A stretch of DNA of 64,000 bases from Whitmania pigra (lineage: Eukaryota > Annelida > Clitellata > Hirudinida > Haemopidae). The number at the start of each line of letters is the position of its first letter. Position 1 is the first letter of the stretch. The translations under genes were made by a program, and so were the position numbers. Of the stretch, positions 1-64,000 are shown piece by piece. The notes beneath the pieces are model-generated. The model searched no databases and was not told where the DNA came from. It worked only from the letters and a program-made list of their open reading frames with translations. The stretch spans positions 237,001-301,000 of the forward strand of contig JAJTWR010000428.1 of NCBI GenBank assembly GCA_021613335.1. Direction: 5' to 3'.

Positions 1-326
<326 letters not shown>

Positions 327-755
327 TTGTCTGACATTTATTTCACACGATATGGATTATGTATTTGTTCCCTTTGGAAAACAAAGATGAAATTCATTCA
401 AGGGTTTTAAGCGACATTGGCTCAATTATACGCAATTGCTGCAATAATAGTTTTTTTTATTATTTTAATAATTTTAAATAATAATATTATTAATATTAAT
501 AACAACAGCAACATTGTTAACAAAACGAACTTTCGTCTTTGGCAATCCAAGTGAATTGATGGTGACTGGTGTGGAACTTTTTTCTGATCCTTGAAACATC
601 TTTAATTATTAAATTTAATTTTAAATAAATTAGTTACAAGCAGATTTAACTTTAACAATTTTATATTAATATATCATTACAGCATTTTCCAATAAAAAAA
701 TTGAAATTTAAAATTAAAAATTTAACAAAAAAATTAAAATTATTATTAAAAGCGC
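327..755. other. Non-coding flank of the first lectin gene
   Basis: AT-rich sequence between the microsatellite and the stop codon of the minus-strand lectin gene. It probably holds that gene's 3' untranslated region. I see no supported ORF or repeat family in it. Confidence 0.5.
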
Positions 756-1776
756 TCAGACAATGTTGTTCACACACACACACACAAAGAATTCATGCCA
801 AACACTCTTCGTCCCATGCAATAAAAGCAAACCTGCATTTTCTGCGTAAGGATCGGATTCTTTGCAATAATCCACTGATCTCTTCAGCTGTAAGGACCCC
901 CTATACGTAATCACCGGGGAGTCTTCCTCGTAAACGTAGCACACATTTTCAATGATGTTGACGCCCTTACAGTCGTTCATAAAAAATTCGCAATAATCGG
1001 CGCAATTGTCGTCTTCCTCAATGAAAGCCAGAGGTGTGCCCTCGTTGTGGGAAAGATCCAAGAAGCTCGACCAAATCGACATGCATTTCACTGAAAGACA
1101 TAAATTAGGACACTCAAAATGAAGTCGGCTTTTTCTACTCTAGTTTCATTCGATTATCATCCATTAGTTTGGATACGAACAACAATAACAACTCGATGTT
1201 TTAAGTCTCTTAAACTTACGACTCATGCAAACGACGAGATAATAATATTCGCATTTCGAGGCATACCAGCCCTGTTTGCCTTGAATATAGGCACAGTTGC
1301 CAGTCTTTGGCTGGTGTCCTTCCTTCCAGTTAGAATATTTCAGAGGAATTTCTGAGACATTACATTTAAAGATTACTTAAATCGGTTTGATATGAAACCT
1401 GACAAATTGACAATCATAAATTGCAGCTGAGAATTAATTCCATACAATTAAAATATTTACTGGAATTTCCTAATTTCCAATACCATCTGTCATGATGAGT
1501 TAAACTTAGCAGAATTTTCGAATGGATCCACACTTTGGCTTCGAAAATGAATTCCTTTACAGCCTTTTCAGTTTCCTTATCTGGGATGGTCAGGACTTTT
1601 TCGTGGCGGCATATTTTTTCAGCTGAATTTAAATCTCCGGCCAATTGAGTTGAAGACGTTTTAAAGCAATACTTCGAATGAAATTCACAAGAAACAGACG
1701 TGAATCCATTCACTCGGATGTTGAGATATATTGTAATTGCCAAAAAGAAAACTTTTAACTTGTTTAAAATTATCAT
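756..1776 (-). CDS. Secreted C-type lectin-like protein, 260 aa, second domain truncated
   Basis: Three exons on the minus strand: 1776-1461, 1351-1220 and 1090-756, with phase 1 borders. The N-terminus has a hydrophobic signal peptide (about residues 1-24). Exons 1 and 2 form one C-type lectin-like domain: Cys pairs, an Ala-x-x-x-Cys helix, a WYWKLG core, then NWKEG, a C-x-Y-I strand and a terminal VVC motif. Exon 3 starts what looks like a second domain (VCYVYEED, Cys-rich) but ends without its C-terminal half. Its last codons come from a CA-repeat, giving CVCV before the stop. No transmembrane segment is seen, so the product is probably secreted. A calcium-binding EPN/QPD triplet is not obvious, so sugar binding is uncertain. 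The gene is divergent from SNX5/6. Confidence 0.75.
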
Positions 1777-2366
1777 TACGTCAACAGGTTACGATTTCTT
1801 TTGAAGCCTTAAACATTTCAGTTTTATTATTTGTTTTCACTTATAAACAAGATAATCGTATCGCATTCTCTTGTCCATGTTATACGTAATTTCAATTTGA
1901 TGAAATTAAATAATTAATAAAAAGTTACTTTTAAATTCAATGCTATTTAGTGCACAAAGTGCTCTTTTATTAAGGCGATTTCACTCATTAAATTGCTATT
2001 CCCAAATTTTGGTTTCACACAACTGCAACTAAACAGTTAAGTGGCCACTTTTTAAAGATTTAAGAATTAAATGATTAAACACGTAAACATACTATATAAG
2101 TTGGATTGTTTCGTTACCAGATCATAAGACGAAAGAGGTGTTATCTGGCGAAGATGATGGTGGGCGTATCGTTATCGTTATTTTAAGAGTGGATTGCTGC
2201 TAACTATTTAACTCGATTAATAAATTATAAAGGTGCCGCTTGTATCTTCAGTCGAATATTCGAGCAGACTCGATCAGTTTTCATTCGTACCGCTTGTTTG
2301 GTGCTTAAACGGATTTAGTGACAGAATTATATTAATTTTCAGGACGAAGACGGTTCAAGTGCTTTA
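1777..2366. other. Divergent intergenic region and SNX5/6 5' leader
   Basis: The stretch between the lectin start and the SNX5/6 start. A TATATAA match lies at 2093-2099, about 270 bases before the SNX5/6 ATG. The leader probably occupies the right part. No ORF is supported. Confidence 0.45.
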
Positions 2367-5300
2367 ATGGACAGCCAAGAAAAGGTTTATATTATTTTGG
2401 AGAACATATTTTACTGACAACATAACTGTTTTAGTTTAAAATTAAAATATATACATTTTTTTGCTGACATTGCTGCTCTACAAGTGTTAATTTTATTAGA
2501 CCTTCGGCTGCATAACTTTTGTTTATTAAATTTCTGTTTGAACAAAGATTTTGAATCATTGTTAAGTGGCCTTTATTGGTTCTTCTTGTGAAATGTTTTC
2601 TTTTGCGTTGTCTTGCAAAGAATGTTACCTTTCACTTCCTGAAATCATTCAGTTGTAGCTACTTTCTTTGTAAAATCTAGTTTTTATACATGTCATGAAA
2701 TTCAACTTTGGACGGCCCAATGTCAATTTGTTTGGGACACTAATATACCAATATTCCAGACAGTTGAAAACCTTTTTGTTCAGCCCATGGATCAATTTCG
2801 AACGTGTACAACTCGAATGACTGTACTAACTGCATTGATATGCATCTTTTTCTGACTAATGCCACCTGATGGAAATTAATACTTGCCCAATTGATCCAAA
2901 TCTTCGTGAACACGAATGAAATGAAGAAATGCTTTTCATTTTCAGCACCAGACGGAACAGGTCGATTTGTGCGACGAACAGGGTCTCGTCGTGGACATAT
3001 CGGACGCTCTGAGTGAAAAAGACAAGGTCAAGTTCACCATTCACACGAAGGTACGTATTTCCCTGCTCGCATTGTCGAGTTTTAAATCTTTCCTTTCGAC
3101 GATAAGTACGATGGCTAAGTCGACGGTGGTGCTCGTTTTCCCAGACGACTCTTCCAATCTTCAGCAGACCCGAATTCTCGGTCGTTCGTCAGCACGAGGA
3201 GTTCGTTTGGTTGCACGACAGATTCGAGGAGAACGAAGAGTATGCAGGCATCGTGGTGAGTATTTTGATTTTAATCAGAATTCAGTCACACTCTGGCTTA
3301 GCCACAATTTTGATGTTGTAGTTCTTATCCTAACTTACTTTAGTAACGTAGGCTGCATCGAGTCGTTAATGTTTCGAACAAAAACTCCGCTCGTGCCTAT
3401 GTAGAACAGCCATTATGTCTGTGCTTGCGTTGATGTTTATCCACGCACACGTTGTTGCTCATCCGTGCAGATACCACCTGCACCACCGAGGCCTGATTTT
3501 GATGCTTCGAGAGAAAAACTTCAGAAACTCGGAGAAGGTGAAGGTCTGATGACGAAGGAGGAATACCAGAAGATGAAGGTCGAGCTGGAAGCGTGAGTTT
3601 CCGCGATCGGATCGTTATCTTTGTCAGTAATTAAGCTGCCGTCCGTACTTGCTTTGTGATTGGTCGATCAACCGATGCTGTTATTGTTAGCGATAAGGAT
3701 ATTCCTCAAATTATAATCGGTCGCATACCCAAATAATTGCTGAAGATTTTAATTTTTTTTATTGTTTCTCTAAAACAATCGGTCGCACGATAAAATATTA
3801 TCTCCCGTTTCAGCGAGTATTTGGCGACTTTCAAGAAGACCGTGGCCATGCACGAAGTGTTCCTGCAGAGGATTGCAGCTCATCCTATCCTGAAGAAGGA
3901 CCTTAATTTCAAAGTGTTCCTCGAGTACGAACAAGAGGTCAGCATTCGAATCGACTTACGAGATGCACCGAATTCTTTGCCGCACTTTCGATCGTTCGAG
4001 CGTGACTTTATTTGCTTGCATCCTCGTCACGTTCCGACATTCAGTAAATCAACATTCGCTTCCAGCTGAGCGTCAGAGGGAAGAACAACAAGGAGCGCAT
4101 TTCCGGATTCTTCAAAACCGTTTCTCAGTCCGTGGACGAAGTCCTGCTGTCCAATCAGAAGGACAAGGACGACTTCTTCGAGGGGCAGAAGACCTTCCTG
4201 GTCGAATACTTCAACAGGATCAAGGATTGCACGGCCAAGGCAGACAGGATGACCAAGAGCCACAAGAGTGGGTTCCAATTGCATTGCTTTCATTACTGAT
4301 GGGATTCTTCTTTTGGTTGTGATTATGATAATGGTCGAATTTTGTGATCTGTACTGTGTACTGCATGCCTTTGTACAGGGGAGATGTTTTACGATTTCAG
4401 ACGTGGCAGACAGCTACATAAAAATATCGACATCCCTTGCACAACTTGCCTCTGTAGACAATCCAGAATTGGAGAAGTCAGTTTTTGCTTTTGAATTATA
4501 GTCAATTACGATCTCCTAATTACAAACAAATAATTTAATTTAAAGTTCAATTTTAACGTTTAAATTTGATATAAGTTTGCGAAAGTTTTAATGTTTATTC
4601 ATCGGTGGCAGAGTTTTGACAAAAGTAGCAGAAACTCTGGAAAAGGCAAGGGTGAGTTACAGTTTGACCATTTTTTTTGGCACTAATCCACTTTTAAACG
4701 TACATCTACTTTACTGATCTAATATGATGGAAACTGATAAATTAATAAATAAATTATAATCAATGTTCAGATTTAAAATGAATCCACTTTTTGTTTATAT
4801 TTATACATTGTTGTTGATGTCCTCTCGTTCAGAAACTGGAAGGCAGGGTGGCCACTGATGAAGATCTGAAACTGTCAGACACTCTCAGGTATCTTGATAA
4901 ATTATCAATTGATAATTATAATTGATAAATCAACATTGTTAATTGATAAATTATAAATAATCATAATTTCAATATCAATAATTATAATTTATCAATTATT
5001 AATCGACAGTTTATCAATTATTAATTTGATATTAATAATAATTTGATAATTAATAATTATCAATTAACAACGACATTGTTTTATTAATATTTTGTGATTC
5101 TGAAATGAACATTAATCTCAAGTGAACGTTATTGCTACAACGTGATACTACCTCCAGATACTACATGAGAGACACATCAGCCGCCAAGAACCTCCTGTAC
5201 AGGCGCCTCAGACTCGTGGCAAACCACGAGAACACTGTCAAGGCCCTCGAGAAGGCTCGAGCCAAAAACAAGGATGTTGCCATGGTTGGTTGCACTTTGT

Positions 5301-5895
5301 TGCTTCTGAGAAACCATTGCATTTATCGTCGCACATATTTAGTAAATGTTAATTTATTAAATATTTTTATTTAACTCTTTGTTAGGCTGAAGAGAATGAG
5401 AAATTATTGGCTGATAAATTGGAAAGATTGTCCGACACTGCGAAGCAAGGTGGGCAACAAGGGATTGTGAATTGACATAAAATTTCTATCTATTACTCTG
5501 ACCACGTAACACGTAGCTATAACCATGCAAAATTAATTAATTAATTAAAATCAATCAACTAAAATAATTTTTTAATCTATTGATTAATTGAAGAGCTGAC
5601 AGATTTCAAGAGCAGAAGGATCAACCACTTCAAGAAGAACCTGGTTGACCTTGCTGAATTGGAATTGAAGCATGCCAAGGTCAGTTGCTAAGTAACTGGG
5701 ATTAAAAGGGGACACAATAGGCCTCTAGTTGCAATAATTGATGCCACATTATTAATTATCCTAATTATATGTTATTCACTTTGGAAGAATTTATTTATTA
5801 TCCTAATTATTTATTGTTCTTATGATGTATTACTTCTTCAGTCGCAAGTGACGTTGCTGACGAATGCCATAGCAGCTCTGAAGGAGATGGAATGA
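2367..5895 (+). CDS. SNX6: Sorting nexin SNX5/SNX6-like retromer/ESCPE subunit, 394 aa
   Basis: Thirteen exons: 2367-2384, 2946-3050, 3145-3255, 3471-3592, 3814-3937, 4066-4267, 4401-4476, 4612-4651, 4833-4888, 5158-5284, 5386-5449, 5594-5679 and 5842-5895. All phases join and give 394 residues, close to the roughly 405 of vertebrate SNX5 and SNX6. The N-terminal third is the PX domain (residues about 20-160), with the motif [17 protein letters not shown] and the proline run IPPAPPRP typical of SNX5/6/32. The rest is the BAR domain, a charged coiled coil ending in ALKEME. In known families the protein dimerises with SNX1/SNX2 on endosomal tubules and sorts cargo to the Golgi or plasma membrane. 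The choice between SNX5 and SNX6 is not resolved; most invertebrates have one gene. Intron 9 holds AT-rich inverted repeats. Confidence 0.95.
4889..5060. repeat. AT-rich inverted repeats in SNX5/6 intron 9
   Basis: Repeated blocks related to TTGATAAATTA and its complement alternate through this intron, so the RNA or single strand could fold into long hairpins. It is intronic, with no coding content. Confidence 0.6.
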
Positions 5896-6689
5896 ATGGA
5901 GGCCCCCATCGAAAGACCATCTCGATAGAAGTACGCTCGATCCATTCACTGATGCAATGGTGATGATCACGACGATGATGATGCGGGCGATTCACCAGAT
6001 ACTCTAATACAATTATTAAATCGTTATCGGCGCTCGTGATGCGGACGGATGTTTCGATTTCTTGCCGGGCGTTTTAATGTGGTTTTCGTCCGCTCGTGCG
6101 ATTCTGTTTCATCACATATCCGAATCTACCATCGCCGAACCAAACTTCCACCTCGTCGCCACAGCTGTTTTGCTTCTTTGCTATGCCACCATTTTGTCGT
6201 TCGTGAGAAAATTTGTGATTTTGAACCGTCAAATGATGATCAACTTGCTATCATTCCAATGCGTCATTTCATGTTATTCTGGAACCACGTTTGCCCGATG
6301 CTTCCGACACGTGTTTCGGTTTTCAAATCCCGCCGAGTTCTGTTTTCTAATAGAGGCGAGGTCGCCTAATCCTGCTGACGACAGATGATTTTGGTCACTG
6401 ATGTTTAAAGTAAAAATTTGAGTCTAGAGTTAGGAAAGTCCGCAAATAAGATGAAATGATTCGTTTACAAAAAGTCTTTATTTCAGGCACGTGTAGGAAG
6501 CAGAGTGTGTAGAAAACAAAATTCCAAAACAACCAAAAAGGTAAATGTCTAAGGCGCGTACGTGAAGCGACGTTCCGGTCGTGCAGTGCTACCTGGAAGT
6601 GACTGGCCAGAAAGAGAGATCAAGTTGAAACTCATTTCCACGTTTATGATGGGAAACCTCTATTTTCTGGAAATCTGATGTCTAGAGAT
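5896..6689. other. 3' region shared by convergent SNX5/6 and LIX1
   Basis: The space between two convergent genes, likely the two 3' untranslated regions. It is less AT-rich than most intergenic DNA here. Two overlapping open frames at 6049-6388 show no recognisable protein features and I do not call them genes. Confidence 0.5.
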
Positions 6690-7888
<1,199 letters not shown>

Positions 7889-8245
7889 CGCGATTACGGA
7901 GAATACCGACTGAACGTTAGCAACGCAGCCACAGCCCTCTTTAAGTAAACATTTGCATTCCAAATAATTTATATCTGGAGGTAAAAGCTATTAATTAATC
8001 GTTCTAAATTTGTTTTAATTTATATTTTAATTTAACAAATAACTAAGTACATTACAAACAGCCATCCCACAGCGAGACGACTCCACTCTGCAATATCAGT
8101 AAAATCTGAATTAACATCGGCGGCACCCGATTACTCCGAAACAATTCCATGAGAGTAAATCGAACCATAAATTATAATATCTAAAGACAATTATTATTTT
8201 GTTTATTTTTTTTTTTTGATTTGGGGAAAACTAGAAAAAATGTCT
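7889..8245. other. Spacer between LIX1 and TIMMDC1
   Basis: A region of about 350 bases with the upstream part of LIX1 and the 3' end of TIMMDC1, both on the minus strand. A short open frame upstream of the LIX1 ATG (to about 7963) could be a longer N-terminus but has no ATG start. Nothing else is supported. Confidence 0.4.
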
Positions 8246-10043
8246 TCACGCCACAGCTCCATCCATGACCGGAATCGTGGCTGATTGCGGTGGGTCCTCA
8301 AACTCCCTAAAGTTAGAATATGAATTTTGCTTTCTTAAAATAAATAATAACTGACAACTGTAGCACGACAAATTGATATTCAGCCCACCTCTGTTTGACG
8401 AAACGTTCGATGAGTTGCTGATAGTGCCTCTGCTCTTGAGTCATGTTCGTGACTTTCAGAAGACCAAAAATTGCTGCTCCACCGACTAACCTGTTTTGAG
8501 AAGCATCATAAATCTCTGTTAATGTGGAATTCAAAGGAGATTTTTATCTTACAAAATTCATCGTCGGCTTACCCAAAAAACGATCCAAGTATACCGCCAA
8601 CCACCATGTTTCTCCAGCCGTGGACAAACCTAATCAGGCTGCAAGCAATTCCTAAATTCCAAAATGTTTATTGTAATTAACAATTAAAGAAGGTCTAGGG
8701 CATTTATTAATGTGACCGATTAAACATACCTCCTCCTGCAATGTATTCCCACAGTGAAGATTTGTTTCTATAGACGGCCACCGTTTGCGAAGACAACCTG
8801 CAATAATTTCCTGTCTTAATTAGATAAAAAAGAAATCTAAAACAATGGCCATTAAAAATTTAATGGTGACGTTAACAATAATATTGAAACAAATAACGAT
8901 GATAGTAAAATATCATTGATAACCTTAAAAAAATGAAAAGGACTCACACAAACAGTCCGGCCAAACTACCGGCGTTAAATGCAAACCTGCCTCCGAGTTT
9001 TACAGCACCAAACATAACCGCGTCGTTGTATTTTCTCTGAGAATTGAAATTAGAAACTGGCTTAATAAGTGAAATTTAAAAACATCACGAATTTAACGAA
9101 AGATTGTAGAGTTGGCTCTCTTTAAAGAAATAAAACCAACAGCAGCGACGAAGCTCGTTGCAAAAGCAGTGTGTTTGTTCTTCAACTGGAAGGCATCGGC
9201 AGCAGCGTTTCCACCCAAAACTGCGCCGACGATGAAGAGCATGATGCCGGTATTTACGGCCGTTTGAGCGGCCATGTACATCTCCGGACTCATGTTGTCC
9301 GACTTCCTTGGAACACGAAGAAACTTTTAAATACGATGAAAACTTATTTCATTCGATCGGACAACGTTCCGCTAAAATTTCAGAATAATTTTACCATGTA
9401 AAACTGGACACGAGCAATCTATTTGATGAAATATGCACATTTTCAATTATGTATTAAGACTGATGTTTCACTATGATAATTAGTTGCTGTAAAAAATGCA
9501 ATATTTTGTAATAATACAAAATAATAAAAAATATAATAGAAAAATTTTGGAAAATATTCTTCTCAATTGATCTGCAGTCATTGAGAACTAAAGTTATATA
9601 ATAAAATGAAATTTCAAAATCAAAAGCAAAGATTATTTTTTTGCTAACTTATGTATAATGTAAAAATCATTTTGAAACTACACAGACATCATCTAAACTA
9701 TAACATCACGCCACTCAGTCTTAAGCACTCACCATCCTGCATACATTTCCTTGACTCTGTCCAAACCAGTTTCCTTAAGCATATGCTTTTTTATATCCAT
9801 CTCAACCAAAGCTTTCAAAATTGGATCCTCTAATCTCTTCCTAAAATATTCATCGCTGTCCTTAGCTTCATCTTTGTCTTTAGAGCCTTCTTCTGACATT
9901 CCTTTAGATGTCTTAGTGTCTCCAACTTTCTCCGGCAATTGCGAATGTGCATACACTTTTTCAAACAAGCTCAGTTGACTCCATCGCCTCGCCAAAGATG
10001 AGATAGTTATTGTCTCAAAATATCCATTAACTCTATCCATCAC
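8246..10043 (-). CDS. TIMMDC1: TIMMDC1-like mitochondrial complex I assembly factor, 291 aa
   Basis: Seven minus-strand exons: 10043-9733, 9306-9141, 9036-8948, 8797-8730, 8651-8573, 8490-8389 and 8306-8246. The C-terminal two thirds follow TIMMDC1 (C3orf1), a Tim17/22/23-fold inner-membrane protein needed for complex I membrane-arm assembly. Landmarks are TGLDRVKEMY before the first helix, a glycine-rich first helix (GIMLFIVGAVLGG), KYNDAV, a helix with GGRFAFNAGSLAGLF, VYRNKSSLWEYIAGG, then GWRNMVVGGILGSFFG and LVGGAAIFGLL. Length fits (human about 285). The first exon has a charged insert rich in Ser, Lys, Asp and Glu not seen in the human protein. Either of two adjacent ATG codons could be the start. 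Confidence 0.92.
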
Positions 10044-11144
10044 TAAACTATCGCTGAAAAATTATGAATTTAAAAAGTTAAATAACTATCTAGCCAAAGT
10101 TCCGAAACATTTATCTAATGCAGCTAGGAATAGTAAACAACGTCCTTGATGAAAAAGTGAACGAGTATCGAAATATGCATTAAAACTGACTTTTTAGAAC
10201 ATTATCAACTGACGTTATGCATGAATTACAGATGATTTTTATTGTAATTCTGTGCTTATTTTTAGTAATAGAAACTTATTTTTTTTTTTAAAGCATAGTT
10301 TTGGTTCGATTAACAGGTTTGTGATGCTTTAATAATAATAAGTTGAAGCTCATGATATTATTTGATACGCCAAAAGGACGGAATAAAAAAAAATAGTATC
10401 TTTTCATAAATCTTTCAAGCTAATCAAAAATTCAGTGCTTGAGAAAAGACTATAGACATGACCTTGAACTATTTCATAATGTTTAATGTGTCAAGAGACA
10501 AAAAATAAAAAAAAGTGAGTTTTCTTAAAAAAACAATTTCCTTATCAAATTAGATGGAGTTTTAACAGGGACATCATTTCAGCTTTTTCAAAGGGAACAG
10601 ACCACCAGCTCAAATATTTCAAAATTCAGAAAATATCAACAAAAAACATGTTTTTTTTAAACTTAAGACTTTAGAAGTTTGATGTTATTCATCTACGATC
10701 TTTCGTTAAATAAATTTGAGACTTTGCAGAAGACTTGAAGTATGTATAACTTGTTTTGGTTTATTAATAATATATTATAATTACCATCTAAAAAGCATTA
10801 GTAATTAATAATGAACCAATGTCGAAACGTTACCTCAAAATAAAATGTAAATCAAATTTATATATAAAATTAATAATAAAAATACAGAATGGTTATTATA
10901 TAATCATAATATTAATCAAATGCAACTCGGCAATTTTTTATTTCCTTTGAAGAGAATTCACCACTTGGACTTTATTTGACGAACTTCATATTTTTATCAA
11001 TTATGCAGTATATAAACAGCACAGCTGAATTCTTCCAATGCAAGTCCAAATCATCCTAGTTAAGCAACGGACTTTAATAAAATAAATAAATATATTAAAT
11101 AAATATAAATATAATTAAACATTTCCCCGGTAGAGAATATCGAA
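10044..11144. other. Intergenic region with AKR promoter
   Basis: Between divergent TIMMDC1 (-) and the first aldo-keto reductase (+). AT-rich with many A and T runs and no supported ORF. The right end contains a good TATA match, listed separately. Confidence 0.5.
11009..11016 (+). promoter_or_regulatory. Candidate TATA box of the first aldo-keto reductase gene
   Basis: TATATAAA lies about 130 bases before the ATG at 11145 with a GC-richer stretch after it. Spacing allows a 5' leader of about 100 bases. No transcription start is demonstrated. Confidence 0.4.
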
Positions 11145-13351
<2,207 letters not shown>

Positions 13352-14485
13352 AATATCAAATCCAAGAAATTTGACGAAGATATTGATAGTTATGATGATG
13401 ATGATTTCATCATAAATTTTCATGACTTTGAATTAACTATGATCAAATTCATGTATGGACCTTTCTTAATTTTGCGTTACCTCGCTTATCAATTATCCAA
13501 TAAAAAATTTTGCTGTTTTGCTCAATAAAAAATCAACGACGCACGCTTCAAAATGAGAATTTATTTTTGCAGTTTTAGCAAGTTTTTAGACTTAACTGGA
13601 GTTAACCTTTGTTAATATTTCGCAATCACACAAAATTAGCCGATTATGTTTGAAATTTAATTAAAATTTATTCTGGAACTTTACTTAAATATCTTTAAAT
13701 CGTTAAATATCTTTAAAATGCCGACAATAACTGAGAATGACTTTAAAAATACATTTGCAATGAGCCAATTATTAAATGAATCCCAAGACCTAAAAGTCGT
13801 ATTCGAGTGTTGTCTCTGACACAATTACAAAATTAGAATGGCGCTGATTTAGAACACTCTTTCTTGTCAATAGTAAATGAAGCGATCTTGTTTTTCGATA
13901 TATTCGTAAAATAAGGTGATAAATAGAATGCTAAGGATTGGAAGAGTGAATGAATAATATATTAACGGTTTATCCAAACAATATGGAATGATTGATAGTC
14001 ACATTGATTTTCCGGCCTTTCATTAAGAAGTATTAACATAAGGAGTCATAACAATGCATAAAGGCACTACCAAAACATTAATTTGTTGATTTTATGTTTT
14101 TGCATGGCTGATTGCATCACAGAGTCTAACAAAGTCTTTCACAGCCTGCCTACTTATTATCGCTGTTAAAGCACACTTTAGTGAGATAGTGAAGTCTTAG
14201 AACTCTTTGTACTTGTATTTAGACGATTTTTAGAGTGCCTTGTGTATCCGGATTTATAACATCATATTTATAACAACATATTTATAACTTCAGTGCGAGC
14301 TGGGTTGCGAACACGACTCATTTCAAGTTTTACAAATCATTAACACAAACAAACGTTGTTCAAGGGTAGAAGACTCCAGAATTCTCAAAAACTTTGACTT
14401 GTAATGAATGTAGTTTTTCATTTGTGCATTTCTGAATAAAATTTAAAAACTCTTATTTTGTAAAAAAAAGTAAACGGATTGAACG
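13352..14485. other. Intergenic region between the two AKR genes
   Basis: About 1.1 kb of AT-rich DNA holding the 3' untranslated region of copy 1 and the promoter and leader of copy 2. No ORF, RNA gene or recognised repeat is seen. Confidence 0.5.
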
Positions 14486-16854
14486 ATGTCGAAGTTTCTG
14501 AAGCTAAACTCAGGATGTAACCTGCCAACAGTTGGATTGGGAACTTGGCAGGTGGTACTCACTTTGGTCAATTTAAATGAACAGATTCTTGCAGATAACA
14601 GATATTACTTTTTAATATAACAAAGCAAACAAGTCTAAACATTGGAATTATAAACTACTGTTGCACTTGAGTGAACACCATTAATTATAATTTATTAATA
14701 TTATAAATTGGCATTGAATTTTTTAATATCGATAACCAGCTGAGTGAAGACGATGCTGAAGAAATTCTTGTGGCTGCAGTAAAAGCTGGTTATAGACATA
14801 TTGACTGTGCACTGGCCTACGGTAACGAAGCTGCAATAGGGAAAGCATTCAGTAACATCATCAATTATCTGAAGTTGGTGAAAAGAGAAGAACTATTTGT
14901 AACTTCAAAGGTTTGAATTGTTACTAGTTTAATTTACAATTTGTAATGTTTTTGAATTTAAATAAAAAGCATTTTATTATTATCATTATCGAAACTTTGT
15001 ATTTATAACGAAAAAAAATAAGATAATTATATGAAAAACGCAGTTTAAATAATAGTTCAGCTAAAATATTTTGCACATTTTTGTTCAATAAAAAACCTTA
15101 ATACTTTTATTTATAACTCGAACAAAGGCCAATTCAGCAAATTTAGAAAATACTGAATTTTCATCTGCCAATTTTTTCCACAAACTTTGATTCTTACATT
15201 TTCAAATCTTTTATACAGCTCTGGTCTAATAGCCACAAGAAAGATGATGTAAAGCCTGTTTTGAAAAAACAACTCACAGATTTGCAATTAAAATATTTGG
15301 ATCTCTATCTTATCCACTTCCCAGTATCCGTAAAGGTATGGTGGATGGTTGTCGTGTTTAAAAATTCCTAAATGATATATTTTAATATTTACTTAAATAA
15401 TATCATCGTTTCTATTTTAACGAAGATTTTAATCAACTTTTTTTTTAAGGCCGGACCTGACTCGTTACCTGTTGATTCTGAGGGGCGACTCATATATGAT
15501 AATGTGCCGCCAATAGAAACATGGAAGGTGAGATGGATAAGCTAATTTTTTAATATTGCAGAAAATATGAATAAGATGCTAAATAAATTAATTAGATAGA
15601 ATTGTTATAAATAGTTTTTAATAATATAAATTATTTATGCCAGGCTATGGAAGAATGCGTCAAAGAGGGATTGACAAAGAATATCGGTCTCTCCAATTTC
15701 AACATTTCACAGATCAAGGATATCCTTAAACAGGCTGAGATCAAACCTGCAGTTCTTCAGGTGCTATGATTAGTAAAATCGTTACTTTTAATAAAATGTT
15801 GTAGGTGGATTATATCATTTACAATCGAGTGCTCAATATTTATCAAAATATAAGCGGTTTATGATTTCACTTGCAGATCGAAGTTTACCCATACTTCCAA
15901 AATCTACAAATTATCGACTTTTGTGCCTCCAACAACATTGCCGTTGTCGGTTACGGTTGCCTTGGATCAATGAGTAGACCTTGGTAATGATAATTAAAGT
16001 GCATTTCTTTAATATAATTTCTAAAAGATATCCCGCAAACTTGAAACTAACATCATTCCATATACATTTATTGCATTTAATGCAAAACGGCGCAAACACA
16101 AAAGCTTCGAACTTTTACAAATAAATTTTTGAATAAAACTGGATCTTAGAACATTGACATTTTTTTTCAATTCCTATTTTAGGGATGAAGTAAAACTGAA
16201 CCCCATGGAGGATCCAGTGATCAAAAAGTTGGCAGAAAAGTATGCAAAGTCTCCTGCCCAAATAATCCTTCGTTGGTTGGTTCAAAGAAACATAGCAGTT
16301 ATTCCTAAAAGTTCAAATATTCAAAGAATCAAAGAAAATATAGGGGTAGTTTATTTGATCAGCTATTTAATTTTTTTTAAATATTAATATCATTATCATT
16401 ATCATTTTATATATGTTTGATAAATTTAGTACTTCGTAGTATAATTTCTAGTGACAACTTTTTCTTGTGTAAAATATCCAAAAAAATGTTAATATATTTA
16501 AATAAAATGTTAATATATTTAAATAAAAAAATTATATGGCAGATTTTTGATTTTGTATTGACAAGTGGTGATTTGGCCGAGATAGCAATACTGGAAAAGG
16601 GAGTTAGAAATTTCGGCAGAGCCATGATACTGCATGGGTAGTAATGAGTTTTATTGTATTCTTTAAGTCTGTGAATTATTAACGTACCAGTACAATTTTT
16701 AAAATGTTAGGTTAAATGTTAAAATTATAAATATTTTAATCTTAAATTGGCACATATAACATAAATAATAAATAAATAAATAAATATATATCGTTGCAGA
16801 CATGTTTTCTTACGAGACGAAACAGTGCCGTATAATTATCTTTTTGAGGACTGA
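14486..16854 (+). CDS. Aldo-keto reductase, copy 2, 322 aa
   Basis: Nine exons: 14486-14551, 14740-14910, 15219-15335, 15450-15527, 15644-15760, 15877-15983, 16183-16345, 16543-16637 and 16800-16854. Exon lengths equal those of copy 1 throughout. The tetrad is kept: Asp44 and Tyr49 ([11 protein letters not shown]), Lys79 (FVTSKLW) and His112 (LIHFP). Loop residues near the active site differ from copy 1 (ALAYG against AKLYA), so substrate range may differ. Exons 5 and 7 are almost identical to copy 1, including some flanking intron at exon 7, while other exons are clearly diverged; this patchwork suggests gene conversion. Both copies should be active NADPH oxidoreductases. Confidence 0.95.
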
Positions 16855-17740
16855 AATGAAACCTGATGAATATGTCGATAGTTATGATGTATTATTCTCT
16901 AGGTGAACATAAAGAAAAAAGTGAATATTGCAAAGTGGACACAATTTTTGCGAGCTTGCTGCTTTGATTAATGAATGTTTTAAGCATTTTTGCTTCATTT
17001 TTAACTTAAATCATGCTTTGGGAAGGGAACTTATTTTTTGTGACCTTGTTTGATGTAATAGTGTTTGCAACTGACTGTTTTATTTATTTTATTTTATTAA
17101 GTGGGTGGAGGACCGAAGCCTCTTACCTGCCCACTATCAAACAGCCAAACATTGAGGAAAGAAACGAGAGGTTCAATCAGTAATAGACGAGAAAAGGAGA
17201 CAAGTCATATTCATTGAGAAGGGTGGTGAAGCGACTATAGGTGCTAGCTGAGACGATGCTATTAGGTAGATTATTCCAGATGTTAATGATTCGATTTGTA
17301 ATGGAAAAATATTTGGTGTTGTCTAATTGCGCAAAAATATGACCTTAGTTTAAATTGATGACCTCTAGTTGATGAGTAGTTTGCAAAATGAATATGGTTT
17401 CTAAGGTGAGTTGATGTTAAATTATTGATGATCCTGTATAATAAGCAGAGGTCAGTTATTAAACGGCGATGTTCAAGCGATTTAAGTTGTTGTTTAATTA
17501 GTTGTTTGAAATAACAGCCCAGCATTTCTGCTTCTGTTCTATATGACAATTTTTTTAATATCATTAAAAGTAAATCTAGCCCAAATTAGTCGATAAGTTC
17601 CAAACACCATTTAAAAAAAAGTCAAAAATTTTATTTAGTTTTATTTAATACAAAAATCATTTTAACACAAGGCTTTTGCAGACTTATCGAGTAAAAATTA
17701 CATAATTGCAAAAATAAAAAACGTTTTTACAAAATAAAGT
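16855..17740. other. Intergenic region with a LINE fragment
   Basis: 3' flank of AKR copy 2, a LINE fragment on the minus strand (about 17100-17580, listed separately) and the 3' untranslated region of the minus-strand lectin receptor. Confidence 0.5.
17100..17580 (-). mobile_element. 5'-truncated LINE (non-LTR retrotransposon) 3' fragment
   Basis: The minus strand encodes a tail resembling the C-terminus of LINE reverse transcriptases of the CR1/jockey/RTE kind: SLEHRRLITDLCLLYRIIN followed by a basic, Arg-rich end. Downstream on the minus strand lies a GC-richer 3' untranslated tail. No catalytic reverse transcriptase motifs remain, so this is a dead, 5'-truncated insertion. Confidence 0.7.
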
Positions 17741-19896
17741 CTAATTTGGAATTTCAACAACGTGTTCTAAATCGAATGAAACTTTTTTAATTGATTTCTT
17801 GCTTGCACCCGTGTTAGTAGCGTAGTCCCAGTCAAACCGAGGCTCTTCAGGCTCATCTAAACCACTTTCTGTGGACGTGTCTATCGGCCAAACTGAATGG
17901 ACAGAGTTTGTTGATTCCGGCCTTTCCACTTCCACGTTGTCATCGTTCAGCACTGAATGGGTGTCGATGTTCTCCACATGTTCCACAGGCTTAGTTTTCG
18001 TGTCTTCGTTCAAATCGAAGCCGGAATCAGATGATCTTCGATCTTCTGCGTTTCCCAAATCACTGACGACATCTGGTGGGATGATTTGAGGACTTTGAGC
18101 CATGTAGTGCTTCACGTGGTCGATGTCGACGACCGACGAGAATTTGGAATTTTTGCTGGAAAATTATTTCATAATTCTAATATATATATATAATCATAAT
18201 TCATATATCAAGAGTTGTTTTACACTCTAATTAATAACAATTCAAGTTAAAAAAATAAAATTTTGCAGCAACTTTTACCGGATCTTTTTATTGAAGAAGT
18301 GAGTGACCCAAATCGCGATGAGGCAGATGATGAACACAAGACTCAACGATACGCCTAAGCCAATCCCGAGATTTTTTTTAAATGACTCCCCTGAAATAAT
18401 TCTATAATTGTTAAAATTTGTTTTGAAATCTTGTAAATAAATAAACTATTTAATTACATTTTTTTGTATTATGATTCTATGCTTTATTATTACTAATTAT
18501 TACTATTGTTTTTAATTATTACTACTATTATTAAAATAACCTTCCGATAGATCGGTTGGACTTTTTTCCGAGGCATTATCAACAGGTCCTGATGAAGTTG
18601 ATGGCGAAGTAATTCTGGTACTTGATGACGACAAAGAAGTCGCCGTCGATGGCTGGGGTAACCTTCCATTTGTAGCGGTAGCTGATGTTGTGGAGGTTGT
18701 TGTGAATGTCGATGTGGCTGGAGTAGTTGAGGTGGTTGTGGTTGTTGTAGTCAATTGAATTGTGGTCGATGTGGCTGTGGTAGTTAAGATGGTTGTGGTA
18801 GTTGGGATCAATGTAGTTGTCGTGCTAATGGCTGGCGTCCGAACATTTGGTTGGTTTAACATTGTAGTGGTGGTGGTGGTTTGGCCTTTGGTTGTCCTTG
18901 GAGCTGAATATGTAATACTAAATTTAATATCAAAATATGTGTCTGCGTCACATTGCAATCAACTTAAAATAGCAACAGATAAATGAATATTAATTAAAGG
19001 CTTGACAAAAATATGAAAAAAAGTAATATTTACTCTGCGGGGAATTTGTTGTGAAAGTCTGTGAATTTTGAGCTGCAAGTTTAAAAGAATGGAATTTTTT
19101 AAATGAATGTGACGAAATAAAATATTCGCACAAGATTTTCAAATTGTTTGAGTGCCAAGCAATTTTATTGACTTCGACGAACCTCTCATGCAGACAACAG
19201 TCACGATTTTAGAAGAGCAAATTGAGTTCCACCACTTTGAACTTTCTTCTGGAGTAAAAAAGGTACAGTCACTTCCTTGGAAAAAGACGGGATTTCCGTC
19301 CTTCCAGTTTGTAAAGGACTGACTTGCAGATGCTGTTAATATCAATTATAGCCATTCATAAAGACATCTTAAATTATTCATCTAAGCTTTAGAAAATAAT
19401 TATATTAGAATTTGAATTGTAGACAAATATATAACGCATTGTAATAATTTGAGAAAAACTACTGCTGATCCAAATCCATTCTCCATTGGCATTTTTTTGC
19501 AATGCCAAAACAATAGTGTTTGTTTTCCCTCCTGAGGCTGTCACGAAGAAAGTCTCCACTGATTTTTGAATGTCAGAATCGAAAATGGACAAGAGTTGAC
19601 TAGGAGGACTTGTGGATTGGCAGATGTCAAGGATTTCTTTGGTGTTATTCATAAGAACTTGTCCGACTACATTATAACAGTATCGATTATCACACTTTTC
19701 TTCTAGTGCTCTCATCCCGTTGAAAAGGCCTGTTATTCAATAATGCATTCGGTGAGGTTATGAAACATAAACATGATCATTTGCAAAAGTAATTCCCGAG
19801 CTAAGGAATTAACCCGAAACCTATCATCACGATTTCCAAGGAAAGTTTTTCACAAGAATACTCACCCAGGAGAAGGCCAAATGCAGAGAAATACAT
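17741..19896 (-). CDS. Membrane C-type lectin receptor with Thr-rich mucin stalk, 458 aa
   Basis: Seven exons on the minus strand: 19896-19866, 19729-19463, 19332-19183, 19072-19034, 18903-18541, 18390-18279 and 18155-17741. Modules in order: signal peptide (MYFSAFGLLLGLFNG), one CTLD split over exons 2 and 3 (ends in VTVVCMR, contains FTNWKDG), a short linker, a 121-codon stalk very rich in Thr and Ser that should be densely O-glycosylated, a transmembrane helix (LGVSLSLVFIICLIAIWV) followed by basic residues, and a cytoplasmic tail of about 138 residues rich in Ser, Asp and Glu. The tail lacks clear ITIM or ITAM spacing (DYATN is the nearest tyrosine). Extracellular exon borders are phase 1, as in the plus-strand lectin genes. 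Ligand unknown. Confidence 0.85.
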
Positions 19897-21996
19897 ACTC
19901 TGTCTAAATTGTTTCTCACAAAATTATTGATTCAAATAAGTTATCAAATTCCAGATCATAATTTTTATTTCGTAAGCTTAACAGAAATACACCACGATTC
20001 TATCCGTTATGCTTAAATGAAAAGGGTGTTTAAGGCCTTTAGGCTTTGTTCGCACAGCCTACCATTCTTTAACTTAGATAAGGGAATATTTTTATAACTG
20101 AAGCCTATGATGACTAAAATTTCTTCGACTAGTCAACAAAATGGGCTAGTGAGAACGACTCAAATTTAGTTAATTTCATTAAATAAGTTTATTAACGAAA
20201 TGGCAAGGTTATAATGTCATTATTGTGACAACGATTTAAAAGCAAATACTATTAAGTGATTTCAGAGAAGTAACTTGTAATTTAATACTCTTCAGAATTA
20301 TTTTAATAATTTTCAATATTTTAAAGTCTCAGATAAACGAACACTGCATTCCAATACGAAACTCGAATCGAAATCATTTCATTTTTAAAGTTTTTTTTAA
20401 AGACTTTGTCACAATATAATCTTTAAATATTTCTGATTAAGTAACATTATAATAATACGATTATAGTGAAATAACATGGGGTCCGGGAACTAGTAAGTTT
20501 TAGAGTAAGTTTATTAAGCAAGTATTCAGTTAACGGAACTGAATAATCGAAGGTAAGAGTTTAAAGAATTGAGGTACTTGGAAGATGCAAATGGATATTT
20601 GGACTTCTAAGTTGTTTAGATTCTCGCTGAATGTCGGGGGATTAGCGAGAATGCTTTCTACAGCATTAATTGAGATACCTCGTGCCCGAAAAAGACGAAA
20701 TTATAATGAAATATAAATTTAATTATTTTAGCAATACAAAGTTAATTAATTTCCAAAAACTAAGTTTGCAACAATAGTTACCTGCCATAATGACTCATGA
20801 AAAATATGCTTATTAATAACGAAAACACGTACACAAGGAAGCAATGATATGATATTATCATTTAAATAAGGTTATTGCTATGGTTTGAACATTTGATCTC
20901 CGATGTTGGCTTCTTGAGAAATCTTGAAATGTTAGCAATTTGAATTCCAATTAGGAATAAACAAATAAAGCAAACGTTATTGTAATTGAAAAATCTAGAA
21001 ATATAAAAAATTACATTGAAGTCTAATAAACTTGTTGAATCATATCACTAAAAAGCATGATCATCATATGTTGAACTCGATAGTTTCAGACCAATCAAAG
21101 CAGTTACACAATTAAAGAAACTCTTACGAGAGGCTAACGATTGAACATCTAACGGTGCGTAATTCATTCAGCAATTTATTTGTCCAGATCCACAAAGGGG
21201 ATTTTAACTATTGATTATTTAAGATGACTTAAATTGAAAGAAGCGAATCACTGGACTACTTAATTTGTTCCCAATTTTGTAGCTGATGGTCAATAACAAT
21301 AAATATCGGGATGAGCTGTGAAGGGAGGAGCCTTAACGGAGGGAGGAGAAACATTTTGTAAACAAATTAAAAATAACTCTAACTGCCGCTGTTGACAAAG
21401 GAAAAGCTACAAAATGCCAAGATATCATAGATATTTATTAATTTATTAAAGAACATTTAAATGAACACAATGACAAAATATTACAGCACATTTTTTATGA
21501 TAGCTCCTCCCACCCTCTTTGTGGTTTGAGTCAATAAAAATAAAAAATTAATTGCATTTCAAATAATTTTCTGAAACAAAATTTGTTGTGTTAATTTTAT
21601 TAAAAATGTATATATATATATTAAAATTATAATATTTATGACAATATAATTAATATTTCTGATTTCTTGGTTTCTTGGTTTCATGTTGGGCTTCTGCTGT
21701 TTATACGTTTTCAGGGAGTCGAAGTGTTCCGAGTAATTCAGATGCATTGATATGGCGCTGGGGTTCTTCGAAATAAAACTTGAATAACTAACACTTCACA
21801 TTTAAAGCAATACTTGTTTTTTTTTCGGCTTTGTTTAGAAAGCCATATTCGTTGATGTTCACAACCTTAATGTGTTTTCTTATTACAAACCTATATTTCG
21901 ACTGAATTGTTCTTCTGTCTCTCTTTTACTTGACATTTGATCCAGATAATTTAGTTAGATAAGATAATTGGTCCTGGATAAGTAGTGCTGTAACAA
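19897..21996. other. 2.1 kb intergenic region with solo LTR and duplicated spacer
   Basis: Divergent spacer between the minus-strand receptor and lectin L1. It contains a solo LTR (20467-20773). The block 20810-21120 is related to 33110-33720 upstream of lectin L5, so it belongs to an old segmental duplication. No gene is supported. Confidence 0.55.
20467..20773 (-). mobile_element. Solo LTR of the SAP-ORF retroelement family
   Basis: The reverse complement aligns along its whole length with the LTRs at 39518-39826 and 41068-41376, with many substitutions. It starts TGAAATAAC and ends TTTGCAACA on the plus strand, the complement of the LTR termini. A perfect 4-base target duplication ATAG flanks it (20463-20466 and 20774-20777). 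It is the footprint of an older insertion reduced by LTR-LTR recombination. Confidence 0.88.
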
Positions 21997-23723
21997 ATGT
22001 TTCGCAAGTATTTCTATCTTATTTTTATGGTTACTGTTTTGGTAACATTTTCGATCTCGGATCTCGCTGGCCATTGGGACAAAACGTTCTGCGAAGATTT
22101 TTTGTGCCTCTACTTCAATGGTACAAGTGTTTATGCACAATCAAATGAGGAAGCAAACACCATTTGCTCGAGAAGTGGACATATATTACTTGAAATTCCA
22201 AACACGAGAGTTCAGGGAATTGTTGACAAAGCAACTGCATCTTGGGATAATTATGTCAGACCTTTAAATGGATTTTATTTCAGATTGAATTTGGTGCAAG
22301 TTGTACAGGAAGAGTGGACGTGGATAAGCACTGATGAACCTTTGGGTTTGCAATAGTAATTAATTATTATGATGATATTATTACATAAATAAAACTTAAA
22401 AGGTTAATGAGATTGTACATCATTTGGTTAATATTTATATTAAGCTTCTACTGAATCGATAACAAGTTATCCGTATTTTGCCATCGTTCAAATAAATTCA
22501 TCTGGTATATATTATGGAACAGAGTTTGAAAGATCTAAATATCCTTCCATTTGTTCCCGTCAAGGTAATATTTATTTATTTGGCGTTTAAGGATTACAAA
22601 CATTACTTGTGAAAATAATGTTGCTTATGAAATTTTCACCTTAAAAAACTGCATTCATTTTTATACTGCTAATAAAAAATTTCGGAATGAAATTATTTTA
22701 AATTACCAAGGAAACTTTAGGAACCCAAAAAGTTGTTCAATGCGTGAAAATGGATCAAAGTTATGCTTCGAAGTTGTTGAGACAGCCGCTAACTGGTTTG
22801 AATCTCGAAGTAATTGTCGATATAGGAGTGGTGATTTGGCAAGAGTCATCAAAAATCCTTTACCACAATGGATTTCCAATGTTCCTGCTGGAAGCTACTG
22901 GATCGGTTTGACGAAAGCAAAATATGTTTGGAACTCAACTGGTAAGATCAGCATGAAGTATCACCGTTGCATTCCAAATTGATTCAGTCGTTACGTGTCG
23001 CGTTCGATAACCAGTTTGCACCGGCACAAAGTCCCCTTGGGATGCAGCGCTATACAAATGGTTGAGCGCCCATTACACTTACGCTTGTGGCTTTAAACAA
23101 ATAAATAAACATAGACATAAATATGTACGTATTTTATGATTTAAAAGTAATTATTTAGCAAAAATGATCTTGTACAGAGTTAGTATTGAAATGAGAATAG
23201 TAGAAATTAACAAACTCATTTCACTTCAATGCTGAAATCTTGCATAAATTTTTTTTAATAAGAGAAATACTATGTCTTAAAACACTTTGTAATCATTATC
23301 AGGTCAAGACTCAAATTATTTCAAATGGTATGACGGGGAACCCATCCAAGGTCATGACTGCACTTATATTTCGCATAGTGATTACAAATCTCCAAACTAT
23401 TTAAGAAAAGCCCCATGCATTGGAGGCAATCCATTTTTCTGCATGGCTGAATCTGGATCTAAAGGAAACATTCAAATTCTTCGAAGCTCTACAACGAGAT
23501 TCTCAGACCCAAGTTTATTTTTACTTTGTATTACTTCATCTCATATTGGCCTAAACTATTATAATTTGAAAGTTCAATTTCCATTGCGTTTTCATTCCCA
23601 TGAATTGATAAAACAGGAATTTAAATTCATTCAGGTCCTGTTGGAATCTTAGTTGGAGTTGCAACCTTCGGAATGATTGTTATGGTTGGTGTTGTGCCAT
23701 TTCTTTTGTTTCCAGAAACTTGA
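21997..23723 (+). CDS. Lectin array gene L1: two CTLDs plus membrane anchor, 332 aa
   Basis: Five exons: 21997-22345, 22445-22564, 22711-22941, 23303-23512 and 23635-23723. Signal peptide first (FYLIFMVTVLVTFSIS). CTLD1 spans exons 1 and 2 (CLYFNGTSVYAQSNEEAN, FRLNLVQVV, WTWIST; ends SICSR). CTLD2 spans exons 3 and 4 and is more canonical: CFEVV, ANWFESRSNC, GDLARV, YWIGLTKAKYVW, WYDGEP, HDCTYI and a final FFC. Exon 5 is the transmembrane segment (PVGILVGVATFGMIVMVGVV) and stops soon after, so there is almost no cytoplasmic tail. The stop results from a frame that is offset by one base relative to L3. Exon 3 must start at 22711, because the later AG at 22720 breaks the frame. Intron 3 carries a SINE-like insertion shared with L2. 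Confidence 0.82.
22981..23108 (+). mobile_element. SINE-like or LINE-tail insertion in L1 intron 3
   Basis: A GC-richer block beginning near GATTCAGTCGTTACGTGTCG, containing GTCCCCTTGGGATG and GCGCTATACAAATGG, and ending in an ACAAATAAATAAAC tail. Related blocks lie at 25684-25806, about 46085-46140 and, inverted, 61966-62135. The tail of simple A/T repeats is typical of SINE or RTE-type 3' ends. Confidence 0.6.
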
Positions 23724-24701
23724 CTACATTTCTATTCGTTTCAAGAAGAAAGGTTTTAAAGGCACCTGAAAATAAGTCACTTGTAAGGCCTACTGTTGTA
23801 TTCACACTGGTTTTTCGTTATACTCGCAATTTATTTCTTAAAATTTTACTTGTTAATTTTGTATATTCATCAAAATCAGAAGCAAGAGTGGATTCGACAC
23901 TCCAATCTCTTAACATAAGACGTTAAAAAAATGTTGTGAACTATTTTAATGGTGACTAAAACTTCGATGCATTAAAAAGCATCTCGGCATTTTCAAAATG
24001 ATTCTAAAAATTTGCTCACGAAATATAGCTTCTTCCCTCTTTGCGACTCCTCCCATTTCCGGGACAGATATTAAAGACTTTAAGAATCATCCCCGGTGGC
24101 ATATATACACAAACCTGTGTTTAGAACGACGCCGTGCTGATTAATATTCATGCTTTAGCTAATTTAGGCGCTGTGATTGGATAGATATTTTCCGAAAATA
24201 GGTTACATATCGTTTTATCTTCATAAAACATAAATTTAGTTGTTGACCCGCGAAAACCCACAAAATACCAAGCCATCATAGATTAAATATTTAATAATTT
24301 TGTAAAAAACATTTAAATAAAAATATTACAGCACATAACTTTTTGTGACAGCTTCTCTCAGGAATTCTATGTGGTTTAAGTCACTAAGAATTAGAAACAA
24401 TTGCGTTTCAAGTAATTTTTTGAAACAAAATACAGTTGCGTTAATTTTATTAAAAATGTATATATTTTAAAATAATAATTTTTATGACAATTTAATTAAT
24501 ATTTTTTAATTTCTTGCTTTCGCCATGTTGAGCTTCTGCTGTTTATCCATTTTGGGCAGTCGAAGTGTTCCGAGTGTTCGAGATGTGTTGACAAGGTGCA
24601 GGCGTTCTTCGAAATAAAACTTGAGTAACTAACACTTGATTAATACTTGGTTTTAAAATAATCGGCTTTGGTGCAGGATATAAATTAGTGCTATATCATA
24701 A
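23724..24701. other. Spacer between L1 and L2
   Basis: Includes L1 3' sequence. The downstream open frame to 23926 is in the frame not used by the L1 model and may be ancestral tail sequence. The right part (about 24240-24690) is closely related to 21400-21800 and 26810-27300, the upstream regions of L1 and L3, so promoter regions were duplicated with the genes. Confidence 0.6.
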
Positions 24702-26422
24702 ATGATTCTAAAGTATTTTTACCTTATTTTTTTGTTCACTATGATGAAAATATTTTCGATCTCGGACGCTGAATATTGGGACAAAACGTTCTGCGAAGAT
24801 TCTTTGTGCCTCTATTTCAATGGTACAAGTGTTTATGCACAATCAAATGAGGAAGCAAACACCATTTGCTCGAGAAGTGGACTTATGTTACTTGAAATTC
24901 CAAACGCGAGAGTTCAGGGAATTGTTGACAAAGCAACTGCATCTTGGGATAATTATGTCAAACCTTTAAATGGATTTTATTTTAGATTGAATTTGGTGCA
25001 AGTTGTACAGGAAAAGTGGACGTGGATAAGCACTGATGAACCTTTGGGTTTGCGATAATAATTAATTATTATGATGAAATTATTAAACAAATAAAACTTA
25101 AAAGGTTAACGAGATTGTACATCATTTGGTTAATATTTATATTAAGCTTCTACTGAATCGATATCAAGTTATCCGTATTTTGCCATCGTTCAAATAAATT
25201 CATCTGGTATATATTACGGAACAGAGTTTGAAAGATCTAAATATCCTGCCATTTGTTCCTCTCTAGGTAATATTTATTTATTTGGCGTTTAAGGATTACA
25301 AACATTACTTGTAAAGATAACCTTGCTTATGAAGTTTTCACCTAAAAAAATCTGCATTAATTTATGTAATGGTATTAAAAAATGTTGGAATGAAATTATT
25401 TGAAATTACTAAGGAACCTTTAGGAACCCAGCAAAATGTTTAATGCGTGAAAATGGATCAAATTTATGCTTCGAAGTTGTTAAGACAGCCGCTAACTGGT
25501 TTGAATCTCGAAGTAGTTGTCGATATAGGAGTGGTGATTTGGCAAGGGTCATCAAAAATCCTTTACCACAATGGATTTCCAACGTTCCTGCTGGAAGCTA
25601 CTGGATCGGTTTGACGAAAGCAAAATATGTTTGGAGCTCAACTGGTAAGTTCAGCCTGAAGTATCACCATTGCATTCCAAATTGGTTCAGTCGTTACGTG
25701 TCGCGTTCGATAACCAGTTTGCACCGGCACAAAGTCCCCTTTGGATACGGCGCTATACAAATGGTTGAGCGCCCATGACACTTACGCTTGTGGCGTTATA
25801 CAAATAAACATAAACATAAATATGTACGTATTTTATGATTTAAAAGTAATGATTTAGAAAAAATGATCTTGTACAGAGGCAGCATTGAAATGAGGATAGT
25901 AGAAATAACAAATTCATTTCACTTCAATGCTGAAATCTAGCAGACTTTTTTTTAAATAAGAGATATACAATGGCAATACACTTTGTAATCATTATCAGGT
26001 CAAGCATCAAATTATTTCAAATGGTATGACGGAGAACCCATCCAAGGCCATGACTGCACTTATATTTCGCATAGTGATTACAAATCTGCAAACTATTTAA
26101 GAAAAGCTCCATGCGTTGGAGGCAAACCATTTTTCTGCATGGCTGAATCTGGATCTAAAGGAAACATTCAACTTATTCAAAGCTCTGCAACGAGATTCTC
26201 AGACCCAAGTTTATTTTTACTTTGTATTACTGCAACATCTCACATTAGCCTAAACTATTATAATTTGAAAGTTCAATTTCCATAGCGTTTTCATTCCCAT
26301 TTAATGATAAAACAGGAATTTAAATTCATTCAGGTCCTGTTGGAATCTTAGCTGGAGTTGCAACCTTCGGAATGATTGTTATGGTTGGTATTGTGCCTTT
26401 TCTTTTGTTTCCAGAAACTTGA
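24702..26422 (+). CDS. Lectin array gene L2: two CTLDs plus membrane anchor, 331 aa
   Basis: Five exons: 24702-25047, 25147-25266, 25414-25644, 25999-26208 and 26334-26422. The closest relative is L1, which it matches in exon lengths, sequence and intron content. Signal peptide (FYLIFLFTMMKIFSIS), CTLD1 (exons 1 and 2), CTLD2 (exons 3 and 4, with CFEVV, YWIGLTKAKYVW, WYDGEP, FFCM), then a transmembrane exon ending in the same early stop as L1. The product should be a membrane-anchored lectin with a minimal tail. Intron 3 keeps the same SINE-like insertion at the equivalent place as in L1, so the insertion predates the L1/L2 duplication. Confidence 0.82.
25684..25806 (+). mobile_element. SINE-like or LINE-tail insertion in L2 intron 3
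   Basis: Nearly the same as the insertion in L1 intron 3, at the orthologous place. It was duplicated together with the gene rather than inserted separately. Confidence 0.6.
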
Positions 26423-27322
26423 CTACATTTCTATTCATTTCAAGAAGAAAGGTTTTAAAGGCACCTGTAAACAAGTCACTTGTAAAGCCTAATTCACAAT
26501 GGTAAAGCATTCACAATGGTTTTTCGTTATATTTGCGATTTATGTTTTTTAAATTTTACTTGTTAATTTTGTATATTCATCAAAATCAGAAGCAAGAGTG
26601 GATTCGACACTCTCCAATCTCTTAACATAAAACGTTAAAAAAATGTTGTGAACTATTTTAATGGTCACTAAAACTTCGATGGCCGTATAAATATTCTTTC
26701 TATCGCCATTGCTTCAGATAGTTAAGAGAACTTCATGCACTTCAGGCAATAAAAGCAGTTCATACATTTTAATAATACTTTTCCCGAAAGTAGGTTACGT
26801 ATCGTTTTATCTTCATAAAACATAAATTTAGTTGTGTACCCAGAAAGAACCACAAAATACTAAGCCATCATAGATTAAATATTTATTAATTTTGTAAAAA
26901 ACATTTTAAGTTTACAATAAAAAATATTACCTAACTAAATAGCACCTAACCTTTTGTGGCAGCTCCTCCTCAGGGATTCTATGTGGTTTAAGTCACTAAG
27001 AATTAGAAACAATTGCATTTCAAGTAATTTTCTTAAATAAAACACATTTGTTGCGTTGATTTGATTAAAAATGTTTATAAATATATTATAAATATTTTTT
27101 ACGACAATTTAATTGATATTTTTATTTCTTGGTTGCGCCATGTTGAGCTTCTGCTGTTTATCCATTTTGGGCAGTCGAAGTTTTCCGAGTGTTCGAGATG
27201 TGTTGACAAGGTGCAGGCGTTCTTCGAAATAAAATTTGAGTAACTAACACTTCACATTTAAAAAAATACTTGGTTTTAAAAATAATCGGCTTTGGTGCGG
27301 GATAAGTTGTGCTATATCATAA
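26423..27322. other. Spacer between L2 and L3
   Basis: Holds the L2 3' region and the duplicated upstream block of L3 (from about 26810), which resembles the upstream regions of L1 and L2. No separate gene is supported. Confidence 0.55.
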
Positions 27323-28958
27323 ATGATTCTAAAGTATTTTTACCTTACTTTTTTGTTCACTATATTGAAAATATTTTCGATCTCGGACGCTGACCATTGG
27401 GACAAAACGTTCTGCGAAGATTCTTTGTGCCTCTATTTCAATGGTACAAGTGTTTATGCACAATCAAATGAGGAAGCAAACGACATTTGCTCGAGAAGTG
27501 GACTTATGTTACTTGAAATTCCAAACGCGAGTGTTCAGGGGATTGTTGATAAAGCAACTGCATCTTGGGATAATGATGCCAGACCTTTAAATGGATTTTA
27601 TTTCAGATTGAATTTGGTGCAAGTTGTACTGGAAAAGTGGACGTGGCTAGGTTTTGATAATGAGGATGCTTATTTGGGTTTGCAATAATAATTTATTATT
27701 ATTGTTAAAAAATTATTAAATAAATAAAACTTAAAAGGTAGACTGGAATGAACATAGTTTGTTATTTACATTAAGATTCTACTGAATCGATACCGAGTTA
27801 CCCGTATTATGCCGTCATTCTTAAAAATTCATCGGGAATATATTACGGCACAGATTTTGAAAGATCTAAACATATTTCAATTTGTGCCTGTGAAAGTAAT
27901 TCTTTTTAAATTTTGCATTTCAACATTGAAATCATTAAATATAAAGCTAACGTGGTTAATGATGTTTTTAACGACAAAAATCTGCATTTTTTTTGTGATG
28001 CTATTAAAAAAAATCTTGAAATGAAATGAATTGAAATTGCTAAGGTACCTGTTATAACCCAACGCGTTGTTTAATACGTGTAACCGGAGATGATTTCTGT
28101 TACGAGATTTTTAAGACAGCCTCTAACTGGTTTGCATCCCGAAGCTATTGTCAAAGCAGAGGTGGTGATTTGGCAAGAGTCTTCATACGTCATTCACCAA
28201 AATGGATTGCTAACTTCCCTAATGGAAGTTACTGGATCGGTTTGACGAAAACAAAATATATTTGGAGCTCAACTGGTAATTTAGCATGAAATATGAGTAT
28301 TATATTCCATAAATATATAGCCTTATATATTTTTTAAATAGTTATTTAAGTAAATAGTAATCTAGTTGTGGTAGAGATAGTACTGATTTAAGAATATTAG
28401 AGATAACAGATTTGTTTTAGTAATGAAATTTTATAAAAATGGTTTTGTTATAAATATGTTAATTTGAAATAAAATGCTTTGAAACATTTCATAATTACCC
28501 TTAGGTCAAACGTCAAATTATTTCAAGTGGTTTGACGGGGAACCCATCCAAGGCCATAACTGCACTTATATTTCGCATAGTGATCACAACTCTCCGAACT
28601 ATTTCCGAAAAGCTCCATGCAATGAAGGCAAACCATTCTTTTGCATGACTGGACCTAAACCTGGAATAATTCTAGCTATTAAAACTTCAACAACAAGATC
28701 CTCAGACCCAAGTTCTTTTCAACTTTTTACTGCGACATCACATATTAGCGAAAACTAATATAATTGGCAACTTCAATTTCTATTGCGCTTTTATTCCCAC
28801 GTAATCATAAAACAGGAATGTAAATTCATTCAGGTCCTGTTGGAATCTTGGCAGGAATTGCAATTATTGTGATGGTTGGTATTGCGCCATTTTTTTGTTT
28901 CCAGATACCTGACTATCTTTCCATTCGTTTCAGGGCGAAAGGTTTTAGAAGCAACTGA
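27323..28958 (+). CDS. Lectin array gene L3: two CTLDs plus membrane anchor, 345 aa
   Basis: Five exons: 27323-27677, 27776-27895, 28045-28275, 28505-28711 and 28834-28958. Signal peptide (FYLTFLFTILKIFSIS). CTLD1 differs from its neighbours near the exon 1 end (WTWLGFDNEDAY instead of WTWISTDEP) with a small insertion. CTLD2 is intact: DFCYEI, ANWF replaced by SNWF, YWIGLTKTKYIW, WFDGEP, HNCTYI, FFC. The transmembrane exon (GILAGIAIIVMVGIAPFF) continues in the ancestral frame into a short basic tail, RFRAKGFRSN, before the stop. It lacks the one-base shift that truncates L1 and L2. Probably a plasma membrane lectin that would need a partner to signal. Confidence 0.82.
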
Positions 28959-30291
28959 AGATAAAAGAATTAATTGTTAAGTCTAATGTTCCATTCACAC
29001 AATTAATTTGTTATATTCTCAATTTATTTTTTTAACATTTTGTTACTGGTTGATTTTGTATATCTATCACAATCAGAAGCAGATAACTCGCAGCAATGGG
29101 TTCAGTTATCTTTTAAAATGAAACGATTAAAACAAATCTTGTGTAATGTTATGTAATAAACAAATGTATTTTAAATGTTATTTTAAATTTGACCAAGACT
29201 TCGTTTTATTAATAATTATAATAATTTATCAATAAAATGCATTTAACCCTCCAGAACGTCAGGATATTACAATAGGAAGTAAAAGCGCGAAAAATAGGGC
29301 TCCAGTCACTTGTTTGTTGGCGATTGGAGTGAGCTGGCGTTCGTTTAAGAGTTTTTGGCAATTGCCACTCTTGTCTTCGCCATTTTTTTTTATAATTTTG
29401 GAATGAACCTACAAGGATGGCGGAGGGCATGGCGTTGTCAAGAATCCATAATGGAATGGAGTATTAGTTGAAGAGTCGCTAGCATCAGCTCGTACAAATC
29501 TCCAACATCCAGGTTCAAAAATGAATGCCGGCCGTTCGAAAGCCAACCTGAAGGGCATTACCTTTCGACAGATTGAAGAATCACTAAAACATGTTGAAGC
29601 GGCAATTTTATCAAGTTCAGCTTTAGGAGTTTGTTATGATGGAAGGAGTTGTAGTGCTGAAATATTTAAGATAATGTTATGTGTTATAATATCATAAGTA
29701 CACTAAAAAGCAATACTTGTAAAGAATTCGGTTGAATGGGGTTATTTTTATGCTGTGCAAGTCAGAAATGCGTGTGATACATAGCTTTGAATGAGATTAT
29801 TGTTGTGATTTAATTTTACTTTTGTAATTTTGTGTAGCTAAGAAGGAATCTATTTACTAATTTAAATTGAAAAAGCATTGATTAAAACGACTAAATTCAA
29901 AATCAATCTTTAGTTTATTTTCAACATTGCAATTGAGGATAATTTTAATAAAATTTTCATAAAAAATAGCAAAGGCTCAGAATGACAAAAAGTGAAAAAA
30001 ACCTGAACAGAAATCAATGTCTTGTTTATTTCAAATGTCCAAATGCTCTGGCATGGGTATATTCAGAATGAAAATCAATTGATGATGCTTTCAAAAGATA
30101 CTTATTTAAAGCTCAACTTGGCTTAAAGCTAGCCTATTTCCACATTCTAAGAATGCTCAGCTTTGTTTAGAAAGCCACATTTGTCGGTATTCATAAGCTT
30201 CTTGTATTTTACCACAAATTTCTTACTTCGACTTCTTCCTTCTTTGTATTTAAAATTTGATTCCTATAAGCACGTTCTGGCCAAGTGCATA
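28959..30291. other. Spacer between L3 and L4
   Basis: About 1.3 kb. The block 29215-29690 is related to 32270-32760 downstream of L4, so gene plus downstream sequence was duplicated as a unit. An open frame at 29209-29430 (-) is not conserved in the duplicate. No gene is called. Confidence 0.55.
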
Positions 30292-32081
30292 ATGTCTTTG
30301 AAGTATTTCAAACTTGTTTTTATATTGACTATTTTAGAATTATTTTCGCCCTCGGACACTAATCAGTGGTATAAAACGTACTGTGAAAATTTGTTATGCC
30401 TTTACTTCAATGGTACAAGTGCTTATGCTCAATCCAACGAGGAAGCAAACAACATTTGCTCAGAAAATGGACTCATGCTATTAGAAATTCCAAACGCGAC
30501 AGTTCAGGAGATTGTTGACAAAGCAACTAAATCTTTTGATGTTTATGTCAGACCTTTGTTTGGTTTTTTTTTCAGACTGAATTTGGTGCAAGTTGTAGAG
30601 CAAAATTGGAAATGGATAAGCACTAATGAACCTCTAGGTTTGCAATAATAATTGCTTAATTTATTAAATAAATAAAAATTGACAAGATAATTCCTATTCC
30701 ATAACATTCGATTATTATTTACAATCAGATTCTACTGAATCGTTATCAAGTTATCCTTATTTTGCCATCGTTCAAAAAAATTCATCTGGAATATATTTCT
30801 TCACTGAGTTTGAAAGATCTAAATATCCTTCCATTTGTTCTTGCAATGGTATTTTTTTATTTTAAACATAAGGAATAAAAGCATTACATAAAAAGATATC
30901 GTTGCTTTCTGAAGTTTTCCACCTGCAAAATTTATGTTGTACTTGTTATTACAAAAACTTAAAATGAAATTAATTAAAATTAATAAGGAACCTGTAAGAC
31001 CTCAGAAAATTGTTCAATACGAGACAGTGGATCAAATTTCTGCTACGAGGTTGTCAGTACAGCCGCTAACTGGTTTGAATCTCGAAGCAATTGTCAAAAC
31101 AAGGGTGGTGATTTGGCAACAGTCGTCAAAAGTCCTTCACCACATTGGATTTCCAATGTCCCTGATGGAAGTTACTGGATCGGTTTGGCGAAAGCAAAAT
31201 ATGTTTGGAGCTCAACTGGTAATTTAAAATGAAGTGTAACTATTACATTATATATTGCTTATAATATAATATTATTTTTTATATTTTATATAATACTACA
31301 TTATTGAAATAATCCGGGTTTTCGCAAACTAGCAAGTGAACTAATAAGTTAATTGAATAAGTATTCAGTTATTAGAACTAAATCTTCAAATTAGGAACCT
31401 GAGTTCCTAGGGCTTAGGGATGTCTTGGATCTTGCTTGTCGAACTTTTTAATCTTAATCAAGATCTTCGCTTCAATGATTCGAAATGATAATAAACTTAA
31501 TCAATTAAAATTTTTAATTATAAAATACTTTGCAGTTTTTCTTAAATGCAATTATTTAACAAAATTGAAATGACCTTGTAAATGAAATATTAAATGAGAG
31601 TAATCATCTTCAGGTCAAACATCAAATTATTTCAAGTGGTTTGACGGGGAACCCGTCCAAGGTCATGATTGCACTTACATATCGCATAGTGATTACAACT
31701 CTACAAACTATTTCCGAAAAGCTCCATGCAATGAAGGCAAACCATTCTTTTGCATGAATGGAACTGTAAAAAACAACCAAACTGCTCAACGATCAACAAC
31801 GAGATCCTCAGACCCAAGTTTTTATTAATTTTTTTACTGAGACATTACCAAAAACTGTTATAATTTGTATTGCGTTTTTAATCTCACGTAATCATAAAAC
31901 AGGAATTTGAATTTAATCAGGTCTTATTGGAATCTTAGCTGGAGTTGCAATTTTCGGAATTGCAATGATTGTGATGGTTGGTATTGCACCATTTTTTGTT
32001 TCCAGATACCTGACTACCTATCCACTCGTTTCAGGGCGAAAGGTTTTAGAAGCAACTGAAGATAAAAGAATTAATTGTTAA
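30292..32081 (+). CDS. Lectin array gene L4: two CTLDs plus membrane anchor, 353 aa
   Basis: Five exons: 30292-30637, 30729-30848, 30988-31218, 31614-31817 and 31921-32081. Signal peptide (FKLVFILTILELFSPS). CTLD1 in exons 1 and 2 (CLYFNGTSAYAQSNEEAN, WKWIST). CTLD2 in exons 3 and 4 (NFCYEVV, ANWFESRSNC, YWIGLAKAKYVW, WFDGEP, HDCTYI, FFCMNG). The transmembrane exon (GVAIFGIAMIVMVGIAPFFV) is followed by a 30-residue tail ending EATEDKRINC. The C-terminal Cys could be lipidated, but no CAAX box is present. The start is set at the ATG that gives a clean signal peptide; an upstream in-frame extension exists. Intron 3 contains a diverged LTR-like fragment. Confidence 0.82.
31305..31400 (-). mobile_element. 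Diverged LTR fragment in L4 intron 3
   Basis: Begins TGAAATAATCCGGG and runs through GTATTCAGTTA, paralleling the reverse complement of the LTRs at 39518 and 41068 and the solo LTR at 20467. After about 90 bases the match fades. Likely a related but older or different LTR subfamily; the far end and target duplication are not found. Confidence 0.5.
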
Positions 32082-34112
32082 GTCTCAGGTTGCATTCACA
32101 CAAATAATTTATTATATTAATTTATTTCTTAACATTTTGTTACTGGTTGATTTTGTATACCTATCACAATCAGAAGCGAATAACTTGCAGCAGTGGGTTC
32201 AGTTATCTTTTAAATGTTTGAACTAATGTTGTGTAATGTTTTAATGGTGACCAAAACTTTTATGGAATATTAATAAATTATAATAATATCTAAAAAAGTA
32301 CATTTGATTCGCTAGAACATTAGAATATTATATCAGGAAGTAAAAGCGCAAACAGTAAGGCTCCTTTTAATGGATTTCCGGCAATTTGGAATTGGAGTCG
32401 ACATTCGTTTAGGATTTTTTGGAAATTGCATAGTCATTGCCATTTATCCATAATACATTTCGTTATTTTGAACTGAACCTAAAGTTGACCATAAAGTTTG
32501 GCTAGGAACGTGGCATAGGCTTCTTGAAGTTGAGGGTTAGGTTGAAGTTGAAGTTGAGTTCTAGTTATTAGCAGCTTCCTCTCTAAATCTTCAACATCTA
32601 ATGGACAAAAATAAATGCGGATCGTTCGAGATCTAACCGTAAGGGCTTGACCTTTCGACAGATTGGAGTATGGCTGTAACACGTTGAAGTGACAATGCTG
32701 GTAATTTAAGAAGAAGTTCGTAATGAAGGGAAGGAAAAGCTGAAATATTTAAGATAAATAAATGTAATTTATTACTATTGTTGTATCTTCGCTACTATAT
32801 TCGTTTATTGCTGCAGCAAAACTATAGAAAGTATTAGAGACTAACACGGGAGAGAGTTTGAAGTGGAATAAGAGGAAAGTCTAATCTAATAAACTAATAC
32901 ATTAGAGGTAACAGATAAAATCTACTGAGTATTATATCACATTATAATAAAATTAATTACATAATAATAAACCTAATTATTATACTACTATCAATGCAAC
33001 AATTATTATATATTCAGAATATCAGAATATAATAATCTCATTCCTCAAAGTAATGAATTGTTGCATTAGGCCTGCAATTATAGTTATGCGTTATAATAAC
33101 GCATCAATTCGTGCCTATTAATAACGATAATGCATGCTGTGGTGATGCATGACGACATCAGATGACTGAGGTTGTTGAGGTTATACAGTAAATTATAAGG
33201 CGTAAAGACAGTGTAAATATTGTGCTTTAGGAAGCAATGCTTGTGATATTGTCATTTAAATGATGTTTTTGTTACGCTTGGATGATTGTATCTCAGATGT
33301 TGCTTTCTTGAGAGATCTTGAGACGTTTGCAACGTGAATTCCATTTAGGAATAAATAAATTAAAGATGATTGCAGTTCAGAAATAGAAAACAAATCTTAC
33401 GGAAGTTCAATAAAGTCGTTAAAACACGCCCCTTGAAAGCATTGCATATGAATGGGTTTCGTTCTTGTATGCTGCGGTGAAAGTAACAGTCGTGATTTGT
33501 CGTGTTCGCACACCCAGCCTGCAACACCAGGAAGCGCCCTCAAGCAAGTACGTTATGCAAATTGTATATTATTGTTGTATTATTAAAAAGTGCCTTCACA
33601 TCCTTTTTGGATAAATAAAGCAATAAAAAAAAAATCAGATAAAAGCAAATGCAACAATTAAATTAAATCATTATCGTCTGTTGAGTCTAATAGCTTCAGG
33701 CCAGTCAAAGCAGTAGTAATATAGTAATCATTTATCATTGAGAAGGGAACTGTTTGCTTATTTAAGTTGAAAAACCTGATAAATACAAATCAGAAACAGT
33801 TTTTTTCGCAACTTAGCAACTGTTGAGGATAATTTGAAAAAATTATAAAAAAAAAAAAATAATAAGAAATAATAGTTGGTCATAATGGTAGGAAGTAAAA
33901 AAACGTAAATAAAATGGCTTCTTTATTTTTGGGGGTAACAGCTCATGAATTAATTGCATTGAAAGAGTTATGAAGCTAAACACGTTAGAAAGCTATTCAT
34001 AAGCTTCTCGAATTTAACCAGACACCTTCCTCATTTAGACCAAGGTATTTTGTCGTTGTCTTTTTATTTGATAATTGGTTCAGATAAGTTCTCGATGAGT
34101 GTTATGTCATAG
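32082..34112. other. 2.0 kb spacer between L4 and L5
   Basis: The left part (to about 32760) parallels the region after L3. The part at 33110-33720 parallels 20810-21120 upstream of L1. An open frame at 32479-32682 (-) has no recognisable homology. No gene is supported. Confidence 0.55.
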
Positions 34113-36363
34113 ATGTCTCTTAAGTACTTCAACCTCGTTTTTCTAATCATTGTTTTAGAATTATTTTTGCCCTCGGACACTAATCAGTGGTACCAAACGT
34201 ACTGTGAAGATTCTTTGTGTCTTTACTTCAATAGTACAAGTGTTTATGCTCAGTCAAATGAGGAAGCCAACAACATTTGCTCAAAAAATGGACTCATGCT
34301 ATTAGAAATTCCAAACGCGAGAGTTCAGGAGATTGTTGACAGGGCAACTAAAACTTGGGATAATTATGTCAGACCTTTGATTGGGTTTTTTTTCAGACTG
34401 AATTTGGTGCAAGTTGTAGAGCAAAATTGGAAATGGATAAGCACTAATCAACCTCTAGGTTTGCAATAATAATTGCTTGATTTATTAAATAAATAAAATT
34501 GGACAAGGTAATTCCTATTCCATATCATTGGATTGTTATTTACAACCAGATTCTACTGAATCGATATCAAGTTATCCTTATTTTGCCATCGTTCAAAAAA
34601 ATTCATCTGGAATATATTTCTTCACTGAGTTTGAAAGATCTAAATATCCTTCCATTTGTTCCTGTGATGGTAATTTTTTTACACACAAAGATAACAATGT
34701 TCATGATGTTTAAACAGACACAAATCTACATTACATTCCGTACTGTTATTAGAAAATCTTAACTGAACTTTATTGAATTTTCTAAGGAACCTGTAAAAAC
34801 TCAGGGAGTTGTTCAATACGAGACAGTGGATCAAATTTCTGCTACGAGGTTGTCAGTACAGCCGCTAACTGGTTTGAATCTCGAAGCAATTGTCAATACA
34901 TGGGTGGTGATTTGGCGACAGTCATCAAACATCCTTTACCACAATGGATTTCCAATATCCCCACTGGAAGCTACTGGATCGGTTTGACGAAAGCAAAATA
35001 TGTTTGGAGCTCAACTGGTAAGTTCATTATGAAATCTACATCTGTTACATTCAATTTATTAAATTTTTAAATTTTTTAAATGCAATTATTTAACAAAAAA
35101 TAAATGTCCTACATAATATAAAAATAGAATCTAGAGATATCAAACTGATTTCATGTCAAGGCTAACATTTTGTAGAAATTGTTTTAATATAAAAAATAAA
35201 ATACCTTGAAACATTTCATAATTACCCTTAGGTCAAACATCAAATTATTTTAAGTGGTTTGACGGGGAACCCGTCCAAGGCCATGACTGCACTTATATTT
35301 CGCATAGTGATTACAACTCTCCAAACTATTTCCGAAAGGCTCCATGCAATGAAGGCAAACCATTCTTTTGCATGAATGGCACTGGAAATTACATTCGTAA
35401 GTGATGAATTTTAGCATTAAATGAAGCTGTTACAAAAATTGGTTCAACTTTGTTTTATTCGATTATTAAAAGGTGGCTTTAAACATTAAAGATTGTATGA
35501 AACGAGTTCATGATTTATAATTGATTTTTGTGTCCAGAGACTTTTGTTCCTCTAACTTCTCCTCAATTTTCAACTTCCTCATCAGCAGCCATTACATTAC
35601 CATCATCTTCCCCAACCACATCATCAGAATCATCTACTACAACCTCTACAAGCATCAAGGGAAAGACAACTACTGAGAATAAAGACGTTCAAAATTCAAC
35701 AACGGGATCCTCAGATTCAAGTTCTTTTATTATACTTTATTTTGTCTCGATATCCCACAATATCAAAAACTATTATAATTTCCGAATTCAATTTCTATTG
35801 TGATTTATTTATTCTCATGTAATCACAAAGCAGGAATTTAAATTTCATCAGGTCCTGTTGGAATCATAGCAGGAGTTGCAACTTGTGGAATAGTTCTGAT
35901 TGTGCTGGTTGTTATTGTTCTCTTTTTTGTTTTCAGATACTTGAACAAGTGAGATAATTTAAATTTAAGATAATTACGGAGTGGATGCATTAAAATTATT
36001 CTTTTCAGAAATAAAAAAAGTAAAAATTCAGCTTATCATACTACAATCGACGATCTTGGAAGAAAACCTACCAACCCATATGAGACTGAAATTTCAGTAG
36101 GCAATAGCGGAACAGTGTACGGACCTTACGATAACCTGGACTCTCAGAACGTAAATAAATATGACATGATAGAAGATGGTACAATCTATGACGAATTAAG
36201 TGAAACATCACCGTACGACAAGTTATCTGACGATACCGATTCCAAGTATTGCCTGGAGATCACCAGTTCAGATGTGATAACTCTCAGAGGTTCTCTGAAT
36301 GAAAGCTTCAGTCAGCTTGGTAGGGACAGCATCATTCAAAATTCAAATTGGAAGTTCAATTGA
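34113..36363 (+). CDS. Lectin array gene L5: two CTLDs, Ser/Thr stalk, TM and ITAM-like tail, 498 aa
   Basis: Seven exons: 34113-34458, 34550-34669, 34787-35017, 35232-35396, 35538-35720, 35852-35948 and 36009-36363. Signal peptide, CTLD1 (exons 1-2), CTLD2 (exons 3-4; NFCYEVV, YWIGLTKAKYVW, WFDGEP, FFCMNG), a Ser/Thr-rich stalk (exon 5), a transmembrane helix (exon 6; IVLIVLVVIVLFFVF then RYLNK) and a 118-residue cytoplasmic tail (exon 7). The tail has YDNL (421-424) and YDMI (432-435) seven residues apart, matching ITAM spacing, followed by YDEL (441-444) and YDKL (450-453). This is the only member of the five with a stalk exon and a long tail, so it is the likely signalling form. Known ITAMs bind tandem-SH2 kinases such as Syk; that role here is inference. 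Confidence 0.86.
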
Positions 36364-37142
36364 TTTCAACAATCATTTCCATTCATTTTAGGAAGAAATA
36401 TTGTAGAAGTTCCTGAAAATTAAACAATTTCTTATTAAGTCTAGTGTTGAATTCGCATTAATATTTTTGTGTAATGGCAATTTCCTTATTAAAATGTTTT
36501 TAACTCGTCAATTGTGTTTACTCACCGTGATCATAAGCGGAAAAGTCATATGCATTGTCTTCTATCTTTTAAAATAAAACTTTAAAAAAATGTTTAATAT
36601 TTTAATAGTAAACTCCGACGTTGTAATACTTTCATTATTTTATAATAAATTCTCAAAACAATACACTTTGTAAGAACATTTAAAAGACGCGAAATAGTTA
36701 GGGTTTGCGATTTATTTCATAAACTTCTTACAAGAAGATTTAGGCCTTCAAGAGTTTATGTTGAATAGATTTAATATTCCTTAACAAAGAAACATTTGAC
36801 TAAAACTAGTAGGCAATAAATTAAGCGAAAGTTGCTAAATTTAAATTTATTATATTTATTTAAACTCAAGATTTCATTTATAACAATTAAGAAACAAAAT
36901 TTATGACTCATTTGTGGTAAGATGAAATGCTTGATTAAAATCATGAAGGAAGATTTCAAAAATAACTCAAACTCTCAGGAATATTCTTATTGAAATTGCT
37001 TAACAATGCTAAGCTGTGAGATTCTTAAAGCATTCTTTCTTAAACTTCATGAACTTCCTTCTTGAGAGTTCCTATCAAAATAATAATAGATTAAGATTAG
37101 TTTTATACTTCCTAATAGACTCGATTTAATTAAAATTTTCAA
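36364..37142. other. Spacer between L5 and the first CTLD-less gene
   Basis: AT-rich, with L5 3' sequence and the leader of the next gene. No ORF or repeat family is supported. Confidence 0.5.
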
Positions 37143-39059
37143 ATGTTTTTCTTGATTATCTTACTAAGCTTGTATTCTGGAGTCCCGGGTAAGTTTAATT
37201 TTCGAATATTTCAATTTAATCACTTTGACTTGTGACCTACATTTCGTTTGATGAAATTGAAAAGATAATTCATTTCTAAATTTAGAATTACAATATTTGA
37301 TTAGGATATTTAAGGAATAAAGATGGTTGGAGATGATTAAGTATGGATAGATTTATTTTGCATAACATTTTGTAAACCTTAGAACAATATTTAGTTTAAG
37401 TCATTAATTTAATCATGAAGATTTAATTCGTAATCGTATTTACAAAGGGCAACTCAAATGTTACTATTTGTTATAAAATTTTGTTTACATTCAAGTTGGA
37501 TTATTTTACATTAATTGTCATTGACTGTTTAATGTTATCAAAATCCTTTTATTCTTTGTAATTCTTATCGCCTTTGTTATGTTATCCCATCGCATGATTT
37601 GTTTCTCCAACGTTTTTGTATGTTGTAAGACTACATATTTGAGTACATTATTTAAATTCAGTAAAAGCAGGTCAGCAAATTGCAGTACAAGCTGATTAGT
37701 TTAATATTTTACATGGAAGCATTAGAATATTTATTCATCTATTTTTAGCTGTTTTATTGAGTTCTTACAAAAGGTGACAATATTTGTAATGCAACTGGAG
37801 CATCACTAACTAATATAACATAATTATTTATTATGGTTAAAAATAACCGGACATGTGTAATAGCCATTTTTTTTAATTAATAAAGCTTGAAAATCATCAT
37901 TTTTAAAAACAACTTTTGAAAATATAACAGCTTTAACGAGCTCTGACGATCCACAAACGACTTCAAGTGCAGCTACACCATCAAGTTCTAGTAGTACCTT
38001 TGGTACAACTACTTCTGTCACAAATACTTATTTTTCTGTCACAAGTACTTCTACTTCTAACACAAGTACCTCTACTTTTAACACAAGTACCTCTACTTTT
38101 AACACAAGTACCTCTACCTCCGGCACAAGTACTTCTTCTTTTAACTCAAATTCTGTTTCCAAGAGTACTTCTAATTCACTTGAGTCCAACGAAGGTAATT
38201 AAACAATAATCTTCTTGAGTAATTTATATTATGTTTAACATTTATTAACTGAAATGATTTAATCTGAAGTTAAACATTATCTAAACCAGACCACTGCTTT
38301 GATTTAAGCCGAACATACTATTAAAAAAGCTCTTTATATTCTCAAATCCAGTTTCAGCTCCAGCTAATAATCCAGATATTTCTTTGGCAATTGGACTTGG
38401 AGTTGGCATTCCTTTGGGAGTTTTGGCCATTGCCGCTATGGCAGGCGTCATCATTTGTGCACTTAAATGCAAAAGGTAAATTATTGTATATCTGGAGTTA
38501 TATAATCAATCAATCTTATTGACAAATCCAGTTAATTTGGATGTTTCGTATTTTGCGTTTTTTATGTAATGTTATAGGCATATCTGTTATATGGTTTGAC
38601 GTAAAATGAAAGACTAAATGCTTGAATTTTTCAAGAACACATAGATGATTTATTAATATTTTGTACTGTTAGTCAAGCCAAGTAATTAAATTAATAACCA
38701 TTCTCATAATAATACTCAATTAATCACATTAATCATATTAATAATTAAATTATTTTTTCAGAAGCAAAAAGAGAGATGAATTCTTCAGCAGCAGAGAAAC
38801 CGAGGAAAATCTGTCCATGGATGACTACGCCAATTCCAGTGAATTTCATAGGAATCGCAATTCTAATGCTGACAACGTTTATTCCAATTGGAGCAATAGT
38901 GAACAGAAAGGTGTAAACTTTGCAAATTCAAACGCGAGAGGACAAGAAACTGGCGCGACCTATGCGAATCTCGATTTTTCGAACACGAAACAAGAAGGAT
39001 TGAATTACGCAAAGTTGGATTTCAGCAACAGGAAAACATTGGTTCCGGCAGAAACATGA
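37143..39059 (+). CDS. Mucin-like type I membrane protein without CTLD, tyrosine-motif tail, 241 aa
   Basis: Four exons: 37143-37188, 37931-38194, 38358-38475 and 38762-39059. Signal peptide on exon 1 (MFFLIILLSLYSGVPG). Exon 2 is a Ser/Thr stalk with near-perfect repeats of the type NTSTSTF, predicting heavy O-glycosylation. Exon 3 is the transmembrane helix (LGVLAIAAMAGVIICAL then KCKR). Exon 4 is the tail, ending with YANLDF (from 210) and YAKLDF (from 225). LNYAKL matches the ITIM consensus and the two YxxL motifs lie 11 residues apart, within ITAM-like range. No lectin domain is found in the 740-base intron 1. Same exon phases as the lectin genes, so it may derive from one by loss of the CTLD exons. 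Confidence 0.78.
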
Positions 39060-39513
39060 TTACGATTTGTTATGACGTTCGATAAATTAAAAAAAAAATG
39101 GTGCATTTTGTAATATCTGCCTAGTAACATTCAACGTATTATGATAGAAAACATGTCTATAAAATAAAAATGTTCTTATTATTTAGCGTAGCATGTACCT
39201 TTTAATTATCATAAAATATCACGAAACATCAAAATTGAAATTGTGATTTTGGGGAACTGCTTATACCTTCGGTAGGATTTGTGTTCAAATGTCGCAGGGT
39301 CGAAATTTTTAATTTCAAAAGTTATTTTAAAGAATTGCTTTAACAAATTGTTAGATGTGGAAATGATTTTTAATGGCTTTAATGAGGTTTAAACAAATAA
39401 TTTTCTAATAATATTTAAATGATTTTTAATGGCTTTAATGAGGTTTAAACAAATAATTTTCTAATAATATTTTAATTATCTTTAATTTACTTTATCGAAG
39501 TTCTCGTACATAT
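39060..39513. other. Spacer with a 57-base tandem duplication
   Basis: 3' flank of the preceding gene. Contains two adjacent, nearly identical copies of a 57-base unit (39361-39417 and 39418-39474), then the target site of the LTR element. Confidence 0.6.
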
Positions 39514-39517
39514 GTAT

Positions 39518-39826
39518 TGTTGTAAACTTAGATTTTTGGAAATTAATTAAGTTTATATTGCTAATATAATTAAATTTATACTTAATTATATTTGGCATCT
39601 TTTCCGGGCACGTGGAATCTATTTTTGCTACAGAAAAGCATTCTCGATAATCACCTGACAAACAACGAAAATCAAGACAACTTAGAAGCCCAAATAACCA
39701 TTTGCATCCTTAAGTACCTCAATTCCTTAAACGCTTAACTTCTATTATTCAGTTCCGTTAACTGAATACCTGCTCTAATAAACTTATTAGTTAACTTACT
39801 TATTTGCGGACCCCCGGGTTATTTCA
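39518..39826 (+). repeat. 5' LTR of the SAP-ORF element
   Basis: Begins TG and ends CA. It differs from the 3' LTR at roughly two positions (in the ACGTGGAATC and ACAACGAAAA contexts). It also contains the palindromic stretch AGTTCCGTTAACTGAA. Confidence 0.92.
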
Positions 39827-39860
39827 TTGGTGTCAGGAGTGGGATCCCAAAAAGTAAGTC

Positions 39861-40853
39861 ATGAGCAAGGTCTTAGAAGATTTTACTTTTGCTGGAATGA
39901 GACGTGAGCTTAAGTTGAGGCAAATGGATTCGAAAGGCTCCAGGGAAGAATTGCAGGATCGCCTGCTGTCGTGGATAGTAGACCAGGGTGAGGATCCAGA
40001 AGCTTATATATTTGTTGATCCGGGTCTGAAATGGATGATGGGAAATATGGATAAAATGATGCAAAGCTTTGAAGAAAAGATGGAAAAAGTAACTGAGGTT
40101 TTCTCCAACAAGGCCTCTACTAGCTACCAACCGGAGGAGACTCCATCAAGCACCATAAACATCATGCCAGCTGAGGCCTCAGCAGTGTACCCGATTGCCA
40201 CACTGGTTTCGGTTGAGAAGGAGACCGAGGAAATTGTAGATGGAAGAACTTTGGAAAGCGAAGTGTTTCTTCCATGGAGTGAGGAATCGGGAATGGAGCT
40301 GAGGGAAGAGCTGGGTGAGGAGAACGGTGCTGAGGAGACCTTTGCTGAGGTGAGTGAGGCCAGTTTGGTAGTTGACGGGGACAGTCCAATAGTGGAGCTC
40401 CCAATAAATGTTGAGAATGAGGACAAAGGTGAGCTGAGGGAAAGTTTCGCAAACTCCAGAGAAGTCGCGCCAGTGCCCGATGAGCCAATTCCGTGCACGA
40501 TTGCCTCGTTGGTATCGGTTGTGGAGAGAACCGAAGAAATAATTGAAGGGGGGACTTTGGTAGAGACCAGAGTGGAGCCTCCTCGCGTTGAGGAATCAGT
40601 GGAGGGACTGGACCTTGAGAGCAGTGGCGAGCGATTTGAGTTGGGAGTTTCCGAATTCGATTCAGCTGTGGATGTTGTGAAGGTTGGAGCTGCGGATGTC
40701 ATTGTAACTAAGGGTGGCGGTGAGGTACTCGGCGGTCGTGAGTACGTGGTTGATAAGATGGGATCAATGTCTGAGGAGTTCATTTGTGGAGTTCTCAGTC
40801 AGGGCGGCTTTCTGGCCTTCGGAAGTCGTCGGAGATTCGAGGCGAGCATTTAG
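39861..40853 (+). CDS. SAP-domain gag-like ORF of the LTR element, 330 aa
   Basis: A single intronless ORF just after the primer site. Residues 1-39 form a SAP motif (FTFAGMRRELKLRQMDSKGS, then REELQDRLLSWI), a helix-loop-helix fold that binds AT-rich DNA in nuclear proteins. The rest is very acidic and low-complexity. It has an internal repeat: residues 111-125 (PIATLVSVEKETEEI) and 213-227 (TIASLVSVVERTEEI). Base composition is much more GC-rich than the neighbourhood. The position suggests a gag-like packaging protein, but no CCHC zinc knuckle is seen. Its role is inference. The open antisense frame at 40124-40783 is a shadow. Confidence 0.72.
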   Translation: MSKVLEDFTFAGMRRELKLRQMDSKGSREELQDRLLSWIVDQGEDPEAYIFVDPGLKWMMGNMDKMMQSFEEKMEKVTEVFSNKASTSYQPEETPSSTINIMPAEASAVYPIATLVSVEKETEEIVDGRTLESEVFLPWSEESGMELREELGEENGAEETFAEVSEASLVVDGDSPIVELPINVENEDKGELRESFANSREVAPVPDEPIPCTIASLVSVVERTEEIIEGGTLVETRVEPPRVEESVEGLDLESSGERFELGVSEFDSAVDVVKVGAADVIVTKGGGEVLGGREYVVDKMGSMSEEFICGVLSQGGFLAFGSRRRFEASI

Positions 40854-41056
40854 TGCTGTTGGTTGTTTTGCTGATCTTTTTCAGCAAGCGTTTTAGTAGA
40901 GATACGAGAAGAGGAAGGGCTTGCATTGAAACAATGGTGATGCATGGGCACCATGTTAGAGATTGTGTCCCGAGAGTAAAAATGAAGGTGGCACACATTC
41001 CCCAACTGGCGAAGTACCACGGGGAGCAGCAGTCTGTTCGGGACGAACAGATTTAA
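40784..41056 (+). pseudogene. Residual downstream ORF in the LTR element, 90 aa
   Basis: Overlaps the end of the SAP ORF in another frame and runs to the polypurine tract. Basic, with no recognisable domain; it ends AKYHGEQQSVRDEQI. It may be the remnant of a deleted pol C-terminus. No function is assigned. Confidence 0.3.
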
Positions 41057-41067
41057 GGAGGGTGTAA

Positions 41068-41376
41068 TGTTGTAAACTTAGATTTTTGGAAATTAATTAA
41101 GTTTATATTGCTAATATAATTAAATTTATACTTAATTATATTTGGCATCTTTTCCGGGCACGTGGGATCTATTTTTGCTACAGAAAAGCATTCTCGATAA
41201 TCACCTGACAAACAACGAGAATCAAGACAACTTAGAAGCCCAAATAACCATTTGCATCCTTAAGTACCTCAATTCCTTAAACGCTTAACTTCTATTATTC
41301 AGTTCCGTTAACTGAATACCTGCTCTAATAAACTTATTAGTTAACTTACTTATTTGCGGACCCCCGGGTTATTTCA
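41068..41376 (+). repeat. 3' LTR of the SAP-ORF element
   Basis: Nearly identical to the 5' LTR. Preceded by the purine-rich AAGGAGGG and followed by the target duplicate GTAT. Confidence 0.92.
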
Positions 41377-41709
41377 GTATTTAAGTTTCTGAAGTTATAT
41401 TATTATCAATATTATTACAATTGATCAAATAATTATAAGTTAGCATTTGCCATTTAAAAATATTTTCGTCACAGTTCAGCTTTGTCGTTACCAAGAATTC
41501 GTAGGCACAAGTCCTTGTGTTAATCTATTCAAAGCTATTTTCAAAAGCACGCAAAAAATCTTATTGACTTCCTTAACGAACTTTTTTGAAACGAATCACC
41601 AATCCAATCCTTTTTAAAATAAATTATAAAATAAATAAAAATTATTATAAATAAAGTAGGATTATAACAACTTTTCTAAATAAGTGTTTAATTAATTTTC
41701 TTAATTTGA

Positions 41710-42060
41710 TTTCAATGGTAATAATGAACAATGGAAAAGCATCTCTATAGTGCATGGAAGTTGCTAAAAAAAGCAAACAGAGTACTTGGAATGATAAAGA
41801 GAACATTAGTGAGTAGGAACAAGGATGTAATACTGAGATTGTATAAAGCATTAGTAAGGCCACACCTTGAGTACTGTGTGCAAGTGTGGAACCCTCATTT
41901 GAGAAAGAATGTAGAAGTGTTGGAAAGAGTTACAAAGAAGGGCAACCAGGATGATAGAAGGTTTTGGAAAGCTAAGTTTCTAGGAAAGATTAAGTAGATG
42001 CAAATTAATTCTTCTTGAAAAGAGTAGAGGGGACCGCATAGATCTAGGTCTTCTTAACCA
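41710..42060 (+). mobile_element. 5'-truncated LINE fragment, RT C-terminus
   Basis: The frame 41731-41997 encodes a stretch typical of the C-terminal part of LINE reverse transcriptases: KANRVLGMIKRTL, LYKALVRPHLEYCVQVWNP and NVEVLERVTKKG. After a stop and frame break the remnant continues with the RLNLLLLEKSRGDRIDLGLLN-like end. No catalytic core remains, so it is a dead insertion. Confidence 0.8.
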
Positions 42061-42432
42061 CTATAAATTATTGTTATATTTTGTTATAACTTTGAAAAAC
42101 ATGCTGCATTACACAACAATTAATATTCGAGATCATAGTAAAATCTGCTTCCTTATTCTGCCTTAAAATAATTTCATCATGTATTGTAAGGCATGATTGA
42201 ACAACAACAGTTACAATAAAACAAACAGTGGCCCACAGCACAACAAATACTTGTATAGATGGGGTAAGATTTTGAACTGATTATTTGCGTCTTATATCGT
42301 TTTATGAATCATTTCTGCACGATTTCTGTTTCTGTGCTTCTTTTACTTAAAAGTCGAAAGTTTAAGCATTTTTAAAATAATATTTTAAGATTTAATTGTT
42401 GGCTAGAATTTTTAATATATTTTATTGCTGGC
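42061..42432. other. Spacer before the second CTLD-less gene
   Basis: AT-rich upstream region with no supported ORF or repeat. It should contain the promoter and leader of the gene starting at 42433. Confidence 0.45.
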
Positions 42433-43289
42433 ATGAAAGTTTTGACATCCTTAATTAATGTGATTCTCTTAGCAGTGCATTTCTGCAATTGTCAAGGTTA
42501 ATTGATAAAGTTTTAAAAAATTTCGAAGTACTTGAGGCATGACACCTAATACATTTATCTTTGTCATTTAGATGTGTTGGCTGGGTTAGATTCAACTGGT
42601 AATAACCACTACACTGGTAGAGATAGTACGGGCGGACTTCCTGGGTCTGGAGAGAATCCTGGGCCTGGAGGGAATCCTGAAATATTTCCCAGCTCAAGCA
42701 CAAACAACCCGAGCTCCGCAACAACGTCGACCACAACAACCACAACAACTTCACTCATCACTGCAGTCCCTACTTCAAAAACAACTCCAAATTTTAATTT
42801 CACTTATCCAGAAACTCAATTTTCCGATTGCCTATCTTCAACAACGTGTAAAGGTCTTATTGCCGGATTGGTGATATTTTTCATTCTTTTCCTCATTTCA
42901 ACTTTATTGGCAGTTTTGTGCTACCTAAGATGGAGGAATTTGAGGTAATAATTACTTAAGCCATTGAACATGATTATTTATTATTAATTTATAGTCCATA
43001 ATGAATGTAAAATATGACAAGAACTATTTAATAAACGACTTTCAGAAATGTGGAAGAAAGCAAAATGTCGATGAACTTCAAAAACGGGAATAAGCTCAGC
43101 AAAATAGACGACGGTATGATAATCCACATTGAGAAACCTGATGATCTCATTAAACCAGGACCAGGTGATTTCAAATCAAACATTGGATCGTACTACAACG
43201 ACGAATTATATGAAGACACGGATTCTCAATATGCAAATCTTGGCAAAGCTTCAGCTGCTGAACATGCCTATACTGGATTTCCAGCTTAA
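42433..43289 (+). CDS. Mucin-like type I membrane protein without CTLD, SQYANL tail, 226 aa
   Basis: Three exons: 42433-42496, 42572-42944 and 43046-43289. Signal peptide (MKVLTSLINVILLAVHFCNC). Exon 2 encodes a Gly/Pro-rich then Thr-rich stalk (SGENPGPGGNP; a poly-Thr run) and, in the same exon, a transmembrane helix (LIAGLVIFFILFLISTLLAV) followed by a basic stop-transfer RWRNLR. Exon 3 is the tail, with YYNDELYEDTDSQYANLGK and a final HAYTGFPA. SQYANL fits the ITIM consensus. The end motif (SQYA-x-L, then H-x-YTGF) is shared with the next gene, so their tails are homologous. No lectin domain. Confidence 0.82.
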
Positions 43290-44682
43290 TATTCTGTTGT
43301 GATCTTGAATTGATTTAATTTTTATTTTACGAAAAAAAAAACAAACTAAAATACAAGGATAACTGAAATGCAAATGAAATGATGTTGTAAAGCCGTAAAA
43401 CAACCCAAATGGATTTGCATCCCTCTATGAGGGACAATTGATAAGGCTTTGTAACAAACGAAATAAGTAAGTTTTTCTGATCTCATTTTCAAGTGTTATT
43501 ATTCTGACTTATTGATAAAATCTTCTACAGAATGAGATACTCGTGTTAAGCCTGTCTTTATTGTTGCAATGTTGTGATATTTTACGTTCATTTTATGCTT
43601 TTTGCTATTTGTTTGAATTTACTTTATACAAATAAAAGTTAATTAAAAATTTAACTTTTACAAATAAAATAATTGCTATTCAAATTTTTGTATCAAATCA
43701 GACTGTGGTACAAAATTTATTCAATGTTTCTAAAATGCAAGAAAACATATTTTTATTAAAATAACCTTAACCTAAAGAGTATTAATAATTTTGTTTCAAC
43801 AATTTTTTCAGCTTCTTAATGTTGTAAGCATAAATAACATTTCTTAAAAGGATATTTAATTTTATTTCACACCTATATGATCAAAGATTTTGTATGGTCT
43901 ACAATTTATGTCAAATTAGACAGAAAATTTATCAGAAAAAGCAAATAAACATGGAATCATCTTACATGGGGTATTGGAAAAAAAAGCAGTAAAATAAACC
44001 GTCTATCAAAATCAAAATTTGAAAAGTACAGTGCCCAGTAAAGACGATAATATCTTCTAAAATGTAGGTCACACCTAGCCAATATTTTGTATTTCCTCAT
44101 TACGTTCACGGTGTCAAAAAAGTTAAATATTTTGAGACATTTGCGGAAAAATGTCCCTAAATTGAGTGAGTTCATTTTAACTAAGTTTCTGTTGTCCTCC
44201 TCTCTGGACTGCCATTCAATAAAGCTTATCGATAGACCAACATTGATAGACCACTCGTAGAGAATCACCTCATCAGACTTTCATCATGTGACGCCTGATA
44301 CTTGGGTCTTCTAATGATTTCTTCTAATCCGAAGAATATAATAAACATCTATACATATGCATGTAGAGCTATTCCAGGACCCTAGCCTGGTTATTGTAAA
44401 GCCATTGTTTGTCAATAAATTTTTTTCTCTCCTAAGAATTTCGTCGCAATGAATTTTTCGTGATTAACTATTCTTGGTAAAATGGTCTGCTGTCGATGTA
44501 ATCTTTTCAGCGATTTCTTTCTTTCGTGCTAAAGAAGCTGTCACTCAGCTATTATATTATCAATATATATTTCAGTTCTAAACTCAATATCCTCATTTCA
44601 AGTTTCGAACTCCGGATTGTCATGTTACTTTTTTTTGTAAATAATAACTTTTAGAGATTTAAATAAAACAAAAACAATTACA
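43290..44682. other. 1.4 kb spacer between two mucin-like receptor genes
   Basis: AT-rich throughout. An open frame at 43957-44268 (-) shows no domain or splice support and I do not call it. No recognised repeat family. Confidence 0.45.
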
Positions 44683-45986
44683 ATGAATTTATGTGATTTG
44701 AGGTATTCTCAAACGTTGATTTTATTGATGTTCCTGAGAATTTGTACAGGATGGCATTATCTATATGGTGAGTATAATAATTCGTTTATAAAATGTAAAC
44801 AAAAAATTTTCGTTTTCGTTTCTTAAAGATTGAACTTCTTTTTCAGAAACCTCCTCGTCATCTTATTCTGCTAGTTCTAGTTAGTAAGATAATATTTTAT
44901 TAGTAACATTTATTTCTCATTATAAGAACTTCTAAGTTAACACAATCAGTGACGCTTACTCAAACTTCAACAAATGACTCAAGAATGTCATCAATTTCAG
45001 CTACTTCATCTACAATGAGTGAAGTCTTTTCAACAACAACAATGTCATCAACTTTTTCTACTTCATCTTCGACGAATGACGTCTCTTTAGTAACAACAAT
45101 GTCATCAAGTTCGGTTATTTTAGCTTCATCAAATAGAGTTTCAAAATTTGCCACGTTTACTACAGTTAATCTAACGCAACCTTTGACATCTGTCAAAAAT
45201 TTTGTACCTGAATCACCACCAATACATTCTACAAATTCCGTTATGAACTTTACAGAACTTCCACCGATTCAAGGGAAAGGTTGAAACGTTTTTCAAATTA
45301 ATTCGCAGTTTTTATCGATAATCAACTCTCATCTTATAAAATTATGATTTGAAATGAGAAAATAACATTATAAATAACAAAATATTAATTAATTCTTAAA
45401 GATGTTGCTCCAGACAACAAATCTTTGGGAATTGGACTCGGCATTACATTGCCAGTCATTGCGCTTGTTTTGGTAGCCATCTTTTTTTACAAACGCAGAA
45501 GGTAATTTTTTAAATGAATTTCTTTACTTAAAGCTTAATTTATTACTTAAACAATAATCGAAATATTTAATTTCAATATTTGCTATTTTGAGCTATGAAA
45601 TATAAATTTAGAGGCAATAAAATATAGCATAATAACATCATTTTAGATCGTTGAATGATGAGAATGCCTCGATTGGTAAGACAAATGTCACGAAAGTCCA
45701 AAGTAACAAGAAATCGGTCACAAAAGAATTAGTAATATCAAAAGAAATTCCAAAAATAAATAAATCACGTACTCCTGATAACATTTACTATAACATCGAA
45801 ATGGCGGATGAGGCCCAGAAAAATAATGAAACATCCACAGAAGAATACTACAACGTCGTAATTGTACCGAAGGAAGAGTTGAAAAATCATTCCATTCATC
45901 AACAAGATGGAACTGCTGAAAGTCAATATGCCTCTCTCGACATTTGTGGAAACTCAGAACACCTTTATACTGGCTTTAAGATGTGA
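44683..45986 (+). CDS. Mucin-like type I membrane protein without CTLD, multi-tyrosine tail, 295 aa
   Basis: Five exons: 44683-44767, about 44847-44879, 44950-45279, 45402-45501 and 45647-45986. Signal peptide (TLILLMFLRICTG). Exons 2 and 3 form a Ser/Thr stalk with repeated TMSS/ATSS units. Exon 4 is the transmembrane helix (LGIGLGITLPVIALVLVAIFF then YKRR). Exon 5 is the tail, with NIYYNIEM, EEYYNVVI, SQYASLDI and a final HLYTGFKM. SQYASL matches an ITIM. The weak point is the small exon 2 and its junction to exon 3: a stronger-looking donor nearby would create a stop, so I used GTTAGT. The C-terminus is homologous to that of the preceding gene. Confidence 0.72.
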
Positions 45987-46715
45987 CCATTTTGTCATTT
46001 ATAGACTTTTATCGTTAAACATTAAAAAAAATGAATACAGATTTGTTTTGAATTCAATGTTGCTGACTTGAAATAAAACATCTGTGATGCTGACGCTTAT
46101 GGCGCTCCATAAATGCACTTATTATTATTATTAACTTATTTATTACATCAACTGGCATTAAACAACTTCACTTATCATTAAACCATTCTAACCTGATTTA
46201 ATTATAGACTGAAGTATTTATAAATTAACATAACTACAAAGCCGATATAGATTCTAATAAAACATGCGTTTAAACCCGCCACAGCTTGTAATGAACCACT
46301 ACAATGGTTGCATTTACTTCGAAAAGTTACGTTTGAATAATGATACGTAATAAATTTTTTTAACCCGATCGTTTTTTATTTTCACCATGGTGAACCTCCA
46401 GAAATAATAACAATTATAAATATATTTTTATTTATTAACACAGTATTATTTATTACTGAGCCCTTGTTGGCTGATCAATGTTTATTATTATTATTATTAT
46501 TTTTATTATAATTAATCTCGAAAATAGGAAGTAAATTCCAATCTTTTGTTTAGCTTTACCTTTTTATGTTTGGCTTTTCAATGAACAAGCCTTCAAAACA
46601 ACTCAAGCAGACCACAAGACATGCAAGTACTAAAGTTCTAAAGATATCGACAATTTATTTAGAAAGTTTATTAATTTCGACAAATAGATTAATATTTACT
46701 TTCAATGATTTCATA
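45987..46715. other. Spacer with a SINE-like tail fragment
   Basis: Around 46085-46140 lies GACGCTTATGGCGCTCCATA followed by ATTATT repeats, a short relative of the insertions in L1 and L2. The rest is AT-rich, with the leader of the next gene at the right. Confidence 0.45.
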
Positions 46716-49025
46716 ATGTTCCTCATTTTTGTAAAAGGTCAGTTAAATAACATTGTTTCATCTTATTTTACATACATTTTTAATATTAGCGTTATGAATT
46801 TTGAAATGAACTAATAAAAAACTTTTTAGGCATCATTTCCTTTATTTTACAGCCATTACTTTACTTTTGCTCCTGCGCAACATTCTGGCACTATATCACT
46901 GCGATAATAAGCTGAACATATGTTTGTTCACAAACGGCACCATTTATGTGGACACTTTGGAAGGTGCTCGTAACAAATGCGCGGGAAATAGCAGCATACT
47001 TCTGGAAATTTATGACGAGGAATATCAAAATGTCGTCGATCAAGCCTTTCGAAATTGGGGAGTTTTTAATGGGAACAATTTGTGGTTGAACCTCGAAAGA
47101 GACGGACAAAATTTTCGCTGGATTAGCACAGGTATGCTTTATAATTATTTTTCGTTGAAAATTATAAAAAAAAAACTAAATTATATTTAAATAATTCTTA
47201 AAATACTTAAAGGAACTTTATTAATTATTTGATATTTATTTATGAATTCAGAATTTATAATCAGTTACTTTGTTGAAGCAATTGTGTTAGAAATAAATAA
47301 TTATAAATTTTTACTAATTAATTGGTTATTAATATTATTATTATTATTATTGTTGTTATTATTATTATTATTATTATATTATTATTATTATTAATTCACG
47401 AACAAACTATCATTGACAGGAAAAGCGGTGACTTACACTAAATGGTCACAAAATCCAGATGGTGCAAGTTACGCATGCATATGCTTCAGTGATAAGTAAG
47501 ATTATAATTGATATTATTATTATTATTATTACTATTTTAATATTGCAATATTGCTTACATTAAAATGCGGCATTGCCAGTTTTGAAAGCAAACATTGATT
47601 TTTCAACAATATCGAATTAATTAAAATTAGTAAAAGCTTCATAACTATCAACAATATAAAAATAAATTATTTTAATGACAAATTATTAAAATTATTTGTT
47701 TTTTCAGCTCTTCAAATTGGCAGCCATATTGGTCAGGTGATTCTGAGCGTGCATTCATATGCTTACAAAGTAAATACAAAGCTTGCAATTGTTATTAAAC
47801 AATTTAAAATTTTAAAAGTTTAATTTTGTTGATTTTGGGATAAATTTATTGCTTATAGTATTACTAGAGGCACCAATTTGATTGCGTAATGTGCCAAAGT
47901 CATTTAAGCAATGTTGCAATGTTTTAATTGAATAATATCTTTCAATGCTTCATGTTTCCATCTTAACAAAGCAAAAGTTTATTTAAAATGTAACTGGTAA
48001 CGATAACGGTAAAGATAAGTTGAGAAGGCACGAAGCTTAAACCGAACGAATTAATATTAATTATTAATTAATTAATGAATGAATAATTATTATTAATGAA
48101 TGAATGAATAATTATTATTAATGAATGAATGAATGAATAATTATTATTAAGTAATGAATGAATGAATAATTTTTATTAATAATTGAATAAATGAATAATT
48201 ATTATTAATTAATTAATGCAACTGATGCACAGATTCGAGTCAATCGTCATCTCCAAACCGTGAGAAAACAACAGGAATACCGCAAAGTAATTTTAATAAT
48301 AATTTAATTATTGATGGTATTACATTCTAAAAATATTAAATTTGTTCTTTAAAATTAAGAACATCCTCAGCCAACAATCATTAATTTCCAAAGCAATGAA
48401 GGAAATAATGAGGACGAAACAATAAACAAGAAAGTACTCATAGGATGCCTTGTTGCACTCTTTCTATTAATTCTTTTGGCTGCTATCCTTCTTTCTATTT
48501 GGTGTTTTAGCAGGTGAGAATTAATTTTATGTTAGTGATTGTAATTTACGTTTAGTAATTGTCATAAATTAAGCATAGCTTGTTAAGTAATTAAATTTTA
48601 CATTAATACTGAGTAATTGGTTAACTAATGTTTGTACAGCTCTACAATCAAGTATGATGCCAATTTTATTTCACAGGAGAAAGAAGAAACTGAACACTTT
48701 AAACAAAGATGTCCAAATTGGTCAAATACCACCTCCCTACGACTCATCAACTCAAAAATCTCAAAATCCAATTTATTACATCAACAAGGACAGCAACAAC
48801 ACTTTAACGGCAACCCGAAAGAATCTCTCAAATTTGTACATAAGAGCAAACGACAATCTTTCTCATATCATTCGATATCACAAACCTCCAGAATTGGGAG
48901 ATGATCATTCGATCTACGAAACAATTAAGACAGTCGATATTAATTCATTTAATGATCCTGGTGCTAATGATCAGACAAATAATTATTACTGCAATGACGT
49001 CTACACAGAAGATTTCAATGTTTGA
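46716..49025 (+). CDS. C-type lectin membrane receptor with ITIM-like tail, 331 aa
   Basis: Seven exons: 46716-46737, 46853-47131, 47420-47495, 47708-47769, 48233-48286, 48360-48513 and 48677-49025. The signal peptide spans exons 1 and 2 (MFLIFVKAITLLLLLRNILA). One CTLD lies on exons 2-4 (CLFTNGTIYVDTLEGARNKC, LWLNLERDGQNFRWIST, TKWSQNPDG, AFICLQ). Exon 5 is a short Ser-rich stalk. Exon 6 has a charged linker and the transmembrane helix (LIGCLVALFLLILLAAILLS). Exon 7 is the tail, with PPPYDSS (possible WW ligand), PIYYIN and SIYETI (ITIM consensus). The tail exon must start at 48677: an earlier AG at 48641 opens a different frame with an unlikely product. Introns carry ATT and AATG repeats. 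Confidence 0.83.
47330..47395. repeat. ATT microsatellite in intron 2 of the 46.7 kb lectin gene
   Basis: Imperfect ATT repeats of about 65 bases, intronic. A second, shorter ATT run follows exon 3 near 47515. Confidence 0.85.
48056..48222. repeat. AATG / ATTATT compound repeat in intron 4
   Basis: Tandem TGAATGAATGAATAATTATTATTAA-type units with varying AATG number, ending just before the stalk exon at 48233. Likely length-variable between individuals. Confidence 0.8.
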
Positions 49026-49412
49026 ATTTGAACTTTGTATTATTGCATCCTGGTATTATTTTTCAAATTTTAATTCATTCACTTGAAAACCTTTAATTGC
49101 TTACAAGCTTATACTTACCTGAAATTGTCTTTATCAATTTATTAAACTAAGAAAGTATTGTTACATATTATTTATTTCAGTTGTTGAAATATGTTTTTAG
49201 TGATTTCTTTCTGAAATACAAAATTCACAAACCATGCAATGACGTTAAAATTATCACTTCAAAACAAACGACTTAACAAAACACAATTTAAACACGAAAC
49301 AGAAAAAATGTAAATCTAAAATAAACATTTATAACATATGAATTTAAAATAAGCTTTTATAACTGCCATTCATTTGGCAGCTAACATGTCGCGAACGTAA
49401 TTGATATCTGCA
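49026..49412. other. Spacer before the 49.4 kb lectin gene
   Basis: AT-rich. It contains the 3' end of the previous gene and the promoter and leader of the next. No ORF is supported. Confidence 0.45.
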
Positions 49413-51192
49413 ATGGAATGTAAGCCTTCGTTTGTATTTTAAGCCTGATTACAAAAAAAATGATTAACAAATGAATACATAAAATAGTTTTTATTAAACA
49501 TAATAAATATAATTGCAATAGCCTTAGCTTAAACAACATTTTCTTATTAATACTTAACGGATATTAAACCTTCTGATTCGACAGGGTTGATATTGTTCCT
49601 TGTTTTAACGGTTGTAGGCACAAAGAAATGTCTTTACAAAAGCGATTACTTGGAGTTTTGCATCCACATAGATCCAAATTACAGAGCCTACAACTTGGAG
49701 GAAACGCAGAAGATTTGTGCCGATCTGAACAGCACGTCTCTAGAAATTTACAACCAAAGCTACCAATTCGAGATTGAAAAGTTGCTCAGATCAAACCCGT
49801 CCCTCATCGGAGTCAGGTACTTTCTAAACCTTGGATACGTGAAAGGAACTCTGATGTGGTTGACATCGAGTGAGCAGTTGTTCGATTTATTTGTCAATTC
49901 TCTAATAAGTTTTAATAATGATCATTGTTAAGTAGCTGTGATCCGTAACCATGAAATTAACATTTAAAAATGCTAAATATTTATGCATTAAAAATAAATA
50001 ACTTTGGCTTTTAGACATGGAAGCCACTTTTACGAATTGGTACGAACCAGTTAACTTTACCTCAGCAAAGGTTTTTCTCCTGGTAGCAGACGACTTAACA
50101 GATTCATATTGGGAAGCTCTCGACGTTGAGGAGACTGAGGGATTTGCCTTCATCTGCATCGAACATTTGTACCCTGAAGTCTTAGGTCATTTTATTAATA
50201 ACCTAACATTTGCTATTGCAAATAATAATAATTACAACAATAATAGCAAAATGATAATAAGTAATGTAACAATTGTAATGTAATATTAACATTAATAACA
50301 TTAATAATTGTGATTTTAACTATTATTATACGAACTATTGCTTATCTTTGTTACCTAAATAGCCCTACTGCTAATAGGTACTAACCAATAACTACTACAA
50401 AAATATTTTTGAATCATTAAATTTTAAATATGATTATTTATCAAAGATAGCAAGACGGACATATTATACCAGTTCAGCTCAGTTCCTTTGACTGAGGACA
50501 ACAATACCATGGAATATGACTTCGAACCAATTACTTTATTCATGAAATTTGACTGGACAACGACAACATCGAATAAAATGAACGAAAAACCGTTCGAAAT
50601 TCGAGCAGAAGTGGCCCTATTTTTGGGGACAGCAATCCTCATCCAGCCCTTCATCATATTCATTGCCTTCATGGGAATGCGATATGTTTGGTTAATTTTT
50701 CCTTTTCTTATTTCTTTGATTTTGAGTTGTCTTTTAATGACGTTTTTTTTAAGTCTTTTAAGTTAAAAGTTGTTACAATTAGTTCCTGTCTGCTTGTAGC
50801 ACTAGTAATTAAGCTGTCACCGTTTTAAAATTGATTTACAGTGCGTATTAGTAAATATTTATTTTTTAGGAATAAATTTATTTTCTGATCGCAAAATTAA
50901 TGTGCCATCTTATGAATTAATTATAAGTGAATAATGTTTCATCGTAAAAATTGTTTCAATTCATAGGAATTCCAAAGACTTCGTTCCCCAAGTCACCCCT
51001 TCCTCAAGCTTGCCAATCTCTGGACTCGCCCGCCATCGTTACTGGAGTTCTGGGCAGCCTCAAGTTAAATTGTCGACATACTCCTTTGTTGAAAAGAAAA
51101 GAAACTCGTATTTACAAAAATTTGAAAATTCCAGACATAGCTTGCAAGAGTCCTCGTCGCGGATGAACAGTTATATATCTAATATGATTTAA
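49413..51192 (+). CDS. C-type lectin membrane protein with proximal TM/tail module
   Basis: Supported exons: 49413-49419 (only ATG GAA T, with a strong GTAAGC donor), 49585-49869, 50015-50185 and 50447 to about 50685. The signal peptide reads MEWLILFLVLTVVG once exons 1 and 2 are joined. One CTLD lies on exons 2 and 3 (CIHIDPNYRAYNLEETQKIC, FLNLGY, TFTNWYEPVNF, FAFICIE). It has no obvious calcium motif. The exon from 50447 adds an acidic stalk and a transmembrane helix (LFLGTAILIQPFIIFIAFMG). A likely tail exon is 50967-51192 (from NSKDFVPQ; Ser-rich, no ITIM), but I could not find a donor that joins it in frame, so the end of this form is unresolved. Exon 3 can equally join the module at 55401. 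Confidence 0.62.
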
Positions 51193-51332
51193 TATTTAAA
51201 ATTGTACTTTTTAATATTCAGCGAATTCAGCGGCTGTTTTAAATAATCTACGTAATTTCTTGATACAAACGAGTGCAGAAAATCCGCAAAAATCTTTCGT
51301 GTGATGCATTTTCACACTATCTCGAACCTCTC

Positions 51333-51581
51333 TGTTGTGACGTCATCTTGAGTATAAAAGGATCAGGCCTCGGGAGCGAGGAAGTTTGCTTCGAGTTCTA
51401 CGAGTTTTACGGAGTTGATGCGGTTGCTGTACGATAAGGATTGCGAGTTGGTGATATTACGTACTTGGTAGCCATTATCTAGTTTCTGTTCCTGAATATT
51501 TGACCCCCAATAAAGTAATCTGTTCGACTTGTTATTCTGTTTGACTTGTTATTGTTACAAAGAACCCTCAAAGACCCAACA
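51333..51581 (+). repeat. 5' LTR of the Ty3/gypsy element
   Basis: Contains a perfect CRE-type palindrome TGACGTCA (51338-51345), a TATAAAA box (51353-51359) and an AATAAA signal near its end. It is 21 bases longer than the 3' LTR because a GACTTGTTATT-containing segment is duplicated. Confidence 0.92.
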
Positions 51582-51706
51582 ACTGGTGCAGTCGACGAAA
51601 GAAAAGTTTCAAAGTCTGAAAAGTGATATTTTTCAAGAAAACCAACAGAAAAGGTTTGTCAGAATTTGTTCAGAAACAGTGCATTCGAATTTCAAAGCAG
51701 GTGAAA

Positions 51707-52165
51707 ATGGCGGATATCGATAAATTTCTGGAACCATTTGCGAAACCCTGGTTCGCTCAATTGCCGAGAAATCTACGATCATCCCTAATTTCATGCCTTT
51801 CGAACCGAACAAAGAATTGTGGTGTGACTACATGAGTCGGTTTCAAACCTTTACAGAAGCAAACTCTATTCCGACCTCAAAAATTACTCAAGTTTTTCTC
51901 ACAAACCAGTCAACTTCAATTTACAAACTCTTGCAAACTGCGGCTTCACAAAAGACAATTCCATGTGAAGTCAATAAGTTAGAATTTTCGGAAATTCAAG
52001 CAGTAATGATGGAAAATTTCAACCCCAAAAGATTTATTGTGAGAGAAAGGTTTAGTTTTTGGACCGAGATAAAAAGGTAACCTGGCGAGACCATTCAAGA
52101 ACTCGCGGCGAAAATTCGAACAGCAGCTTCTACGTGCGACTTTCCTAGTATTGAGGACACACTCG
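51707..52165 (+). pseudogene. Gag region of the Ty3/gypsy element, frameshifted
   Basis: Starts at an ATG (MADIDKFLEPF), shifts frame near 51790, continues as FEPNKELWCDYMSRFQTF with a capsid-like helical pattern, and meets a stop near 52078 before resuming. This is a broken gag. I describe it as found and do not rebuild it. Confidence 0.8.
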
Positions 52166-52173
52166 ACGAAGCC

Positions 52174-53541
52174 TTGAGAACAAGATTTATGTGTTCTGTT
52201 GACAACGAGGCGGTTCTCAAGTCGCTTTTCAAAACTCCAGAAGATGAATTAACTTTCAATCGGGCAGTTGAAATCGCTACGGAAGTGGAAGAATCTTCTA
52301 AGGTCGCCAAAGCCACAGTACACGGCACACCGGACGAACCGGTAATGAAAGTGTTCAAACCTGCCGAAAACAAACAAGAAAAAGTAAATTTCAAACCAAG
52401 ACGCCAGGTACAACAGCTCTCTAAATTTCCATTCCCGAAAGGAAAGTGTCCAAGATGTGGAACAAAAGGACACCACGCCAATGATTGCAGGCATGTCAAA
52501 ACGGAATGCAACTTTTGTGGAATCATAGGACACTTAGAAAAATCATGTTTAAAGAAAAATTTCAAAGGAGAGAGAAAAGTGAATTCAATCCATACAATTC
52601 CGAGCCACTCCCCTCTCATACAAAAATTACAAATTGCAAATTCGGAATTTGTTTTCGAGTTGGACAGCGGAGCCAGGGATAACTTTTGCTCAATGGAAGT
52701 GTGGAACAAGTGGGGAAAACCCAAGCTAACACCTTCCAGTACGAAATATATTTCCGCAACTGGGGACTCAATCCCGAACTTAGGAGTCTGCGAAATGATG
52801 GTTTCGACATCAGACCTTCAAGAAGTACCTCTAGAATTCAATGTCACCAAGTTGACAAAACTCAACATTCTTGGCAGGAAAGCCATAGTTGAACTGCAAA
52901 TCGATATGTCAAACTTGCTACGCAATCATGTTTTCAAGGTTGATGAAGAAACGGATTCAAAAACCGTCGAAACAGCATGTCTCAAAATTTGCCACGATTT
53001 CAAAGAATGTTTCGAGCAAGACCTTGGTTGTTTGAAAGATTTCGAACTAGAGGTAAAATTCAAACAGGAAGCAACGCCAATTTTTGTCAAAGCAAGAACA
53101 GTTCCATTTGCAATTCAGGAAGATCTGAATCAGGCTCTTGATGCAGGAATAAAGAAAGGGATTTGGATCCCAACACACTTCAATGATTACGGAACTCCGA
53201 TAGTTCCGATTCGAAAGAGTCTGAGACCAAGCGAAAAGAAGGCTCAGTTTCGAATCTGCGGAGATTATTCGGTGACCGTAAATTCCCAGTTGGAACCTCA
53301 TCGATACCCAATGCCACTGCCGGAGGATCTTATGAGAAAACTTGGAGGAAGTCGTTACTTCAGCAAGATTGTTTTAGCAGATGCATTCAATCAAATCAAA
53401 CTCACTCCAATGAGTCAACAAAAACTCTCGTTGACCACAAATAGAGGAGTGTTACTTCAAACGAGACTACCTTTTGGAATAATTTCAGCTCCAGGTTACT
53501 TCCAAGAAATAATGGACAGATTGACGTGTGTCACTATCTAG
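52174..53541 (+). pseudogene. Gag C-terminus, protease and N-terminal reverse transcriptase, 455 aa frame
   Basis: An open frame of 455 codons. It contains two CCHC knuckles (52447-52488, CPRCGTKGHHANDC; 52507-52548, CNFCGIIGHLEKSC), an aspartic protease active site ELDSGA near 52660, and the N-terminal reverse transcriptase palm and fingers (RICGDYSVTVN, YFSKIVLADAFNQIKL, RLPFGIISAPGYFQ). It ends prematurely when the frame shifts just before the catalytic YLDD motif. Typical of Ty3/gypsy order; the copy is inactive. Confidence 0.9.
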
Positions 53542-54269
53542 ACGACATTCTTGTCGGTGGTTCCAACTCCAAAGAACATCTTCAAAACCTGAAAGCTTTA
53601 CTACAAAGGTTACGAGACAAAGGATTGAGATGCAATAAAAGCAAGTGCATTTTTGCAAAAGATTCGACGGAATATCAGGGACTCGTTATTTCAAAAATCG
53701 GGATAGAAAAGGGGAAACGTGCGGACGCTTTGACGAACATGCCAAGGCCAACAAATACATCAACATTACGCTCATTTTTGGGATCAGTGCAGTTCCACCA
53801 CAAATTCATCCCAAACCTTTCGACCATTGCAGAGCCGTTGACAAGTCTAACCAGAAAAGAAACACCCTGGATTTGGAGTTCGGAAGCAGAGAGGTCGTTT
53901 CAAAAGTTGAAGGATATCTTGGCGAAGGAGGTGCAACTTGCGCATTTTGATAAAACTCTTCCTTTAGGAATTGCATGTGATGCATCAGATGTGGGCATCG
54001 GTGCAGTTTTGTTCCACCGATATCCGAATAGAAGTGAACGACCAGTTTTACATGTTTCAAAGACACTTTCAAAGGCACAAAACAGATGGAACGATCTTAC
54101 GTCCAACAAGAGAACGAACAACACCAAATTCGATGTCGGGAAACCCTGTTACGTACAACGCATCGGTCCGGGTAAGGATCGCGTTCCTAGATGGATCCCT
54201 GCAATTGTAGTTCAAGTCTTGGGACCTCGCCATGTTTTGATACAGGCCGTGCCAAAAGGACCTACTTGA
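53526..54269 (+). pseudogene. C-terminal reverse transcriptase, RNase H start and integrase end, 247 aa frame
   Basis: Begins at the catalytic HYLDDILVGGSN, continues through the thumb (LRSFLGSVQFHHKFIPNLS) to the RNase H entry (IACDASDVGIGAVLF). It then jumps at about 54100 to a short segment like an integrase C-terminal barrel (FDVGKPCYVQRIGPGKDR, VPRWIPAIVVQVLGP). The rest of RNase H and the HHCC and DDE integrase domains are absent, an internal deletion of likely over 1 kb relative to full-length elements. Confidence 0.9.
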
Positions 54270-54531
54270 AAGAGGCACGTTGAGCAATTGAGGCCCAGAC
54301 ACGGAGTAGAGGAAGACGATGACCCAGGCATGGTGCCTCCAACTTCAAGAAATGTTCCACTTACAACAACCATACGAACAACTGTACAACCGCCGAGAAA
54401 ACCCAGAGGTGGACCAAGAGGACGAAGAAACTTCCAGCGACCAAACCTACCGGATGAAGAACTTACCCTGCCTAGACGGTCAGAAAGATTACGCCTCAAA
54501 GCTCTGGGAGACTCTTCGGCTGGCGCGGAGG

Positions 54532-54759
54532 TGTTGTGACGTCATCTTGAGTATAAAAGGAACAGGCCTCGGGAGCGAGGAAGTTTGGTTCGAGTTCTAC
54601 GAGTTTTACGTTGTTGATTTGAAGCGGTTGTTGTACGATAGGGATTGCGAGTTGGTGATATTACGTATTAGCGATATTTCGGTTCTAGTTTCTGTTCCTG
54701 AATATTTGACCGCCAATAAAGTCTTCTGTTCGACTTGTTATTGTTACAAAGACCCAACA
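54532..54759 (+). repeat. 3' LTR of the Ty3/gypsy element
   Basis: Carries the same CRE palindrome (54537-54544), TATAAAA and AATAAA signals as the 5' LTR, with several substitutions and indels between the two, so the insertion is not very recent. Preceded by the purine-rich GGCGCGGAGG. Confidence 0.92.
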
Positions 54760-54764
54760 CTCTC

Positions 54765-55400
54765 GATAACTCTCGCTCATGTAATTAACTTTTTCAAGCC
54801 TGTTTACAAATTATAAGCAATTAAATCGCTCAATGCTTTCCTAATAATTTGTCATCCTCGAATCAGAAAGCATGAAGGAAGTTCTTATTCAAAGGCCTGT
54901 TCCAAATTACTCTCAACAAACGACCTTCTTATGATTCTGAAGCGGATGTTTCAATTCTTAGAGCATTTTGTATTCAGAAATTAATATTACATTAACAAGC
55001 GTGATTGGTGAGCACTTAATTTAACAGATAACTGCCTAACTTAACGAAATATGTGAACGAAGACTATTGAGATATCTGTTTAAATCATTTTTCTATTTAA
55101 TCATTTTTAAACACCTCTGGATTGTCTTGGTTTTCTTGCCAAAATGGGAAGTTTGTGAAACAGTTTATATAATAATTTATCAATTTCCAACTTAAATATT
55201 ATACAAATGTCAAATATTAAAAAATAATATAACTACCGTAAATTGCAATGTTTGCAACTTTTACAAAATTTAACAAATATGATTAAATATAATTGACAGT
55301 TTCTTTTTTACGATTTGATCAAATAGTTCAAATTAGTTAATTTTTAATTCCCATTGAGACAATGAATGACTTGAAGTATACTTTCTCAAATCTTAACCAG
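54765..55400. other. AT-rich intron or spacer upstream of the distal TM/tail module
   Basis: No ORF or known repeat. It ends in a good acceptor (TCTTAACCAG) for the exon at 55401. Confidence 0.5.
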
Positions 55401-56367
55401 GCTTAATTTCGAGAAAACCTGAAACGGCAACAATAACAACTACAACCACCACAACTGCTACTACAATTTATAATCCAACAACTACATATTCAACATTTGA
55501 ATCAACAACTGAATTGACTTCAACTGTGTTCGATACAAATAGAAGTGTACAGAATGACAATCTTTATCTGATCGTCATATTACCGATATTAGCTATTGCA
55601 TTCATCTTAGTGCTCATAATAACGTTAACAGTATGGATTTCAAAGATTCGGTTAGAGTTTTAGATTTGGTAAATGAAGAACTAATATTGATAACATTATT
55701 CACTTTATGCATTGCTTATAATAATTATTTATAATGCTGTAAGTAAAAATTACCTCGTATTAAATGGTCTGTCGTTACATTTTTCATCAAAGGAATATTT
55801 CATAATAAAAGATTAAATGTATAACAATAAAGTATTATAAAATATAATAATTAAATGTATAACAGTAAATCTGCCTCATAGTTATATAAACAAGTCATTG
55901 TTTAAATAAAACCTTAATTAATTAAATTAAAAATATCAATAACAATTTCCAAAAGTATTAAATTTTTTATTTCAATAAAGATTAAACGTTTACAGGCGAT
56001 CAAAGGATAAATATACCAAAAGCAATTTTCAAGCAGACAATGACAACAAAACACTTGAATATGCCGAACTAGATTTCGTAAAGAAACCAGATCTTGTCCA
56101 GGGCGACATTCGAAATAACAAGTAATAAATTGCATTGTTTTATTACGTGTAAATGATAATAATAAGTTGGTTGATATTGAGATATATATTAATTTCTAAC
56201 ACAATTAAAAATTAATATTTCTACACGTTAAACATATTCTCTGCAGTCAAGAGACAAATTGTGATCGAGAAGATGTGGTTTACAAGTCCACGGATGAAAA
56301 AGCTCTTCTTTACGTGGAAGTGACCTTTGAGAAGAATAACGATATTTACATAAACAGCCGACAATAA
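55401..56367 (+). CDS. Distal stalk/TM/ITIM-like tail module of the 49.4 kb lectin gene
   Basis: Three exons: 55401-55650, 55996-56121 and 56247-56367, joined in phase. They encode a Thr-rich stalk, a transmembrane helix (LIVILPILAIAFILVLIITL then VWISKIRRSK) and a tail with LEYAELDF and LLYVEVTF, both ITIM-consensus matches, ending INSRQ. There is no signal peptide or CTLD nearby. The first exon accepts a phase 1 donor, as offered by the CTLD exon ending at 50185; joining 49413-49419, 49585-49869 and 50015-50185 to these three gives 319 residues with an open frame. So this is either an alternative 3' end of that gene, its original end now separated by the retrotransposon, or the remains of a gene that lost its 5' half. 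Confidence 0.72.
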
Positions 56368-56714
56368 TAAATTGGATTACTTAATTTTTTAATTTGATGA
56401 ATATATCTGTAATAATATCTATAAGATATAATATCTATAAGATTTCGAGATCTACGGCGATACAAAATCGAGTAAGAAAGCAGGATTGTATCAGAATGAA
56501 TTAGTTTTCATTCTTTGAAATATTTTAAAATATTACTCAAGCAATTTTTTTAAAATGTTAAAATTAGATTTTCAAAATTTTAGAAATTCAATCATTTAAA
56601 TTTGTTTATAAACTTCAAAAATTCTGCTATTGAAAATGAACGATTTAAACCCACATTTGAACCCTTTATTAATTAAAAAGAAAATAACTAGCAATTAATA
56701 TTACATTCATTATC
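56368..56714. other. Convergent spacer between the ITIM-like module and LDLa-1
   Basis: About 350 bases between two convergent genes. AT-rich, probably the two 3' untranslated regions. No ORF or repeat seen. Confidence 0.4.
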
Positions 56715-56822
56715 ATTAGCAGTGTGATTTATCATATCTTCATTAGCAGTGTGATCTATCATATCTTTATTAGCAGTGTGATCTATCATATCTTTATTAG
56801 CAGTGTGATCTATCATATCTTT
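56715..56822. repeat. 27-base minisatellite, four copies
   Basis: Four tandem copies of a 27-base unit (ATTAGCAGTGTGATCTATCA then TATCTTT), at 56715, 56742, 56769 and 56796. The copy nearest the LDLa-1 gene supplies its last codons and stop. A second minus frame through the array is also open (DMIDHTANK repeated). Confidence 0.9.
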
Positions 56823-57388
56823 TGCGAGTGTATCTCCTGCCATCACTCCTACAAGCAAATAAATGTTCCATTGAAAAGCAACAGTTAATATTTTAAATTA
56901 AATTTTCAAGTCAATAAAATAAATTATTAAATGAAAATAAAGTATGAAATAAAAACAAAAATTAGAGATAAATTCAACTTACACGGGACACTCCTTTTCA
57001 TCACTTCTGTCAGTGCAATCCTCCACTAAATCGCAGAATTTTTCCATTGAGATGCAAGCGCTACCATCTTCACACCAGTATTTTGTCCGTGGACATTCTT
57101 TAAGCTTGGGTATGCCTTAAATATATCCCTTAATACTAAACATATTTCAGTGTGACTAACGTTAATTATAACTTAATACTGAATATTTTTCATTATGACT
57201 AACATTAATTATAACTTAATGCTAAATATATTTCAGTATAAAATAAATAAAAGTTAATAAAACGATTACTCAGTCGAAGGAATAAAAATAATTAATAACA
57301 AAAACAGTGACTTACATTCCTGACGACTATATAAACACGACAAAATGACATCGGTAACCAAAAGGAAATACAAAACCGCAACCAACAT
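56797..57388 (-). CDS. Small secreted LDL-receptor class A protein LDLa-1, 85 aa
   Basis: Three minus-strand exons: 57388-57316, 57115-56983 and 56848-56797. Signal peptide (MLVAVLYFLLVTDVILSC). A single LDLa repeat spans exon 2: six Cys in order with YWCEDGSACI, FCDLVEDC and the calcium-binding acidic end DRSDEKECP. A basic tail (SDGRRYTRKRYDRSHC) follows. The stop lies inside a 27-base minisatellite. Same exon plan and phases as LDLa-2. LDLa repeats bind calcium and protein partners; one repeat alone in a secreted peptide suggests a small ligand or adaptor, role unknown. Confidence 0.75.
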
Positions 57389-58332
57389 GCCCAAGCTGTT
57401 AAAGTGTGTTAAAGTTGGAATTAATGGAAGGATAAATGAAGAAAGAGAATTGAAAAGTGCGAAGCATTAATACGAGTTCATCGAATAATGAACCGAAATT
57501 GACATATTGATTAAATAATTTGAAATGTTCATGACAAAACGTGGAAAGACACGAATGAATTTTAACTAGATGCAAACGAAATGCGAATTGATTTTTATAA
57601 CAAAAAAACGAACATTACACTCAATAAATCAGTATTTGAATTAAGTATTTAAAATTTGTTTGAAATATTATTTGTTCATTGCGGCTTAAGAGATTTGAAC
57701 CGCCACAATTAATAATATTAATAATTTGAGGCGCCTAAATTGTTGCATTAAATTCAAGAAGTTAAAAGTGCAACGTTGCAAAATGTGCCGCTTGCTTCGA
57801 CATGTTTGGATCAGAAAAGCTCTTCCTAAGTCTTTACCAGTCCTGAGTCATGGGTTTTCCCCAAGTCTCTTTCTGATTGATTTAGCGAATGTTAGGAAAG
57901 ATTCCATCATTTTCAGACCTCTTTGGTCCAAATAATAATATAAAAAAAGAATTAATATACATTCTCCATGTTTTGGTTAACGATTTAGATTAAATAGTTT
58001 ATATAACTGTAGTTATTAACTAATTAATCTCTAAGAAACTGACGCAAAAGATGAACTTTTATTAACAAATTAACTTTTAACAAAGATGGATACGACAATG
58101 CTCGTTGTAATATGATTATTAATAATAGTAATTACTAAGTAATTTTTTAATTATTAATAATAATATTTAATATATCAAACCAAATTACAAAGTGTTTTAA
58201 GTTTCTACTCGATGTTCATTTTTCTTGACATGTTCGTTTTTCGTTCGTCCGTTCGTTTTAGGCAGTGTAATTTAAATTTAATCATTCTCCAAACATTCAC
58301 ATGGATTGGGGCTGTTATTTTTATCAAATCAA
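57389..58332. other. Spacer between LDLa-1 and LDLa-2
   Basis: About 940 bases including the LDLa-1 promoter and the LDLa-2 3' end. An open frame at 57726-57935 (+) is basic and Cys-containing but has no recognised domain. I leave it uncalled. Confidence 0.45.
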
Positions 58333-59091
58333 TTAATTGTAAGTGCAAGATTCACTGACTGGATAGCTATTGTAAAACTTTCGTCCTTCTCGTCTGAAAT
58401 TGAAAAAAAAAACGTTAAAAAATTAATGTTAAATTCCATTGAGTGTTCATAAATTAAACGTTCACAAAAATATTCTTAAATTCGTGTAAATATTCATAAT
58501 CAAGCTACAATGTCTTCACATGGGACAATCTTTTTCATCTCCTCCTGACTCGCAATCATCTCTTCCATCGCAGAAACTCTCCTTAGTGATGCAGAACACG
58601 CGATCGTCGCACCAGTAATGGTTTGGTTCCTCGCATGTTTTATAAGTTACTTCGCCTAAGTGAACGAGGTCAGTTAAAAAGTTGAAATATATTTGAAATA
58701 TTAAGAACAATATATTTATTTATTTGATTAAAGTCAGTTGCATAACTAAGATGATTTGAACTACCAGAACCGTAATCTTAATCACGGTACGTTTCGTAAA
58801 AGAGGCACTCAAACAGTAAAAGTGTTCAAACAGTTAAAGGCTACTGAATAGATCATAGATTCTTACGCATTATCGTGGTTAATGCATTATTTTAGGTTTA
58901 CAACCTAAATCCTTGTTACATTGTTACGGATAAACATTGCATAGCTTTGCGATTAGAACAGCCTAGAAGGTTAAATAAAGAAATATTTAGGAACATAAAC
59001 TCATGAACTTACATGACCATCTGGAAACTCTACAAGATTCGATATCGTTTAACTCGGCCATTAGGAAAGAGAAGATTAAGAAGAGGTTCAT
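58333..59091 (-). CDS. Small secreted LDL-receptor class A protein LDLa-2, 91 aa
   Basis: Three minus-strand exons: 59091-59013, 58655-58520 and 58393-58333. Exon 1 is a signal peptide (MNLFLIFSFLMAELND). Exon 2 carries one LDLa repeat: HYWCDDRVFCI, FCDGRDDC and SGGDEKDCP with the acidic calcium-binding residues present. Exon 3 adds a short tail (REGRKFYNSYPVSESCTYN). Paralogue of LDLa-1, with matching phases and the same Asp/Glu-Gly-Arg start of the last exon. A tempting first ATG inside intron 1 gives a poor N-terminus and is not used. Confidence 0.77.
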
Positions 59092-59123
59092 GCTGCGTTC
59101 GTGACAAGCATGAAATGTTATTT

Positions 59124-59288
59124 TCAATAACTGATTTAAGATTAACATTATTAATTTCAACAACTGATTTAAGATTAACATTATTAATTTCAACAACTGA
59201 TTTAAGATTAACATTATTAATTTCAACAACTGATTTAAGATTAACATTATTAGCTTCAACAACTGATTTAAGATTTGCGTTATTAATT
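59124..59288. repeat. 33-base minisatellite, five copies
   Basis: Five tandem copies of a 33-base unit (TCAACAACTGATTTAAGATT then AACATTATTAATT) just upstream of LDLa-2 exon 1. Length is a multiple of three, so open frames run through on both strands; they are low-complexity artefacts. Confidence 0.93.
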
Positions 59289-60566
59289 TTTGTATTACTA
59301 AATTACATATTAATAAATTTTATTATTAATTGCAAACTTACCAGTCGATTGGAATAATAAATAGAATGGATACTCGCTCAAGAACAAATTGTGCTACAAT
59401 GCTGCCGATTTCAGTCGCACAAAAAGTGCACTTAAAAATGAATTATTCAACCTCCTCTTCTTTCTGGTCTGTCTCTCTATTCTAATTACAAGTATTATTT
59501 TAAGAAGCACATATTATCAATATAATATAACGATCGAATCGCACTCATCGGCTTTTAAATTGCAAAAATAAAATGTTACAGTCGATCATCGGCAGCAAAT
59601 CTAATCGTCTCATTTCGAATTTTGTCACATTTTTTATTTATTTATTTATTTTATTAGATATAATTGAAGGGCCCAATTGGACCTCTAACACAATTGCGAA
59701 AAAACCAAAAAGAGATTAAATGTAATTAAAAAATTAAAAACAAAATTAAAAATTAAAAAGTATTGATTAAAGTCTAAGTCACGTATTATGAGCTGAAACG
59801 GGAGACAGTGGTTGATTTTATGGCTTTTCTCGGACAAATTTTATTTTTGCAAATTTAGTAATGATTTTAGAGAATCTAGGTTGAGTTAAGATTTGAAAAT
59901 TGCTCTTAGCAGAGACACATAACGTCAGTAAAACCGTTTTTACCAAGATAAATGAGTTTGGATGGAATTCATTCAACAGTGAAATTTCATTAAAATTATG
60001 ATATATTAATTTATTCATTATTTTTGGCCAACAAGAACAATATGAGATTTAATAATATCATCTCGATGCATTACCACAACGTGATTCATGCGATTGTTTT
60101 ACGATAAGATGATTAAGTTTCTGTCATGAGTTACTGTTTATGAATGGGATAAACACATGACGCTTAAACGATTCACATTTATCATTTAATTAATCAATAT
60201 CCAAATAAAATAAATAATTTTATTCAGAAATATTAGTTAATAAAAATCAAAATTCAAAATTAAAAAGTTCAAATTCCAAACATAAATGAAAGGCCACACT
60301 TGAAAATACTTGCGATGCACTTTTATACAAGTGGCTTTCTCACGCACATGCAGATCACAGGGGATGTTATGCTAATTAAGTTCGTTATATCTGCTCTGCA
60401 GAAACAAACATGTTTTGAGTGGATTATCGTCAGGAAGCAATTCTCGTCTTAAGAAATTAATTTTTGTTGAAAAAACACATTTTCGACTGTACGAAAATTC
60501 GTCATCGAATAGAAATCAAAGTTAGGAAATCATACGATTTATTTTATTGAGAATTTTATCCAAGAA
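59289..60566. other. Spacer upstream of LDLa-2 with a possible LINE tail
   Basis: About 59650-59700 holds GAAGGGCCCAATTGGACCTC, GC-richer than its surroundings and followed by A-rich repeats, possibly a non-LTR 3' tail on the minus strand. An open frame at 59389-59571 is hydrophobic but unsupported. The remainder is AT-rich and empty. Confidence 0.4.
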
Positions 60567-61168
60567 ATGAAGCCTGTTTCCAACGACTCAATTTACGAAC
60601 TCACGACGGACTCATTGGGAGGAAATTCATGGAAAAATTGGTCAACCTTTCAGATCATGGGACTGGCCATTGGCTTAACCTACTCAGTACTCTTCTTAAT
60701 AACCGTAGTCGTATGCTCTTTGCCGCGATGCATCAAACAGTAAGTTTGAAAGTTCCATTTAGATTTTCCAAATTTTTATTTTAAGATTTTGTATTTTCAT
60801 AATGTCAATTGTCGAGCCATTTATCCGTATTATCGAAGTTCTCCTTCGGTCGGACGTCACACGCGGCCTTGTTTATGTTTCGTGTTCACGTGATTATGCT
60901 AATGAGGCTTCACGTGGTTTGCTAAAAGTGAATTGACTTTACTCATACCTGGTTCGCATAAATTATTTTAAGTCGTAAACTATTTTTATAAAAAATATTT
61001 ATACTTAATCAATGTACAATTAAATAATAAAATTCATTTAGAGAAAAACCTGACACGTGCACCGACATTGTCAAAGTGGACGTGCGAAAACCCAAAAAGG
61101 AAGAAGAGATGGCTTTGAATTCAGACCAACACAACAACCTTGTCGAGGCAACAACCAATCATCTCTGA
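60567..61168 (+). CDS. Small single-pass membrane protein, 99 aa, unrecognised
   Basis: Two exons: 60567-60739 and 61042-61168, phases consistent. There is no signal peptide; about 30 polar residues (MKPVSNDSIYELTTDS, then NSW-x-NWS glycosylation sites) precede one hydrophobic helix (IMGLAIGLTYSVLFLITVVV) and CSLPRC. A charged Lys/Glu-rich tail follows, ending VEATTNHL. The orientation is probably N-out (type III), given Asn-x-Ser sites before the helix and basic residues after it. I do not recognise the family. The place between secreted LDLa proteins and a lectin receptor, and the SIYEL motif, suggest a receptor-complex subunit, but that is speculation. Confidence 0.65.
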
Positions 61169-61639
61169 TGGCGTTTGTCATCCGTAATCTAACGTAATAG
61201 GTTTTAATCTTGCTATTTAATTGATCGTCGTTAATCTTGACGAGTTGGTGCTATAGAGTTTTTTTGGAGTTAGAAAAGTTAGATTATTGTTTTCTTCACA
61301 ATTTCCTTGACTTGATTGAATATGTGCCTTCAACCGGTTGAAACTCGTCACCAGTGTTTGCTTGTTCATCGAGATATTATTCCGCATACTTAATGTTCAT
61401 AATTTTTTATTTGTTTTTTTGTGATTTGGAAAAAAAAAAACGCATCCAATCTGCGTAATCGGTTCAAACAAATACAAATCAACACAATGGTCTGCTTCGG
61501 TCGAACCAGTGTCCTCACGAGTGTGAAATGAAAAACTATACGACAAATCAATAAATAAGCTAACGATAAGATTAAGCATAACCGATACATTCCTAAGCCA
61601 TGTCGGCCAAATGAGGGATGATTAATTTTTCAAGTTGCC
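61169..61639. other. Spacer between the small membrane protein and the last lectin gene
   Basis: AT-rich, with two overlapping open frames on the minus strand (61390-61590) that are low-complexity and unsupported. The right part should hold the leader of the gene at 61640. Confidence 0.45.
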
Positions 61640-63403
61640 ATGGAAATCCCGATAACCATCATCGGCTTCATCAGCTTCATTCCAATTCTCGATTTGACTC
61701 CCGCTTTCCACTTCAAGCACTGCCAACAAGATGCATGCTGGAGGGGACTCACCCTTAACAAAGGCATCGGCGCTTTGGGAGCGAGGAAGATCTGCAATAA
61801 ATATGGCTACGACCTCGTCATTATAAACAGCAATGAAACCCAAATCTTCGTGGAGGAGTTACTGAAATCGAAGGATCTCGAATTGAACAGAGATTCTTTG
61901 TTTTTTATCGGCCTCACGAGAAGAACAGATCAGTGGCTCTGGCTGAACGGATCGCATATCGAGAGTAATTGTAATTGTAACTTCATTTATATAGCGCCAT
62001 ATGCATAATGTCAGAGGCGCTTCTTGTAGCCATTCCCAAGGGTGCTAGCGGCAGTGAAGGCTGGGTTTCAAACGCGACACATTACGACTGTCGCCATTAC
62101 CACCGTATGCAGGCACGTAACCCATTCGTAGAGTACGTAAATATTGGAAATAGCATTACATACTTAATATAATTATGAATTCATCATCATCTGTAAACGA
62201 TAGATCGATGTCATCAGTTTGAATTCAGAACTTGTTCAGCATTTCTTACAATTTCTCAACCAGCAAAACTACTTTAAAACAGCGCTGATATGCAACTAAC
62301 TGAAGTCATTTATTTCATAATTTCAGATCATCGAAGGAATTTTTACAATTGGGACATTAACGAACCAAGTACTGGTTCCTGTGTAGCCGTGCGAATCGAA
62401 AACTTCAAGTGGGCAACATTGCCGTGCAAAAGTGGCTTCAAATTTATTCTCTGCAGCACTAAAAGTGAACTTCAGTTGATTTCGAGGATTTTAAAAACAT
62501 TCGTACGTAATTATGATATATTTATAATGACTCTCAGATGATCAGATCGCTACATTTTCTGATGAAGAAGAGTTTCAGACAGGAATGAAAAGGAAGTTGA
62601 GACAAGTTTCTCCAAATGGTTTGTAAATTGAATAATTAAATTGATTAATTAATTTATTAAGTTGTTCAGGCTTAACGTACTATTTCATAGATATTTTAAT
62701 TAAAGTTTTAATAAAACTTTGTGTTTAAAATGAACACATTTGCATAAATAACCAAATTAACAAATTATTTATTACGTAATTTTCAAGTATCAGAATCCCA
62801 GGATACTGCTTTAAATGAACCAGAAGCCCTTTCTGAAAATTCTGGTTGGTCTATTTCGACATTTTAAAAATTAACTTTTGCGAATTATCATTTATTATGG
62901 AGTCAGCATAAACTGATATGCGAATTACTTTAAAGGTTTTATAATTAATTTTACATAATTTATAATATAACTAATTTATTTGAAATAAATGTTAAAATTG
63001 TATTTCGTTCAAATTAATTGCAGAGGGCACTGCCAGAGTGGGCTGGATTTTCAGCAACGTAATGACAGCCATTGTTCTGCTGCTAGGGATGGTAATGGTA
63101 GTGATGTTGTTGTAAGTGAATTTATGATGTGAATTTTTTCCACCATTGCTTATATCACGAACAAGAAATTATTTCTGAAATGTTACTGCTTCTTATTTAT
63201 TCGTTCACTTACGACATTCGATAAATAGTAGATCTATAGCATATATCTGCATAAATTTGCATAAATCTGCATAAATCTGCAGACAAGTTTGGCAGATGAA
63301 GACGAAAGTGAAAAGAATGGAAAGGGAATTGCAGCAGAGATATCGCAACAGTTTCCTGACTTCCAGTATTGGTTCCATAGGTTACAATGAGGCAGTTTTG
63401 TAA
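61640..63403 (+). CDS. C-type lectin membrane receptor, 269 aa
   Basis: Six exons: 61640-61964, 62327-62464, 62538-62618, 62788-62844, 63024-63111 and 63283-63403. Signal peptide (ITIIGFISFIPILDLTPA). One CTLD on exons 1 and 2: CWRGL, GARKICNKYGYDLVII, SLFFIGLTRR, QWLWLNGS, then FYNWDINEPSTGSCVAV, WATLPC and FILC. EPS in the EPN/EPS loop and the WD strand make this the CTLD in the window most likely to keep calcium-dependent sugar binding. Two acidic linker exons follow in place of a Thr stalk, then the transmembrane helix (MTAIVLLLGMVMVVMLL) and a short basic tail of about 39 residues with GYNEAVL at the end. All extracellular borders are phase 1. Intron 1 holds an inverted SINE-like insertion. 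Confidence 0.86.
61966..62135 (-). mobile_element. SINE-like or LINE-tail insertion, inverted, in intron 1
   Basis: The minus strand reads CAGTCGTAATGTGTCGCGTT, ACCCTTGGGAATG, then GGCGCTATATAAAT, matching in order the blocks in L1 and L2 intron 3. It lies immediately after the exon 1 donor. Confidence 0.6.
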
Positions 63404-64000
63404 CAGCTGCCAAAAGTCTGTAATTGAGGAGGAAATTTAAATGTTAGTTGATCAGTTAACATTGTGGTATTTTATCAATATTTTATTGACATCGTGATAT
63501 TTTATTAATAATTAGTTAAAATTGTGATATATTATAAATATTTTAATTTTGGTAAATTTTGATGCCTTATATTTACAATTGTGCGTTCAGTACTATCATA
63601 AATTACATTCATGACATTTTACCTGTAATTTATGTAGCGCAAACTTTTAAAGTACAAACTCATCAGTGTTAATTATTGATGATTTAAATTTGAATTTATT
63701 AAAAATTTAAGAAAGCCAGCCACTCAGTTTGATGATGCGAAAGTCTTTCCAGGCACCTTTTATGGTTTTGGAGTTGAAACATCTTAATTCGCCGACCATC
63801 GCCAGAACTTTCATAATTTAGAAATTATGAAATAGAATACAATAATTTAGAAATTATGAAATAGAACGACAAAATTGAATTGTTTTTCCTATCATAAAAT
63901 ATATTTTTAAGCATGGTTTTAATCCTTTAAAATTGTGTACATTTTTTTTGGCGATAAATATTGAACGCATGGTTCTTATTACGTAATGTTTTCCCATTCC
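63404..64000. other. 3' flank of the last lectin gene
   Basis: AT-rich to the window edge. A short direct repeat (AATTTAGAAATTATGAAATA) occurs at about 63816 and 63842. No gene is seen. Confidence 0.5.

Follow-up and report, generated by a model that had tools for sequence, protein, structure and literature searches.

A tandem array of lectin and mucin-like receptor genes with ITIM-like tails in the leech Whitmania pigra

We describe a 64,000-nucleotide stretch of the Whitmania pigra genome (the window; C363:237001-301000, C-numbers being contig labels of this 178 Mb assembly of 381 contigs) that contains 13 receptor-type genes between 17.7 and 63.4 kb, with gene A on the minus strand and genes B to M on the plus strand. 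To build the models, three reading frames were inspected by eye and the exons were then joined by scripts. The exons join in frame across GT-AG introns, and in the 12 models that bear a transmembrane (TM) helix the frames are open across the exons read. Judged by eye, an N-terminal signal-like peptide and a C-terminal TM helix and tail give the window genes a type I topology. A sequence-only reading of this DNA had proposed ten or more membrane proteins on one plan; that holds, with the qualification that the Ser/Thr stalk is often but not always present. Our models reproduce the coordinates it gave, the end at 63403 among them, but the locus is longer: CTLD-like and multi-tyrosine tail exons continue to about C363:318.7k, ~18 kb beyond the end of the window. 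Outside 17741..63403, a further upstream lectin-type gene is represented by CTLD-like exons read by eye on the minus strand (756..1776; its exon 1417-1776 has no Pfam match). A search of the window with Rfam gave no match at the gathering threshold.

Gene A (17741..19896) encodes a signal peptide, one degenerate CTLD split over two exons, a Thr-rich stalk, a TM helix and a long acidic tail with two tyrosines and no ITIM. Two CTLDs are found in each of the next five genes: B (21997..23723), with signal peptide, CTLD1, CTLD2, TM helix and the tail FPET; C (24702..26422), on the same plan, FPET tail included; D (27323..28958) and E (30292..32081), in both of which a short basic tail follows the TM helix; and F (34113..36363), where a Ser/Thr stalk and TM helix lead into a tail containing YDNL-x7-YDMI, TIYDEL and SPYDKL. 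CTLDs are absent from the Ser/Thr-rich ectodomains of G (37143..39059), H (42433..43289), I (44683..45986) and M (55401..56367). The first three have a signal peptide, a mucin-like stalk (one small exon of which is tentative in I), a TM helix and tails with YANL-x11-YAKL including LNYAKL (G), SQYANL...AYTGFPA (H) or SQYASL...LYTGFKM (I); M, modelled without its signal-peptide exon, has a Thr-rich stalk, a TM helix and two tail exons. Single CTLDs occur, besides A, in J (46830..49025, modelled without its first exon; CTLD in three exons, stalk, TM helix and a tail with SIYETI), in K (49585..50766; a CTLD-like region in two exons, read by eye, and a hydrophobic third exon whose join is provisional) and in L (61640..63403; signal peptide, CTLD in two exons, TM exon 63024-63111 and tail exon 63283-63403, with the middle exons at 62.5-63.0 kb provisional). 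The array thus spans zero, one or two split CTLDs per gene and tails from FPET (B, C) through short (D, E) to long and multi-tyrosine (F-J, M), as the sequence-only reading had described; the L tail has ~39 residues. Wherever the tail has an exon of its own (eight genes: A, F, G, H, I, J, L, M), the intron between TM exon and tail exon is in phase 2; B-E have no separate tail exon. Introns 5' of the TM exon are mostly in phase 1 in the window genes, and the CTLD of J has an internal phase-2 intron.

The lectin domains are unevenly diverged. Pfam scans covered A, B, F, G and H, spliced J, K and L, the first CTLD of C, the 1417-1776 exon and one exon of a second array on contig C169. Lectin_C (PF00059; curated cutoff 22.6 bits) was exceeded by the second CTLDs of B (39.6 bits) and F (42.5 bits), by J (36.4 bits) and L (53.5 bits), and by the C169 exon (34.2 bits); the family assignment proposed earlier therefore stands for B, F, J and L, but A stays below the cutoff (15.4 bits), and K and the first CTLD of C gave no match at all. 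C, D and E align with B and F. A profile built from ten CTLD regions, second CTLDs included, had 109 PDB matches at E 0.01, with an IgY receptor, PLA2R, Ly75 and the mannose receptor at the head; the best 60 of the 109 are CTLD proteins to judge by their names. When the first CTLDs were profiled together with J and K, CD302 was the sole PDB match (E 0.009). The first-CTLD profile matched a C169 half-CTLD profile strongly (97.6%, E 3.8e-12), and the latter matched 30 PDB sequences, among them PLA2R, CLEC1B, Dectin-1 and NKG2-D; from these three results we conclude that the first CTLD has diverged very far within the CTLD family. No Ig family appeared in the scans of A, B, F, G and H at E 0.1. 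F and G have sub-cutoff matches to the sialomucin MGC-24, TMEM154 and mucin models. The F protein and its CTLD region found no homologue among protein sequences at E 0.001 (7985 and 237 candidates scored, in a set that may include few animals).

We defined a strict ITIM as [SIVL]xYxx[ILV] and an ITAM-like pair as YxxL/I-x(6-12)-YxxL/I; sites of the YxxL/V/I type can equally serve as endocytosis signals. The seven hexamers quoted in the sequence-only reading all lie in open frames, in six separate genes: SPYDKL at 36208 (F), LNYAKL at 39000 (G), SQYANL at 43224 (H), SQYASL at 45921 (I), SIYETI at 48909 (J), and LEYAEL at 56054 with LLYVEV at 56305 (both M). Its claim of ITIM-type tails also withstood comparison with 20,000 within-tail shuffles of nine tails (A, D, E, F, G, H, I, J and M, leaving out B, C, K and L; 814 residues, 44 Tyr): six of the nine hold seven strict ITIMs, against a shuffle mean of 1.83 (P 0.002), although these counts are partly dependent, since the tails of H and I are related at their C-terminus. 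Strict ITIMs are absent from the tails of A, D, E and L. The two ITAM-like pairs, in F (YDNL-x7-YDMI) and G (YANL-x11-YAKL), compare with 0.21 in shuffles (P 0.026), and the other seven tails have none. In the same nine tails YAx[LV] occurs 5 times versus 0.16, a motif picked after the data were seen, and YxN sites number 12 versus 4.8 (P 0.056 by number of genes). Both controls were flat, with 2 versus 1.83 for the reversed motif in the window tails and 1 versus 2.29 for eight ectodomains (A, B, G, H, I, J, K, L). Among the tails of F, G, H, I and M the sole mutual match is that of H with I, so simple copying does not explain the hexamers of F, G and M.

Across the genome the two-CTLD ectodomain has 23 matches, all on C363: they fall in B-F and J and, more weakly, at two minus-strand places beyond the window (312 and 318 kb), which lie near tails with TTYETI and NDYMPL or NDYTPL. 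The one post-window C363 tail tested has two strict ITIMs versus 0.36 in shuffles (P 0.049). Searches with G and with CTLDs led to the second array, where tandem genes on the same plan occupy 40 kb at 313-353k and 20 kb at 620-640k of C169. Here a signal peptide and CTLD exon and a second CTLD exon precede a single exon for mucin stalk and TM helix, and the tail exon lies behind a phase-2 intron (a join read in the copies at 318k and 343k). The TM exon has 16 matches in the genome, every one on C169; two of these are the halves of a single frameshifted copy (324.8k). The C169 helix has a Lys close to the inner end (LLIAKFVF). Eight strict ITIMs (SIYAEV, LEYADL three times, SRYEEV, SPYAEV, SPYTEL and SPYTEI) occur in seven of eight C169 tail exons, against 1.09 in shuffles, with a P of 0.0001 that overstates independence because these exons are paralogous and some lie in broken copies: stops interrupt the matched stretch of the tails at 315.6k and 328.0k, and the tail at 325.2k lies behind the frameshifted TM exon. 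Across five C169 tail exons, conservation of Tyr columns was not significantly above that of others (0.87 vs 0.69, P 0.12), and the copy at 348.8k has lost two of three tyrosines. Upstream of the tail exons, 8 of the 14 TM exons entered retain YE[QH][IL]. Three full tails were read, with YxxI-x10-YxxL, which has ITAM spacing, at 340k, YxxI-x10-YxxV at 343k and neither in the third; in the copy at 348k both tyrosines of the YxxI-x10-Yxx pair are gone.

The genome also contains 80 SH2 family matches and at least 164 phosphatase family matches (150 of 251 candidates scored). At C327:321.4-324.8k, three SH2 and two phosphatase pieces lie on one strand, and at C177:285.5-289.9k three SH2 pieces and one phosphatase piece do so; both places are candidate SHP-type genes, with the layout expected of that type. 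Bearing in mind the gene architecture, the motif enrichment, its recurrence in the second array and these candidates, we hypothesize, with a probability of about 0.55, that the genes encode tandem-duplicated single-pass type I surface receptors, with a ligand-binding CTLD or mucin ectodomain and tail tyrosines that recruit tandem-SH2 proteins. Degenerate CTLDs, an O-glycosylated mucin stalk or both would bind ligand; the last exons would supply the tail, whose tyrosines Src-type kinases would phosphorylate. SHP-type phosphatases would then be recruited through SH2 binding to phosphorylated ITIM-like sites, and the doubled YxxL/I sites with ITAM spacing may recruit Syk-type kinases. Such receptors would be expected on blood cells, in an immune or self-recognition role.

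The same tyrosines would read differently in endocytic or scavenger lectin receptors, where they would be YxxPhi sorting signals for AP2 uptake with no ITIM or ITAM signalling. We consider this main rival rather unlikely. The strict sites fit YxxPhi too, and the endocytic receptors PLA2R, Ly75 and mannose receptor lead the PDB profile matches; yet 11 of the 15 strict sites across both arrays have A or T at +1, which fits the preference of SHP-type SH2 domains, and the YxN counts (with the P of 0.056 noted above) and the flat reversed-motif control likewise count against it.

The likeness to paired activating and inhibitory receptors, drawn in the sequence-only reading, survives in part. The ectodomain nearest to that of E is F's (dN 0.072, dS 0.165), whereas the E tail is short and the F tail long, and the stalks differ too; this is the similar-ectodomain, different-tail arrangement of paired receptors. 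No K, R, D or E was seen by eye inside the TM helices of A-J, L and M; an activating partner of the usual adaptor-coupled kind is therefore not apparent. B-E appear to fit better as decoys or co-receptors than as adaptor-coupled activators: their short tails would confer no signalling of their own, and for long-tailed copies such as F they may serve as decoys, co-receptors or ligand partners. Over the ten pairs of B-F ectodomains, dN/dS ranges from 0.42 to 0.83, the latter for B and C, whose second CTLD, in this closest pair, reaches 1.14. These ectodomains are constrained overall but fast-evolving, and the high B-C values leave room for relaxed constraint. Values up to 0.83, together with the stops and frameshift in C169 copies (315.6k, 328.0k, 324.8k), would suit an array of mostly decaying tandem duplicates, with frames still open through youth and motifs shared through common descent. 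The open frames of the 12 TM-bearing window models, across the exons read, and the single match (H with I) among the five tails compared make this highly improbable. Fast change of the ectodomains also bears against adhesion or mucosal mucin-type proteins of non-immune function, for instance in an epidermal or gut glycocalyx, with tyrosines for Grb2- or Src-type adhesion signalling. Four of the 13 genes are indeed mucin-like without a lectin domain, and the YxN sites and the sub-cutoff mucin-type matches of F and G point the same way, but they have their tail and exon plan in common with the lectin genes, and we judge this explanation improbable.

The sequence-only reading compared the locus with receptor clusters of vertebrates. 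There, NK-complex lectin receptors (KLR, CLEC) and Siglecs form clusters of surface receptors with CTLD (or Ig) ectodomains and with tails that are short or carry ITIMs. The leech genes resemble them in clustering and in those tails; they differ by their type I topology, their two-exon CTLDs, a mucin stalk in many cases and a tail at the C-terminus. Since NKC lectins have type II topology and the window genes are type I by eye, we rejected homology with the NK complex. Nor was one-to-one homology of window genes with NK-complex lectins or Siglecs seen; kinship with either is not supported, given the topology and the lack of an Ig family in the scans of A, B, F, G and H. Tandem lectin/mucin receptors with tyrosine tails suggest an independently evolved complex of the immune or self-recognition kind. 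We entertain more tentatively that this annelid independently built an NK-complex-like system, in which two tandem arrays (13 window genes and more on C363; ~15 C169 TM exons, some broken) would place ITIM/ITAM-type tails, as separate exons, behind shared ectodomain types and so provide inhibitory and activating switches on coelomocytes for recognition of self or microbes.

Invertebrate complexes also come close. Parts of one account describe the fester/FcoR genes of the Botryllus schlosseri fuhc locus as type I, their long tails carrying ITIM, hemITAM or core YxxI/L/V motifs, in a cluster that includes partners without signalling motifs, e.g. fester (PMC12065747); as here, ITIM-type tails stand beside motif-free partners in an invertebrate gene cluster. 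In the portion of that source used, FcoR ectodomains are Ig and sushi, in contrast to the CTLD-like and mucin ones of the leech. The Hydractinia Alr complex, with ITIM/ITAM motifs (PMC12065747, in part) and 41 members (PMC11999971, in part), is cnidarian and has Ig-superfamily ectodomains, as far as those excerpts go, whereas the leech array is lectin/mucin; oyster CgSiglec-1 is an Ig protein in the part of its report used (PMC5877582). Among open-licence papers, at the level of titles and abstract starts, we found no lectin/mucin ITIM-type complex in invertebrates, the leech lectin and immunity literature included. Complexes of the ITIM/ITAM type are known with Ig ectodomains (Hydractinia, Botryllus); as far as this literature shows, the lectin/mucin version in an annelid is a new one. 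If the interpretation is correct, ITIM/ITAM-type complexes would occur in lophotrochozoans with lectin/mucin ectodomains, beside the Ig-based cnidarian and tunicate ones, and this would show that the tail code stays constant while the ectodomain varies. Because leeches can be maintained and bled in the laboratory, expression, SH2-binding and challenge tests are feasible. Drosophila Draper, which is not known to have a CTLD, offers a protostome receptor for comparison. In the sections of one paper used here, Draper signals by an ITAM via Shark and Draper-II by an ITIM via Corkscrew (PMC9008705); its tails of ITAM and ITIM type work through a Syk-family kinase and an SHP, as those of the leech receptors may, and the difference lies in its being an engulfment receptor with isoforms of one gene.

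Tandem CTLD genes in leeches have precedent: part of a report on Hirudo medicinalis treats such genes as anticoagulant-related secreted proteins (PMC7303139). Arrays of canonical CTLD exons on C283 look closer to those salivary C-type lectins; no tail exon of the window kind was seen there (nine of 17 C283 pieces, plus strand, frames of at least 60 residues, for both observations). That the DNA comes from an invertebrate, as first supposed from its letters, is borne out by lineage markers, which point to a leech. (TTAGGG)4 has 288 overlapping genome matches and (TTAGG)5 has none in the genome, and on these repeats an arthropod or nematode source was set aside; antistasin-domain matches number 58, many of them clustered; the annelid erythrocruorin linker has five matches, four above cutoff; and hirudin has one match above cutoff, covering 19 of 64 positions.

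The receptor cluster extends past the window, because on the same contig (C363, JAJTWR010000428.1) two related long tails, both on the minus strand, lie at 310.7-311.3k and 317.2-317.7k with CTLD-like exons nearby; the motifs in these tails are TTYETI, VYMN, and NDYMPL or NDYTPL. Inside the cluster, we also observed retroelement-like gag-pol frames between the CTLD-like gene K and gene M (window 51724-54269), in which open frames read by eye comprise a zinc knuckle and a reverse transcriptase-like segment. Another open frame, which is acidic and encodes 331 aa (window 39858-40853), sits between the mucin-like receptor genes G and H; its weak Pfam match to the SAP domain scores 17.9 bits, below the cutoff of 23.9, and the frame is perhaps gag-like, or else an unknown gene.

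The window also contains a plus-strand, sorting-nexin-like PX-domain exon at 3794-4066 (Pfam, 23.4 bits versus a cutoff of 21.6), and the LIX1 (Limb expression 1) gene on the minus strand at 6690-7811, with two exons that score 201 and 68 bits in Pfam. Tandem repeats of the triplet and minisatellite kinds occupy window positions 1-326, 48044-48218, 56715-56822 and 59118-59289; among these arrays are (ATA)109 and one with 5.2 copies of a 33-bp unit.

Elsewhere in the assembly, canonical EPN/WND-type C-type lectin exons form arrays on contig C283 at 435-476k and 583-628k (e.g., pieces L001, L012 and L017), the products of which are perhaps secreted. Two candidate SHP-type genes (tandem SH2 plus phosphatase) are located at C327:321.4-324.8k and C177:285.5-289.9k. 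The genome search also yielded clusters of antistasin domains on C89, C374 and C343, and a partial hirudin-family match, over cutoff, at C1:784192-784248.
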